This document shows positions 1-42,996 of a stretch of DNA of 42,996 nucleotides, piece by piece. Numbering within the stretch: the first letter of the stretch is position 1; the number at the start of each line of letters is the position of its first letter. Location of the stretch: IMG/VR virus record IMGVR_UViG_3300036820_000317, positions 1-42,996 of that record; one strand, written 5' to 3'. The DNA is from a virus. A model generated the notes under the pieces. The model saw only the letters and a program-made list of their open reading frames with translations. It did no database searches and had not been told where the DNA came from. A program made the translations under genes and the position numbers.

Positions 1-383
1 ATCCCTCCGTGGCTGCGGTTTCGTTGTTCCTGAACAAACATGAAACACCGCAAAACCGCCGAGGGATTTCGTTTTCTTGAAATTGCTCGCGAATTCACCC
101 AAGAGAGTTCGCTTGATTAAGGACTAGGGTCCGAAAGGGACCGGCTTGTTAACTCTGAGAGGGTTGTTAACCAGAGATTCGGAGAGTTTTAGACCGAGAT
201 TCTAGGGTGCGGAAGGGACCCGGGGGGTTCCTTCCGGACCCTGGCCGATCTCTCTCGAAACAGAGAGCGCGGGGAGGATCGTCGCAAACCCTTGCGACTA
301 AACGCCAGAAACGCGAAACGCCCGGCCGCCGATCTCTCGGCGTCGGGCGTTAACTGGCGGGCCGGTCGGTTTCGCGACCGGCG
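1..383 (-). ncRNA. hairpin-rich non-coding block (candidate large structured RNA)
   Basis: No convincing gene lies here, but almost every stretch folds. Perfect stems seen: 1-7/61-67 enclosing 15-21/53-59 and 25-28/33-36; 128-132/138-142; 148-153/166-171; 205-208/238-241 continuing as 210-221/225-236 (16 bp, one mismatch); 250-255/262-267; 281-287/292-298; 303-308/354-359 enclosing 317-324/344-351 and 327-332/337-342; 361-368/375-382. None is followed by a T-run, so this is not a row of terminators. The strand is uncertain. Minus is preferred because the tRNA-like sequence just upstream on that strand would be co-transcribed, and one loop reads GAGA (GNRA type) on minus. Large ornate phage RNAs (GOLLD, ROOL) often lie beside tRNAs; membership here is a guess. 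The block may continue beyond the window edge. Confidence 0.5.
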
Positions 384-389
384 AAATAG

Positions 390-448
390 CTCCCCGACAA
401 GGACTCGAACCTTGGACAAGCGGATTAACAGTCCGCTTTCATCGGGAA
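390..448 (-). tRNA. tRNA-Asn(GTT)-like sequence lacking the D-arm
   Basis: Read on minus: acceptor 5' strand TTCCCGA (448-442), a 5-nt linker TGAAA (441-437), anticodon stem GCGGA/TCCGC (436-432/424-420) with loop CTGTTAA giving anticodon GTT, a 5-nt variable loop (419-415), T-stem CAAGG/CCTTG with loop TTCGAGT (414-398), acceptor 3' strand TCGGGGA (397-391) and discriminator G (390). The acceptor pairs over all 7 positions with one G-U. Everything from the anticodon to the 3' end matches bacterial tRNA-Asn, but the whole D-arm is missing and CCA is not encoded. It is either a remnant of the tRNA used as integration target (the att core lies inside it) or a D-armless tRNA mimic. Standard tRNA finders may miss it. 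Confidence 0.55.
411..432. other. candidate left attachment core (attL)
   Basis: CTTGGACAAGCGGAT followed by TAACAGT. It recurs at 42841-42861 in the same orientation with one T missing. It covers the anticodon loop to T-stem part of the tRNA-Asn-like sequence, a classic target of tyrosine integrases, and the integrase lies next to the other copy. Neither end carries a complete tRNA, so boundaries are tentative. Confidence 0.5.
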
Positions 449-542
449 AATGCTAGCAGCGGCCGCGCCGGCGAGGTAAGATCGGCCGCAGGGAACCGCG
501 GGTTTCTCTTCTCTGGGCCGTTTTTTTTCGAGGGCAAATTTC

Positions 543-1469
543 ATGGCCACGCTTCCGCCGCTGCCGGGCACTTCGTCGGCCGTCCCATCGCGCCCGGGAC
601 CGTCCCCCTTGCCTGCGCGCGCCCGAGCGAGGATTTCATTCGGCGCCAAATGCGCTATGGCCGCGGGAGCGGGAATCGTCATCATCGGGATCTTTGCGCC
701 GCCGGGCACCTCGCGGAGGACGGCCGCGGTGCCGGCAACCGCGCCAATCATTGGGCCCGAGGCACAGATTGCTGATCCGCCGGCGGCGCAAATGCCGGCC
801 CAGGACGCGACCGTGAAGGGCGCTGTCATTGGACAGCCGGTGGGCGCCGAACCGTGGCGGCTATTGCCGATCGGTTTCTACGAGGCTGCGCCGGTCGGCA
901 CCCCGGGAGACCGGGAAATCAAACAACTACTGTCGGCCGCGGAGGATCTCGCGAACGAAACCGGTCCGACGCCCGGGCCGTGGAGCTTCGTGGGATGGAG
1001 ACGGTCGCCACACCGGATTGGTTTTGTCTTATCGAACGGCGTCAGCCGACGCCGTCGGGTTGGCGAGGTCGAATTCGTCGGGGAGTGGTCACGTTCGCGT
1101 CCGATCATTGATCGCCGGTTCCGCGATGAAATTTTCGACCTCGATCGGGAAAGGTGGGTCCCCGATGGCTACGCCGAGGAATGCGCCGCGCCGCGCGACG
1201 CTTATTCTCCGCGAGGGACAATTTGGACAATCTCCTATTCCAACGGTGCGAAAACGCGGGAAACATTTTCGAGCGGCCATGGGGCACAAACGGAGCGAAT
1301 CTGGGAAGACGGTCGAATCGCAAGGGAAGGTGAGAGACGCTCTAACGGCCACGGTGGATCGATCTACGAAATGCGCCCGTTCCCTCGAATGGTCGCCGAT
1401 GATGGGGCTGCGGAGATCGTCATTCACTGCGTCGACGATGGCCCAGATAAAATGAGCCGGCTTCGCTAG
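543..1469 (+). CDS. putative membrane-anchored protein, possible lysogenic-conversion gene
   Basis: This 308-aa protein of unknown family starts at an ATG with a weak GAGGG upstream. A Pro/Arg-rich N-terminus (1-35) precedes one hydrophobic segment (about residues 36-53, with AGAGIVIIGIFAP), then an Ala/Pro linker and a soluble mixed domain (about 95-300) with several Trp and Gly-Arg segments. It is one of the few plus-strand genes, sits just inside the left attachment core, and converges with the tail gene on its right, with stop codons overlapping by four bases. A lone gene of opposite orientation next to att is the usual place for a gene expressed from the prophage, hence the lysogenic-conversion suggestion. 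No catalytic motif was recognised, and the reading frame is supported only by its natural-looking composition. Confidence 0.55.
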   Translation: MATLPPLPGTSSAVPSRPGPSPLPARARARISFGAKCAMAAGAGIVIIGIFAPPGTSRRTAAVPATAPIIGPEAQIADPPAAQMPAQDATVKGAVIGQPVGAEPWRLLPIGFYEAAPVGTPGDREIKQLLSAAEDLANETGPTPGPWSFVGWRRSPHRIGFVLSNGVSRRRRVGEVEFVGEWSRSRPIIDRRFRDEIFDLDRERWVPDGYAEECAAPRDAYSPRGTIWTISYSNGAKTRETFSSGHGAQTERIWEDGRIAREGERRSNGHGGSIYEMRPFPRMVADDGAAEIVIHCVDDGPDKMSRLR

Positions 1470-3184
1470 CCCTGGTCGAAGGGAGCGACGTTAAGCCATC
1501 CGTGGCTAATGATGATCGGCCCAGCCTGCCCGCTTTGATTCTGGTAGATCTCTGGTTGGAGTCCGACGCAAAATGTGCTCCCTTCCTCGCTCTCGATCAT
1601 GAATTGTCCGACGAATTGAACGGAACCCTGCGAGCCGAACGCAGTTCCCACCAGCGCACCGCCGCTGACGCTGTTCGGCATGCAGGTGTAGCCGCACGCT
1701 ACCGCAACGTCTAGCGCTGTCTGCAACGATCCAGAAAGCCACCAAAGCCCACGTATTTGCACGCTATCGCCAAGTGAGGAAGCAGAAGCCGGTGGCCACG
1801 CTCCAGACGTTTGAGTTGTCGGCGTCCAACCAGGCGTGCAGCTTACGCCGTAGGTCACGAGATACTTCCGATTATCAGGAATCAGAAAATTTATGTTGTC
1901 CGAAGTCGTAAATCCGATCAGGTCGGAATTCGTCCAGCTTAGTTTGCCGCCAGAGGTCGTGATTGGAGATGGCGAACTATAGGCCGCAGTGCATCGCATC
2001 CTCGGCTTTTCACTCGCATCCTGCACGACATACCAATTGAGCGTGTAGTTGCCGTCCGACGTGAATCCGTTGGTCGCAATCCACACCCAGGGATTCGGAA
2101 TCGTCGTCGTCGAAACAATGTCGTCGTTGTAGTTTTGCACTCCGCTCGAAAGTGTAATGTGCTGATAGCTCTCGCTGCCGAGCGTCGTTCCGCCATAGAC
2201 CTGCAGCGTGTCGCCGCTCGAATCCGCACCGAGTTGCGTCCCGTATCCCCACACGTTGCCGGTATCGCCCGGGATGTATTGGCACAAGAGCGCCTGCCCT
2301 TGCGGGGCGATGGCATACCATTCGCCATTGTGCCGGTTATAGGTGATGAGCACGAAGTTGCTCGATGGGATCATGCCCCAGCGGTTCACGACGCCTGCGA
2401 TCGGGATCCCCGGCGCGGTCCAGCCGCTCGAATCCGATTCGCCAAAAGGCGTCCCGAAGAAGACTTCGACGGTTTGCGTCGCGCCGGGCTGCCAATACTT
2501 CGTCGCGCCGGTCGAGTAAATGTATTGCCCGAGCAAGATCTCATCCGGCCGCCCAAGCACGTACCAGGCCGTGCCGTTGTAGCCGATCAACACAAAATCG
2601 CTCGGGTAATGCGACGGCAGGATGGGGCCCAAATAGTTTTCCACACTGAGCCACACGCCGGTGTCGGTCTCGCCGCCGGGGGCGCCCCCGTAGATCTCGA
2701 TCGGTTGCGCCGCGCCGCGCTGCCAAACCGTGGTGCCGGCGGCGGCCGGCGTCGACGATCCGAGCCATTTGCCGAGCAGCACGTCGCCCGTCGAGGGCGC
2801 GATGATCCACCACGCGCCGTTTTGCTGGAGCACGACGACGGGCGCGCCCACGGGCACCACGGCGTCGACGAGGTTGTAGGCGCGGAATCGCGCCATCGTT
2901 TGCCGGTTTTCAAAGTCCGGCGGCGTGCCGTCCATGCCGGATTCGTCGTCGAGATAGCCGTCGACGAAAATGATCCAATAGGCCGCCGGTACCGGCGGCG
3001 CGCCGGCGTAGGGATAGTCGCCGTAGACCGGATCCGCGGCCGTGATGGCCAGCCGCACGTGGCGCGGGGCGCCGGGGCCGCTGGCGCGGGCGTGCAGCTT
3101 CGAGGCCCGCTCGGCGAGGCGCGCGAAGCTAGCCTCCTGGTCGGCGATGCGGTCGGCGTCGTCGCCGCGGTAGAGGTTTGGCAT
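1466..3184 (-). CDS. tail fibre / receptor-binding-type structural protein with internal repeats
   Basis: This 572-aa protein is the last gene of the leftward late module. The first 50 residues are helical, then a segment with AAYWIIFVDGYLDDES. Three related modules of about 75 residues follow (roughly 105-185, 190-265 and 270-345). Each has the pattern of a hydrophobic strand, G-x-W-Y/W-x-I/V-x-x-P, L-L-x-x-Y/W, then W-x-x-G-A-x-Q-x-(V/I)-E-(V/I)-(Y/F)-x-G-x-P-x-G-E. The C-terminal 200 residues are Ser/Gly/Thr-rich beta-like sequence ending in a segment rich in aromatic and hydrophobic residues. The repeated beta modules and terminal position suggest a trimeric fibre or baseplate adhesin. 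That role is inference from architecture and gene order; no family is named. Confidence 0.7.
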   Translation of the reverse strand: MPNLYRGDDADRIADQEASFARLAERASKLHARASGPGAPRHVRLAITAADPVYGDYPYAGAPPVPAAYWIIFVDGYLDDESGMDGTPPDFENRQTMARFRAYNLVDAVVPVGAPVVVLQQNGAWWIIAPSTGDVLLGKWLGSSTPAAAGTTVWQRGAAQPIEIYGGAPGGETDTGVWLSVENYLGPILPSHYPSDFVLIGYNGTAWYVLGRPDEILLGQYIYSTGATKYWQPGATQTVEVFFGTPFGESDSSGWTAPGIPIAGVVNRWGMIPSSNFVLITYNRHNGEWYAIAPQGQALLCQYIPGDTGNVWGYGTQLGADSSGDTLQVYGGTTLGSESYQHITLSSGVQNYNDDIVSTTTIPNPWVWIATNGFTSDGNYTLNWYVVQDASEKPRMRCTAAYSSPSPITTSGGKLSWTNSDLIGFTTSDNINFLIPDNRKYLVTYGVSCTPGWTPTTQTSGAWPPASASSLGDSVQIRGLWWLSGSLQTALDVAVACGYTCMPNSVSGGALVGTAFGSQGSVQFVGQFMIESEEGSTFCVGLQPEIYQNQSGQAGPIIISHGWLNVAPFDQG

Positions 3185-3329
3185 GGATAGGGTCAGGGGA
3201 TAGGGTCAGGGGATAAGGACGAGGGGTTAGGACGGGGAAGGGGTCGAAGAGGACGGCGAACGTGCGGCGGAGCTTCTTGGCGTAGGCGTCGCTCGCGCGC
3301 CGCTCGGGCGTATCGGTGGGGTCTTGCAT
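3129..3329 (-). CDS. small protein, apparent truncated paralog of the 12829-13029 gene
   Basis: A 66-aa frame whose first part (residues 8-29) contains AYAKKLRRTFAVLFD, very like AYLEQLRRMFAVFFD in the small gene at 12829-13029. The similarity stops exactly where the G-rich intergenic repeat begins (about 3240), and the remainder is Pro/Arg-rich read-through of the repeat into the next gene's start. It is therefore probably a small phage gene whose 3' half was replaced by the repeat. A palindrome ATTTCGCGCGGAAT lies about 20 bp upstream of its ATG. The start at 3329 is preferred over the longer frame because the homology begins after it. Confidence 0.45.
   Translation of the reverse strand: MQDPTDTPERRASDAYAKKLRRTFAVLFDPFPVLTPRPYPLTLSPDPIHAKPLPRRRRRPHRRPGG
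3186..3240. repeat. G-rich degenerate spacer repeat (family 1)
   Basis: Imperfect tandem of GATAGGGTCAGGG and GAGGGGTTAGG units between two late genes. It is C-rich in the sense of the flanking minus-strand mRNA. The same family recurs at many junctions of this window. Confidence 0.85.
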
Positions 3330-3346
3330 TGCTCTTCTCGGAAAGT

Positions 3347-3362
3347 TATTTCGCGCGGAATA
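3347..3362. promoter_or_regulatory. ATTYCGCGCGRAAT palindrome, site 1
   Basis: TATTTCGCGCGGAATA, a palindrome with one central-flank exchange, about 20 bp upstream of the small gene starting at 3329. One of eight dispersed copies; candidate ParB-type binding site. Confidence 0.75.
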
Positions 3363-3393
3363 GCGGACGCGAGGGCGGGACGTGGTACCGGGA

Positions 3394-5748
3394 TCACGCG
3401 AGGGGAAAGCCGGCGTCTTGGGCAAAGCCGTCGATCGCGCCGAAGGCCGTGATGATTTTCGTCCTCGGCATCGGCGGAGGGCCGGGGCCGAGCTGCTCGG
3501 GGAACTCCCAGCGCACGCTGGTGATCACGGCGTTCACCGGCGTGACCGCGTCGTCGCTCGCGGCGTTGAGCGAATCGACCAAGGCGGCGACCAACTGGCC
3601 GACGCCCAACCCGAAAGCGATCAGGTTGAAGCTCAGCTCCAAAATCTGCCGCGTCTCGCCGTACCATTGAAACGCCATGTAGGCGATGTCGGCCATCAGG
3701 TCGCGATCGTCGCGGATCGGGCCGCCGCTCGTGCTCTTCACGAGCTCGCCGTTCTCGACGTTGACCACCGTGTTCGGCGCGACCCAATGGAACTTGGCCT
3801 GGCTACCGACGTCGATGATGAGCACGCGCAGCGCGTCGGGGCCGCTGCCGTCGCCTTCGTCGTCGTAATAACTCGAGGGGTCGGCCGGATAGCTTTGTTG
3901 GACGAATTGGTCGGCCGCGATCGCCACGGTGACCCCGACGTCGGTCCGCCAATTGATTGAGTCGAATTCGTCCAAGACGTTGTCCCAAGAGCCGGCCGGG
4001 GAAAAGTCGGCGCTGGCGATCATGTAGGGGAAATCGCCCATGTCGAGCACGACGCCCGGAAACAGTTCTTGCGGGCGGATCGACGCGGCGAAGGGCGATT
4101 GCAACACCTCGTTCCGCGAAAAGGCGTTGAAGTGCTCGAGGTTGACGTATTGGCTCTCCAGCGCGCTGGTGGCCGAAGGAAACGGCACATCGGCCGCGGC
4201 AAAGATCGGAATATATTCCCACGCTTGGCCGGCGGGCGTCGTGTCGGTGACCGCGTCGTCGGCGATGTTCGAGCCTGAATAATCGTGGTTGAACTTGAGC
4301 GGCGTCTGGTGCTCGATGCGGAGGCCCGGGATCCAGAATGGCAGCGGATCGTCGCTCTCGCCCTCGTCCATGTCGTCGGCCGGCAAATAGGGCGTCGAGC
4401 CTTCGTAAGTGACGCCGGACCAGGTCGTCGAGGGGCCGAAATAGCGGTAGACGCGTTTCAGCGAATCGGCCGAGCGGGCAATGTCGTCGGCGATGTTTTT
4501 GTCCGAGTTGCCGAGCGCGCTGTAGCCGGCCTGAGCGCTCGCGCCGGCGTTGTAGGTCGATTGGTCCGAGTCGCTCCAGTGCGCGGTGAGCGTGCCGCTC
4601 TCGCCGTCGATCGTGAACACCGCGCGCACGCGGTCGCCCATCACGGTCACCTGGTCGAACGATTCGGCGTTGGTGGCCCGAAGCCGGCAGCTTTCCACGT
4701 CGGGCGAGTGGTCGATGTCGAGCCCGACCTGGTCGGCGTTGGCATAGACGGTGTTCGTGCCGACGGTGAGGTTGCTTTGGTTGAACGAAAACGGGTTGAG
4801 CACGATCGTGTCGCCGGCATCCTCGTCGCCTTCGTCGACGGTGAGGTAAAAGCCCATCAGGCGGCGTCGGTCCATGAGCTGGTCGAGGAGTTGCTTGACG
4901 GTGCGTTTTTCGGCAACGACGCGCGGCTTGTCCCACCAGGGGGCAAAATAGCTGGGAGAGATTTCCCAGGGGATGACTTGGTCGCCGTCGGCGTTCTTGG
5001 GCGTCATGTATTGCAACAAATACCCGGCGATGTAGGCCGTCGACCAGAATTGCGAATCGCTCGAGCCCAGCACGCCGGCGAAGACGTAGAAGCCGTCGGT
5101 GTCGAGCGACTGGCTCATGTTGCCGATGTCGGCCTGCTGGTTCGGCTCGTTGAATTCTATCGCCCTGCCGATCGTGAACGTGCCGCTCAGGTCGGCCTTG
5201 AAGCACACGCTGGTGGTGACCTGCGTGCGTTCCAAAAGGATTTCGAGGCCCAGGGCCGTCACGAGCTGCCGACCGGTGCGCACGTAGGGGCTCAGGTCGC
5301 CGTCCATGTCGTCGAATTCGTCGCCCAAGAGGCCGTCGAGCTCGTCGCCATCGAGATCGTCGAAATCGAAATCGCCGGCCACGGCCGTGCGGGCGATCGA
5401 GCCGCCGCGGTCGTCGGTGATCTGCTCGATGACGCCGTACCAGGCATAGGTCGAGTCGTCGGCCGGATTGGTGACCACGAGTTTCAGATAGGTGCCGAGC
5501 CAATCGCCGGGGACGAGCGGCGCGACGACGGAAAACGACGTGTCGCCAAAATCCATCCGCTCGCCGTAGCGCCAGGTCAGTTGGGCCTGGGGGATTTCTG
5601 GATTGACGCACCACAAAAGGTAATCGCACCAGAACCCGTCGAGCTCTTCCCAATCGTCGTCCCACGAATCGCGGCCGTAGACCACGGGCGCGGCCGCGTC
5701 GCGGAAGAGCGGATCGGCCGACCAGGTGAGGGTGGTGACGGAGGTCAA
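3394..5748 (-). CDS. putative tail hub/baseplate protein
   Basis: This 784-aa late protein lies between the fibre-like proteins. The N-terminus is beta-rich (1-115, with GYLKLVVTN-like strands and WYGVIEQI), followed by a strikingly acidic stretch (about 126-152, alternating Asp with Leu/Gly/Phe). A long mixed domain follows, with VVAEKRTVKQLLDQLMDRRRLMGFYLTVDEGD near residues 285-310, a pattern compatible with baseplate-hub proteins that carry an injection-machinery fold. The C-terminus has a hydrophobic helix (LSFNLIAFGLGVGQLVAALV). Size, position after tape-measure and tail genes, and domain texture suggest a tail-tip or hub component. No family was identified with certainty. Start ATG 5748 is the only plausible one; a family-1 repeat lies immediately upstream. 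Confidence 0.65.
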   Translation of the reverse strand: MTSVTTLTWSADPLFRDAAAPVVYGRDSWDDDWEELDGFWCDYLLWCVNPEIPQAQLTWRYGERMDFGDTSFSVVAPLVPGDWLGTYLKLVVTNPADDSTYAWYGVIEQITDDRGGSIARTAVAGDFDFDDLDGDELDGLLGDEFDDMDGDLSPYVRTGRQLVTALGLEILLERTQVTTSVCFKADLSGTFTIGRAIEFNEPNQQADIGNMSQSLDTDGFYVFAGVLGSSDSQFWSTAYIAGYLLQYMTPKNADGDQVIPWEISPSYFAPWWDKPRVVAEKRTVKQLLDQLMDRRRLMGFYLTVDEGDEDAGDTIVLNPFSFNQSNLTVGTNTVYANADQVGLDIDHSPDVESCRLRATNAESFDQVTVMGDRVRAVFTIDGESGTLTAHWSDSDQSTYNAGASAQAGYSALGNSDKNIADDIARSADSLKRVYRYFGPSTTWSGVTYEGSTPYLPADDMDEGESDDPLPFWIPGLRIEHQTPLKFNHDYSGSNIADDAVTDTTPAGQAWEYIPIFAAADVPFPSATSALESQYVNLEHFNAFSRNEVLQSPFAASIRPQELFPGVVLDMGDFPYMIASADFSPAGSWDNVLDEFDSINWRTDVGVTVAIAADQFVQQSYPADPSSYYDDEGDGSGPDALRVLIIDVGSQAKFHWVAPNTVVNVENGELVKSTSGGPIRDDRDLMADIAYMAFQWYGETRQILELSFNLIAFGLGVGQLVAALVDSLNAASDDAVTPVNAVITSVRWEFPEQLGPGPPPMPRTKIITAFGAIDGFAQDAGFPLA

Positions 5749-5754
5749 GGGCGC

Positions 5755-5784
5755 GGTGAGGGGTTAGGGTGAGGGGTTAGTGAC
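5755..5784. repeat. family 1 spacer repeat
   Basis: Two copies of GGTGAGGGGTTAG in tandem upstream of the 784-aa gene start. Confidence 0.85.
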
Positions 5785-5826
5785 GAAGAGGCACCGGCCC
5801 GGAGCCGGCCGGCGTCTCTTCATCAC
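5780..5826. terminator. intergenic hairpin, possible terminator or processing site
   Basis: Outer stem GTGA/TCAC and GAAGAG/CTCTTC (5785-5790/5816-5821) closes over an inner CGGC-rich stem around 5793-5812. It lies just downstream (minus strand) of the 106-aa gene stop. There is no T-run on either strand, so intrinsic termination is uncertain. Confidence 0.35.
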
Positions 5827-5849
5827 CAGGCCCTCGGCGGTGTGACCCG

Positions 5850-6170
5850 TTACGACGGCGGCGCTGCGGCGAGCGTCACGGTGCCATCGGCGTTGATCGT
5901 GACGGCACGTGGCGGCGTGAACGTGTTGACGCCGGGCGCGATCGTGTTGAGCAGCGTTTGCAGCGCCGTCGCGGCATTGAAATGAGCCGCGGCGCCGGTG
6001 CCCATCGTCGCCACGATCTGATCGGGCGTGGCGTCAGGGTTGTTCCACACGTCGGTTTGGAGCCGCGCGAGCTGCATCTTGAGCAGGGCCATCAGGCCGT
6101 TGGCCTGCTGATCGATCTGGCCGACGATCTTCTGAGCCGGCGTGAGCGACGAAAATGCGGGTGCTGCCAT
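5850..6170 (-). CDS. small tail-region protein, unknown function
   Basis: A 106-aa protein between two tail genes. A helical N-terminal two-thirds (residues 8-65, LTPAQKIVGQIDQQANGLMALL) is followed by a short beta tail ending in AVTINADGTVTLAAAPPS. Nothing in it marks an enzyme. A structural or assembly role is suggested only by position in the leftward tail operon. The gene is separated by about 20 bp from the upstream 290-aa fibre gene, consistent with co-transcription. Confidence 0.6.
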   Translation of the reverse strand: MAAPAFSSLTPAQKIVGQIDQQANGLMALLKMQLARLQTDVWNNPDATPDQIVATMGTGAAAHFNAATALQTLLNTIAPGVNTFTPPRAVTINADGTVTLAAAPPS

Positions 6171-6191
6171 CGTGATTTCTCCGGCGGGAAA

Positions 6192-7064
6192 CTAATCCGT
6201 AGGGATTCCGAACAGGGCGCATAAAGTATTGATCGCTGACTGTGCGTAGGAGTCGGCGATCCCGCTAGTGAAAATGGTTGCCGCCCCGTAAATGTAGATC
6301 GGGTAGCTGGCGTTGTTGATTGTGAGGCTCCCAACAGCCAGCGCACCGTAGCCATTGGATTGGATCAGATCGTTGTCCGAACTGATTGTATTGCACGCGA
6401 CGTTCCCGCTCGTGTCCACCTGGAACACGTAGGGACCGCCGGCAGGCAACGCGATCGGCAGTGAGGCTCCGCCTGCATTCGCCGCGACGTAGCTGACGAC
6501 GGCTTTTTGCGATGGGACTTTGGCGTCGCTGTTGGCGGCCATTGTGCCGTCGGTGTCGAGATAGGTCGCCGGGATCGAAGCGGATTCGGCGGCGGATTGA
6601 GCGGCCGATGCGGCGCTTGCTGCGTAGGCTTCGGCGTTGCTCTGGGCGGTCGCGGCGGCGCCGGCGACGTCGAAATCGGTGGCCGCGTGCGTTGAAGCGG
6701 TGCCGAGGCCGTCGAGCTTCGTCTTGTCGGCGGCGGAGAGCGTGCCAGGGGCCGAGTCGGTGGCCTCGGCCATGGCCGAGGCGAGCGGCGGATAGATTTG
6801 GTCCCACACGGCCGCGGCGGTGGCGCTGCTCGCGCAGATATAGACGCCGTGCGGCGTGGCGGCCGTGTCGATCCACAGTTGGGTGACCGTGGTCGCGCCC
6901 GCGCCGCCGGTGTTCGCCCCGTCGTCGTTGGCGGTCGGGGCCCGGGACATGATCCACGGATCGACGGAGTCGATGTTCTGCTGCAGCGCCAAGCCGGCAT
7001 CGCCGGCGGGCGGGGCGCTGCGGCGCTGCAGAAGACGGCCCGAATTAGTGATCCAGTTGGGCAT
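6192..7064 (-). CDS. phage tail fibre protein
   Basis: This 290-aa protein carries two segments that are hallmarks of phage fibres: GTLSAADKTKLDGL (about residues 106-119) and DGTMAANSDAKVPSQKAVVSYV (about 173-194). An Ala-rich helical stretch (130-165) lies between them and a beta-rich C-terminal domain (200-290) follows. These motifs occur in many tail-fibre and neck-appendage proteins where a trimeric coiled region leads into a head domain. The N-terminal 90 residues, with TVTQLWIDTAATPHGVYICAS, resemble attachment domains of such fibres. Together with the 572-aa protein it probably forms the host-recognition apparatus. Start ATG 7064 abuts a family-2 repeat. Confidence 0.75.
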   Translation of the reverse strand: MPNWITNSGRLLQRRSAPPAGDAGLALQQNIDSVDPWIMSRAPTANDDGANTGGAGATTVTQLWIDTAATPHGVYICASSATAAAVWDQIYPPLASAMAEATDSAPGTLSAADKTKLDGLGTASTHAATDFDVAGAAATAQSNAEAYAASAASAAQSAAESASIPATYLDTDGTMAANSDAKVPSQKAVVSYVAANAGGASLPIALPAGGPYVFQVDTSGNVACNTISSDNDLIQSNGYGALAVGSLTINNASYPIYIYGAATIFTSGIADSYAQSAINTLCALFGIPTD

Positions 7065-7066
7065 GG

Positions 7067-7108
7067 CAGTGGCTAGTGGTTAGTGGCTAGTGGCTAGTGG
7101 TTGGTGAC
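7067..7108. repeat. CTAGTGGTTAGTGG spacer repeat (family 2)
   Basis: Five near-identical units of (T)GGCTAGTGG / GGTTAGTGG in tandem. The same family appears at 11583-11600 and, with an inverted partner, at 32001-32082. Confidence 0.85.
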
Positions 7109-7137
7109 GCGCAAGCGGACTTCCTCGTTCTTCGTAA

Positions 7138-7163
7138 CTCAAGCCTCAAGCCTCACGCCTCCT
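7138..7163. repeat. AAGCCTCAAGCCTCACGCC repeat (family 4)
   Basis: Overlaps the 3' edge of the 112-aa gene. Inverted relatives lie at 30811-30838 and 36778-36800 inside coding sequences. Confidence 0.6.
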
Positions 7164-7500
7164 ACGACGCCAGGCAAATCGTCAGGCTGCGGGCGGCGCC
7201 TTCGTTGCTCGCGCTTTGCAGTTGCAACCATGGGAACGCGAAGGCGGCCGCGGGGATCGCGCACGCCGACGAGGTTTCGGGCGTGATCGTCTGGGCGTTG
7301 CCGGCGTTGTCGTACAGCGGGAAAAAATTCGTGCCGTCGGCGCTGACCTCGACCGTCACTGTGGCGCCGGTGAACACCGCGGGAAAGACAACGCCGCCGC
7401 TGCGCATCCCCTCGAGGTTGACCGGCGCGGTGAGCGGCTTGGTGCCGTTGGCGATCGTGGCCTGGGCGACGTTGCGGGCCGCGATATTTTCGTTTTGCAT
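7162..7500 (-). CDS. small structural-type protein
   Basis: A 112-aa protein whose sequence is mostly beta strand with Gly/Ala/Thr turns (VVFPAVFTGATVTVEVSADGTNF in the middle). This resembles a small jelly-roll or Ig-like decoration module that binds along a tail or capsid. It ends in SLTICLAS. No named family was recognised, and position among tail genes supports a virion role. It is flanked on both sides by spacer repeats, so translation probably relies on its own initiation site. Confidence 0.6.
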   Translation of the reverse strand: MQNENIAARNVAQATIANGTKPLTAPVNLEGMRSGGVVFPAVFTGATVTVEVSADGTNFFPLYDNAGNAQTITPETSSACAIPAAAFAFPWLQLQSASNEGAARSLTICLAS

Positions 7501-7506
7501 GGCGAA

Positions 7507-7541
7507 TTAGGGGCGAGGGATTAGGGACGAGGGGTGAGTGA
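7507..7541. repeat. family 1 spacer repeat running into a gene end
   Basis: AGGGGCGAGGGATTAGGGACGAGGGG. It supplies the last codons and stop of the 66-aa membrane gene (C-terminal HPSSLIPRP). Confidence 0.75.
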
Positions 7542-7707
7542 CAAGGACGGATATGGTCTCGCGCCGCTTCTCCTGGCTGGCGCCCGCGGCCGGCGGCGCG
7601 AGCGTCGGATGGCAGTCGCAGGGGACGCGGAGGATCGCGGCGATCGCGGCGAGGGCGAGCACGAGGAGGCACGCGAGGGCGGCGTTTAGCCAGGCTTTCG
7701 TTTTCAT
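7507..7707 (-). CDS. small single-pass membrane protein
   Basis: A 66-aa protein. A short Lys-containing N-terminus is followed by a strongly hydrophobic helix (residues 7-27, LNAALACLLVLALAAIAAIL) and RVPCDCHP, so it could be a membrane anchor or a signal peptide with Cys30/Cys32 just outside. A small lysis-related role (holin or spanin-like) is possible but not shown by motif. The ATG at 7707 is chosen because the longer frame lacks a natural N-terminus. A palindrome ATTCCGCGCGAAAT ends about 7 bp upstream of this ATG. The last dozen residues are encoded by a family-1 repeat, hinting that the native C-terminus was replaced. Confidence 0.5.
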   Translation of the reverse strand: MKTKAWLNAALACLLVLALAAIAAILRVPCDCHPTLAPPAAGASQEKRRETISVLVTHPSSLIPRP

Positions 7708-7712
7708 GGATT

Positions 7713-7728
7713 CATTCCGCGCGAAATG
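7713..7728. promoter_or_regulatory. ATTYCGCGCGRAAT palindrome, site 2
   Basis: CATTCCGCGCGAAATG immediately upstream of the start codon at 7707. One of the eight dispersed copies. Confidence 0.75.
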
Positions 7729-7756
7729 TTGTTCTTCTCTCTCGCCCCTGCTCGGC

Positions 7757-8254
7757 TTAGCCGAGCACGAGCGCCACTTGGACGCTGCCGCCGGTGCCGT
7801 TGACCCAGTCGAGCGTCTTGTTCGTGCCGCCGATCGCTGCCAGGGCGTTGCTGAAAAACTGCATTGCGACGCCGGGCATGTTGGGCGACGCGCCGGGGCC
7901 GCAGACCAGCTCCGCGCCCAAAAGCGCGTAGCCGTTCGACGCGCCTTGGCCGAGCGAACAATTGCCGCTGGCGTTCGGGTTGACGAGGTACACGCCGCGC
8001 AGCTTCTGGCCCGCAAAGCTTTGGGCGCCGAACAGGGTTTGCAAATTGGTCAGATCGAGCGTGCCGCTCGCGCCGGCCAGATCCATGTAGGCCACGCCTT
8101 GGGCCGGCGGCGTCGAGCCGGCGTTGAGCGTGATCGATTGATCGAAGCCGTTTTGCACGATCTGCTTCTGCCCGGCCGCCGGCGCTTGAGCGGCCTGCGG
8201 CGTCTCATTCGTGTCGAAGCGGAAACCCAGGGTGGTTTTCACGTTGGAAAGCAT
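7757..8254 (-). CDS. tail-region structural protein, unknown family
   Basis: This 165-aa protein is rich in Gly, Asn, Ser and beta-prone segments (NGFDQSITLNAGS; GVYLVNPNASGNCSLG; GSVQVALVLG at the end). It has no catalytic motif and no membrane segment. It sits between the 66-aa membrane gene and the 146-aa tail gene in the leftward operon, and its texture resembles small virion surface proteins. Spacer repeats flank its upstream side. Function is inferred only as virion component. Confidence 0.6.
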   Translation of the reverse strand: MLSNVKTTLGFRFDTNETPQAAQAPAAGQKQIVQNGFDQSITLNAGSTPPAQGVAYMDLAGASGTLDLTNLQTLFGAQSFAGQKLRGVYLVNPNASGNCSLGQGASNGYALLGAELVCGPGASPNMPGVAMQFFSNALAAIGGTNKTLDWVNGTGGSVQVALVLG

Positions 8255-8260
8255 GAGAAA

Positions 8261-8295
8261 ATTAGGGGTTAGGGTTAGGGGGCTAGGGTCTAGTA
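8261..8295. repeat. family 1 spacer repeat
   Basis: ATTAGGGGTTAGGGTTAGGG followed by GGCTAGGGTCTAG, between the 165-aa and 146-aa genes. Confidence 0.85.
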
Positions 8296-8730
8296 ATCAT
8301 CGTCGTCATCGCTATCGCTGGGGACGGCGATCAGGTCCCAGTCGGCGATCAGGATCGCCAGGCTCGGGTCGCTGCTCGATCCGTTCAGGCCGCCGACGCT
8401 GTTGAGCACGTTGCGGCAGTCGACGCAACGCACGTCGACTACTACTACCGAAAATCCTTCGGCCGACATATCGCGATCGCGCCAGGTCATGTTTTGCACG
8501 CTGCCGATCAGCGACACGTATTGGTCGTACTGGTCGCGCGCGGTCGGCAAATCGTCTTGGTCGACTTTGGTTTGCACGGTGAATTTCGGGCCCCGCGTGC
8601 CGCTGCGGCCGAACGTCGTGCCGTCGACGCCGGAGCGCGTGTGCACGTCGAGCGTCTGCTTGAGCGGCTCCGGATTGCCGGTGATCGCCAAGAACTCGAA
8701 ACCTCCGATGCTGTTTTCGGGAAAGGACAC
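8290..8730 (-). CDS. tail protein (distal tail or minor tail component)
   Basis: A 146-aa protein directly downstream of the tape-measure gene, the place of a distal tail protein in many siphophages. It is beta-rich (GGFEFLAITGNPEPLKQTLDVHTR near the N-terminus; FSVVVVDVRCVDCRNVL in the middle) and ends in a very acidic tail of Ser/Asp residues (PSDSDDDDDY). The C-terminal acidic run is encoded by a short GTC/ATC triplet tract, which may be a recent expansion. Assignment rests on gene order rather than a recognised family signature. Confidence 0.6.
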   Translation of the reverse strand: MSFPENSIGGFEFLAITGNPEPLKQTLDVHTRSGVDGTTFGRSGTRGPKFTVQTKVDQDDLPTARDQYDQYVSLIGSVQNMTWRDRDMSAEGFSVVVVDVRCVDCRNVLNSVGGLNGSSSDPSLAILIADWDLIAVPSDSDDDDDY

Positions 8731-8739
8731 GTGGGCAAC

Positions 8740-8768
8740 GGTGAGGGTAAGGGTGAGGGGTTAGGGAC
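8740..8768. repeat. family 1 spacer repeat
   Basis: GGTGAGGGTAAGGGTGAGGG plus GTTAGGGAC between the tape-measure stop and the next gene. Confidence 0.85.
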
Positions 8769-8776
8769 GAAGGCGG

Positions 8777-10633
8777 TTAGCGGCCCTCTTTGTTGGCGAG
8801 CGCCGGCGTCGGCGCAACGCGGCGCCCGGCGGGCGTCGTCGCGGCCGTATTGGCTTGGGTGGCATCGGTGTTGGCCTTGAGGGCCGCGGTATGCGCCTCC
8901 AATAGTCTCCGCGTTTGTTCGAAACGAGCGGCGTCATCCGGGTGGAGGGATTCGATCGCTTGCCACGGATTGGGACGAGGGCCGTGCTCGCCGGGAGTCT
9001 TTTGGAGCGACCTCCAATTCTTGTCGACTGTCCCAATCATTCGGCGCGTCGCCTCGAATTCATCGGCTCGGTCCGGATATTCGCCTTCGAGCGCTTCCCA
9101 TGGATTCTCGGGCCCCGCAAGGTGTCTGAGCTTTTGCAGGTCTTCTTGCTGCGAGGGGAACTCTTTCGTCGCCCGCTTCAGAAGCGCCCGAAGTAGTTCG
9201 GTCGATCGGAGGCCGTCGCCGCCGCCCGGCAGGCCGCGCCATGCTTCGGGAAACGCTTCGCGCGATCGCGCAATCGGGTCGCGAGCCATGCCCTCAATCA
9301 GGCCGTCTTTAGCTACCGTCGGCCGATGCAAGAACCTGTCGGGCGACCCCGCATAGAGAAGCCCGATTTCGGCGGGGGTGAGCGCGCCGAACTCGACCAC
9401 CGCGAGTTCTTCCGGCGCGTCCACTTCCGTGGACTGCCACTTCTGAAGCCCGCGATGAAACCAGCCTTCATTTCTAACGCCCTTAATCGCTTCGATCATT
9501 TTCAGCATGTTGGCGCGCTGCTCTTCGGCGTCCGCATAGTGCTCGTCCGCGTTTTTTCCGAGCCCCTCGACAAGTGCGCTCGTTTCCGCGCCGGCGAGTT
9601 TAGGCACTTGGGAGATCTGATCGGCCTCCTGCTGCGCGTAGCGCCCCCTCAACATGTTTTCGCGGAACTCGTCTGCTAGCGACCGCGACTGGTCACCGCC
9701 GGCGGCCGCGATCGCCTCTTTGCCTAGCACGGCTTCACGCACCATCGGGTCGGTCCAGATCAGATGCATCTTTTCCGCCGCATCGCCCGCCATCAGGAAG
9801 CGCCGCTCCGCGCGCTTAACTGGCTCAAACATCTCCGCCCTCGAGATCAATCCGGATGGCCGCGGTCGCGCGATGGCGTTCGCGATCTTTTCCATGAAGC
9901 GGCCCCCCAACGTCGGCGCGCCCCACATTGCCAGCCCCATTGCCGCCGAGAAGTCTTTCTCGGCCCCGGATTTCACCAAATCGTCGATCGCCCGCATGCT
10001 TTCCGGACTCGTGATCTCCGAGGCCGCCCTCGCACCGACCTTGTTGCGTAGATAGGCCGCCGCGCTGGCGAGCTGCTCGGGAACCATTGATGGGGCGGCT
10101 CGGCTGATCGCTCCCATCGCCCGTCCTTCGGCGCCTGTATCGGCCGCGTCGCCGGCGTGATAATGCTTGGCAATCTCGATCGCCTTCGGAACGGCGAGCG
10201 CGGGATTGCCCTCGCGGATGCCCTGAAGCAGGGCCGAGGCAGCCTCGGGCTTCGCCGCGCGTGTTACGAACTCGGTGATTTCAGCGGCGTAGGTGGCGCC
10301 TCCGATCGCGCCGATCGCCCTCAATGCGGTCTCGGATGACGACCGCGATTCGGCCGCGACGTCCCGCATCTTGTCGCGCCAATCCTCGTAGGCGGCCGTC
10401 ACAGCTTCGACCGCCTTTTCGACCGAGAACAGCGCCGTCAGCGTCTTACCGATGTCCTTGATTTGGTCGGCCGACCACTCCTTCATGGCGTTGCCGCTTT
10501 CGTCGTGCGCCTGCTTCACCTTGCCTTGCTGCGCGATGAGATCGAGGTTCATCCGCTTGAGGCGCTCATACGCCTTCAGGACATCCTGATCGTTCGCGGT
10601 GAAGGTGGTTTGAACGTCGCCCATTGGAAGCAA
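8777..10633 (-). CDS. putative tail tape measure protein
   Basis: This 618-aa, mostly helical protein is rich in Ala, Glu, Lys and Arg, and lies immediately after the probable tail assembly chaperone and before the tail-tip genes, the standard place of the tape measure. The N-terminus (1-60) has a heptad-like pattern (DVLKAYERLKRMNLDLIAQQ). A central part has several Ala/Gly-rich amphipathic helices, and the C-terminus holds an Ala/Thr-rich helix (ALKANTDATQANTAATTP). If it is the ruler, its short length would imply a tail near 90 nm by the usual 1.5 angstrom per residue rule. There is no clear transmembrane core, which is atypical. Confidence 0.65.
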   Translation of the reverse strand: MLPMGDVQTTFTANDQDVLKAYERLKRMNLDLIAQQGKVKQAHDESGNAMKEWSADQIKDIGKTLTALFSVEKAVEAVTAAYEDWRDKMRDVAAESRSSSETALRAIGAIGGATYAAEITEFVTRAAKPEAASALLQGIREGNPALAVPKAIEIAKHYHAGDAADTGAEGRAMGAISRAAPSMVPEQLASAAAYLRNKVGARAASEITSPESMRAIDDLVKSGAEKDFSAAMGLAMWGAPTLGGRFMEKIANAIARPRPSGLISRAEMFEPVKRAERRFLMAGDAAEKMHLIWTDPMVREAVLGKEAIAAAGGDQSRSLADEFRENMLRGRYAQQEADQISQVPKLAGAETSALVEGLGKNADEHYADAEEQRANMLKMIEAIKGVRNEGWFHRGLQKWQSTEVDAPEELAVVEFGALTPAEIGLLYAGSPDRFLHRPTVAKDGLIEGMARDPIARSREAFPEAWRGLPGGGDGLRSTELLRALLKRATKEFPSQQEDLQKLRHLAGPENPWEALEGEYPDRADEFEATRRMIGTVDKNWRSLQKTPGEHGPRPNPWQAIESLHPDDAARFEQTRRLLEAHTAALKANTDATQANTAATTPAGRRVAPTPALANKEGR

Positions 10634-10635
10634 GG

Positions 10636-10714
10636 CTGAGGGTGAGGGGATCGGGTTAGGACGCGCAAGCGGCCGCTTCCCTTATTCGCGTGATTCGTGT
10701 TATCCGTGGTTTAC
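10636..10714. repeat. family 1 repeat followed by GTGATTCGTG repeat (family 3)
   Basis: GCTGAGGGTGAGGGG at 10636-10661, then ATTCGCGTGATTCGTGTTAT and CCGTGGTTTA at 10685-10714. Family 3 recurs at 34582-34611 and 39581-39614 in the same orientation. Confidence 0.75.
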
Positions 10715-11577
10715 TCTTCTTCGCCTGCGTCCTTAGCTCCTTCCCCGCATGGCGGCGATCCATAGCTCTCCCCGGCTGGGCTCGTGCCCGGGCCGCAGGC
10801 CGGCGCACCAGGCGAGGGTTTCGAGCAAGCGGGCGCTGGGGCATCGGGCGTTTTTTTTTGCGTGCCGTTGAATTCCTCGACGGCGGGCACGTCGACGGCC
10901 AACATCAGGACCTCGAACAGGTTGTCGCTATCGATCCAGTGCAACAAGTGCTGCTCGGCGAGGCCGAAGCGATAGTTCACCCCGAGCACGCGGATCGCGA
11001 AGCGCAGGGCCTCGGCCCGCGATAGCTCGCCGCGGCTGCGGTCGATGAAAAAATCCCAGATCGGCGCGGCGTCTTCCCACAGTCGCCGGTGCGACTCCTT
11101 GACGCGCACGACGAGCTCGCCGGCGGCGTCGAGCGAAAGATCCTCGGGCAGCGACGTGGCGCCGCGCGGGCTGCGCAGGATCGGCACGTGCAGAGAAGAG
11201 GGCGACGGGGCGGAAAGCGGAAGCTTGTAGCCGCGGCGGATCGCGCGGCGCTCGAGGTCCTCGGGCGTCGGCGGATATTCTTTATCCAGGCCGATCCACA
11301 GCTTGTCGGTCACGCGCTGCCAAGTCTGCAAACGCGGGCAATAGGTGGCGCGCTTCGGGGCGCCCCCTTTCGCCGGCAAGGGAATCAGGACCGTCCCCGA
11401 ATCGCCGCTCGGGCCGGCTTTGGAAAGGTCGAACAGGGCGGCGTGGCTCTTCTCCGTCACGTCGGCCAGGATTTCCTGCAGGCCGCAGGAGGCCAGTATT
11501 TCGCGCGAAATCTTTCCCCGCGCGCAGACCAGCGCCGGCAGCGCGACTTTCGGCAAAAAGTAAAGGATTCCGGCCAT
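10711..11577 (-). CDS. putative tail assembly chaperone with -1 frameshift site
   Basis: A 288-aa protein between the tail tube and tape-measure genes, the place of G/GT-type chaperones. The ATG at 11577 is chosen; the longer frame only adds repeat-encoded residues. Near the 3' end the coding strand has nine A's (10859-10851; CAA AAA AAA ACG). In the zero frame what follows is a low-complexity Pro/Ser/Gly tail. In the -1 frame it reads NARCPSARLLETLAWCAGL and then a segment with ELWIAAMRGR, ending at a stop at 10733-10735. That is natural protein sequence with better GC3, resembling the C-terminal part of short tail chaperones. A programmed -1 shift giving two products is therefore likely. 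The palindrome at 11497-11512 lies in this gene. Confidence 0.65.
   Translation of the reverse strand: MAGILYFLPKVALPALVCARGKISREILASCGLQEILADVTEKSHAALFDLSKAGPSGDSGTVLIPLPAKGGAPKRATYCPRLQTWQRVTDKLWIGLDKEYPPTPEDLERRAIRRGYKLPLSAPSPSSLHVPILRSPRGATSLPEDLSLDAAGELVVRVKESHRRLWEDAAPIWDFFIDRSRGELSRAEALRFAIRVLGVNYRFGLAEQHLLHWIDSDNLFEVLMLAVDVPAVEEFNGTQKKTPDAPAPACSKPSPGAPACGPGTSPAGESYGSPPCGEGAKDAGEEE
10733..10859 (-). other. probable -1 programmed frameshift extension
   Basis: The slippery A9 tract at 10851-10859 is followed by a -1 frame of about 40 codons ending in TAA. The -1 frame has the C/G-rich third positions seen in real genes here, whereas the zero frame does not. It corresponds to the T part of a G/GT tail assembly chaperone pair. 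Confidence 0.55.
11497..11512. promoter_or_regulatory. ATTYCGCGCGRAAT palindrome, site 3
   Basis: TATTTCGCGCGAAATC, a perfect 14-bp palindrome inside the tail-chaperone gene, where it encodes part of KISREIL. Confidence 0.75.
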
Positions 11578-11582
11578 GGGGA

Positions 11583-11600
11583 AGTTGCTAGTGGTTAGTG
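11583..11600. repeat. family 2 repeat
   Basis: GTTGCTAGTGGTTAGTG between the 288-aa and 68-aa genes. An inverted relative (ACCACCAGCAACTAGCAAC) lies at 11809-11826, bracketing the 68-aa gene. Confidence 0.7.
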
Positions 11601-11794
11601 CGTTTCTTCGGCGGCGGTTTGACACCCACTCTTTCTTCGACGGCGCTCAGCCGCTCCTCGTGATCTTCGATCGTCTCGGGCAGGTGAACGACGCTGGCGG
11701 CGATCTCCGACGTCTTGCGCCAGATGCGGTGCAGGTAGGGCAACGCCCCGGCGATGATCAGCAGCTCGATAATGCGGTACATTTGCTCGTTCAT
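11588..11794 (-). CDS. small membrane protein, holin-like size
   Basis: A 68-aa protein. An N-terminal hydrophobic helix (residues 7-22, RIIELLIIAGALPYLHRI) is followed by a charged amphipathic helix (LPETIEDHEERLSAVEERV, 38-56) and a basic tail. One membrane helix plus a cytoplasmic coiled coil resembles small holin- or XhlA-like phage proteins with inverted order, but no family signature is certain. It sits between the tail tube and tail chaperone genes and is bracketed by inverted copies of a family-2 repeat, so it may be an inserted cassette. Confidence 0.5.
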   Translation of the reverse strand: MNEQMYRIIELLIIAGALPYLHRIWRKTSEIAASVVHLPETIEDHEERLSAVEERVGVKPPPKKRTNH

Positions 11795-11855
11795 GGTCTT
11801 CGTCTCTAACCACCAGCAACTAGCAACTCCAAAGCGCGTCGCGAGCGAACGCGGA

Positions 11856-12812
11856 TTACGAGGAGACGTAGGGGATCGGCGACGCGGTGTTGATCTCGAA
11901 AGCGGCGGTCATGGCGTCTTCGCCGGTGCCCCCGGTGAGGGCCAGCTTGATTGACGTGCTGGTGCGGTTGAGGCCGCCCCCTTTGGTGTCGGGAGTGAGG
12001 ATCAGGGCATCGTCGCCGCTGATATAGATGTGCTCGGCCGTGCCGACGTCGACGTCGTCGGTGTCGGCCGATTTTTTGCGGAGGTATAGCCCCCAATAGG
12101 CGATCTGGTCGCCGTCGAGGCCATAATCGAGCCAGGTGGCGAGATCGAGGCCGTCGAGCGTTAGCGTCGGCGCCCGTTCGCGGATACCGCAGAACGTGTC
12201 GTACAGATCGTCGTCGGCGCCGATCTCTTCCATCTGTAAATTCTGGTCGAGGGAAAAACCTTCGACGCCCTCGATCTGCACGGCGTCATCCAAGCTGGCG
12301 CCGGCGTAAAAACCGCCGAACTTGAAATACTCGATGGCCTTGGGAAGCTCCGTCAGCGCGATGCTGCCGGTGGGCACGAAGGGCGCGTTGCCGTCGTCGT
12401 CCATGACCGGCTTGTAGCGGACGCTGGCGGTCGCGTCGGCCAGGTAGTTCCCCTTGATCGACGTCCAGTACAACAGACCGCTGGTGGCGCGAATTCTAAA
12501 ATGGACCGTGGCGTCGTCGGCCTGGCGGCTGCCGAGGTTCTTCGCCGCGCAGTACAAGAGGTCGGTGTTGCCGTCGCTAGTGTCGAGGCCGTCGGTGCCT
12601 AGCGCCGCCAGCAGCGTGGCGAGCTGCGAGGTGCTGAACTGGATGTCGGGCTTGGCCCCGCGGACGGAGGCAAACAGCGGCTCCGGATAGCCGGCCGACA
12701 TGCCCATCAGCAGCGCGTGGTTGTTGGCGGCCGTCAGATCGGTGATCTGCGACAGGAAACCGGCCGTGGGCAACGAGAGGCCGCGGAGGTAGGAAACATT
12801 GGTGACGGACAT
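11856..12812 (-). CDS. putative major tail tube protein
   Basis: A 318-aa beta-rich protein (YWTSIKGNYLADATASVRYKP; AYWGLYLRKKSADTDD) upstream of the tail-chaperone and tape-measure genes, the standard place of the tail tube subunit. The N-terminus has helical and Gly-rich stretches. The C-terminal half has repeated strands ending in ALTGGTGEDAMTAAFEINTASPIP, typical of tube monomers with an added Ig-like part. It is longer than a minimal tube protein (about 150-250 aa), which could mean an extra surface domain. The assignment rests on order and fold texture. Confidence 0.6.
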   Translation of the reverse strand: MSVTNVSYLRGLSLPTAGFLSQITDLTAANNHALLMGMSAGYPEPLFASVRGAKPDIQFSTSQLATLLAALGTDGLDTSDGNTDLLYCAAKNLGSRQADDATVHFRIRATSGLLYWTSIKGNYLADATASVRYKPVMDDDGNAPFVPTGSIALTELPKAIEYFKFGGFYAGASLDDAVQIEGVEGFSLDQNLQMEEIGADDDLYDTFCGIRERAPTLTLDGLDLATWLDYGLDGDQIAYWGLYLRKKSADTDDVDVGTAEHIYISGDDALILTPDTKGGGLNRTSTSIKLALTGGTGEDAMTAAFEINTASPIPYVSS

Positions 12813-12838
12813 GATCAGGGGTCAGGGGTTAGGGGACG
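12813..12838. repeat. family 1 spacer repeat
   Basis: GATCAGGGGTCAGGGGTTAG plus GGGACG at the boundary of the tail tube gene and the 66-aa gene. Confidence 0.8.
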
Positions 12839-13029
12839 CGCGAAGCGTCGGGCGAGCCGCCGATTAGTTTCAATGCTCGATCGCGCGCGAAGCGGAGTTT
12901 TTCCAGGCCCTGTTTGAAGTGGTCTTCGGCGACGTCGGGACTTCCGGCAATCACGCCGTCGAAAAACACGGCGAACATCCGGCGGAGTTGCTCGAGGTAG
13001 GCGGCGGTGATGGCTTGTTTTTCCGTCAC
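12829..13029 (-). CDS. small helical protein, paralog of the 3129-3329 gene
   Basis: A 66-aa protein of one or two helices: TEKQAITAAYLEQLRRMFAVFFDG, then an acidic/basic helix (AEDHFKQGLEKLRFARDRALKLIGG). The first half matches the small gene at 3129-3329, so this late module contains two copies, of which this one looks intact. It is placed between the gp10-like connector gene and the tail tube gene. Function is unknown. Confidence 0.55.
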   Translation of the reverse strand: MTEKQAITAAYLEQLRRMFAVFFDGVIAGSPDVAEDHFKQGLEKLRFARDRALKLIGGSPDASRVP

Positions 13030-13051
13030 GTTCTTCGTTCCTCGTCACTGG

Positions 13052-13579
13052 TTAGGCGACTTTCACGATCAGCGGCTCGCCGGGCGCCTCGGCAAACCGC
13101 TTGTGCACCTCGTCGCCGAGCACCTTGTCGAGTTTTCTTTGCTCCGCCGGGAGCACGGTCGTGATCTCGGCCGCCTTGTCGGGTTGGCGCGTCTTGTACG
13201 GTTTCATCGTGATGTAGCGCGGGCCGATCATGCGAATCGTCACGCGCGTCGGGAAGGCGCGGATCCTGGCCGGCTCGATCATCGTGCGTTTCAAAAGGCC
13301 GGTGAACACCAGAGCGACTTTGCCTCCCTCGAGCACGGGGCCCTGGTAGCGATAGGGGCCGAGGCCGCGAGCGGCGAGCTCCTTGTATTGCTGATACTTT
13401 TTGCCGCGGTCCTGGTAGCCATATTTCGCCGCCGCGTAGGGCTCAAAGTGCCGCGGCAAAAACTCGCTGTGCCAGACGCGCCCCTGTTCCTCGAACGCTT
13501 CCTTCATGCACGCGCGCCACTGCCGCACCGACGCCTCGGGCGGCTTCGTGAATTTCGTGGTGATGCGCAGCGGGAACAT
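13052..13579 (-). CDS. putative head-tail connector / neck protein
   Basis: A 175-aa protein between the tail-terminator-like gene and the tail tube gene, the place of HK97 gp10-type neck proteins. It is basic, with an N-terminal helix (PPEASVRQWRACMKEAFEEQ), an aromatic middle (FEPYAAAKYGYQDRGKKYQQYKEL) and a beta-rich second half (VALVFTGLLKRTMIEPARIRAFPTRVTIRMIGP). The internal ATG 13579 is used because the 12 upstream residues of the longer frame are pure repeat read-through. Confidence 0.55.
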   Translation of the reverse strand: MFPLRITTKFTKPPEASVRQWRACMKEAFEEQGRVWHSEFLPRHFEPYAAAKYGYQDRGKKYQQYKELAARGLGPYRYQGPVLEGGKVALVFTGLLKRTMIEPARIRAFPTRVTIRMIGPRYITMKPYKTRQPDKAAEITTVLPAEQRKLDKVLGDEVHKRFAEAPGEPLIVKVA

Positions 13580-13583
13580 GCGG

Positions 13584-13612
13584 AAGGGTGAGGGCGAGGG
13601 GTTAGGGTTCGC
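13584..13612. repeat. family 1 spacer repeat
   Basis: AAGGGTGAGGGCGAGGGG followed by TTAGGGTTCG, at the junction upstream of the connector gene. Confidence 0.8.
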
Positions 13613-13805
13613 CACGCCGCTTCGCGGCGTGCTTATGCGAAGCGTGCTTGTGTTTCGGGGCGGCCGACTGGTCTTGCTCGGCCAGTTCGACGAGGCTCTC
13701 GAGCGGGCTCTCGCCCTTCGGCGGGCGCCGGCGCAGCCAGCGCCACAGGAACACGGCCGCGGCCGCGATCGCCGCCGCCGCCATGCTGAAAACGTGAGTG
13801 CTCAT
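13602..13805 (-). CDS. small membrane protein with His/Lys-rich tail
   Basis: A 67-aa protein. Residues 8-22 are a hydrophobic Ala-rich helix (MAAAAIAAAAVFLWRWL) followed by RRRPPKG, a positive-inside stop-transfer pattern. The C-terminal 25 residues are acidic and then very rich in His and Lys (PKHKHASHKHAAKRR). The start at 13805 is chosen because the longer frame overlaps the upstream gene and adds no membrane-compatible sequence. Position within head-tail connector genes is unusual for a membrane protein. A His-rich metal-binding tail is visible but untested. Confidence 0.45.
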   Translation of the reverse strand: MSTHVFSMAAAAIAAAAVFLWRWLRRRPPKGESPLESLVELAEQDQSAAPKHKHASHKHAAKRRGEP

Positions 13806-13819
13806 ATTCTTTGGCCCTG

Positions 13820-14434
13820 CTACTGATAACGAACCGTAAAACTGGCCCACAAATAGCTGCCGGCGGCGGCCCAATCCTTGGGCGGGTTGCGCGTTAGCGG
13901 CATATCGAGGTCGATGGCCGTGATCGCCAAATAGTCGTCGACGGCCGCCAGGTTCGCGATGTCGCCGATCACGCCGCCCAACAAGTTTTCAAAAATCGTG
14001 TCGCTCTCGATGATTTGCTGGGCCGTCGCCACGCCGCCGGTCGCCTCCGGCTGCACGGGATCGTTGTCGGTCAGGATCACGCGCAGTTGCGGATCGCGGG
14101 GCCAAAGCAGGTTGCGCCCGCCGCCGGCGATCTGGCGCATTTGAAAATGGTCCCAGAGGACAACGGCGAACGGCCGCAGGGCCGCCATCTGCTCTGCGTC
14201 GGCTTCCTCCAAAAACGAGTAAAAAATCTTGTCGAGCGGATCGGGCACCGAGCCGCACAAGGCGTCAAAGGCGTCGCCCGACTGGCAGTCGAATTCGCCG
14301 CCCGCGAAACTGTCGAAAAAGTAATCGGGCCCCTCGGGCGCGCCTCCGAACCAGGCCTGCAGCGTGCCGCTGGCCGCGAGGATCGCGGCGAGCTTGGCCT
14401 TCGGAACGCTGAGGACGCCGGTGGGGGTGGCCAT
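13820..14434 (-). CDS. putative tail terminator / tail completion protein
   Basis: A 204-aa protein located after the connector and before the neck and tail tube genes, as tail terminators usually are. It opens with a short helical region, holds an acidic and aromatic segment (GPDYFFDSFAGGEFDCQSGDAF), then alternating beta and helix (LRVILTDNDP; YLAITAIDLDMPLTRNPP), and ends in a strand SYLWASFTVRYQ, a common finish for tail terminator proteins that form hexamer rings. The assignment is by order and secondary-structure texture. Confidence 0.55.
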   Translation of the reverse strand: MATPTGVLSVPKAKLAAILAASGTLQAWFGGAPEGPDYFFDSFAGGEFDCQSGDAFDALCGSVPDPLDKIFYSFLEEADAEQMAALRPFAVVLWDHFQMRQIAGGGRNLLWPRDPQLRVILTDNDPVQPEATGGVATAQQIIESDTIFENLLGGVIGDIANLAAVDDYLAITAIDLDMPLTRNPPKDWAAAGSYLWASFTVRYQ

Positions 14435-14525
14435 TCAGGGACGAGGGGCTAGGGACGAGGGGCGAGTTTCAAAGGCGGACGTCGGGAGCGACGACGCCGG
14501 TTCTTTTCGCTCGCCCCTCGTCCCT
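14435..14525. repeat. inverted pair of family 1 repeats
   Basis: AGGGACGAGGGGCGAG at 14451-14466 pairs perfectly with its complement at 14510-14525 (16 bp) around a 43-bp centre. It lies between two genes, as a compact hairpin-forming element. Confidence 0.85.
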
Positions 14526-14530
14526 CGCCC

Positions 14531-14923
14531 CTACGTCTTTCCGACTCGATCCGGGATTCTGCGGGCGAACTCCAGGGTAAAACTGTGCGGGGTGACCTCC
14601 GTCGTGCGGCCTTGAAAGCTGTAGGTCCAATCCGGGAAGCACTGGCGGACGATCGCGTCGCCGATCCGCGGTTCCTGGATTCCGCCTTTCGCTTCGGCCG
14701 GGTCGCGGCCGATGCGGACCAAAATCTTTTGTTCTCTGATCTCTTCGAGCTGACGCTCGGCCAGGTCTTCCGGCGCGTCGCGGACGACGCACACGATCTG
14801 CGCGTCGGACGCGCCCGGGCGCTTGTAGGTCACCGTCTCCGCGAATTGATCGCAGTTGAGGATGACGTTGTAGAAGTTTTCCTTTCTGGCGAGCTTCAGC
14901 GACATGAGCAAGAAATCCAGCAT
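14531..14923 (-). CDS. putative head-tail joining protein
   Basis: A 130-aa protein. An N-terminal helix (MLDFLLMSLKLARKENFYNVI) precedes a beta-rich body with CDQFAETVTYKRPG, IVCVVRDAP and a C-terminal TPHSFTLEFARR. The opening plus the phrase on TYKRPGASD resembles small head-closure (lambda FII / gp7-like) proteins whose beta core starts with a description of a tile-like strand. It follows the capsid gene and a 244-aa structural protein, consistent with a connector ring. It is flanked on both sides by inverted repeat pairs. Confidence 0.6.
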   Translation of the reverse strand: MLDFLLMSLKLARKENFYNVILNCDQFAETVTYKRPGASDAQIVCVVRDAPEDLAERQLEEIREQKILVRIGRDPAEAKGGIQEPRIGDAIVRQCFPDWTYSFQGRTTEVTPHSFTLEFARRIPDRVGKT

Positions 14924-15007
14924 GGCAGGGTGAGGGTGAGGGATTAGAAAGGTCGAGGTTCGGCGACGCTCTGTTGTTCCTCCCTAACCCCTCACCCTCG
15001 CCCTGCC
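14924..15007. repeat. inverted pair of family 1 repeats
   Basis: A 24-bp arm at 14924-14947 (GGCAGGGTGAGGGTGAGGG and following) pairs with 14984-15007 at 22 of 24 positions. It forms an intergenic stem-loop between two head genes. Confidence 0.85.
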
Positions 15008-15016
15008 CTTTCCTTA

Positions 15017-15751
15017 TTAGCCGTCGTAATCGGCCTTGTAGGCGATGCGGACGCGATAGATCACCGCGTAGCCGACGGCGGCGTTCGACGATTTGGCGAC
15101 CTGGGCGATCGGCTGTAGGTTGCCGGTGTAGGCCGACAGGTTGAAGCGGGTCGCTTGGCAGATGCGCCGCAACAGCGGCGCGGGGTTCGGTGAGCCGCTC
15201 ATGGCGATTTGTTCGGCGCTGAAAAGCACGTTCGATTGTCCGCCGGTAGCCAGCGAGCCTGCCGTCGAGGTCAATCCGGCGCCGAAATCCATCGAGCACT
15301 TGATGCAGGTCGTGCCGATCGTCTGGCCGCTATCGACCTGGCTGTTCGTGTTCGTGCCGTCCGAGGTCGAGATCAGGAGCTCGTTGGAACCGACGCAGCG
15401 GAATAGGGCGAATTCGCTGGCGGATTCCGGGGCGTTGTTGCGCGCCGTCGACAGGCCGAAGGCGACGTTGATGTGCGAATCGAGCGACGCGCTCACGCTG
15501 GCCCAGAAATCGACGCGCACCAATTTGCCGATCGGATATCCGAGCACGTCGCCCATGTAGAGGCACGCAGCTTGGGCTTCCGCCGTGCTGTCGAGCAGCA
15601 GTTTCATCCCGCCGGCGACGCCGAGCACGGAGGGGCTGCCGGCGGATTTTTCCAGGTACGAGCGCCAATTCATCGAGTCGGGCGAGCCCGCGAGCGGCGG
15701 GGCGGCCTGACCGGGCCAGCGGAAATCGTCGATCAATAGTGCTTTGGACAT
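15017..15751 (-). CDS. head-associated structural protein (possible decoration protein)
   Basis: A 244-aa protein directly downstream of the major capsid gene, where decoration proteins usually lie. It begins SKALLIDDFRWPGQAAPPLAG, followed by a Gly/Ser-rich beta domain with VRVDFWASVSASLDSHINVAFGLS (about 79-100) and IKCSMDFGAGLTSTAG. The sequence resembles a concanavalin-like jelly-roll, which occurs on capsid surfaces. It ends in RVRIAYKADYDG. No exact family is named. Confidence 0.6.
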   Translation of the reverse strand: MSKALLIDDFRWPGQAAPPLAGSPDSMNWRSYLEKSAGSPSVLGVAGGMKLLLDSTAEAQAACLYMGDVLGYPIGKLVRVDFWASVSASLDSHINVAFGLSTARNNAPESASEFALFRCVGSNELLISTSDGTNTNSQVDSGQTIGTTCIKCSMDFGAGLTSTAGSLATGGQSNVLFSAEQIAMSGSPNPAPLLRRICQATRFNLSAYTGNLQPIAQVAKSSNAAVGYAVIYRVRIAYKADYDG

Positions 15752-15815
15752 GGGGCGTCAGGGGGTTGAGTGGTCTGTTGCGGGGGGAGGGGACGGTCCT
15801 CAGAGCGTCAATGGT

Positions 15816-18410
15816 TTACAGGCTTCCGCTGCCACCACTGTTGCGCACGATGCCGCGCCAGTTGCGGACGGCCGCGGCAAAGCGGCCTTCAATCGAGGTC
15901 ACGCGGCAGCGGTTGCGCGGGTCGTACCACTGCATGAGTTTGCCCCCCTCGAAACCGGTCTGATGGACATAGACGATCGATCGCACGAGGGCCGGGTCGG
16001 CCAGCAGGAACCAGCCGTAGGCGCCGAGCGACCAATCGTCGATCTGCTGCTCGAGCTTGGGGATGATTTTGTTTCTGAAGAAGTTGATGCTCGAATCGGC
16101 CGTGTAGAACGCGGGCGAATCGGGGGGCGGCGGCAGGAAGACCTGCTCGCTCGTGGTCTCGTAGGCGCTGCCCACCAGCGCGATCCGGGGGCCGACGCGC
16201 ATCTTGCGCTGGCCGCCGACGTCGTATTGGGCGCGGAATAGCGATCGCATGGTCGACACCTGCGCGACGCTCGGCGCGCCGCCGCTGCCGCCGGTGACCA
16301 CGTTGGCATGGGCGGAGCTGAACAGGTCGTTGCCGTCGACGCAGGCCACGTTGCCGGTGACGAGGTTGACGCACAAGCGGTTGAGCGTCAGATCGAGCGA
16401 CGTGATCTTGTCGGCCAGATTTTCCTGAAAGAAGCCGAGGTCGTCGTTGACGATCATCACCGGAGTCAGCTCCACCCTGTCGCCGTAGCTGTCGGCCTGA
16501 ATGAATGAAGCCTCTTCGAAGCGCTTCGATTGGGTGAACTCCTCGCCGTCCTCGATCAGCGGAATTTCTGAAAAGCCGCCGATGGCGACGATCGTCTTGG
16601 GCTTGAAGTCGGGCACGGCGGGCAACTGGTAGCACCAGTCGCGATAGGTGGATGTGTTCGTGGCCAGGGCGATGTCCATCATCTTGCCGCTCACGGCGCT
16701 CAAGATGTTGGGATAGTCGCTCGGCGATTGATAGCTCCCGTCGGAGGCGCCGAGTTGAAAGCGGAACTCTTCCTCGGCGCCGGCCTTGAGCCACGCGCGG
16801 GCGACGTCCTCGGGATCTTTTCCCACGAGCTGCACGCCGCGTTGGCGCAGATCGGCGGCGGCGATATCGAGCAGGCGCGCGTAGCGCATCGATCGCGCGC
16901 CGGCCGACAGGGGTTTTTTCTTTCCCTTGTCGTCGACGTTGCAGTTGACGCGGTCCAAAATGGCTTCGGTGGCGACGGCGAACAGGCCGTCGACCTCGCT
17001 GCCGACGCCACGCAGGTCGCCCACGGGATTGACCGGTTTTTCCTTTTTGGCGTTGGTCGCGGTGAACTTGACCAGCGCATCGCCGACGGCGTCGCCGGCG
17101 TCGATCGAGGCCTGGATCGACGCGGCTTCGATGCCCAGCATCTTTCCTCGGGCCTGGATCTCGGCGATGCGGGTGCGCTCTTCGGCCGCGGCCGCGGCGC
17201 GAATCTTTTGCTCGGCGCTATCGGCCTTGGGAGGCGCGAGGGCGGCGATCGCGATCGCTTCGTCGGTCGGCAGCGGCTCGCCCTTGGCGACGAAGAAAGC
17301 CTTGATCGCCGTTTCGGTGTTCGCATCGTCGGCGGCGTCGGCGACCAGGCCGCGCGCGACGGCCGCGCCCTTGAGCTTCGCTGAAACTGACATTGCTGGA
17401 CTCGTTTTTGAGGGAAGGGTTGGTGAAAGGACGGACGGCGGCGGAGCGGGGTCGGAGCCGAAAATGCCTGTCGGACGCGAGGCGGAAGTTTTTGCGCGGG
17501 CGGTGGCGCCCATTTCATCGAGCACGTCTTCAAGCGTGGCGACTCGATCGGCCAGGCCGGCGCTAACGGCCTCTTGGCCGAGCAAACTTTTGCCCTGGCC
17601 GTAGCCCCCCTTCACCGCGTCCGCCGTCGTCGATCGATTGCGGGCCACGCTGCCGACGAATTGGTCGTACACGCTACCGACGAGTTGATCGAGGGTCGCC
17701 CGCGATTGCTCGGTCAGGGGCTCGTAGGGATTCCCGTCGGCCTTGTGCTGCCCGGCGGAAACCACGGTGTACTTTGCGCCGCGGGCTTCGTCGCTCTTGC
17801 TGCTCTCGCGGTGAACGGTAATGACGCCGATCGAGCCGACCAGGGAGGACGGCGAGGCGACGATCTTGTCGGCCGAGGAAGCGATCCAATAGGCGGCGCT
17901 CGACATCTGCGAGTTGGCCACGGCCGTGATCGGTTTTTTTCCTCGCGCCTGGAAAACTTTGTTCGCCAGCTCCGCCACGCCGTGGATCGATCCGCCTGGG
18001 CTATCGACGTTCAGCACGACGCCCTTTACGGCCGGATCCTGCATCGCATCGTCGAAGTCGGCGCCGATCCGCTCGGTGCTTGCGCCGCCGCTGTGCTGCT
18101 GCATGCCGCTCAGTCGTTGCGAGATCGTGCCCTGGATCGGCAAGACGGCGATACCGTCTTGCGTCGTCGTGTAGCCGGGCGAATCTTCGGCGTCTTCGTC
18201 GTCGGGATCAAAATACATGCCGACGCGTCGCACGATTTCTTCCTCGGTCATCGTGCCGGCGCGGTGCATTTCGAACGCGTCGACGATCGTCGCCAGTTTT
18301 TCCGGCGTGATCGCCAGCGGGATGCCGTAGAGGCAACCCGCGAGGTGCGGATAGTCGCGCTTTTTCGTCGATGCGCTCGCGTTCTTTTTGCCAAAACCAA
18401 AAATGCCCAT
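15816..18410 (-). CDS. S49 prohead protease - scaffold - major capsid fusion
   Basis: An 864-aa polyprotein. Residues 80-300 are an S49/SppA-like serine protease: VLNVDSPGG (132-140), SSAAYWIAS with probable nucleophile Ser171, VGSIGVI, and SAGQHK with the likely general base Lys223. Residues 340-460 are Ala/Glu/Lys-rich helix, typical scaffold, starting at an internal Met340 (MSVSAKLKG) that could initiate a separate scaffold-capsid product as lambda Nu3 does. Residues 475-864 are a major capsid of the Mu gpT-like kind, with ADSYGDRVELTPVMIVNDDLGFF and LFSSAHANVV. The portal stop overlaps this start (TAATG), so translation is coupled. A degenerate copy of the palindrome lies at 16225-16240. 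Fusions of prohead protease to capsid are known in other phages. Confidence 0.9.
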   Translation of the reverse strand: MGIFGFGKKNASASTKKRDYPHLAGCLYGIPLAITPEKLATIVDAFEMHRAGTMTEEEIVRRVGMYFDPDDEDAEDSPGYTTTQDGIAVLPIQGTISQRLSGMQQHSGGASTERIGADFDDAMQDPAVKGVVLNVDSPGGSIHGVAELANKVFQARGKKPITAVANSQMSSAAYWIASSADKIVASPSSLVGSIGVITVHRESSKSDEARGAKYTVVSAGQHKADGNPYEPLTEQSRATLDQLVGSVYDQFVGSVARNRSTTADAVKGGYGQGKSLLGQEAVSAGLADRVATLEDVLDEMGATARAKTSASRPTGIFGSDPAPPPSVLSPTLPSKTSPAMSVSAKLKGAAVARGLVADAADDANTETAIKAFFVAKGEPLPTDEAIAIAALAPPKADSAEQKIRAAAAAEERTRIAEIQARGKMLGIEAASIQASIDAGDAVGDALVKFTATNAKKEKPVNPVGDLRGVGSEVDGLFAVATEAILDRVNCNVDDKGKKKPLSAGARSMRYARLLDIAAADLRQRGVQLVGKDPEDVARAWLKAGAEEEFRFQLGASDGSYQSPSDYPNILSAVSGKMMDIALATNTSTYRDWCYQLPAVPDFKPKTIVAIGGFSEIPLIEDGEEFTQSKRFEEASFIQADSYGDRVELTPVMIVNDDLGFFQENLADKITSLDLTLNRLCVNLVTGNVACVDGNDLFSSAHANVVTGGSGGAPSVAQVSTMRSLFRAQYDVGGQRKMRVGPRIALVGSAYETTSEQVFLPPPPDSPAFYTADSSINFFRNKIIPKLEQQIDDWSLGAYGWFLLADPALVRSIVYVHQTGFEGGKLMQWYDPRNRCRVTSIEGRFAAAVRNWRGIVRNSGGSGSL
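16225..16240. promoter_or_regulatory. degenerate ATTYCGCGCGRAAT-like site (possible ninth copy)
   Basis: TATTGGGCGCGGAATA inside the capsid gene matches the site consensus at 14 of 16 positions. It falls in the only long gap (11.5-22.5 kb) between clear copies. It could be chance within coding sequence. Confidence 0.3.
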
Positions 18411-20026
18411 TAGACGTTGTCCTCCTCGGGAGAAGAGGAGCCGGCCGGAACCTTTTGCGGCACTTGCCCGCTATCGGGATCGCTGCCGACCTGGCCGTTC
18501 TTGGGCGGACTGGCGCCTTTCGAAAAATCGTATTGCAGGCCGAGCTTGTCGGCGTGTTTCATAAACGCGGCTTGCTCGCGCTGCACTTTCTTCCAGGGCA
18601 GGCCGAGCTTGGCGCACTCGCGCGGGCCGCTGCTCATTCCCATGCGGATGCGGGCCCCCGCGGCGTCGGTCTCTTTCTCTTCGTCGAGTTGCTGATTGCC
18701 GGGGCCCATGGCCTCGACGCCGAGCCAGCGGCGCGGCTGGCGATTGAATTGATTCACGGTCGGGCCATTGCGCAGCACGTCGTAAGCGATCGCCTGGCGG
18801 GTGAACTCGCGGCGCACCGGCTTGACGGTTTTCCGCGCGAACCAGCTTTGCAGCACGCGATATTTGGCTTGGTCCTTCAAAAACGCGGCCCGGGCCGCGG
18901 TGTAACTGGCGGCCGTGAAATCGCCCGTCAGGCCCAGGTAGGTCATGCCGTTGATGGCAGAGCCGCACTGGCCCTGCAAAAGCTTGATGAACGGGGCGGC
19001 GTCGGGATTGGGACGGTTCGACTCGACAATTTTGACGTCGTCGTCGGCGCCGATCTCGCCCACGATGCCCTTGCCGAGCTTTACGAGTTCATTGCCGAAG
19101 TGATCGGCATCGGGTTCCAGGCCCATTCCGCCCCGGTTTGGGGTGGCACGTTTGACCAGCACCGTCAGCAGTGCGCCGATCGCGGCCGCCGTGAGTTCGT
19201 TGCCGATGTACCAATCGAGATCGCGAGCGGGCTGCACGATCGGGGCGTACCAAGAGATGCCGCGCGATTGCGAGGGGCGGAATTTTACGAAGGGGTGGAT
19301 CACGCGGTCGGCCGGGATGCGGTAGCTCTTGCCGTCCCAGCCGGTAAAACCGTCCCAGGGGTAGGTGTCGTAGAGCCAATAGGCGATCGGCCGATCGAAG
19401 CTATCCATCTCGATGCCGCGCATGATGCGGACGCCGTTTTGATCGGGCGGCCGGTCGCGCGTCCAATCGAGTTGCTCGGGCTCGATCACCTGGTAGCAGA
19501 GCGGCACCACGCGGTTGCGGTCATTGCGCTGGCAGCGGAGCAAGAGAGTTTCGCCGACGCCGGCGGCTTCGCCGAACGCCAGGCCCTGCATCTCCTGCCA
19601 AGAGAGCTTGCCTTCGACGTCGGCTTCCTCTTCGGCCCACTGCTCGAACCAGTAATCCGACTCGTCGTTGAAATCTTCGATCGCGTCTTGCGTGCCATCG
19701 TCCTTGACGATGGCCGCGTCGGCGAATGTCTGAATGCCGGTGCCGATCACGTTGGTTTTGAGTTCGGCTTGCGCGCCGATCACCGTGGCATTGTTGCGCA
19801 GCAAGTCGCGGACGCGCGGCGTCAGGGTGAACCAGCTATCGAAGATGGCTAGGTCGCCCGAGCGGTGCGGCGGGATCCAATCGCGGTTGAGGCGATTGAT
19901 CTTGGCCCCTTCGTAGGACGAGTAGTGGCGCGGGGCGTAGGGGTCGGGCATCTCCGCCCAGGCGACGATCGGCAAGCCGCCGGCGTCGGTGCCGATCACG
20001 TCGGGGCTGGCGGCTGCCTTGGGCAT
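18410..20026 (-). CDS. phage portal protein (lambda B-like)
   Basis: A 538-aa protein with the lambda-type portal pattern: HYSSYEGAKINRLN near the N-terminus, then the helix RDLLRNNATVIGAQAELKTNVIGTG (about 73-97), LSWQEMQGLAFGEAAGVGETLL (about 140-161), IEPEQLDW, HPFVKFRPSQSRGISWYAPI, and the long stem helix with YTAARAAFLKDQAKYRVLQSWF (about 374-395). Portals form the dodecameric ring at one capsid vertex that takes DNA from the terminase. The 3' end is a charged Pro/Gly tail whose stop overlaps the next ATG. Confidence 0.9.
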   Translation of the reverse strand: MPKAAASPDVIGTDAGGLPIVAWAEMPDPYAPRHYSSYEGAKINRLNRDWIPPHRSGDLAIFDSWFTLTPRVRDLLRNNATVIGAQAELKTNVIGTGIQTFADAAIVKDDGTQDAIEDFNDESDYWFEQWAEEEADVEGKLSWQEMQGLAFGEAAGVGETLLLRCQRNDRNRVVPLCYQVIEPEQLDWTRDRPPDQNGVRIMRGIEMDSFDRPIAYWLYDTYPWDGFTGWDGKSYRIPADRVIHPFVKFRPSQSRGISWYAPIVQPARDLDWYIGNELTAAAIGALLTVLVKRATPNRGGMGLEPDADHFGNELVKLGKGIVGEIGADDDVKIVESNRPNPDAAPFIKLLQGQCGSAINGMTYLGLTGDFTAASYTAARAAFLKDQAKYRVLQSWFARKTVKPVRREFTRQAIAYDVLRNGPTVNQFNRQPRRWLGVEAMGPGNQQLDEEKETDAAGARIRMGMSSGPRECAKLGLPWKKVQREQAAFMKHADKLGLQYDFSKGASPPKNGQVGSDPDSGQVPQKVPAGSSSPEEDNV

Positions 20027-20044
20027 AGGAATAGGGGTTAGATC

Positions 20045-20269
20045 TCAGGGACCGCAGTCGTTGTCGTCGACGCGCATCACGGGCTTGAAGATCGGCCGCA
20101 TGCTGTTGAGGATTCGGATCAGCCGCTCGCGCATCTTGTAGAGCGAATCGAGCGACTCGCCCTGGAAGCTGTCGGGGCCTTCGGAGTAGCCGTTGTAGGC
20201 ATCCCCAAGGAGTCGTTTTTCGATCGCACAGTCCACCAATTCGAGGAGCCTTTGGTCGCTGAGGGCCAT
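20045..20269 (-). CDS. gpW-like head-tail joining protein
   Basis: A 74-aa protein directly upstream of the portal gene, exactly where lambda W lies. It has an N-terminal helix (LSDQRLLELVDCAIEKRLLG), a short turn with AYNGYSEGPDSFQGESLDSL, and a second helix (YKMRERLIRILNSM). This helix / beta-turn / helix layout with a conserved S-x-x-x-L before the last helix is that of gpW, which plugs the portal before tail attachment. The family call is inference from size, pattern and order. Confidence 0.6.
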   Translation of the reverse strand: MALSDQRLLELVDCAIEKRLLGDAYNGYSEGPDSFQGESLDSLYKMRERLIRILNSMRPIFKPVMRVDDNDCGP

Positions 20270-20456
20270 GGGCGGATACTATCCGAGAAATGGCGACTCG
20301 GGGCCGATCTATCTTCCAGCGGCTGGAAGTTGATCGGCGCAAGTTCTTTTGGTCCGGCGGCTTGCGATTTCCGGATTTGACCTTGTTGCGGCGAAAATGG
20401 CGCGCCCGTTCGGCGGCAAAGAAGGCCGGGACGGGGACGGAAAGGGCCGGTTTCGG
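20270..20456. other. divergent intergenic region
   Basis: This region separates the leftward head genes from the rightward island. It holds a perfect 7-bp hairpin CTTCCAG/CTGGAAG (20311-20327). A 64-codon plus frame runs through it but is Arg-rich and lacks a start signal. No minus-strand promoter could be recognised. Confidence 0.4.
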
Positions 20457-20492
20457 CACGCGTCACCGCAACCGATCGTTATAATAGAGGCA
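20457..20492 (+). promoter_or_regulatory. rightward promoter with consensus -10
   Basis: A perfect TATAAT at 20480-20485. The -35 region about 17 bp upstream (GCACGC) is poor, so it may need an activator. The predicted transcript starts near 20492 and has a short GC-rich leader with hairpins (GTGGC/GCCAC near 20539-20555) before the GTG start at 20569. Confidence 0.55.
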
Positions 20493-20568
20493 GACGCGGC
20501 CGAGTGAGCCGCGACCCGCCGACCGGGAAAGTCGGAGCCGTGGCCCGCGAAGCCACAGGGAGCGAGTT

Positions 20569-21573
20569 GTGGAAAAGGTAAGAACCAATCAACGGGCCCA
20601 ACACTGCGAAAACTGCGGCACCCTTTGCCAGCCGGGCGAAGGCGAGCTTTATTTTTTGCCCAGCGCCGAGGACAACGACGACTTCGATCGGGTGGGCACC
20701 GACCGAGCGCACGCCCACTGGGAAGTGATTTGCTTGGATCGTGCGGCCTGCGCCGCGCGCGTCGAGGCCAAGAAAACCGAACAGCGCCGAATAGCCTCGG
20801 TGCGCAAGGAAGCGGCGGCCAAGGAAGCGGCCGAAAAAAAGGCGATCAGCGAACAGCAGAAGGCCGAGTTCGCGACGCTGACCGCCGGGCTGGTCAGGAC
20901 CGACGTCAGGCCCGAAGGGGCTACGTGGGTCGAGGAGTATGCGGCGACCGGAAGCGATTGCCGGGCACAAAAGCTCCTGCTGCCGACCGGCGAAACCGGC
21001 TGGGTGGTTTCCTGGATCGGCGATATGGACGGGTGCTACTGGCTGCTGCCGGCAGCAGCCAAGGAATCGGCCGAAGCGGAAAAGGCTCGCCTGCACCGGA
21101 TTTATCAATGGTGGCGGCCGATCGGTTACAGCGCGCGATCGTATCCCGGTCCTGGCGTCCCGGAGGGCGAATTGACCGAGTCAGAACGCGGCGAGGTCGC
21201 CGCGCGCACCGCGGCCAAGTGGGCTGAACTCGAAGAGATGCAGCGCCGGTCGATCGATACCACGCTCCGGCCTCGGCCGGCCGATCGGCTGCAGGGCTGC
21301 GAGGCCTGGAGAATGCTGGCCGCGGTCGGCGCGGAAATCGAGATCGTGTATAGCGACGAGGCGCTGGCCAAGTTCGTGCGCGACTACGAGGCCACGCGCG
21401 ACGACCGGAAGGCCCACGACGCGCTAAGGCTTGAGGTGCTGCTGAGGGCCAAACTACCGGCGGCGGCGCGCAACAAGAACGGCTCGATCAAGGCCGCCGT
21501 GGAGCGCAAACTGCCGAGTTATCAGCACGACACTTCGAATCGGTTTATCAAGGTGAATTGGGACGTCGAGTGA
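20569..21573 (+). CDS. zinc-finger, coiled-coil protein of unknown function
   Basis: A 334-aa protein starting at GTG with AGGGAGCG about 5 bases upstream. The N-terminus contains CENCGTLCQPGEG and a later CLDRAACAAR, enough cysteines for one zinc ribbon with a ParB/PARP-like recognition of small ligands or nucleic acid. Residues 75-115 are a long charged Ala/Glu/Lys/Arg coiled coil. The middle has a WVVSWIGDMDGCYWLLPAA beta segment. The C-terminal half has KFVRDYEATRDDRKAHDALRL and an acidic/aromatic end. It is the first gene of a plus-strand island of three genes read from the 20480 promoter. No family was recognised. Confidence 0.65.
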   Translation: MEKVRTNQRAQHCENCGTLCQPGEGELYFLPSAEDNDDFDRVGTDRAHAHWEVICLDRAACAARVEAKKTEQRRIASVRKEAAAKEAAEKKAISEQQKAEFATLTAGLVRTDVRPEGATWVEEYAATGSDCRAQKLLLPTGETGWVVSWIGDMDGCYWLLPAAAKESAEAEKARLHRIYQWWRPIGYSARSYPGPGVPEGELTESERGEVAARTAAKWAELEEMQRRSIDTTLRPRPADRLQGCEAWRMLAAVGAEIEIVYSDEALAKFVRDYEATRDDRKAHDALRLEVLLRAKLPAAARNKNGSIKAAVERKLPSYQHDTSNRFIKVNWDVE

Positions 21574-21601
21574 CCGCCGTAAGGCGATTTTCGGAGGCCG
21601 A

Positions 21602-21910
21602 ATGGACCGCTCGTCGACGATTCGCAAGGTGCTCGGGGAATTCTACGGCGCGCAGCGGCCGTACCCCGCGGCGCTGCCACCGGAGCTCGCGGAGTGGCAC
21701 TGCTACGCGACGGACAGCGGGCACAACTTGCTGGTGGTTTTCCCGGCGGACTATCAGGAGCAGGGCGATCTCACGGGCCAATTGTGTCCCGCGCCGGTCA
21801 AAGCGGTGCTGCGCGCCGGCTACCAAATCCGGCGGGGCTACATCGTGTGCGCGATTCCCTATTCGCCGGCGGTCGGGCTGTTGACCGACCCGGCGGACGA
21901 CGGGTTTTGA
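21602..21910 (+). CDS. small protein of the plus-strand island, unknown function
   Basis: A 102-aa protein 28 bp after the zinc-finger gene, ATG with GGAGG-like sequence (TCGGAGGCCG) just upstream. The sequence has a compact mixed look: FYGAQRPYPAALPPELAEWHCYATDSGHNLLVVFPADYQEQGDL, then APVKAVLRAGYQIRRGYIVCAIPYSP. There are no membrane segments and three scattered cysteines. It is probably co-expressed with both neighbours. A terminator-like hairpin follows it. Confidence 0.6.
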   Translation: MDRSSTIRKVLGEFYGAQRPYPAALPPELAEWHCYATDSGHNLLVVFPADYQEQGDLTGQLCPAPVKAVLRAGYQIRRGYIVCAIPYSPAVGLLTDPADDGF

Positions 21911-21920
21911 GCGAGCCCCT

Positions 21921-21982
21921 GGCCGCGCCGCCCGACCTCGCAAGTCGGCCGGCAACGGAAGCGCGGCGCGGCCGGCTTTTTT
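21921..21982 (+). terminator. intrinsic terminator / attenuator
   Basis: A perfect 10-bp stem GGCCGCGCCG/CGGCGCGGCC (21921-21930/21964-21973) with an inner hairpin CCGAC/GTCGG is followed by GGC and six T's (21977-21982). It lies between the 102-aa gene and the HTH gene, so HTH expression would depend on read-through. Confidence 0.75.
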
Positions 21983-21994
21983 GGGAGGAAGAGC

Positions 21995-22195
21995 GTGAGC
22001 GCGAAACGAAGACCACTGCGGGCTGAATGCGGGTCGGCCGACGCCGCCGACTTTTGGCGCGTGAGCGGTGCGCTCGTGCGCCGCTGGTGCGTTGAGGGGC
22101 GGCTGCCCGGCTCGCGGAAAATTTCCCGCGACTGGATCCTTCCCGCCGGATCGCTGCCGCCGGCGGCGCGGAAGCCGGGGCCTCGCGCGAACTAG
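21995..22195 (+). CDS. HTH protein of excisionase/MerR-like helix-turn-helix type
   Basis: A 66-aa protein starting at GTG with a strong GGGAGGAAG Shine-Dalgarno upstream. It contains SADAADFWRVSGALVRRWCVEGRLPGSRKISRDWILPAG, the pattern of the small winged HTH family (helix, turn, R-R-W, G-R-L-P-G, then strand W-x-I/L-P) used by excisionases and similar regulators. It follows a terminator-like hairpin and converges on the minus-strand zinc-ribbon gene, stop codons overlapping by four bases. It could be a directionality factor or an early regulator. A similar domain begins at 42914. Confidence 0.65.
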   Translation: MSAKRRPLRAECGSADAADFWRVSGALVRRWCVEGRLPGSRKISRDWILPAGSLPPAARKPGPRAN

Positions 22196-22587
22196 GGCCG
22201 CGCGGAAAAGCCCTTGTCGTTGTCGTCGCGCCGGCGCTGGCGATTGATCCGCTCCGCGATCTCTTTCTTCGGCACCTTCTGAGAATAGCTGCACCCCGTC
22301 GTGGGGCAATAATAGCGCGTGAAGAGCGGGCTGGACTTATTCGACGCGCAGCGCTGGCCGCAATACGGGCAGGTGATGATCAGCGCGTTCATGGGCGCGT
22401 GCTCCGGGGGCGCCGGCGGCTTGACCTTGCCGCCGGCGGCGGCGGGGCCGCGCTGCTCCTGGGCGGAGTCTTTCGGCCGGGCCGCGTCCGCGGCCTCGAT
22501 GCCCAGCGGCGGATTATTCCGCGCGGAATCGTTTTCCTGACGCGGTTTTTCAGTGGGCGCTTGGGGTCGCTTCGTCTGCTTGGCCAT
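22192..22587 (-). CDS. zinc-ribbon protein, possible Ogr/Delta-like activator
   Basis: A 131-aa protein. ATG 22587 is chosen because AAGGAGG lies 9 bases upstream, which the longer frame ignores. Residues 1-75 are Pro/Lys/Ala-rich and disordered. The C-terminal half carries CPYC, then 17 residues, then CPTTGC. C-x2-C...C-x4-C matches the spacing of the Ogr/Delta-type zinc finger that activates late genes in P2-like phages. It ends with a basic helix (KKEIAERINRQRRRDDND). It is placed directly after the large terminase. The palindrome at 22515-22530 lies in its N-terminal part. The Ogr call is inference. Confidence 0.55.
   Translation of the reverse strand: MAKQTKRPQAPTEKPRQENDSARNNPPLGIEAADAARPKDSAQEQRGPAAAGGKVKPPAPPEHAPMNALIITCPYCGQRCASNKSSPLFTRYYCPTTGCSYSQKVPKKEIAERINRQRRRDDNDKGFSARP
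22515..22530. promoter_or_regulatory. ATTYCGCGCGRAAT palindrome, site 4
   Basis: TATTCCGCGCGGAATC, a perfect 14-bp palindrome near the 5' end of the zinc-ribbon gene, where it encodes part of DSARNN. Confidence 0.75.
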
Positions 22588-22637
22588 AGCTTGGCCCTCC
22601 TTTGCGTTGATGCTCAGCCTCGTCGGCTCCGCGCGGT

Positions 22638-24656
22638 TCACCGCGCGGCAAAATCCTCGGGTCCGTCGGCGCGGGCTTCCTGGCCGTGGAACGCCGTCGC
22701 TGCGTGGTCTTTCGGCTGCGGCTTTTTAGGCCGCGGCCATTGGGACGAATCCCATTGGCCGCCGGTGATCATCTCGGCCAGCGCGCGGTTGTAGACCTCC
22801 AAGTCCCAATAGTGCTCGCCGAGCGCCTTGTCGCGCACGACCCAGCGCTGGATCTGCTTGCCGCTGGGCAGCGTCTCTTGCACGGGCGACTCGTTCACGA
22901 GCTGGCGAAGATAATCCTCGCCGGCGTCGAACACGTCGCTCGGAAACTGGATCGCGCCCGGCCGCCCGGGCTCGATCTGAAAACGGTCCAACAGATCGGC
23001 CTTGAAGGCGTTGACGAAAATGCCCCAAAGCTCGAGGCCGCCCTCATACGGCTTGCCGGTGCGGGCGTTTTTCTCGACGACGTGCATCTTAAACAGGTCG
23101 GCCGGGTCGACCTTCAGGTCGCCGCGGACGGCGCGCACGCGATCACCCGGATGGGCGCGGAGGAACTGGTGCACGTCGGTGATGCGGTGGCCGGCGTCGA
23201 CGGCCAGCAGGCGCACGGCTAGCGACGCGCGGCCGAATGGATTCTTCTGGGAGCCGTCGCCGGCGATCGGCCACAGCACGTCGAGCACCGCGGCATCGAG
23301 CTGGGCCAGGTCGGTGCTGATGAGCGCGTCCCCGGTCTCGACGTCCTTATCGCGCTGCAGCACGCCCCAGTCGATCGTCCAATTGGAGAGCCTGTCGCCC
23401 CAGCCCTTGACGGACCAATAGACGCGGTCGGCCTGCACGTCGGCGGCGCCGGTAAGGAAAAAGCATTCGGGCGGCGCCGTGCCGCGACGATGCGAGCCCG
23501 CCAGCCGGCGGCCGAGCGTTTTCCAATGCGGCATCGCGGACGAGGTGCTATAGGGCAGCCCGAGCCAGTTGTTCCAAAAAACGCGGAGCGAATTCGATTC
23601 GCGGGCTTCGACGTAGGCGCCCGCCACGTCGCCGAACGAATTCTGCTCGCCGCACAGGCTGCCGCTGATCTGGAAGCTGGCGTTGCGCGGCGATCGCTCG
23701 GCGCGGCCGGATAGCTTGCCCCGCTTGTCGATCCGGCAGCCGCGCGGGCACCAGCGCCCGGCGGCGACCATGTCGGCCTTGTCGCCGCTCTCGATCCGGC
23801 AACCCCGCTCGCAGACGTAGTAGGCGCTCTCGCGCACCTCGTCGGCCGATCGCCAATTGCTCCGCTCGTCTTGCAGGCCGGCCACTCCGCCGCGGCCGGC
23901 GTGCTCTCCCGATTTGTGCGGGAAGAATCGCAGCTCCTGGTGGTGGCCGCAACGCGGGCACGGCACGAGGAACCTGCGCTGGTCGCCGGCCTTATAGAGG
24001 GCGGCGATCGTCGAGTTCTCGTCCGTCGGCGTGCTCTCGTAGAAAAGCTTGTGCTCGGCGAAGGCCTTTACGCGGGCCTTGATGATCTTGGCGGACTGGC
24101 CGAGCCGTGGCGAATCCTGCCAGACGTCGACCTCGGTGCAGAAAACGTATTTGCACGTGCGGCCGCGCATCCGCTGGCTGCTGCCCGAGAAAGCCAAATA
24201 GCACACCATCGAATCGAGATCGATCCAGCGATCGTTCCAAAGCCGCTCGGGCGGCACGCGATGGGCGACGCGCGGCGAGGACTCGGCCATGCCGTAGACC
24301 TTGTCGCGCATTTCGCGCATGGCGTCTTGATCCGGGCCGCAGAAGATCGACGGGGCAGGATCGATCTCGGCACGCGACAACAGCGCCGCCGTGGCGAGCA
24401 CGGTCTTGCCGGCCTGGGCGTCGGCCATGATCGAGATCGACCGCACCTCCGGATCGTCGAAAAGGGCCAGCGGTTCGCGCCAATAGGGACGCGTGGCCAA
24501 ATCGAACGGCCCCGGATCGGCCGAGGTTTCCGCCGGCAGCCGCAACTCGGCGGCGCACCAATCGGGCGTCGGCGGATGCGCTTGCGGATGCCAGGCGGCC
24601 GCGGCGGCGAGCAGCACGCGGGCGATCGGGTTCGGTTGTTTAGCGGAGGCGGTCAT
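22638..24656 (-). CDS. large terminase subunit (GpA family)
   Basis: A 672-aa packaging ATPase/nuclease. The N-terminal WHPQAHPPTPDWCAAELRLP and RPYWREPLALFDDPEVRSI precede the Walker A ADAQAGKTVLAT (about 79-89) and a downstream VFCTEVDVW acidic motif. A zinc-ribbon follows (VPCPRCGHHQEL and later YYVCERGC...WCPRGC), as in GpA proteins. The C-terminal nuclease part has FLTGAADVQADRVYWSVKGW and ends with EHYWDLEVYNRALAEM. Length matches lambda GpA. The neighbouring Nu1-like gene overlaps its start by four bases, giving a coupled terminase pair and predicting cos-type packaging. Confidence 0.92.
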   Translation of the reverse strand: MTASAKQPNPIARVLLAAAAAWHPQAHPPTPDWCAAELRLPAETSADPGPFDLATRPYWREPLALFDDPEVRSISIMADAQAGKTVLATAALLSRAEIDPAPSIFCGPDQDAMREMRDKVYGMAESSPRVAHRVPPERLWNDRWIDLDSMVCYLAFSGSSQRMRGRTCKYVFCTEVDVWQDSPRLGQSAKIIKARVKAFAEHKLFYESTPTDENSTIAALYKAGDQRRFLVPCPRCGHHQELRFFPHKSGEHAGRGGVAGLQDERSNWRSADEVRESAYYVCERGCRIESGDKADMVAAGRWCPRGCRIDKRGKLSGRAERSPRNASFQISGSLCGEQNSFGDVAGAYVEARESNSLRVFWNNWLGLPYSTSSAMPHWKTLGRRLAGSHRRGTAPPECFFLTGAADVQADRVYWSVKGWGDRLSNWTIDWGVLQRDKDVETGDALISTDLAQLDAAVLDVLWPIAGDGSQKNPFGRASLAVRLLAVDAGHRITDVHQFLRAHPGDRVRAVRGDLKVDPADLFKMHVVEKNARTGKPYEGGLELWGIFVNAFKADLLDRFQIEPGRPGAIQFPSDVFDAGEDYLRQLVNESPVQETLPSGKQIQRWVVRDKALGEHYWDLEVYNRALAEMITGGQWDSSQWPRPKKPQPKDHAATAFHGQEARADGPEDFAAR

Positions 24657-25129
24657 GGTTTCTTGCTTGGCGGTTCGGCCGGGGGCGGCGTTTCCTCGGC
24701 CTCGCGCGCTAGCGATTCCTCGAGCTGGATGCAGGCGGCGTCGATCAGCCGGACAGCGGCGGCGCGCACGCGGCCTGCGGCGCGGCGGCCGCCTCCTTCG
24801 GAGTGAATTTTGGCCAGCCGCTGCGGCAATTGGCCGAGGATCGCGCGGGCGTTGAAGATGTGGCGGCGGATGCGGCGCTCGATCTCGTCGATCGGGACGA
24901 GCTCGCCCTTGCGGACCTGGTTGGCCGTGCGCTCTTTGTCGAGCTTCTCGCGCAGGATCGCGAGCTCGAGCAGCGTTCGCCCGTGCGACTCCGGCGATGC
25001 GGCGCGCTGCTTGGCGCCGGAGAGATTCTCTTCACGCCAGGCCTGCACCGCCGCGGCGCTTTCCAGCGGGCAGCCGCGATCGCGGTAGTCCTTGAGCACC
25101 GTCGTGCTGACGCCGACCTCCGCGGCCAA
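24653..25129 (-). CDS. small terminase subunit (Nu1-like)
   Basis: A 158-aa protein with an N-terminal HTH of the Nu1 pattern (LAAEVGVSTTVLKDYRDRGCP), a middle helical segment with REKLDKERTANQVRKGELVPIDEIERRIRRHIF, and a C-terminal helix. Small terminases recognise the packaging site and load the large subunit. The TTG at 25129 is probably not the real start. In-frame codons upstream read on as KTDSAKPSPAPRLTLNRLAAEV, which completes the first HTH helix, so the protein likely begins 15-25 codons earlier at a non-ATG codon, overlapping the methyltransferase end. Confidence 0.8.
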   Translation of the reverse strand: MAAEVGVSTTVLKDYRDRGCPLESAAAVQAWREENLSGAKQRAASPESHGRTLLELAILREKLDKERTANQVRKGELVPIDEIERRIRRHIFNARAILGQLPQRLAKIHSEGGGRRAAGRVRAAAVRLIDAACIQLEESLAREAEETPPPAEPPSKKP

Positions 25130-25178
25130 GCGGTTGAGCGTGAGGCGCGGGGCCGGCGATGGCTTGGCCGAGTCTGTC

Positions 25179-26486
25179 TTAGCGCGTGCAATGGCTCGCT
25201 CGCTTGCGTGGCTTGGGTTTGGGCTCGGATGGTGCGCGCGAGACCTTGCGGCCGGTGAACTCTTCCCAGCGACGCACCGCCACGTCGCAATACGTCGGGC
25301 TCAATTCGACCCCGCGAGCCTTGCGACCGATCTGCTCGGCCGCGACGAACGCAGTGCCCGAACCGGCGTAAATATCTGCGACGATGTCGCCAGGATCGCT
25401 GTGATTCTGATAGGCGTTGACGTACAAAGCGGCCGGCTTCGTCGTCGGATGATCGGGCGATGCGCGCGGCCGGTCGATCTGCCACACGCTGGTGCGGTGC
25501 TCGCCCTTCATCGGCCGCCTGTGACGCTTCGTCCACGAGAGCAGGATCGGCTCATGCTGATAGTCGTAGTCCAGCCGGCCCATCGAAAACGTCGGCGAAT
25601 TTTTGACCCAAATCAGAATATGCCGAGCGGCTAGACCCGCTTTTTGCATCATCATCATCATCATCATCATTCCTAGGCCACCTCCTTGGGGACTGCAGAC
25701 GCAAAGAGTGCAATCGTCGGCCATGGCGCGCTCGCGCAGGACGACGAACGCGGCGAGCAATTCTTTTTCGAGTTCGTCGGGCGACAGGTCGTCGCCCGCG
25801 ATGTCCTCGAGACATCGTCCCGACTTCTTTTGGCGGTTCAGGTCGTCCGACTTCTTTTGGCGGTTCAGGTCGCGATTTTTCTTGCCGATGCTGACGCCGT
25901 AGGGCGGATCGGTAAACACGCATATCGCCCGATCGCCCTGCATGACACGATCGATATCCTCGGGACGCCGCGCATCGCCGCACAACAGACGATGCTCGCC
26001 GAGGAGCCACAGATCGCCGGGCCTCGTGAGGGGTTTCGCCGGCGGGGCCGGCGTGTCGTCGGGATCGCGTTGGGCGGCGGCAGAGCCGTCGGCCGAGGCC
26101 AGGAGGCGCCCGAGCTCCTCCGGGTCGAACGCCAGGAGCGAGAGATCGAATTCGAGCTTCGCGAGGTCCTTGAGCTCTTTCTCCAGCAGCGACTTCTCCC
26201 AATCGGCGAGCGTCGCGGTCTGGTTGTCCGCGATGCGGTAGGCCTTGATCTGCGCCGGCGTGAGTTCCTTCGCGACGTGGACAGGCACCTTCGCTAGGCC
26301 GAGCTGCGCCGCGGCCTTCCATCGCGTGTGCCCGCAAATGATGATACCCGTCGCGTCGACGACGATTGGCTGCCGGAAGCCGAACTCGCGGATCGACGCA
26401 GCGACCGCATCGACGGCCTGATCGTTGACGCGCGGATTGCCGGGGTAGGGCTTGATGGCCGCCGGCTTGCGAAATTCAATCTTCAT
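25179..26486 (-). CDS. DNA methyltransferase with N-terminal ParB-like domain
   Basis: A 435-aa protein (ATG 26486; the longer frame adds only Pro/Arg read-through). Residues 1-110 are a ParB-like domain (PYPGNPRVNDQAVDAVAASI, then GFRQPIVVD and IICGHTRWKAA). The C-terminal methylase has TDPPYGVS (DPPY, about 192-199) and later DIYAGSGTAFVAAEQIGRKARGVELSP, an AdoMet-binding motif. With DPPY first and AdoMet motif last it is of the beta class (N4-cytosine or N6-adenine). Two odd features: a 9-residue tandem duplication (DLNRQKKSD/DLNRQKKSG) directly after the catalytic loop, and eight consecutive Met from an ATG triplet run at 25647-25670. Both fall in the variable region between the motifs. 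Such genes often protect phage DNA from restriction. Confidence 0.85.
   Translation of the reverse strand: MKIEFRKPAAIKPYPGNPRVNDQAVDAVAASIREFGFRQPIVVDATGIIICGHTRWKAAAQLGLAKVPVHVAKELTPAQIKAYRIADNQTATLADWEKSLLEKELKDLAKLEFDLSLLAFDPEELGRLLASADGSAAAQRDPDDTPAPPAKPLTRPGDLWLLGEHRLLCGDARRPEDIDRVMQGDRAICVFTDPPYGVSIGKKNRDLNRQKKSDDLNRQKKSGRCLEDIAGDDLSPDELEKELLAAFVVLRERAMADDCTLCVCSPQGGGLGMMMMMMMMQKAGLAARHILIWVKNSPTFSMGRLDYDYQHEPILLSWTKRHRRPMKGEHRTSVWQIDRPRASPDHPTTKPAALYVNAYQNHSDPGDIVADIYAGSGTAFVAAEQIGRKARGVELSPTYCDVAVRRWEEFTGRKVSRAPSEPKPKPRKRASHCTR
25647..25670. repeat. (CAT)8 microsatellite inside the methyltransferase gene
   Basis: Eight perfect CAT triplets, encoding eight Met on the minus strand. 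Being triplets they alter protein length, not frame. Confidence 0.95.
25820..25872. repeat. 27-bp tandem duplication inside the methyltransferase gene
   Basis: 26 bp at 25820-25845 is repeated exactly at 25847-25872 (period 27), in frame, giving a doubled DLNRQKKS motif next to the catalytic DPPY. Confidence 0.95.
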
Positions 26487-26707
26487 TTGGGCGGGAGGAG
26501 GAGGAGGAGGGCAAATTTTTTCGCGCCGGGCGCCAAAAAAACGCAACCGATGAGGGCCCGTGCGGGGGCCGGTCGGCCGGAAGGACCCGGAGGGGGAGTG
26601 GTCACGGGGCACCGAGGCGGATCGAGGAAGTCGGAAGTGTCACGCGGATCGCGGATCGCGGAAACATTCCGCGCGGAATAATTCGGGAGGGCCTGTGCGC
26701 CGGCGGC
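26487..26707. other. intergenic region with site 5
   Basis: A 220-bp gap upstream of the methyltransferase. It holds a polypyrimidine tract on the minus strand directly before the start (no Shine-Dalgarno), GCGGATC direct repeats near 26644-26660, and the palindrome at 26665-26680. No gene was recognised. Confidence 0.5.
26665..26680. promoter_or_regulatory. ATTYCGCGCGRAAT palindrome, site 5
   Basis: CATTCCGCGCGGAATA, perfect 14-bp palindrome in an intergenic region. Confidence 0.75.
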
Positions 26708-26989
26708 CTATTGGCCGGCGACGACCGCCGATGTCGCGCTCGAGGGCGGCGGCGAAGCGTCGATCACTTCTTGCACCAGGTTGTCGATGTTCGTCAGATC
26801 GGCTGCGAGCGTTTGCTGCAAGGTTTGCATCTGCGCCTGAGCGCTCGCGACCGACTGCTGGGCAGCGACGAGATTGGTTTGCGCCGCGGTCATCGCGGCG
26901 ACCGCCGCGAAGTAATTCTGCTGATCGGTCTGCGCTTGATTGAGCGCGTTTTGCACGTCGGTGAAGGTCGGCGTCGTTCCCGCGGTCAT
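26708..26989 (-). CDS. small coiled-coil protein
   Basis: A 93-aa protein, Ala/Gln/Thr-rich and almost entirely helical (QNALNQAQTDQQNYFAAVAAM, then AQQSVASAQAQMQTLQQTL), with a Pro/Ser/Ala tail. It looks like a simple coiled coil that would oligomerise. GGAGA lies about 9 bases before the ATG. It belongs to a run of Ala-rich proteins (26.7-31.9 kb) read leftward from the promoter near 31960. Function is unknown. Confidence 0.55.
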   Translation of the reverse strand: MTAGTTPTFTDVQNALNQAQTDQQNYFAAVAAMTAAQTNLVAAQQSVASAQAQMQTLQQTLAADLTNIDNLVQEVIDASPPPSSATSAVVAGQ

Positions 26990-26993
26990 GATT

Positions 26994-27287
26994 TCATTCT
27001 CCGGATAAAGGAAACGGTTCGGCGGCTCGCGCGTCGCGCCGGGGCTTGAACGCGCCGTGGATCGGCCGGCTGTCGGGAATCAACTCTTCCTCGGAGACGA
27101 CGTCGGCTTCCATCGTCTCGCCGTCGCGAAGGTAAACGCGCGCCGCCGGCAGCGCGTAATCCCGCAGACAGATATCGATCCCTTCCATTTCGCGGAGCTC
27201 GACACCGGTAGCCACGTCGTACACGCGCACCTGCGCGAGCGACGGCAGCCTCGGTTCGACGACGACGCGAAGTTTCATGGTTTCCAC
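26994..27287 (-). CDS. small protein of the accessory cluster, unknown function
   Basis: A 97-aa protein, beta-rich in the first half (MKLRVVVEPRLPSLAQVRVYDVATGVELREMEGID), with the strand-turn pattern of a small barrel, and charged in the second (RDGETMEADVVSEEELIPDS). It starts at 27287 or at the internal Met four codons in. It is four bases from the coiled-coil gene, so probably translated together. No motif links it to a known family. Confidence 0.55.
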   Translation of the reverse strand: METMKLRVVVEPRLPSLAQVRVYDVATGVELREMEGIDICLRDYALPAARVYLRDGETMEADVVSEEELIPDSRPIHGAFKPRRDARAAEPFPLSGE

Positions 27288-27351
27288 GGATCGCTTTAGG
27301 CCGCGTTTGATGCTCGCCCCCTAGGGCGCCGCCAAACGCAAACGCGAAATG

Positions 27352-28443
27352 CTACGTCGCTGCCGGCGCGGGCGCCGCCGGCGTCGTTGTCGCTGCGGCA
27401 GCCGGAGCCGCGGCCGCGGCTGTCGCCGCGCTCGGCACCGCCGAAGGCGATTGAGCGAACGCGGCCACGCTGCTCGGCGTGTTCACGGCTTGCGATGCCG
27501 CCGGCGTCGATCCGCCCCCGGCGATCGGCGATGCCGGCGAGCCGCCCGCCGTCGAAATGCCGACGTCCTGCGCGCCGACGTACATTCTCGGCGTGGCCGG
27601 CCACTGCTGCGCGAGCGTCAGCGCATCTTGAATCGGGATCCCGCTGATCGCATCGAGATCGTTGGAGGTCGGCCACCAGTAGAGAGGCGGCCGATCCTCC
27701 GTGAGTTCGGTGCTCATCAGATATTGAGCCGGGTTGTACCCGGAAAAATCGGTCGCCGCGAGCGCGAAGGTCGCCGCGTAGGCCTGGGCCCGCGTGTAGC
27801 CGAAGTACTTCATGGCCATCTGGGCCAGAATCTCTTGAATGTATTTGCCGATTCGCCAGGCAAAGTCGTTCGAGATGTAACCGGGCCGCTCGTTGTCCGA
27901 ATGCTGCATGGCCTCCTGCAGCATGAGCAGCCCGAGCTTGATGTACATCCGCAGATCGCTCTGGCGGATGCGCTGGCCAAAGTAGGGGACGGGCCACACG
28001 AGGAACGCCTCGTAATCCGGCGCCGCGTGCGTCACGTCGAGGCCGTTCGGATCGTTGAAGTTGCGCGTCTGGTTCGCCAGGCGCGAGCGCGCCAGATTGA
28101 GGCACGTATTGAGGTCGAACCAATACTGCGATTGCGGAGGCGCGGCGAACCGCGCTTCCAGGCGATGCGCCAGATCGAAGAAGCATCTCCCCACCGAATC
28201 GCAAAACTGCTTGATCACGAGGTTCATGGTCGCCGTCTTGCCGGCCGGATTGGGGATCGCATATCCGGCCGCGCCCCATTTGCCGTTGTTGTACCAAAGG
28301 ATCTCGTCGGTCGAGAAAGTCGGCACGGCGTTGGCCGTGTTGTCGACGCCGGTCGTCGCGGCCGGATTGGTCGCCGCGGCGGTCGACGACGCGCTCGAGC
28401 TGCCCGCCGCGCTGCTGGTTGACGCTGCCGCTGCCTTGGCCAT
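27352..28443 (-). CDS. accessory-cluster protein with Ala/Pro-rich ends
   Basis: A 363-aa protein with three parts: a Ser/Ala/Thr-rich N-terminus (1-40), a folded core (about 45-290) rich in Trp, Tyr and Phe (ILWYNNGKWGAAGYAIP; LNLARSRLANQTRNFNDPNG; FGQRIRQSDLRMYIKLGLLML; PPLYWWPTSNDLDAI), and an Ala/Pro/Thr-rich C-terminus (300-363). The core could be a helical phage structural domain, but no family was recognised. The low-complexity ends resemble those of the neighbouring 136-aa and 614-aa proteins, so the three may share a location or assemble together. Confidence 0.6.
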   Translation of the reverse strand: MAKAAAASTSSAAGSSSASSTAAATNPAATTGVDNTANAVPTFSTDEILWYNNGKWGAAGYAIPNPAGKTATMNLVIKQFCDSVGRCFFDLAHRLEARFAAPPQSQYWFDLNTCLNLARSRLANQTRNFNDPNGLDVTHAAPDYEAFLVWPVPYFGQRIRQSDLRMYIKLGLLMLQEAMQHSDNERPGYISNDFAWRIGKYIQEILAQMAMKYFGYTRAQAYAATFALAATDFSGYNPAQYLMSTELTEDRPPLYWWPTSNDLDAISGIPIQDALTLAQQWPATPRMYVGAQDVGISTAGGSPASPIAGGGSTPAASQAVNTPSSVAAFAQSPSAVPSAATAAAAAPAAAATTTPAAPAPAAT

Positions 28444-28470
28444 TGCGGGCTCCTCTTTCTCTGGTCGGAC

Positions 28471-28809
28471 TCAATCGCACTGGTAATTGTCGGGGAACTC
28501 GATCATGTCGACGTTCTTGCTCGCGAGCTCATGGGGACAATCGGCGCAGAACTGAAGTTTGCCTTTCGCCACGAACAAATGACACGTCGTCACTCGCTTC
28601 CGCGGCTCGACGATTTTTCCGTCGTCGCAGGTGGCCCAATAAAACATCCTCAGCGACGGCGCGAAGGTGGGCGCCTCGGCGTTGCCGTCGAACTTCCATC
28701 GCGGCGTCTCGAAGAAATGTGCGCACCGGCAGCCGGGGCAGAAGAAAAACCACTGCTGGGTGCCGTTGGGCAAATCGAGCCGTCTCAACTTCGGCGTGAT
28801 ACGTGTCAT
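28471..28809 (-). CDS. putative zinc protein of DUF6527-like type
   Basis: A 112-aa protein starting at ATG 28809 (the longer frame adds 14 charged residues). It has WFFFCPGCRCAHFFETPRWKFDGNAEAPTFAPSL, then TTCHLFVAKGKLQFCADCPHEL and DMIEFPDNY. The C-P-G-C...H, W-x-F-x-G-N...P-T-F-x-P-S and C-H-x-F...F-C-x-D-C-x-H features resemble a small phage family (DUF6527) thought to bind metal. Six cysteines and two or three histidines would allow one or two zinc sites. It lies inside the accessory cluster; the hairpin at 28860-28895 is upstream of its start. Confidence 0.6.
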   Translation of the reverse strand: MTRITPKLRRLDLPNGTQQWFFFCPGCRCAHFFETPRWKFDGNAEAPTFAPSLRMFYWATCDDGKIVEPRKRVTTCHLFVAKGKLQFCADCPHELASKNVDMIEFPDNYQCD

Positions 28810-28859
28810 CGCGCGCCCGGTTCGTTTCTTTTTATCGAGCGATCGTCTCACAAAACGGG

Positions 28860-28895
28860 CGTTTTCTCCGGCGCGTCCTTGCGCCGGAGAAAACG
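28860..28895 (-). terminator. perfect 15-bp hairpin, likely terminator
   Basis: Arms 28860-28874 and 28881-28895 (CGTTTTCTCCGGCGC and complement), 6-nt loop. On minus it follows the stop of the 136-aa gene and is followed by CCCGTTTTG. The symmetric T/A edges could work in both directions. Confidence 0.65.
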
Positions 28896-28914
28896 GCCCC
28901 CCATCCTTGGTTCG

Positions 28915-29325
28915 TCAGACCGCCGGCGCGGCGACCGCCGGAGCCGCGACGGCCGAAGCGGGCGCCGCCGGAGTGGTCGCCGGCGTCAATAGCGCGTTGA
29001 TGGCGGCCTGTTCGGTCGTCGACGTGATCACGGTGAATAGCTGCGCCGTGCCTCCGGCTTGCTGGACCGCCGCGGCGACGGCCGCTTTTTCCGCGGCTTG
29101 CGATTTGGCCAAAGCGGCTTGCGTGTTGGCGAGGGTCGCCTTGCCGCCATTGGCCGTCAGATCGGTGATCTCGGCCTCGAGCGCGGCCTGTTGGGCCTGC
29201 GACTGGGCCATCAGCCCCAGCACGCGATTGGCCATCGCCGCCAAGCGCCAATTGCTGCCCGGCCTCGCGGCGAACGCGCTTGCCGACGGGGAGGACGGAC
29301 TCGACGAACTGCTGCCAGTGCTCAT
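28915..29325 (-). CDS. Ala-rich coiled-coil protein of the accessory cluster
   Basis: A 136-aa protein starting at ATG 29325 with GTATCC-type context; the longer frame only reads the upstream gene out of frame. It has a Ser/Pro-rich start, a helical middle (NRVLGLMAQSQAQQAALEAEITDLTANGGKATLANTQAALAKSQAAEKAAV in several short pieces) and an Ala/Pro/Val-rich tail. It is probably a coiled coil with a flexible end. It is followed by the strong hairpin at 28860-28895, and preceded by the thioredoxin-protease gene. Function is unknown. Confidence 0.55.
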   Translation of the reverse strand: MSTGSSSSSPSSPSASAFAARPGSNWRLAAMANRVLGLMAQSQAQQAALEAEITDLTANGGKATLANTQAALAKSQAAEKAAVAAAVQQAGGTAQLFTVITSTTEQAAINALLTPATTPAAPASAVAAPAVAAPAV

Positions 29326-29366
29326 GGATACGTTCCGTTTCGGGGTGAGGGTGGAAGGGAAACAAA

Positions 29367-31211
29367 TCACGCTGTTTCTGGCACGAGAGACGAACTCATC
29401 CCGCTCAAAATCTGCGGTACCATTCGTTCGGCCTGCTGCAGGGCGCCGATCGCGCCGGGATAACTCTTGGCAACGGCCGCATGCGCCGTTTGCCACGCCT
29501 GATTGATCGACGCGTCCTGATACGGGACGTAATTTTGCGGCGTCGGAGCGGCCGGCTTCGCCGCGGACGCGTTCGCCGCGATCGCTTGCGACGCGCTTGT
29601 CGCGGGCTGATTCTGCAGGATGATCGCCGGCGTCGATGGCTGAACCGCGGGCGCGGCCGGCTTCGGGCCCGCGGAGGGAGTGCTGGACATCGCGCCGCCA
29701 GGCGGCGAGGCGTTCGGAGGCGGCGTGCTCGCCGCCGTCGCGGTGGCGCCGGCGATTTTCTTCAGCGCTCCATTGCCGACGAACCAGAGCGCGCCGGCCG
29801 CCAGCAGCCCCGGAACGCCTGCGGCGCTTCCCAGGCCGAGCATTTGCGCCAGCGTAAGCCCTCCGGCCGCGGCCGTCGTCGCCGACGTGGCCGAGATCGC
29901 CGGCAACGCGGCTTGCAATGCCGTCTGTAGCGCCGCCGGCGTGATGGCCTTATTGAGGCTCGCGATTTGGCCGGTCACCTGCGTTTGCAAATTTTGCAAC
30001 GCCGTGTTCAAAGCCGGCAGCGTGCCGGCCTGCTGCGCGAGCTGTGTCAACTGGGTGTTGATCGAGGTCAGTCCGCTCGCGTTGGCGCCCCCGCCGGCCG
30101 TGAGCGTATCGAGTTCCGATTTGATCGCCGCCAACTGCCCCGTGAGATTCAACGGATCTGCGGCGCTAGCCGCGGCGGGTGATACTGCCGGCAACGCCGC
30201 CGGGGCAGTCCCCGGCGGCGGAACGGTCAGATTGATCGATCCGCTTACGGGCGGAGCTGAAGAAACCTTCGGATGCAGCCAGCGATAGAGTAGCCTGCGA
30301 ATTCGCGTGCAGCACGGTCCGACCGTAATGTTTTCCTTCGTGCCGCGGCCGTCGAGCATCCCCGCCAACTGCCCCCGCGAATTGAGGATCGGTCCGCCGC
30401 TGTCTCCCGATCGCGCCGAGCAGCCGGCCACTTCCAAAAATTCGGCCGCGTCCCCCTTCTCCGGAATGAGGAATTGGCTGAAATTGCCGCGTTGCTCCAG
30501 GAACTGATCGTTCGACCCGAACCCGGCGATGGCCAGCGGCTCGCCCGCGCGCGGCGGAGAATCGGCGAGCTCGAGCGGCGTCACGTTCGCCGGCGCCTGG
30601 ATCGCGATCGCCGCCACGTCCCAGATCGGGTCGCTCATCAGGAGCGAGCCGGCGGCGCGAACGCTGTTGGAAAAATCGACCTCGATCGACGGTTCGCCGG
30701 CGACGACGTGGCAGTTCGTGATCACCATCCCCACTCCGCGGCCGTCGACATCGATCAGCGTCCCGCTGCCCCATTTGCCGGGGCATTTTACGCGGACGAT
30801 CGGGGAAGCGGGCTTGAGGCGCGAGGCTTGAGTCTCGTAGCCCGCCCGGCGAAACATGCCGATCAACTCGCTGATGTCGTTTTGCCCAACGATCCGCTGC
30901 ACTTCGCGCCCATCGACGATCAGCACGAAGCAAGGAATCGACGCCACATGAAACTGCTGCGCCAGTGTTTTTTGCTCGTCGATATCCACCCGGCGCACCG
31001 GGAACCCGGCTGCGGCAAGTTGTTGCACGGCCGGCTCCATCGCGCGGCACGGGCCGCACCAATCGGCGCGAAAATCGAGCAGCACGATACTGGAAGCTCC
31101 GGACGAGCCGCCGAAGCATTGTGCGTGAACTTGCGACGCGAGCAGCTCGGCAATCACGAACGCCGAAGCCGCGACAAACAAGACGATCCATAGCTTCCAT
31201 CGCGGTTGCAT
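29367..31211 (-). CDS. secreted thioredoxin - trypsin-like protease fusion
   Basis: A 614-aa protein. Residues 1-30 form a signal peptide or anchor (WKLWIVLFVAASAFVIAELLASQVHA). Residues 40-125 are a thioredoxin fold with DFRADWCGPCRAMEP (Cys52, Cys55) and SIPCF carrying the cis-Pro (Pro93). Residues 135-300 are a chymotrypsin-like domain with GSGTLIDVDG, His168 in NCHVVAG, Asp198 in DVAAIAI, and Ser271 in RSGDSGGPI. A helical Ala/Leu/Gln-rich region (355-460) and a hydrophobic helix (LAAGALWFVGNGALKK) follow, then a long Ala/Pro/Ser linker and a final helical segment. A redox domain joined to a serine protease is very unusual in a phage. The two domains are joined by a segment encoded by a family-4 repeat (30811-30838). 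Confidence 0.85.
   Translation of the reverse strand: MQPRWKLWIVLFVAASAFVIAELLASQVHAQCFGGSSGASSIVLLDFRADWCGPCRAMEPAVQQLAAAGFPVRRVDIDEQKTLAQQFHVASIPCFVLIVDGREVQRIVGQNDISELIGMFRRAGYETQASRLKPASPIVRVKCPGKWGSGTLIDVDGRGVGMVITNCHVVAGEPSIEVDFSNSVRAAGSLLMSDPIWDVAAIAIQAPANVTPLELADSPPRAGEPLAIAGFGSNDQFLEQRGNFSQFLIPEKGDAAEFLEVAGCSARSGDSGGPILNSRGQLAGMLDGRGTKENITVGPCCTRIRRLLYRWLHPKVSSAPPVSGSINLTVPPPGTAPAALPAVSPAAASAADPLNLTGQLAAIKSELDTLTAGGGANASGLTSINTQLTQLAQQAGTLPALNTALQNLQTQVTGQIASLNKAITPAALQTALQAALPAISATSATTAAAGGLTLAQMLGLGSAAGVPGLLAAGALWFVGNGALKKIAGATATAASTPPPNASPPGGAMSSTPSAGPKPAAPAVQPSTPAIILQNQPATSASQAIAANASAAKPAAPTPQNYVPYQDASINQAWQTAHAAVAKSYPGAIGALQQAERMVPQILSGMSSSLVPETA
30811..30838. repeat. family 4 repeat inside the domain linker
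   Basis: GGCTTGAGGCGCGAGGCTTG plus AGTCTCG, encoding the linker between the thioredoxin and protease domains (YETQASRLKPAS) in frame. Confidence 0.6.
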
Positions 31212-31247
31212 GACGGCTTCCTCGTCTGTTGGTTTCTTCGTCTCTGT

Positions 31248-31273
31248 GACCCCTAACCCCTGGCCCCTAACCC
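31248..31273. repeat. family 1 repeat, C-rich orientation
   Basis: GACCCCTAACCCCTGGCCCC and TAACCC between the fusion protein start and the amidase stop. Confidence 0.85.
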
Positions 31274-31884
31274 GCCAGCCGCGGATATTGGATCGTCAGG
31301 CCCTCGTAGAGGACATCAAACGCCGCCGAGTGGCCAAGGTGGTTCGGTTCGACGTACTGGCTTCTGAGGCCCGGGTACGGATCCCAACTCTCGGCGACGA
31401 CGTCTTTCCACGCCTGGCGATAGCTCCAGACAACAGCCTCGGAGCAAAACTTTGGATCGTCGAATGTCGGTTCGACCGCGTTTTCAACATGCGGTCCGTA
31501 GCCGATCAGCCGCAGAAACGTCCGAATGATGGGCAGGTGGACTTCGGCGTCGGCGGCTAGCGATCGCCAGCCGTAGGACTCGCCGGCCTGGCGAAACATC
31601 CAGTCTGCGGCTTTGATGCACAAAGCCTCTTCGCACTTGGGCCGGTAGACGTCGATCACGCCCGGATTCGCCTCCACCTGGCTCGACAGCGTCACGACCC
31701 GAAAGCCGTAGTATTCGCGCGATTCGGCGAGGGCCAACACATCGCCGCGCCAGAGCGCCATCGCGGCGTGGCTATAAGGGCCTTCGGTGTTGCCGGCGAT
31801 CAAAGAGCCCGGCCGGCGAAAGAGTAGCAGGTCCCCGTCCAAGATGTGCGATCGCACGTTCGCGTAGGAGGTCGAAGAATTCAC
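31267..31884 (-). CDS. permuted papain / YiiX-like amidase or hydrolase
   Basis: A 205-aa protein starting at GTG 31884. The N-terminal DGDLLLFRRPGSLIAG is followed by YSHAAMALW (His39), then AESREYYGFRVVTL, and FCSEAVVWSYRQAW (Cys147). The His-before-Cys order with G-D-L-x-x-F and S-H is that of circularly permuted NlpC/P60 enzymes (YiiX type), which cleave cell-wall peptides or acylated substrates. It could serve as lysin or as an accessory hydrolase. It is the first gene downstream of the TTGACA promoter at 31955-31981, leader about 60 nt. Confidence 0.7.
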   Translation of the reverse strand: MNSSTSYANVRSHILDGDLLLFRRPGSLIAGNTEGPYSHAAMALWRGDVLALAESREYYGFRVVTLSSQVEANPGVIDVYRPKCEEALCIKAADWMFRQAGESYGWRSLAADAEVHLPIIRTFLRLIGYGPHVENAVEPTFDDPKFCSEAVVWSYRQAWKDVVAESWDPYPGLRSQYVEPNHLGHSAAFDVLYEGLTIQYPRLAG

Positions 31885-31954
31885 GTGCAGTGATACCCGT
31901 TCGCCACGCCCGCTTGCGGCGTGCGGTTTGCAAAGGACAAATCGCGAGGGGGCG

Positions 31955-31990
31955 AATATACACGCCGCCGCCGGCTGTCAACAAAATCGG
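31955..31990 (-). promoter_or_regulatory. promoter for the accessory cluster
   Basis: On minus: TTGACA (31981-31976), 15 bp, TATATT (31960-31955). It shares a 21-bp identical block (31970-31990, including the -35) with the second promoter at 32960-32995. It reads into the amidase gene. Confidence 0.65.
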
Positions 31991-32000
31991 CGTCTTTAAA

Positions 32001-32082
32001 GTGGCCAGTGGCTAGTGGTTAGTGGCTAGAAACGTCTCTTCGTCACTGGCAACTGGCAACTGGCAACTGGCAACTAGCAACT
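32001..32082. repeat. family 2 repeats, inverted arrangement
   Basis: GTGGCCAGTGGCTAGTGG and relatives on the left half, and four AACTGGC units then AACTAGCAACT on the right half, facing each other around CGTCTCTTCGTCA. Confidence 0.8.
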
Positions 32083-32087
32083 GCCCA

Positions 32088-32546
32088 CTACGCGTCCCTG
32101 CTGGTGATCCGGCTGTGCTTGCGCCGCACGTCGTTCAAGCGATTCGCCCGCGCCGGGGTATGCCGCGTCGCCAGGCTATTGAGCGTGCCGTCGAGCCGTT
32201 TGGCGGCTATGCCTTCCGCCAGAAGTTGCTTGCCTGTTTCCGCTCGCATGGCTCGTGCTCCGAGTGGATCGGGCATCGCCAGTGATTCGCACAGCCGGCA
32301 GGGCACGATCTCGATCATGCCTCGGCAGCCGTCGCAGCGATGCTTCGGGACGCGCCGCTCGTCCTTGTTGAGCGTCGGCATGGCCCGGACGCGATATTTC
32401 CCCGAGCGAATCTTCGAGATCGTCTGCCGGTCGACGCGGATGCCTCGGCGTGCCAGCGCGGCGGAGGCGCCGCGGCAGGACAGGTCCCCAAGCGCCCGCA
32501 CTTCGTCGATCGTGGCCTCGTCGTGAGGCGGCCGGCCCCGGGCCAT
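32088..32546 (-). CDS. HTH protein with zinc-binding motif
   Basis: A 152-aa protein. Residues 14-48 form a helix-turn-helix (VRALGDLSCRGASAALARRGIRVDRQTISKIRSGKYR), then KHRCDGCRGMIEIVPCRLC, a four-Cys zinc-binding element (C-x2-C...C-x2-C), then a charged helix (MRAETGKQLLAEGIAAKRL). This layout fits a small transcription regulator; candidates are a repressor or an early activator. It follows the 116-aa gene and precedes the amidase gene, with family-2 repeats downstream. No CI-like or serine-peptidase repressor is present elsewhere, so it is a reasonable lysogeny-control candidate. Confidence 0.6.
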   Translation of the reverse strand: MARGRPPHDEATIDEVRALGDLSCRGASAALARRGIRVDRQTISKIRSGKYRVRAMPTLNKDERRVPKHRCDGCRGMIEIVPCRLCESLAMPDPLGARAMRAETGKQLLAEGIAAKRLDGTLNSLATRHTPARANRLNDVRRKHSRITSRDA

Positions 32547-32601
32547 AATGCGTCCCTATACACGCGATCATATGGCCGATCGGCGATCGGCGAAAGCGGA
32601 A

Positions 32602-32952
32602 TCAGGCCGCCTTGCTGGCAGCCGGCTCGATCGACAGCTTTTCCTTCTTGGGGGCCGCGGCGATCAGCTTCTCCGCGGCGGCACTCCCGGCGACCCGCAC
32701 GAACTCGCTTTTCCAGGCGACGGCGCCGTTGGCGTCCTTGATCGCGAGCACGTAACCGCAGGTCAGCACCGTGCGTTCCTTGCCGCCCTCGGTCTTGACG
32801 ACGGCCATCGCCTTCTGCTCGATCTTCTCCTGGAGCGCTTCCAAATCCTTCGCCTGACGTTGCAGCGCGAGGCGCCGGGCGTCGAGCTCGAAATACTTCG
32901 TCAGTTGCGCCCGGGTGAGGCGCGGCGCGGGAGCGGTTTTGGTCTTGGCCAT
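32602..32952 (-). CDS. small charged protein, expressed leaderless
   Basis: A 116-aa protein. ATG 32952 (residue 5 of the longer frame) is preferred because the -10 box TATGAT of its promoter lies at 32965-32960 and would overlap the upstream Met. The messenger would begin at or within a base or two of the ATG, so it is leaderless. The sequence has a Lys/Ala-rich N-terminus, a helical middle (TKYFELDARRLALQRQAKDLEALQEKIEQKAM) and a beta section (RTVLTCGYVLAIKDANGAVAWKSEFVRV). Its function is unknown. Confidence 0.6.
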   Translation of the reverse strand: MAKTKTAPAPRLTRAQLTKYFELDARRLALQRQAKDLEALQEKIEQKAMAVVKTEGGKERTVLTCGYVLAIKDANGAVAWKSEFVRVAGSAAAEKLIAAAPKKEKLSIEPAASKAA

Positions 32953-32959
32953 GGGCCGC

Positions 32960-32995
32960 ATCATAGCCGCCGGCGCCGGCTGTCAACAAAATCGG
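32960..32995 (-). promoter_or_regulatory. promoter of the 116-aa gene, leaderless
   Basis: TTGACA (32986-32981), 15-bp spacer, TATGAT (32965-32960). Its 21-bp block 32975-32995 is identical to 31970-31990. The ATG at 32952 lies 7 bp after the -10. Confidence 0.65.
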
Positions 32996-33048
32996 TGAGC
33001 CGCAGCGGGTTTCATGGCCCGGCTGGCGCCGCGCCGCTTGCGGCGCGC

Positions 33049-33064
33049 TATTCCGCGCGAAATG
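33049..33064. promoter_or_regulatory. ATTYCGCGCGRAAT palindrome, site 6
   Basis: TATTCCGCGCGAAATG between the 116-aa gene and the 124-aa gene, about 50 bp upstream of the leaderless promoter. Confidence 0.75.
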
Positions 33065-33088
33065 AGAAGACAGGAGGGCGCGACTCCT

Positions 33089-33463
33089 TCAGGGGTCGCG
33101 GCGCGGCTTGAGGAGCGCGGCTTTGGCCAAGGGGATCAAGCGGAGGAGGTGGTGCATCATCCAGGGCCGAGCGATCGGCGCCAGACGGCCCACGAAACCC
33201 GCGAACGCGTCTTGGTCCCAGGCCTCCGGCGGCGCGTCGTCGAAAGCGCGCGTGGGGTCGCAATCCAAGGGGATATCGGATCGCCAGTATTCCCAAAACG
33301 GCGCGCCGTGCGCGCTCCGCATGCAGGTGAGCGCGTAGTTCTCGCCCGCAGCCGTGACGAACCCATGGGGGCGGCAATAGATCAGCCTGTTATGCAACGA
33401 TCCGCCGACGAAGCGAAACACGCACACCGCCGGAAGTTCGACCCTCAGCTTTTCCGGATCCAT
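33089..33463 (-). CDS. small early protein, unknown function
   Basis: A 124-aa protein whose ATG directly follows the stop of the 85-aa gene (TGAATG). It has a beta-rich first half (LPAVCVFRFVGGSLHNRLIYCRPHGFVTAAGENYALTC in pieces) and a helical second half (DAFAGFVGRLAPIARPWMMHHLLRLIPLAKAALL). Cys and His are present but not in a clear zinc pattern. Tight spacing suggests translational coupling with its upstream partner. Confidence 0.6.
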   Translation of the reverse strand: MDPEKLRVELPAVCVFRFVGGSLHNRLIYCRPHGFVTAAGENYALTCMRSAHGAPFWEYWRSDIPLDCDPTRAFDDAPPEAWDQDAFAGFVGRLAPIARPWMMHHLLRLIPLAKAALLKPRRDP

Positions 33464-33721
33464 TCAGCCTAGCCTTTCGTTGACGGCCGAATTCTCCCGT
33501 CCGACAACCCATATATGGTCGAGAGACAGGCCGCCGGACCGCCCTTCGATCGACACGACGGCCTCGCCGCAATCAAGTGCCCACGCCGGCGAACGGGTCC
33601 GCGCCTCGGCGAAGTCTTTCTCGCCGACGATGGGATAATAGCGCACCAGGGTGCCGACCGGATGCGCGGCATTGAACGCCTGCGCTCGGTGTTCGGCTTT
33701 CTCGATCTGCTTCCGACGCAT
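33464..33721 (-). CDS. small beta-barrel-like phage protein
   Basis: An 85-aa protein with GGAGG 7 bases before the ATG. After an N-terminal helix it has HPVGTLVRYYPIVGEK, TRSPAWALDCGEAVVSIEGRSGGLSLDHIWVV, the look of a compact beta barrel often seen in small phage early proteins that follow an HTH or recombinase gene. Its exact role is not known. Confidence 0.65.
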   Translation of the reverse strand: MRRKQIEKAEHRAQAFNAAHPVGTLVRYYPIVGEKDFAEARTRSPAWALDCGEAVVSIEGRSGGLSLDHIWVVGRENSAVNERLG

Positions 33722-33741
33722 GCTTCATCCTCCGAGGGCTG

Positions 33742-34383
33742 TCACACGAGCAACGGCGCGCCGGCCGGCGCCGGCGCGGGTGGTTTGGGCGAATCATCGT
33801 CTCTTTGGAAATCGTCGTCATCATCATCATCGCGCGGGCCGCGCCAGTCGTCTTCGTCGCGGAAGAAAAAAGAGCATTCGAAACCCGCGATGCGAAGTCG
33901 GTCGAGCCATCCGGCCGTCCAGCGCACGTTGACGGCCTGCGCCGCGTGGCGGCCCGCGTCGGTCAGTCCCCAATGATGGCACGCGCAATTGCATCGCGTG
34001 AGGGCCTGCTGCCGCTTCGACCAGCTCGACCGCTCCGTCTGCACGAGCCCGGCCCGCTTGAGGGCCCCCATCGACACGAGTTGGATCGTCGCGTGAAACC
34101 CGCCGGCCGCGACGACGTGGCCGATCGCGTCGCGCGACCACCAATTCCAGCGTTGGGCATTTTCAAGCGCCAGCAGTGCCGCCAAGATCCGTTTCCGGTG
34201 CGCGCTCTGCTTCACGGGAGCCTCCAACCGGTGCGGTCCGCCAGCCACTGCCGGCAGATCTCGGCGATCGCCGCCGTTTCGGCCGGCCCTGTGTCCCTTC
34301 GCGAGCGCTCCCCTGGCATCGTCGATCAGAGACTCGAGTCGGCGCAGGCGATCCTTCCTCGATTCCATGACGGTCCCAATCAT
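33742..34383 (-). CDS. early DNA-binding-type protein with acidic tail
   Basis: A 213-aa protein. The start ATG overlaps the stop of the upstream 66-aa gene (ATGA), supporting 34383. The middle has a winged-helix pattern (HRKRILAALLALENAQRWNWWSRDAIGHVVAAGG, then LVSMGALKRAGLVQTER, HHWGLTDAGRHAA), followed by a segment with RCNCACHHWG (Cys/His). The C-terminus is Asp-rich (DDDDDDDFQRDDD) from an ATC/GTC triplet tract near 33820 and Pro-rich. It is probably a regulator; the family is not named. Confidence 0.6.
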   Translation of the reverse strand: MIGTVMESRKDRLRRLESLIDDARGALAKGHRAGRNGGDRRDLPAVAGGPHRLEAPVKQSAHRKRILAALLALENAQRWNWWSRDAIGHVVAAGGFHATIQLVSMGALKRAGLVQTERSSWSKRQQALTRCNCACHHWGLTDAGRHAAQAVNVRWTAGWLDRLRIAGFECSFFFRDEDDWRGPRDDDDDDDFQRDDDSPKPPAPAPAGAPLLV

Positions 34384-34580
34384 TTCGAGGTTTCCTCGTC
34401 GTCAATTTGTTCGGAATGGAGCCGTTTGAAATCCAGGTACAACTGTGGGCCCGGGTTGTCCATCTTGTCCGCGATCTCTCGGAGAGCGCAGTCGAAACCG
34501 GGCCGCTCGACGGCAAGGTGAGCGAGGGCCATCAAAAGTAGCTGCCGCTGGGATTCGTCGATGGTGATGATGTGGCTCAT
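34380..34580 (-). CDS. small early protein
   Basis: A 66-aa protein, all helical (IDESQRQLLLMALAHLAVERPGFDCALREIADKMDNPGPQLYLDFKRLHSE). It is translationally coupled to the next gene by an ATGA overlap. The upstream side is a family-3 repeat next to the ParB stop. Similar small proteins are common near phage early control genes, but its role is not known. Confidence 0.6.
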   Translation of the reverse strand: MSHIITIDESQRQLLLMALAHLAVERPGFDCALREIADKMDNPGPQLYLDFKRLHSEQIDDEETSK

Positions 34581-34581
34581 T

Positions 34582-34642
34582 TCGTGTGTCCGCGTGATCC
34601 GGGGTTTACTTTTTTTTCTTCCTCGTCCCCCGTCCCTCGTCC
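34582..34642. repeat. family 3 repeat, then family 1 repeat encoding the ParB C-terminus
   Basis: GTGTCCGCGTGATCCGGGGT at 34586-34605, then CTCGTCCCCCGTCCCTCGTC at 34622-34641, which encodes the last residues of the ParB-like protein (GMDEGRGTR). Confidence 0.65.
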
Positions 34643-37248
34643 ATTCCCCCTAGCTCCTTCGGCAGCCTCGACTCCGTCTCCGCCGCGGCCATCAGTTGCT
34701 TGACCATCCAGCCCTTCGACTTCGCGCCGTCGATGTAGACGCCCAGTTCTTTGCCGAGGGCCTCGAGCTGCTCTTTGGTGTGCAGCTCGAAAAATCCTTC
34801 GGTGAGCGGGCCGGCCAGATTCTTTTGCCACTCGCGAGCCAGGTCGATCCCCAGCTCGCCGGCCAGTGCCGCCACGTCGTCGTCGGGAAACACCGTCCGC
34901 GGGCCGGCCTTGGCGTCGAACGCGAACCAGCGGCCCAGCAGCACACGCGCCGACGATCGCGGCAACTTGGTTTGCCCCAGCAAGCTCCAGGCGTCTCGGC
35001 CGCTGCCGCGGCCGGCGCCGACGGCGACGCGCAAATCGTCGAATCGGTAGCCGGTGCCCGGGGAAAACACGTCCCGCTCGACGGCAAAAAACATCAGCAG
35101 CTTGATCGCCAGCTCGATGCCGCTGCCCGCCGCCTCCAGGTCGCCGGCGATCCGCTGCGAGATCAGCCACCGCAGCCACACGATCTTCCACGCCGCCAGC
35201 CGGCGGGCGAACTGTGCCTGCAGCTCGGCGTCGCGCTTCTTTTGCTCGGCCGGCGAAAGTTTTGTCACCTTGGCCGGCTTGCTTTCCTCTTCGTCGCCGC
35301 CGCCGGCCGTTCGATTCTTGCCGCCTTTCTTGACCGTCTTTTCGTACGCGCCTTGCAGTTGCCAAAACAGCTTTTCGTTCATGGCGTAGCGCCGCGCGCC
35401 GCTTCCCCATTTCGACGGGGCCTCTACCACGTCGAGTTGGGCGAGTTGCTCGGGCGTGGCCCTGAACGTGCCGATCTGCTCGTAGGTCTTGCGGCGGTAG
35501 CGATACTTGTCGTCGAGATCACAGCCGACGGCCGCCACCGCCTCGCCGATATACCCCTGGAATTGCTCGAGCGTGCCGCAATTGCCGTCCGCCTTCATCC
35601 ACAGCGCCAGCTTCTTCAGCACCGCCGGATACTTGGCGACCGCCAACAATTCCTTGCCGTGCGACGGGCTCATTTCGCGCGAAATAATTTTGTCGCGCCA
35701 CTCGGTGGGCAGCTCGAGCAGCCGCACCAGGTTGGCCACGTAGCTCTGCGACCGCCCCAGCCGCGCGCCGAGCGCCTCTTGCGTGACGCCCGTCTCTTTC
35801 AGCACGCGGGCGTAGGCCGCGGCCCGCTCGATCGGATTGAGATCCTCGCGCTGATCGTTGGCCACCAGCGCCAGCTCCGCCATTTCCTGGTCGCTCACGT
35901 CGGCGACGATGGCCATGATCTCGCTGGCCTTCGCCAGCTTCGCGGCCCGCCACCGCCGCTCGCCGTCGACGAGCTGATAGGCCGCGCCGTGCAAGCCGCA
36001 TATTGCCGGCGCGGGGCGCACGCGGATCGGCTGCTGCAGCCCGTGCGTCGTGATCGATTCGGCCAGCGACGCCAGGGCCTCGGCGTCGAAGTCGCGCCGC
36101 GGCTGCCACGGATTGGGCGCGACTGCCTCGACCGCGATCAGCCGCAGGTCGCCGGCCGCGGCGGTCGTCTTGCCGGCCGAAGTCCGGCGCGCGCGGAGTG
36201 TGCCGAGCATGCCAGGCAGAGGCTCCGCCGCGCCGGGGTTGACGGTCCCGTTGTCCAAGGGCATTTCAGCCGGATCGTGCGGGCGCCGTCCGTCGCTCGT
36301 GGTTTGCTGGGTCGCCTCGGGATCGAAGACCGCGATCCCCGTCGGTGTCGTCGTGCTGACGCCGGCCGCCGCGGCCGACTTGCGAAGTACTTCGCGCTGC
36401 TCGGGCGTCGGCGGACCGCGATCGACGGTGGACGGGTTTTGGTCGCCATCGAATAAATTAGTCCACTCCTCCGCATTTCCCTGCACGGTCCCTTGTTCGA
36501 TGGTGGCCGATTTGCCGCTCTCCTCGAACGCCTCGTCCAGCACGTCGTCCCACGGCACGAGCCCCTCGTACACGCCGTCAACCGTCACCTGCATTCCCTC
36601 GCGCGTGCCGTTGAGCTTCGGCAGGCCGGCCATCTCCTGCGAGCCGATCGGGCCCAGCAAACCCGACAGGTAGCGGAGAGCTTCGTTGCGCGTGCGGCAC
36701 ACGGCGAGCGACCCGCCGTACACTCCGTTGCCGCAGGCCAGCAGATGCTCGATGGCCGCGTACTTGTCGACCAAGGAGAGGCTCGAGACTTGAGACGGTG
36801 CGCCTTGAGGATGCGAAGCGTCCGCCTCCTTCGTCGCCCCTAACCCGTCGCCCTCAACCTTGCTCGGCCCGTCGAATGTCCGCCCGCACAATCGCTCCGC
36901 CTCATCGAGCACGTCGTCCCACGGAATCGTGCGCACGACCGTGCTGATCGGATGGCCGGCGTCGATGATCTTGATCCCCTCGGGCTCGGAGTAGGCGCGC
37001 GAGTCGCCGGCGAGCTTCGGCCTGCGGCGCCAGTGCGTGATCCGCAGGCACCTGAGCGCCTCGGCGCGCGAACCGCAGGCCGCCAGCAGGCCCCCGGAGA
37101 CGGCCAAGAACTCCACGATGATGCGCCCGATCTGCGCGTCGTCGAGCGGCATCGCCGCGTCCGCCAACCGGAAACCGCGGCCCGCGGCCTTCTTACTCGC
37201 CCGTCGCCCCTGGCCCCGCGCCCCTTTGCTTTTCGTCGCCGTCGCCAT
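34606..37248 (-). CDS. parB: large ParB/Spo0J-family CTP-binding protein
   Basis: An 880-aa protein, GGAG before the ATG. Two N-terminal modules (about 45-122 and 165-246) are diverged duplicates sharing L-L-A-C-G, E-A-L-R-x-L and PWDDVLDEA. Residues 368-560 are a canonical ParB core: VAPNPWQPRRDF, HGLQQPIRV, the CTP-binding GERRWRAAKLA (429-439), ANDQREDLNPIERA (463-476) and an HTH (TQEALGARLGRSQSYVANLVRLL, about 489-511). The C-terminal 320 residues are helical and charged. Usual ParB is about 300 aa, so this one has large extra domains. No ParA gene was found. The gene contains site 7 of the dispersed palindrome and family-4 and family-1 repeats at the junction of its duplicated modules. 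It is the best candidate for recognising those sites. Confidence 0.85.
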   Translation of the reverse strand: MATATKSKGARGQGRRASKKAAGRGFRLADAAMPLDDAQIGRIIVEFLAVSGGLLAACGSRAEALRCLRITHWRRRPKLAGDSRAYSEPEGIKIIDAGHPISTVVRTIPWDDVLDEAERLCGRTFDGPSKVEGDGLGATKEADASHPQGAPSQVSSLSLVDKYAAIEHLLACGNGVYGGSLAVCRTRNEALRYLSGLLGPIGSQEMAGLPKLNGTREGMQVTVDGVYEGLVPWDDVLDEAFEESGKSATIEQGTVQGNAEEWTNLFDGDQNPSTVDRGPPTPEQREVLRKSAAAAGVSTTTPTGIAVFDPEATQQTTSDGRRPHDPAEMPLDNGTVNPGAAEPLPGMLGTLRARRTSAGKTTAAAGDLRLIAVEAVAPNPWQPRRDFDAEALASLAESITTHGLQQPIRVRPAPAICGLHGAAYQLVDGERRWRAAKLAKASEIMAIVADVSDQEMAELALVANDQREDLNPIERAAAYARVLKETGVTQEALGARLGRSQSYVANLVRLLELPTEWRDKIISREMSPSHGKELLAVAKYPAVLKKLALWMKADGNCGTLEQFQGYIGEAVAAVGCDLDDKYRYRRKTYEQIGTFRATPEQLAQLDVVEAPSKWGSGARRYAMNEKLFWQLQGAYEKTVKKGGKNRTAGGGDEEESKPAKVTKLSPAEQKKRDAELQAQFARRLAAWKIVWLRWLISQRIAGDLEAAGSGIELAIKLLMFFAVERDVFSPGTGYRFDDLRVAVGAGRGSGRDAWSLLGQTKLPRSSARVLLGRWFAFDAKAGPRTVFPDDDVAALAGELGIDLAREWQKNLAGPLTEGFFELHTKEQLEALGKELGVYIDGAKSKGWMVKQLMAAAETESRLPKELGGMDEGRGTRKKKK
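35671..35686. promoter_or_regulatory. ATTYCGCGCGRAAT palindrome, site 7
   Basis: CATTTCGCGCGAAATA inside the ParB gene, just after its HTH, encoding part of IISREMS. Confidence 0.75.
36778..36860. repeat. family 4 and family 1 repeats inside parB
   Basis: GAGGCTCGAGACTTGAG then CCCCTAACCCGTCGCCCTCA, both in frame, encoding the linker between the duplicated N-terminal modules. Confidence 0.6.
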
Positions 37249-37504
37249 TTGAAGCTCCTTCGTTGGTGTGAATGATTGGCAGCAGAAGCTGCCGTTTGTG
37301 CGCCCCGATGATCGCGATGGCCAGGTAATGCGCTGCCCGCCCCAAAGAATCGGCGGCCTCGGTCAACTCGCGGATCCAATCCTCCCCTTGAAACAGCAGC
37401 TCCGTCATGCGCAGCCGGCGGCGCATCAGATTGAGGCGCCCGGCTTCGGCCTTCAGCCGCCGCTCGAGCCGCGACATGCGTTTTTTCTTGCGGCGCGTGG
37501 CCAT
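37193..37504 (-). CDS. small basic protein before parB
   Basis: A 103-aa protein. Its ATG overlaps the stop of the replication gene (TGATG) and its end overlaps parB by 55 bp. The N-terminus is very basic (ATRRKKKRMSRLERRLKAEAG), then two helices (LNLMRRRLRMTELLFQGEDWIRELTEAADSLGRAAHYLAIAII). It could bind nucleic acid. Its place between the initiator and parB suggests a replication or partition accessory role, as inference. Confidence 0.6.
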   Translation of the reverse strand: MATRRKKKRMSRLERRLKAEAGRLNLMRRRLRMTELLFQGEDWIRELTEAADSLGRAAHYLAIAIIGAHKRQLLLPIIHTNEGASNGDGDEKQRGAGPGATGE

Positions 37505-38736
37505 CAGCGGCCCTCCTCTCTGGCGATGCGGGCCGCGCTATCCATCTCGTCGAGGAGCATCGCCCGGGCCATCCCGGACGCGACGGGATGATTGCGCAGG
37601 TCGGCGGCGAAGTGCCGGCGCGTGAAGGGCGCGAGCCGCGCGACGAGCTCGTCGAATTCGCATACGTCCATCGCGTCGAGCGCGGCGCCATGATCCCGCT
37701 CGAGCCGCTCTGCCTCGTCGCGCGCCGCCGCTTTGTCGCGCTCGACCTGCGCGACGATCGTCGAAGGCCGCACATGCCGTTGCCGCGCGAGGTATTCCTT
37801 CGACGCCGGCGGCCAAAGCGAAAGATCTTCCGGTGATTGTCCGGCGCGGAATCGAGTGGCCCGATAATACAAGGCCCCCGGGCCGCGCCATCGATCGGGC
37901 TGCGCCGTGTAGATGCGGATCAGCGCGAGAATCGATTGCGGAGCGATCCGTCGGTCACGAGCATCGCGGACGACTTCGGCCGCTTGCAAAATTCCCGCGG
38001 AAAAAAGTCCCTCCTCCACCTCGTCCCAAAACGCTTCCCTCGGCAAAGCGCGCAGCGCCGAAGAGGAGGTCGGAGGAGGTTTCGTTTCCTGTACGCTTCG
38101 GAACGCTTCGGGTGTCCCTGGGGCACTGCCGGCCGCCCCTGGGGCACTGCCGACAGTGCCTGGGGCACTGCCGACAGTGCCTGGGGCACTGCCGAAGCTA
38201 TCGTCCGCTTGACTTGCGTGCGGCACGACCGACCGTTCGGATGGCGGGCGGCGACGACGCATTGAGGAAGCGGGCGCTCCCCCTGTCAAATCGAACGAGT
38301 CACCTTCATCGCTGCCGGCGGAGGCCGGCTTCATGTGGGTGTCGGCGGGAGCCGGCTGCTTGCAACCGTAGCGGCCTGTCAAGAGAGCCAACTCCGACCA
38401 TACGATGCGGTAATAGTTGCAGTCGCGGCGACGGCCGTTCGTGCCGTCGCCGCGCTCGACGATCAATAATCCGGAGCCGGTCAAGGCCTTCAGCGCGCGA
38501 ATCAAATGGCGGCGCCCCATATTGGCCGTGCGGGCCAATGTATCGAGCGACGGCCATGCCTCGCGGCCGCGACCGAAATCGTCGATCCAACGGAGCACCG
38601 ACTTCTGCACCTGCGCGGAGACCTTTTTCTGCGCTGACGTCTCGATCACGACGGCCGGTTTGAGGACGGCGGCGGTGAGGATCGCCAGTTGCTCGGCGCG
38701 TGAAAAATCGATCTCTTTCTGCTTACGGCTTTCCAT
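37504..38736 (-). CDS. replication initiator-like protein with iterons in its gene (lambda O-like)
   Basis: A 410-aa protein (ATG 38736, AAGGAA upstream). The N-terminal 110 residues hold a winged HTH: FSRAEQLAILTAAVLKPAV, PSLDTLARTANMGRRHLIRALKALTGSGLLIVER. A disordered Pro/Ser linker follows, with four GSAPGTV-like repeats, then a charged helical C-terminus (YLARQRHVRPSTIVAQVERDKAAARDEAERLERDH). The linker is encoded by four 21-bp DNA repeats (38117-38200). An N-terminal HTH plus iterons inside the gene is the layout of lambda O, which binds the origin within its own gene. No helicase loader or DnaB was seen, so the phage would use the host helicase. Confidence 0.7.
   Translation of the reverse strand: MESRKQKEIDFSRAEQLAILTAAVLKPAVVIETSAQKKVSAQVQKSVLRWIDDFGRGREAWPSLDTLARTANMGRRHLIRALKALTGSGLLIVERGDGTNGRRRDCNYYRIVWSELALLTGRYGCKQPAPADTHMKPASAGSDEGDSFDLTGGAPASSMRRRRPPSERSVVPHASQADDSFGSAPGTVGSAPGTVGSAPGAAGSAPGTPEAFRSVQETKPPPTSSSALRALPREAFWDEVEEGLFSAGILQAAEVVRDARDRRIAPQSILALIRIYTAQPDRWRGPGALYYRATRFRAGQSPEDLSLWPPASKEYLARQRHVRPSTIVAQVERDKAAARDEAERLERDHGAALDAMDVCEFDELVARLAPFTRRHFAADLRNHPVASGMARAMLLDEMDSAARIAREEGR
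38117..38200. repeat. four 21-bp iterons, candidate replication origin
   Basis: CCTGGGGCACTGCCG (15 bp) recurs exactly four times with period 21 (38117, 38138, 38159, 38180). The variable 6 bp make a CACTG-tcgg-CAGTG dyad between copies 2-3 and 3-4. An A/T-rich patch (37985-38006) lies 110 bp downstream in gene direction. Confidence 0.8.
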
Positions 38737-38770
38737 GCCAGATTCCTTGATCACCTTCCTTTCCTGGCGG

Positions 38771-38992
38771 TTAAGCCGCGGGGCGCGGTTTCCGATTGAA
38801 CGGTCCCAGTTCCGCCCGATAGATCACCACCGCCGGCGGCGCGGCGAGATGAATTTTCGCGCGACCGTGTCGCGATTCGGTCAACGTGACGAACGCCTGG
38901 GCGCCGTCGGGCAATTGGAGCACGATGGATTGCCCCGCTCGACGCTCCAGCGTCAAGCCTGGGCGCCGTGGGGGCGTATGAATCCTGCGCAT
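38771..38992 (-). CDS. CsrA-like RNA-binding regulator
   Basis: A 73-aa protein. LTLERRAGQSIVLQLPDGAQAFVTLTESRHGRAKIHLAAPPAVVIYRAEL follows the CsrA pattern in order: L-x-L-x-R-R-x-G-x-x-I, a second strand, a middle strand K-I-x-L-A-A-P, and V-x-I-Y-R-A-E-L, with the two arginines (R-R near residue 17 and the R of YRAEL near 61) that contact RNA in CsrA. It is longer at the N-terminus and lacks CsrA's usual C-terminal helix. It would bind GGA in leader RNAs and change translation. Phage-encoded CsrA-like proteins are rare. GGAG precedes its ATG. Confidence 0.75.
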   Translation of the reverse strand: MRRIHTPPRRPGLTLERRAGQSIVLQLPDGAQAFVTLTESRHGRAKIHLAAPPAVVIYRAELGPFNRKPRPAA

Positions 38993-39017
38993 GTCGAAGC
39001 TCCGTTTCTTTTAGGCC

Positions 39018-39060
39018 GAGGGGGGGTAAGTTAGGGTGAGGGGTCAGGGTTAGGGAAAGG
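39018..39060. repeat. family 1 repeat at a gene end
   Basis: GGGGGGGTAAGTTAGGGTGA, then GGGGTCAGGGTTAGGG. It encodes the last codons (PFPNPDPSP) of the 79-aa gene. Confidence 0.8.
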
Positions 39061-39270
39061 CAGATCGCTGCGGGAGCGGCCGACGGTGACAGCGACGTTT
39101 CGGCGATGGAAGGCCTCGGCCAGGGCCTCGGCGTCGCGGGCCGAGATGATGCCGTAGATCGCCGCCACCGGCGCCCGACCGTCGGCTTCGAGCACCAAGT
39201 CGCAAAACAGCCGGTCGCTGCTGTAGGGCGTCTGGCTGATAAGCAGCCACGCCTTCGGTTGATTGGCCAT
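39031..39270 (-). CDS. small early protein, unknown function
   Basis: A 79-aa protein with a beta/alpha look: AWLLISQTPYSSDRLFCDLVLEADGRAPVAAIYGIISARDAEALAEAFHRRN and VAVTVGRS. The C-terminus is repeat read-through. It lies between CsrA-like and membrane genes in the leftward early operon. No family was recognised. Confidence 0.5.
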   Translation of the reverse strand: MANQPKAWLLISQTPYSSDRLFCDLVLEADGRAPVAAIYGIISARDAEALAEAFHRRNVAVTVGRSRSDLPFPNPDPSP

Positions 39271-39280
39271 GTTGTGGTAC

Positions 39281-39583
39281 CTATTTCTTCGGCGACAAAA
39301 TCCAGGCCAGAAATACCAGGGCGCACACGATCGCCAAATAGCCGATCCCCGCGACGTTGTCGGCGCGCCACGACGTGCCCCAGGCGAGCGCCGCGTCGAA
39401 CGTCGCCACCGACAGCCCGAACAGCAACATCCCGAGGCTGCGGCGAGGGCGCCTGCGGAAGGGACGAGGGGCGAGGGACGAGGGACGAGGATCGGCAGAC
39501 GCTCCGGCCCTGCGGACCGGCGCGAATGCCAAGATGCGCTGCTCGCCGAACGGGCCTCGCAAGATCACGACTCTCCCCTGCAT
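39281..39583 (-). CDS. small two-helix membrane protein
   Basis: A 100-aa protein starting at ATG 39583 inside a family-3 repeat edge (the longer frame is repeat-derived). The N-terminal part is basic (GRVVILRGPFGEQRILAF, then many Arg/Pro from a family-1 repeat at 39460-39490). Two hydrophobic helices follow (GMLLFGLSVATFDAALAW and GIGYLAIVCALVFLAWIL). The start of the mRNA reading frame and the repeat-derived Arg-rich middle suggest some remodelling. A holin-like role cannot be excluded. Confidence 0.5.
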   Translation of the reverse strand: MQGRVVILRGPFGEQRILAFAPVRRAGASADPRPSSLAPRPFRRRPRRSLGMLLFGLSVATFDAALAWGTSWRADNVAGIGYLAIVCALVFLAWILSPKK

Positions 39584-39614
39584 CCGCGTCATCCGTGTGA
39601 TTCGTGGTTTCATC
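39581..39614. repeat. family 3 repeat
   Basis: CATCCGCGTCATCCGTGTGA and TTCGTGGTTTCAT, same orientation as the copy at 10685-10714. Confidence 0.75.
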
Positions 39615-40107
39615 TGCCTTGATCCTCCGTTCGAAACAATCGATCGAAGATCTCGCGGATCGCGTGACGGCATGGGCCGAGAATGATCACCGCGCCCGGC
39701 CGGCCACATGGCGCGCGGAAGAGAAACTCGATCTTATTGGAGGCACAGACAACGCTGCGTCCTCCGGGCAGGAACGGCCAATCGACCAGCTCGAGAGGCG
39801 CTTCGTAGACGTCATCATCACTCGTCCCCAGCCCATCGCCCCTCGTCCCTAATTCCTCCGCCTCGCGAAACACCTGGGCTTCGAAAGCTTCGAGCCGCTC
39901 GACGTGCCGCCGCAGCGACTCGTTCTCCGCCGCCAGCCGTTGGATCGCGTCGCGCGCGTCGCGCAGGTCGTTCACCGCGTCGCGATGCGCCAGCCGGGAC
40001 CGGGCAAGCTGTTCGGCGTGCTCGCTCAACTCGCAATGCAATTGGCGGATTTGCTCGGCGTGCAACGCGAGCAATTCGCCGGGCGATGTGTGGGGTCGTG
40101 CGTCCAT
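39610..40107 (-). CDS. coiled-coil protein, early region
   Basis: A 165-aa protein with ATG 40107; the longer frame's first 65 residues are Arg/Ser/Pro noise. Residues 10-85 are a heptad-rich coiled coil (EQIRQLHCELSEHAEQLARSRLAHRDAVNDLRDARDAIQRLAAENESLRRHVERLEAFEAQ in short pieces). A repeat-encoded Gly/Thr linker follows, then a compact hydrophobic C-terminus (APLELVDWPFLPGGRSVVCASNKIEFLFRAP; FDRLFR). Structural or regulatory; no family recognised. Confidence 0.55.
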   Translation of the reverse strand: MDARPHTSPGELLALHAEQIRQLHCELSEHAEQLARSRLAHRDAVNDLRDARDAIQRLAAENESLRRHVERLEAFEAQVFREAEELGTRGDGLGTSDDDVYEAPLELVDWPFLPGGRSVVCASNKIEFLFRAPCGRPGAVIILGPCRHAIREIFDRLFRTEDQGR

Positions 40108-40113
40108 GCGGGA

Positions 40114-40146
40114 AATTAGGGTGAGGGTGAGGGGCGACGGGTTAGG
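40114..40146. repeat. family 1 repeat
   Basis: AATTAGGGTGAGGGTGAGGG and CGACGGGTTAGG between two early genes. Confidence 0.8.
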
Positions 40147-40321
40147 AAAAGAGCTTCGAAGCGCGCCGGCGCCGACGGACCAAAAAGCGTAGCGCGAATT
40201 CGTGTTCGCCCATGCGGGCGCCGGCGACGTCTTCGATCGACTGCCGCTGCGTCTTGCAAAGGCCACAGGGGAATTTCCGGCTGTGCCGGCACAGCCGGGC
40301 AATCGTCTGTTGCTTCGTCAT
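40142..40321 (-). CDS. 59-aa protein with Cys motif
   Basis: This short gene has a single clear reading frame. MTKQQTIARLCRHSRKFPCG is followed by LCKTQRQSIEDVAGARMGE, then a basic Arg-rich end. C-x7-C-x2-C plus His gives a possible small zinc-binding knuckle, and the rest is a basic tail. It overlaps a longer, out-of-frame reading that is low complexity and rejected. ATG 40321. Its function is unknown; location between coiled-coil and 124-aa early genes suggests a regulator. Confidence 0.5.
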   Translation of the reverse strand: MTKQQTIARLCRHSRKFPCGLCKTQRQSIEDVAGARMGEHEFALRFLVRRRRRASKLFS

Positions 40322-40329
40322 GGGTCACG

Positions 40330-40351
40330 CTGAGGGTGAGGGGCTAGGGGC
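40330..40351. repeat. family 1 repeat
   Basis: CTGAGGGTGAGGGGCTAGGG upstream of the 59-aa gene. Confidence 0.8.
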
Positions 40352-40369
40352 GCCGGACAAAGACTGCCG

Positions 40370-40744
40370 CTACCGCGATGACTGCGGCCGAAACGAGATC
40401 GACGGTCTCTCGAAAACCTCAAAGGCGTCCAAGATCGATACACATACATCTGTCCCCCCACCGAGGAGCTCGCGGGCCAAACGCATTGCGGCGACGCGCG
40501 CGACCGGCCCCATCGCGTTCCACCATTTCGACGCCGCATCCCTCGACACTGCCTGGATCCGCCGATCGATCATCTGCTGTGTCTGTTTGCACACGGCGCT
40601 CGCGAAAAGAAGTTCGTCGCGGGTCAATGACGCGACGAGCAGCGGCCTGTATTCGCCCGCCCTGAACTCGCACACTTGGACCGCGAGCGGCCGCGTTGAG
40701 GTCGGTTCGTGCGGGATCGCCGTCTTCGAGTGGATGCCGTTCAT
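40370..40744 (-). CDS. small early protein, unknown function
   Basis: A 124-aa protein with GAGGTG 8 bases before ATG 40744. The sequence looks alpha-beta: LAVQVCEFRAGEYRPLLVASLTRDELLFASAVCKQTQQMIDRRIQAV, then a helix (KWWNAMGPVARVAAMRLARELL) and VCVSILDAFEVFERP. It lacks any recognised domain. Upstream of it lies site 8 of the palindrome. Confidence 0.6.
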   Translation of the reverse strand: MNGIHSKTAIPHEPTSTRPLAVQVCEFRAGEYRPLLVASLTRDELLFASAVCKQTQQMIDRRIQAVSRDAASKWWNAMGPVARVAAMRLARELLGGGTDVCVSILDAFEVFERPSISFRPQSSR

Positions 40745-41063
40745 CGTTTCACCTCGTGGGGGTTGGTTTCGCGGTTTGTGGATCGGGGGCCAGAGGCCCG
40801 ACATTCCGCGCGAAATAAAAGGGCGGCCGGCCGCGGCGGTCCTGGTACCGCGGCGCGGTCGCCCCGGTGTCCGCCGCGCGACGAGCGCCGCGGACCGTCA
40901 TCGATTAAGGCTCGTGGCCACAGGCTCCAGGTTGAAGGAAGCAGGCGCCCTTGGGGCTCCACGGCGCGCCGCGCGGGCATGCCGGCCTGTCTGCCGCACC
41001 TGCAGCCCGCGGCCGCGAGCCTCAAGTGAGGGTGAGGGGGAAGAGGGACGATACCCCTCGTCC
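40745..41063. other. intergenic region with site 8, no gene seen
   Basis: A 319-bp GC-rich gap between the integrase stop and the next gene. It contains the palindrome at 40802-40817, a GGCTCGTGGCC / CAGGCT patch, and after the integrase stop a 7-bp hairpin GGGACGA/TCGTCCC (41046-41065) built from a family-1 repeat. No open frame was convincing. Confidence 0.5.
40802..40817. promoter_or_regulatory. ATTYCGCGCGRAAT palindrome, site 8
   Basis: CATTCCGCGCGAAATA, 58 bp upstream of the start at 40744. Confidence 0.75.
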
Positions 41064-42200
41064 CTAAAAAAGCTCGAGCTGCCGCGAGCCCGTCGCCGGC
41101 GTGAACGACGGCTGAGGCAGCTTCGCCGCGGCCTCGCAAAGAATTTCGGCCGACGTGTAATAGTCGAGGTTCACGTCGCCGCCGGCGTGCCCCGAAAACA
41201 TTTTGGCCGCCGCCGGGTTGATCCGCTGCATCTCCGTGTTGGCCCGCTTGCGAATCGCATGGAACCCGTAGCGCCGGGCGGCTTCCAAATGCGACGAGTC
41301 GAGGATCCGCTTCCGCGTGTGGTGCAAGTGCGTTTCGCAAAACGGCCAGGGAAACACGAGTTCCTCGTGCGCGCCGCGCATCCGCTCGATCGCGGCGAGC
41401 GCGTAAAAGTTCAAAAACGGTTTCAGATCGCGTCGGCTTTTGTTGCTCCAGGGCCCGGGGACCCGCTCCGGGATGTTGACCCAGGAGCCGAGCTCGTCGC
41501 GCTCGATCCAAGCCCAGCGGATGCTCATCGCCTGTCCAATGCGCAAGCTGCAGTTGAAGACGACGAGCAATAACGATTGCCACCAGACGCCGGCAGGAAC
41601 GCGCGTCGAGATCGGCGCGGGGGCGGAATGGCAGGCATCGAGCGCGAGCCCGATCTCGTCGAGCGTCCACACGTTCTTGGTGCGCGGTTTCTTGGCCTTT
41701 GGCTTTCCGATTAAAGGCGGCTCGGCCAATAGCCCCGCGCCGTGCATCGATCGCGGCCCCCCCTTCGATCGGCCTTTTGGCCCCGCGCGGTCCAACACGC
41801 ATTGCACGTGGATGCAATGCTTGCGCACGGTCGCTTCCGCGATCGACTGGCCGCGGAGCAATCCGGGCAATGTTCGCAGGCCGGCCTTGAATTGCGCGAC
41901 GCACGAGTCGTCGATTCGATCGAGCGGCGGATCGCCAGTGAAGCGCGCCCATAGCGCCGTGGACTGGTCGTATTGATCGAGCGACCGTTTCGCGAGGGCC
42001 CCGGCCACGAGGCAGACCGGGCGAACGTAGGCGCGATAAAAGTCGAGCAAAGTGATCGACGGGGAAAGGCCGTGCGGCCGCGCGGCCTCCGCGGAGGAAG
42101 AGGCTTCGCCAGCGTCTTCGTCCGTGAAGAGCCGCAGCGCCGGCGTGGGCGCGGGGGGAAAGAGTTCGCGTTGCGTGGGATCGGTCACTGGGCGTCGCAT
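41064..42200 (-). CDS. int: tyrosine-type integrase
   Basis: A 378-aa protein; ATG 42200 (a TTG lies one codon upstream) with GGGGAGC about 9 bases before. Residues 45-135 are a core-binding helical domain. The catalytic domain has Arg (about 220, CSLRIGQAMSIRW), a Lys near 254, HAIR (His314, Arg317), His338 (SGHAGG) and Tyr347 or 348 (NLDYYTS), i.e. the complete R-K-H-R-H-Y set. The protein ends in SRQLELF, which matches the sliding-clamp binding consensus QL(S/D)LF, unusual for an integrase. It lies 640 bp from the right att core. Confidence 0.9.
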   Translation of the reverse strand: MRRPVTDPTQRELFPPAPTPALRLFTDEDAGEASSSAEAARPHGLSPSITLLDFYRAYVRPVCLVAGALAKRSLDQYDQSTALWARFTGDPPLDRIDDSCVAQFKAGLRTLPGLLRGQSIAEATVRKHCIHVQCVLDRAGPKGRSKGGPRSMHGAGLLAEPPLIGKPKAKKPRTKNVWTLDEIGLALDACHSAPAPISTRVPAGVWWQSLLLVVFNCSLRIGQAMSIRWAWIERDELGSWVNIPERVPGPWSNKSRRDLKPFLNFYALAAIERMRGAHEELVFPWPFCETHLHHTRKRILDSSHLEAARRYGFHAIRKRANTEMQRINPAAAKMFSGHAGGDVNLDYYTSAEILCEAAAKLPQPSFTPATGSRQLELF

Positions 42201-42203
42201 CAA

Positions 42204-42840
42204 TGGTGCTCCCCTTCGTCCTCGCGGACGAAGCTGCGGCGCGCGGCCTCCCCTCCATGCCAGAATCCACTTCCCAAGTGGAGACCGGCGCCCCGTGTTT
42301 CGAACAGACGATCCCTCGGAATAGGCGCATCGTGCTCACGAACGAACGCTCCCCATCAGGATAGTCCGGCGCGCGAGCGATTCAACCGTTCGGGGGGGCA
42401 GCGAACCGGCCAAATATCGAGCCGCCGCCGCGATACCTTTTTGGAAAAAGGAACGCGGACGGCGGCTCGTCCGATTCGGTGCCACACGGTGGGTGAGGCT
42501 CCGCGCCGAAACCATCGGGTTGCCAAAGGCCGCCGAGACCAACCGTGGTTGGTGTTCGGAGGAATCGGCCGGAACAACTCAAACGCAATGCGGTGAGTCG
42601 TTCCACGGCCCGGCGACCCGCGTGGGTCGAAAGAGTCGGCCCCGGGAAAGCCTGTATCACAGGCGCCGAGGCTGAAGGAGCGAGTTCACCAACCAACCCG
42701 CCCGGCGAAGTTTCGTAGACCTCGCCGACAGGCAACGCCTGGCAGTCTGCCGCGCCGCGACGGAACTGTCAAGCAAAGCGACGGAAAATTTCCGCGCCGC
42801 ACCGTCCGGTCCGATACGCGCGTTTATCCGCGGGCGCCAT
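42204..42840. ncRNA. hairpin-rich non-coding block beside the integrase
   Basis: 640 bp without a credible gene. Strong stems: 42418-42427/42460-42469 continuing 42428-42432/42454-42458 (15 bp, one bulged A) over CCTTTT/AAAAGG; 42471-42477/42562-42568; 42538-42543/42548-42553; 42571-42580/42595-42604 (9 of 10); 42614-42619/42624-42629; 42637-42640/42665-42668 over 42650-42655/42659-42664; 42703-42708/42722-42727. No T-run is attached, so terminators are unlikely. It may be a structured RNA or an elaborate attachment/regulatory region for integration. Strand unknown. Confidence 0.5.
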
Positions 42841-42861
42841 CTTGGACAAGCGGATAACAGT
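42841..42861. other. candidate right attachment core (attR)
   Basis: CTTGGACAAGCGGAT followed by AACAGT, matching 411-432 except for one missing T in the anticodon-loop part. No tRNA body can be folded around it. Confidence 0.5.
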
Positions 42862-42913
42862 TGCGTTGCCACCGCGCTGGCAATTATTTGCGCGGCGCGG
42901 TACTATTCCCAGC

Positions 42914-42996
42914 ATGGAATCGACCGTCTCCGAGGCCGCGAAAATCTTGGGCGTCAGCGCGCGATGGGTGAGCGTGCTTTGCGCCGCGCACGCGAT
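42914..42996 (+). CDS. partial HTH gene (excisionase/MerR-like), cut by window end
   Basis: The start of a frame: MESTVSEAAKILGVSARWVS and VLCAAHA, then the window ends. S-E-A-A-K-I-L-G-V-S is the first helix and turn of the small HTH_17-type domain. It lies just outside the right att core, so it may be a host gene, or an element gene if the core is not the true border. TACTAT near 42901 could be its -10. Confidence 0.5.
   Translation, partial: MESTVSEAAKILGVSARWVSVLCAAHA

Follow-up and report, generated by a model that had tools for sequence, protein, structure and literature searches.

The 14-bp palindrome ATTYCGCGCGRAAT, present in eight exact copies in a 42,996-bp virus record of IMG/VR (hereafter the window, meaning the whole stretch of DNA that was analysed), is very probably the loading site of an orphan ParB encoded by the same element, as suggested by the sequence of the site and by the residues of the protein predicted to read it. 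The first-pass annotation had raised the possibility that the motif is a ParB/Noc-type site linked to the orphan ParB encoded alongside it, and both the specificity residues and the protein family shared with other records bear this out. A survey (PMC12704722) describes orphan ParBs as common on phages and of unknown role. For the group studied here, a predicted site and specificity residues are now available along with examples integrated in chromosomes, which makes its function directly testable.

The window is a lambda-like temperate phage that encodes a lambda-type portal, a GpA terminase, an S49 protease-capsid fusion and an integrase. A search of IMG/VR with the terminase returned no close viral relative, and annotated phages matched at less than 27% only. 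The tyrosine integrase (41064..42203, minus strand) matches PF00589 slightly below the curated cut-off (3.6e-5), and its context is that of a temperate element. A 15-bp direct repeat near the two ends (411 and 42841) is a weak fit to the attachment cores proposed earlier. A replication-initiator O-like protein (37504..38754, minus strand; phrog_391, 1.5e-9) adjoins parB. The window also encodes a second protein with ParB_N, in which ParB is fused to a methyltransferase (25179-26612); it was absent from the first-pass annotation.

All eight exact copies of the palindrome were re-found, and a home-made codon-usage gene caller placed five of them between genes and three inside genes, as first reported. 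Those between genes are site 1 (ATTTCGCGCGGAAT, 3348..3361), site 2 (ATTCCGCGCGAAAT, 7714..7727), site 5 (ATTCCGCGCGGAAT, 26666..26679), site 6 (ATTCCGCGCGAAAT, 33050..33063) and site 8 (ATTCCGCGCGAAAT, 40803..40816), the last being close to the integrase. Site 3 (ATTTCGCGCGAAAT, 11498..11511) lies inside a gene (10711-11625) and reads I-S-R-E on the minus strand, site 4 (ATTCCGCGCGGAAT, 22516..22529) falls within a small gene adjoining the terminase, and site 7 (ATTTCGCGCGAAAT, 35672..35685) is inside parB itself, where it forms codons I522-S523-R524-E525 directly after the helix-turn-helix. The number of copies is far above chance, in line with the initial rough estimate: eight sites against a mean of 0.016 for about 1000 scrambled palindromes made of the same half-site letters, the best of which reached a count of two and were all near-identical variants of the site. 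The supposed ninth copy (16226, ATTGGGCGCGGAAT) carries two mismatches and is not evidence, because shuffles yield about two matches at this level. The fairly even spacing noticed at the outset holds up in the window when compared with uniformly placed sites (P = 0.019 for a circular and 0.045 for a linear map). Neither the parS core GTTTCACGTGAAAC in its G1/A6 version nor the Noc binding site ATTTCCCGGGAAAT (A1/C6) was found in the window, and no mention of the motif string ATTTCGCGCGAAAT was found in the literature searched.

The orphan ParB (880 aa; 34606..37248, minus strand) consists of an N-terminal extension, a CTP-type ParB_N domain (368-464), an HTH_ParB domain (468-548) and a long C-terminal region. 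Its first description holds: Pfam matches both domains (PF02195, 89 bits for a cut-off of 26; PF17762, 76 bits for a cut-off of 22.6), and the CTP-box GERRWRA (GERRxRA) and the N-x-Q-R motif (NDQRED) are present. With TIGR00180 at 161 bits for a cut-off of 58, the protein belongs at the domain level to the ParB/Spo0J family. A structure model, good for the ParB core only (about 366-580) and of low confidence in both terminal regions, matches the structures of Noc and ParB and also KorB (about 24% in the KorB structure match). The kept motifs, read in the light of family knowledge, make it likely that the protein acts as a CTP sliding clamp.

The only close relative of this ParB found in IMG/VR is encoded by IMGVR_UViG_3300036820_000432 (G001); identity between the two proteins is 59% across their full length and 70% for the core. 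G001 carries seven exact copies of the motif and zero near-copies. Identity between the two DNAs is limited to a few blocks, with almost none elsewhere; the window sites at 35672 and 40803 match G001 sites in place, the counterpart of the latter sitting in 97.7%-identical DNA, and the other sites are outside alignable DNA. The array is thus conserved as a set, with positions that drift. Several relatives have a site within or adjoining parB, as for site 7 of the window.

IMG/VR was also scanned by motif alone, the full pattern then being counted per record. Single-copy records predominated, with few carrying three to seven copies. This type of ParB is encoded by six of the seven records with at least four copies (G006, G015, G019, G035, G044 and G056, G060 being without) and by three of the 76 single-copy ones (G011, G072 and G092), an association with a Fisher P of 1.5e-6 in which records, not independent lineages, are counted. 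ParB is the only protein family common to eight array records (G000, G001, G006, G015, G019, G035, G044 and G056), the integrase and capsid families reaching four of the eight. In a quick tree, which rests on a short domain, 11 of 13 phage ParBs of this type group together and two are of unsure place. The general rule that every multi-copy record has this ParB was considered and fails for G018, G052-G055, G058, G060 and G061. Many of the ParB-less multi-copy records are short fragments (e.g. G053 and G061); no ParB was detected in G018 (43.6 kb, three copies) and G060 (39.3 kb, four copies), which are not obviously short fragments.

In characterised proteins, R173 of ParB reads G1, Q173 of Noc reads A1 and R201 of Noc reads C6 (Jalal and co-workers, PMC7383237). 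The comparison of helix-turn-helix residues called for by the first-pass annotation revealed, by Caulobacter numbering, Q173 together with S201, T201 or A201 in all array-associated ParBs (those of the prophages H209 and H477, introduced below, being read by eye), versus R/G in ParB and Q/R in Noc. In the window protein these positions are Q501 (codon 35746..35748, minus strand), at the start of the predicted recognition helix, and S529 (codon 35662..35664, minus strand), equivalent to R173 and G201 of Caulobacter ParB and to Q and R of Noc, respectively. The protein shares Q173 with Noc and has L179, E184 and S201 instead of K179, K184 and R201; the Lys at 179/184, needed by the Caulobacter scaffold for Q173 function, is missing in most Q173 proteins here. 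Chromosomal ParB loci were R/G in 75 of 80 cases, a tally that leaves out the phage protein of G047, and the DNA fetched for the 80 loci contained the motif in none and the exact parS core in 28. These mainly canonical controls came from a second scan of genome contigs, a first scan with the whole window ParB having given zero matches.

The half-sites are GTTTCA for ParB, ATTTCC for Noc (NBS) and ATTYCG for the array phages. The last is most likely the unit recognised, because single-copy records with a Q173-type ParB gain sites once any base is allowed at the two central positions (three in G011, three in G072 and four in G092), whereas the R/G control G047, a single-copy record with a strong ParB of other specificity, remains at one site. 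There is thus strong reason to infer that the helix-turn-helix reads ATTYCG, A1 being read by Q173 as it is in Noc, and binding of the ParB to the site appears highly probable. S, T or A at 201 correlates, in the sequences compared, with G6 in place of the A6 of ParB or the C6 of Noc, G6 being a DNA letter not described for either protein. It would add a third, naturally occurring letter to position 6 of a well-studied protein-DNA specificity switch, and would have been reached mostly without the permissive lysines required by the Caulobacter scaffold.

These data bear on two alternatives. In the first, a different protein of the phage or the host would own the sites and ParB would be a bystander. 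This would agree with the array records in which ParB was undetected; it is the most remote of the readings weighed, given that ParB is the sole family common to all eight array records, that the site is laid out like parS and NBS and carries the predicted A1, and that the specificity residues of ParB track the site. Tethering to the membrane or nucleoid in the manner of Noc, among the roles first suggested, draws on the dispersed sites, on Q173 with A1 as in Noc, and on the Noc model TIGR04285, which gives the best NCBIfam score (180 bits). This score is far short of the 315 cut-off, however, R201 and C6 are absent, and a hydrophobicity scan found no stretch of transmembrane strength in the ParB; the membrane tether is weakened accordingly, and we consider a Noc-like role highly improbable.

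As anticipated for a site proper to such elements, bacterial chromosomes rarely contain the motif, which is present in other elements carrying this ParB (G001, scan records and two prophages). Across eight genomes from several phyla, about 41 Mb in total, two copies were counted, and 34 of 392 Planctomycetota genomes have any, with 48 copies in total. A long cluster on one chromosome was seen in two Planctomycetota genomes: the four copies of G209 all fall in a 42-kb stretch of a 6.76-Mb contig, with zero elsewhere, and G477 has three within 22 kb and two far away. Both cluster regions are prophages (H209 and H477), with phage genes and a ParB carrying Q173 and T201. The elements form a bacterial virus group of which at least two members are integrated in planctomycete chromosomes. 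The regions in G209 and G477 point to planctomycete hosts for elements of this kind.

Integration also matters for the idea, raised in the first-pass annotation, of a dispersed centromere for extrachromosomal partition, comparable to the SopB sites of N15 and perhaps served by a host ParA. Membership of the ParB family, several dispersed sites and the O-like replication gene adjoining parB would suit it. Yet no AAA_31 ParA (PF13614) was matched in the window, as first noted, nor in any of nine records, the same control search being positive in 14 of 14 genomes, and the ParA-binding motif (L/F/I)G(K/R)G(L/F/I), as defined in PMC12704722, was absent in every ParB checked. The window thus lacks each of the ParABS features looked for, namely a ParA partner, the ParA-binding motif and the parS core. 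Because relatives are integrated in chromosomes (H209 and H477), with an integrase present, and ParA is missing, partition is disfavoured and we regard it as improbable.

Across records, sites are spread more evenly than under uniform placement (Fisher-combined P of 5e-8 for circles and 5e-6 for lines); single-record P values for circles range from 0.002 to 0.16, even spacing being significant in most records, not all. Sites fall between genes in 28 of 50 cases versus 10 expected, and inside genes in 22, according to approximate calls of the home-made gene caller. From family knowledge, a CTP-bound ParB dimer would load at each site, close as a clamp and slide. Sites every 5-10 kb would provide several entry points, such that clamps could coat a large part or the whole of the phage genome, and genome-wide coating is reasonably likely to be the purpose of the array. 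The coat might organise and mark the phage's own DNA without a ParA motor, either by compaction or as a platform for other proteins; that it serves organisation rather than silencing or partition is put forward tentatively, as somewhat less than an even chance.

Between-gene enrichment also fits regulation, and the main, close rival of coating and organisation is a KorB-like long-range repressor, in which ParB clamps would load at dispersed operators, slide and silence phage promoters in lysogeny. It keeps the pairing of site and ParB, and differs in the purpose of the clamp. On plasmid RK2, KorB is a ParB-family CTP sliding clamp that, together with KorA, silences promoters at distances of up to 1.5 kb (PMC11790492). 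The model of the phage ParB also matches KorB, sites are enriched between genes, and the array elements look temperate. Conversely, the sites are about 5-10 kb apart, exceeding the 1.5-kb reach of KorB, 22 of the 50 are inside genes, and silencing in RK2 uses KorA, whereas here ParB and sites alone are known. We therefore rate repression as possible though rather unlikely. KorB is a closer analogue than the L5 repressor evoked in the first-pass annotation, since the stoperator binder would be a ParB-fold protein. Returning to coating, the balance tips slightly toward a third ParB/Noc specificity class (Q173 with S/T/A201, reading ATTYCG) in orphan phage ParBs, devoted to ParA-free genome-wide coating from loading sites selected for even spread.

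Compared with known systems, the phage pair resembles chromosomal ParB-parS in its CTP-type ParB_N and HTH_ParB domains, in a 14-bp palindrome of the same plan and in a site within the parB gene itself, the spo0J gene of B. subtilis also having a parS site inside it. It differs by Q/S,T,A instead of R/G, by ATTYCG instead of GTTTCA, by the lack of AAA_31 ParA and of the ParA-binding motif in the records and ParBs checked, by sites spread over the whole element where parS is near the origin, and by long extra N- and C-terminal regions. With Noc-NBS it shares Q173 with A1, an orphan ParB and many dispersed sites; S/T/A201 with G6 replaces R201 with C6, the permissive Lys at 179 and 184 are mostly missing, and the protein is under the Noc model cut-off, has no membrane segment seen and is carried by phages. 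KorB-OB of RK2 is likewise a ParB-family clamp (predicted here) on a mobile element with dispersed operators, but the sequence relation is weak (the 24% structure match), the OB sequence is unrelated to the phage palindrome, and the RK2 system includes KorA and IncC whereas the phage system is known from ParB and sites alone. Finally, the orphan ParBs of mobile elements surveyed by Hocher and Le (PMC12704722) are similar, in the available part of that work, in having a CTPase fold, no ParA motif, occurrence in prophages and a function given as unknown; that part of the survey describes no DNA sites, whereas here a predicted site is provided for one such group.

Four segments of the window (33798-34308, 36747-37513, 40802-41057 and 42870-42996) are 94-100% identical to the phage relative G001, and the N-terminal part of the window's parB falls within them. 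The remaining DNA of the two phages is unalignable, and these near-identical blocks point to recent exchange.

Among the IMG/VR records that carry the motif and encode this type of ParB, G056 has its parB in two reading frames (L444, 14552-16322, minus strand), the result of either a frameshift or an assembly error, and G044 may be a complete circle, since at least 59 bases are identical between its ends (about 40-100 and 46733-46792). Motif arrays without a detectable ParB were encountered in G060 (IMGVR_UViG_2831870349_000003; four copies and one near-copy), in its relative G055 and, with three copies, in G018. Within the planctomycete genomes, G292 has two copies separated by 258 bases (C57:11853 and 12111), with no ParB found in 15 kb of surrounding DNA. 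The four copies of G213, scattered over three contigs with no cluster, may reflect a chromosomal use of the site. In the G477 prophage all three copies (C1:2553506, 2562702 and 2575529) extend to a 20-bp palindrome, GTGATTYCGCGCGRAATCAC.

A second ParB_N protein of the window, fused to an N6/N4 methyltransferase (25179-26612, minus strand, phrog_498), has eight consecutive methionines and a duplicated DLNRQKKS stretch in its reading frame. Thioredoxin and a trypsin-like protease are combined in another single protein with a hydrophobic N-terminus (29367-31211, minus strand), a relative of which is encoded by G044; this combination is unusual for a phage.

Follow-up and report, generated by a model that had tools for sequence, protein, structure and literature searches.

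The protein encoded at 29367..31211 in the window (the whole 42,996-nucleotide stretch of viral DNA analyzed here) carries a thioredoxin domain and a trypsin-like protease on a putative membrane anchor. It belongs to a family in which the anchor and a separate partner protein, designated 363, form the constant unit and the enzymatic head is exchanged. The searchable literature contained no description of the anchor-363 unit or of the swapping of protease and thioredoxin heads, which are new in this sense; the domains themselves are known. No fusion of a thioredoxin with a protease in a phage was found in the literature search. We estimate a probability of about 45% that this protein acts as protease and thiol reductase from a membrane tether, as part of a cassette for lysis or envelope breach located before the terminase genes.

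The open reading frame for this protein (P0001) starts with ATG, directly preceded on the 5' side by the Shine-Dalgarno-like stretch GAGGAAG, and has a coding score comparable to those of other phage genes. The features of P0001 are listed below.

29367..31211, minus strand: thioredoxin-trypsin "slot" protein P0001, 614 aa
31122..31211, minus strand: signal peptide or N-terminal hydrophobic helix, residues 1-30, hydropathy 2.43
30861..31094, minus strand: thioredoxin domain, residues 40-117, Pfam PF00085 at 2e-17, well above the cut-off
30276..30800, minus strand: trypsin/HtrA-like protease domain, residues 138-312
30708-30710, 30618-30620 and 30399-30401, minus strand: codons of the triad residues H168, D198 and S271, respectively
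29877..30146, minus strand: coiled-coil stalk, residues 356-445 (AlphaFold2 helices at 356-449; homologous stalk in contig L122)
29766..29840, minus strand: second hydrophobic segment (predicted transmembrane helix), residues ~458-482, followed by K residues
29388..29528, minus strand: C-terminal "YPGA" anchor domain, residues 562-608, common to the slot proteins of ~36 contigs

The N-terminal helix ends in the cleavage-like motif VHA/QC, and cleavage-like AxA motifs are also found in relatives. The WCGPC motif occupies residues 51-55 (positions 31047-31061) and the cis-proline is P93. The thioredoxin part matches PDB thioredoxins (phmmer, 1.3e-16), and its AlphaFold2 model has the secondary structure elements in thioredoxin order. 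By sequence, Pfam and predicted secondary structure, the WCxxC motif and the cis-proline are thus placed in a thioredoxin fold. The WCGPC domain is shared with the phage-encoded thioredoxins of PHROG 22 (phrog_22, 1.5e-4). That family is assigned to DNA, RNA and nucleotide metabolism, whereas the thioredoxin of P0001 is predicted to be exported and is fused to a protease.

The protease domain was identified by Pfam as Trypsin_2 (PF13365, 1.8e-19, residues 148-285), well above the cut-off. The motifs TNCHVV and GDSGGP appear at residues 165-170 and 269-274, respectively, and H168, D198 and S271 are invariant across a 20-sequence alignment of relatives. In the AlphaFold2 model of the domain most pLDDT values are 90-97; the model matches DegS/HtrA proteases without their PDZ domain (Foldseek E 5e-13), which gives a chymotrypsin fold with a His-Asp-Ser triad. 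Both catalytic sites look intact from their sequences, and a chance explanation for the domain make-up is excluded. The periplasmic HtrA/DegS proteases (Trypsin_2) resemble the slot protein in fold and triad and in its predicted membrane tethering and periplasmic side. P0001 differs from them in having a thioredoxin (or, in relatives, a cysteine motif) in front of the protease and a stalk and transmembrane segment behind it, and the slot has a conserved, predicted cytoplasmic tail and a location in the phage late region. No PDZ domain, by which DegP and DegS are recognized, was found in the Pfam scan of P0001, whose tail is a coiled coil with a transmembrane segment; the protein is therefore not an HtrA protease proper.

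The earlier note, made from the DNA letters, had described an exported, phage-borne protein with WCGPC, a complete His-Asp-Ser triad and GDSGGP, and this description is borne out by Pfam, motifs and alignment. The long Ala/Pro tail and second hydrophobic helix that it reported are also present. Residues 313-560 are 36% Ala+Pro, and the helix at ~458-482 has a hydropathy of 1.61, weaker than the transmembrane helix of most relatives, in which a clearer helix is followed by Arg/Lys. A C-terminal helical pair is modeled by AlphaFold2 at residues 566-608.

The window is a divergent lambda-like temperate phage. Its layout is integrase, ParB, C92-like hydrolase, thioredoxin-protease, 363, ParB-methylase, TerS/TerL (GpA), portal, S49-capsid fusion and tail, with two genes between the slot and 363. 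The surrounding features are as follows.

41064..42203, minus strand: tyrosine integrase (PF00589, 3.6e-5; phrog_1, 4.3e-13)
31267..31884, minus strand: C92/YiiX-like permuted papain hydrolase, 205 aa (PF05708, 1.5e-4, below the cut-off)
28915..29325, minus strand: 136-aa coiled-coil/Ala-Pro protein
28471..28851, minus strand: DUF6527/phrog_3362 protein (PF20137, 7.8e-7; phrog_3362, 1.1e-24)
27352..28443, minus strand: 363 protein, the conserved slot partner
26708..26989, minus strand: 93-aa coiled-coil protein, with a similar one at the same place in relative G033
25179..26612, minus strand: ParB-N6/N4 DNA methylase (PF01555, PF02195)
24653-25129: terminase small subunit, assigned through a relative TerS/Nu1
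22638..24656, minus strand: terminase large subunit, GpA (PF05876, PF20454)
15816..20026, minus strand: lambda-type portal and S49 protease-capsid fusion

The terminase large subunit is only ~27% identical to those of the closest named phages, which places the lineage of the window far from described phages. When window proteins were compared with named phages and plasmids, only generic thioredoxin, DegP and TerL matches were obtained. The ParB-methylase frame contains a GMMMMMMMM run, which is a trinucleotide repeat within the gene, and a similar run of Asp lies within 33742-34383. An 880-aa ParB-like protein is encoded at 34606-37248; for its extended C-terminal part, the best coverage comes from a ParB of the Planctopirus phage-like plasmid pPLIM01 (30.6%), which is only a hint as to the host. 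For a long time planctomycete walls were described as made of protein that withstands boiling SDS (PMC3422733), and peptidoglycan has since been found in them (PMC4432640); neither paper contains a statement on cystine or disulfides. The case for the function of the slot is not built on a planctomycete host.

Scans for close relatives using P0001, terminase or 363 alone gave no match. A search with the WCGPC-His pattern at the spacing of the window returned 100 contigs and no fusions, because the spacing differs in relatives. Scanning IMG/VR with a His-to-GDSGGP pattern identified many phage trypsins that are 35-47% identical to residues 148-311 of P0001, none with an in-frame thioredoxin in the sequence examined at that stage. 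The best match of that scan, L122, has the same stalk, transmembrane segment and tail, and a short Cys-rich stretch replaces the thioredoxin. The order C92, protease, 363 is common to the window and L122, and parts of it were seen in other neighborhoods. A separate phage trypsin group (L208, L212, L213, L166 and others, many from similar metagenomes) has a DnaJ-like CxxC..CxxC zinc motif in place of the thioredoxin and is without stalk or tail.

A first scan of IMG/VR with a 363 alignment provided 22 loci and a second one 36, on 38 distinct contigs in total; these contigs were thereby retrieved independently of the protease. For 33 of them, including 25 of the 30 outside its training set, a profile of the YPGA tail built from nine sequences matches the open reading frame that precedes 363. 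The refined profile matches in 36 of the 37 contigs with upstream sequence, a value that is circular for the remaining contigs because some of them were used in training. Where upstream sequence is available, 363 is in nearly all contigs immediately preceded by the gene of an exported protein that has this stalk, transmembrane segment and YPGA domain. The constant unit is therefore the anchor plus 363, and the enzymatic head is the variable part; the pairing of thioredoxin with protease described in the earlier note is present, but it is not what is conserved. We define the YPGA-363 slot family as signal peptide, effector, stalk, transmembrane segment and YPGA tail with 363 downstream, and the slot of the window has all of these elements. 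No Pfam or PHROG family and no PDB or BFVD fold was matched by 363, whose model has a pLDDT of 67.8, and the anchor-363 pair is covered by no Pfam, PHROG or structure match.

A C92 gene often precedes the slot and the terminase genes follow, in the order C92, exported protease, 363, TerS and TerL. The cluster with a C92 hydrolase and Ala/Pro-rich neighbors noticed earlier is thus real, and its order is conserved across dozens of viral contigs. The hydrolase of the window is 58% identical to the L122 copy at the same place. Its assignment as a permuted papain is sound, although the Pfam match is below threshold in the window (PF05708) and firmer in a relative (4e-7). It resembles the C92/YiiX permuted-papain amidases and is distinguished from the others by its tight linkage to a protease slot. 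The conserved order makes the joint action proposed in the earlier note likely; the envelope or surface role also proposed there is an interpretation, considered below.

The slot was fully visible in 35 contigs, among which the pairs L237/L239 and L240/L241 look like copies. The heads comprise 21 trypsins, 7 metalloproteases, 3 with thioredoxin only and 4 with neither, and a protease is thus present in 28 of the 35. The seven metalloproteases have Peptidase_MA-like HExxH motifs (HEITH, HEIIH and HEVDH) with sub-threshold Pfam matches. Outside the window, a thioredoxin lies in or beside the slot in eight contigs (L240, L241, L258, L259, L262, L280, L283 and L292), and some relatives join it to a metalloprotease. 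L262 encodes the thioredoxin in a gene of its own, which shares 4 bases with the protease gene. Nine of the 46 relative records have a PF00085 match, and in eight of these it is in or adjoining the slot. The CxxC motif and the cis-proline are kept in the thioredoxin copies examined by eye. On the 363 tree the thioredoxin label needs 7 changes, at least 5 of which are forced by well-supported branches, and its clustering is no greater than that of shuffled labels.

A second true thioredoxin-trypsin fusion was found in G011. As in the window, its gene follows C92 and precedes a ParB-methylase; neither 363 nor a YPGA tail was detected there. The domain order thus recurs in another phage, and the reading of a unique fusion is rejected. 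The reading as an ordinary host gene is disfavored, though weakly, by a GTDB exact-8-mer scan that gave one distant protease-domain match (27%) among the matches listed. The nearest whole-phage relative, G033 (identities of 51% for TerL, 44% for portal and 48% for 363), has a thioredoxin without a protease, and G001 (L122) has a protease without a thioredoxin. Neither module alone is therefore indispensable, and yet the two keep coming together. That trypsin, metalloprotease and thioredoxin are repeatedly mixed on one anchor argues strongly, at the genomic level, for a common site of action.

Some slot genes have unusual structures. The 823-aa protein at L258:3530-5998 consists of a thioredoxin, a middle stretch, a metalloprotease, a transmembrane segment and a YPGA tail; the middle stretch is CAP/SCP-like by eye and has no Pfam match. 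In the GC-rich clusters L231:1426-3619 and L232:108-1941 the slot gene is broken in two: the trypsin frame stops, and the YPGA tail is read from another, overlapping frame, through a frameshift, an assembly error or a programmed event.

Six colinear clusters of 14-16 kb (L312-L314 and L317-L319) were obtained, five in isolate genomes (IMG 2936177252, 2936130024, 2936205437, 2936151833 and 2509276002) and one from metagenome 3300048833. Their order is C92, protease slot, 363, TM-coil, ParB-like, ATPase-GNAT, terminase, portal and capsid. The phage head proteins are ~51-86% identical and 363 is 79-90% identical among them. No integrase or replication genes were seen in the clusters examined, which are candidates for a domesticated prophage or gene transfer agent. 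Two of the clusters, from different sources, have the same exported endonuclease/exonuclease/phosphatase-like gene at their flank (L317:14763-15863 and L319:15429-16565, 52% identical), which suggests a fixed chromosomal site.

The reading as a lysis or envelope-breach cassette starts from the domain make-up, the intact catalytic motifs, the conserved gene order and the swapping of modules; from these we infer slot topology, lysis timing, substrates and 363 binding. P0001 would be a late phage protein that its signal peptide directs to export and its second hydrophobic helix anchors in the inner membrane. The cleavable signal peptide, the transmembrane segment, which in relatives is followed by Arg/Lys, and the tail would together place the heads outside and the tail inside. 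The thioredoxin and trypsin heads would be periplasmic on the coiled-coil, Ala/Pro-rich stalk, and the short conserved helical YPGA tail would be cytoplasmic, probably contacting the co-conserved 363. The C92 hydrolase would attack peptidoglycan or another amide, the thioredoxin would reduce disulfides of envelope proteins and the protease would cut those proteins to allow progeny exit. Heads would be exchanged between phages to fit different envelopes.

The cassette is located near the terminase in the late region, as expected of a phage lysis cassette. The lysis genes of lambda lie upstream of terminase, and the position of the slot cassette matches. The holin-endolysin-Rz/Rz1 cassette of lambda likewise places an exported, coiled-coil, membrane-anchored protein beside a hydrolase, and small transmembrane proteins are found in relatives of the window. 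Small holin-like frames with one or two transmembrane segments lie between slot/363 and TerS in G033, G032, G034, G036, G011, L203 and L242; none was found in the cassette of the window. The slot cassette differs from that of lambda in having enzymatic protease/thioredoxin heads rather than a passive spanin, C92 rather than a lysozyme, and the additional 363, and it is known from genes alone. Pfam scans of 30 proteins from the window, 45 from G033 and 45 from G001 gave no lysozyme, amidase or spanin match. C92 and the slot are the sole lysis candidates among these scanned proteins, a result in which Pfam could overlook a divergent endolysin or virion hydrolase. C92 is not known to cut the cell wall in any phage. 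Proteolysis is not indispensable, since 7 of the 35 slots have no protease.

Head swapping would also follow from receptor diversity if the slot served envelope remodeling or superinfection exclusion, with the protein at the inner membrane of the infected or lysogenic cell destroying or reshaping envelope proteins such as receptors or injection channels and so blocking rival phages. We regard this as rather unlikely. It accords with rapid head turnover on a stable anchor, with slot proteins that are 38-51% identical in the same clusters where 363 is 79-90% identical, and with C92-trypsin pairs in other phage contigs. The slot, however, is on the late strand between the early genes and terminase and not in a lysogeny module, and it persists in head-gene clusters without an integrase, for which exclusion would bring no evident benefit.

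363 resembles no lysis protein, and its almost constant pairing with the slot could indicate a virion or assembly role instead. If 363 were a virion protein, the slot might dock new particles to the membrane, or it might be carried in the virion and digest the envelope of the next host at entry; taken together, these versions appear quite improbable. The partnership in almost every contig beside packaging genes would fit, as would stalks in which coiled coils and collagen-like repeats occur, features also of virion fibers, but a signal peptide and transmembrane segment are unusual in tailed-phage virion proteins, and 363 has no match in PHROGs or viral structures. A DegS/HtrA-like protease and thioredoxin that process and disulfide-edit exported or virion proteins of the phage during membrane assembly would agree with the HtrA fold, the thioredoxin and the constant link to 363 and head genes, but this is very doubtful: a PDZ domain is lacking, the phage exports few other proteins that could serve as targets, and slots with thioredoxin only, metalloprotease only or neither fit one fixed processing job poorly.

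A more specific form of the lysis reading, which we consider rather unlikely, is an undescribed phage system in which an exchangeable, membrane-anchored protease/thiol-reductase head breaks a protein-based, disulfide-stabilized envelope layer at release. If true, lysis would be aimed at protein and not at peptidoglycan, and the system would be kept also in integrase-less, GTA-like head clusters of some bacteria. A reductase and a protease on one membrane tether are what the dismantling of a disulfide-linked protein envelope would require. If the lysis reading holds, a proteolytic, redox-assisted step would be added to phage release, together with enzymes for hosts with protein-rich walls. The slot and 363, two orphan families with members in many uncultured phages and on isolate chromosomes, would gain a testable role.
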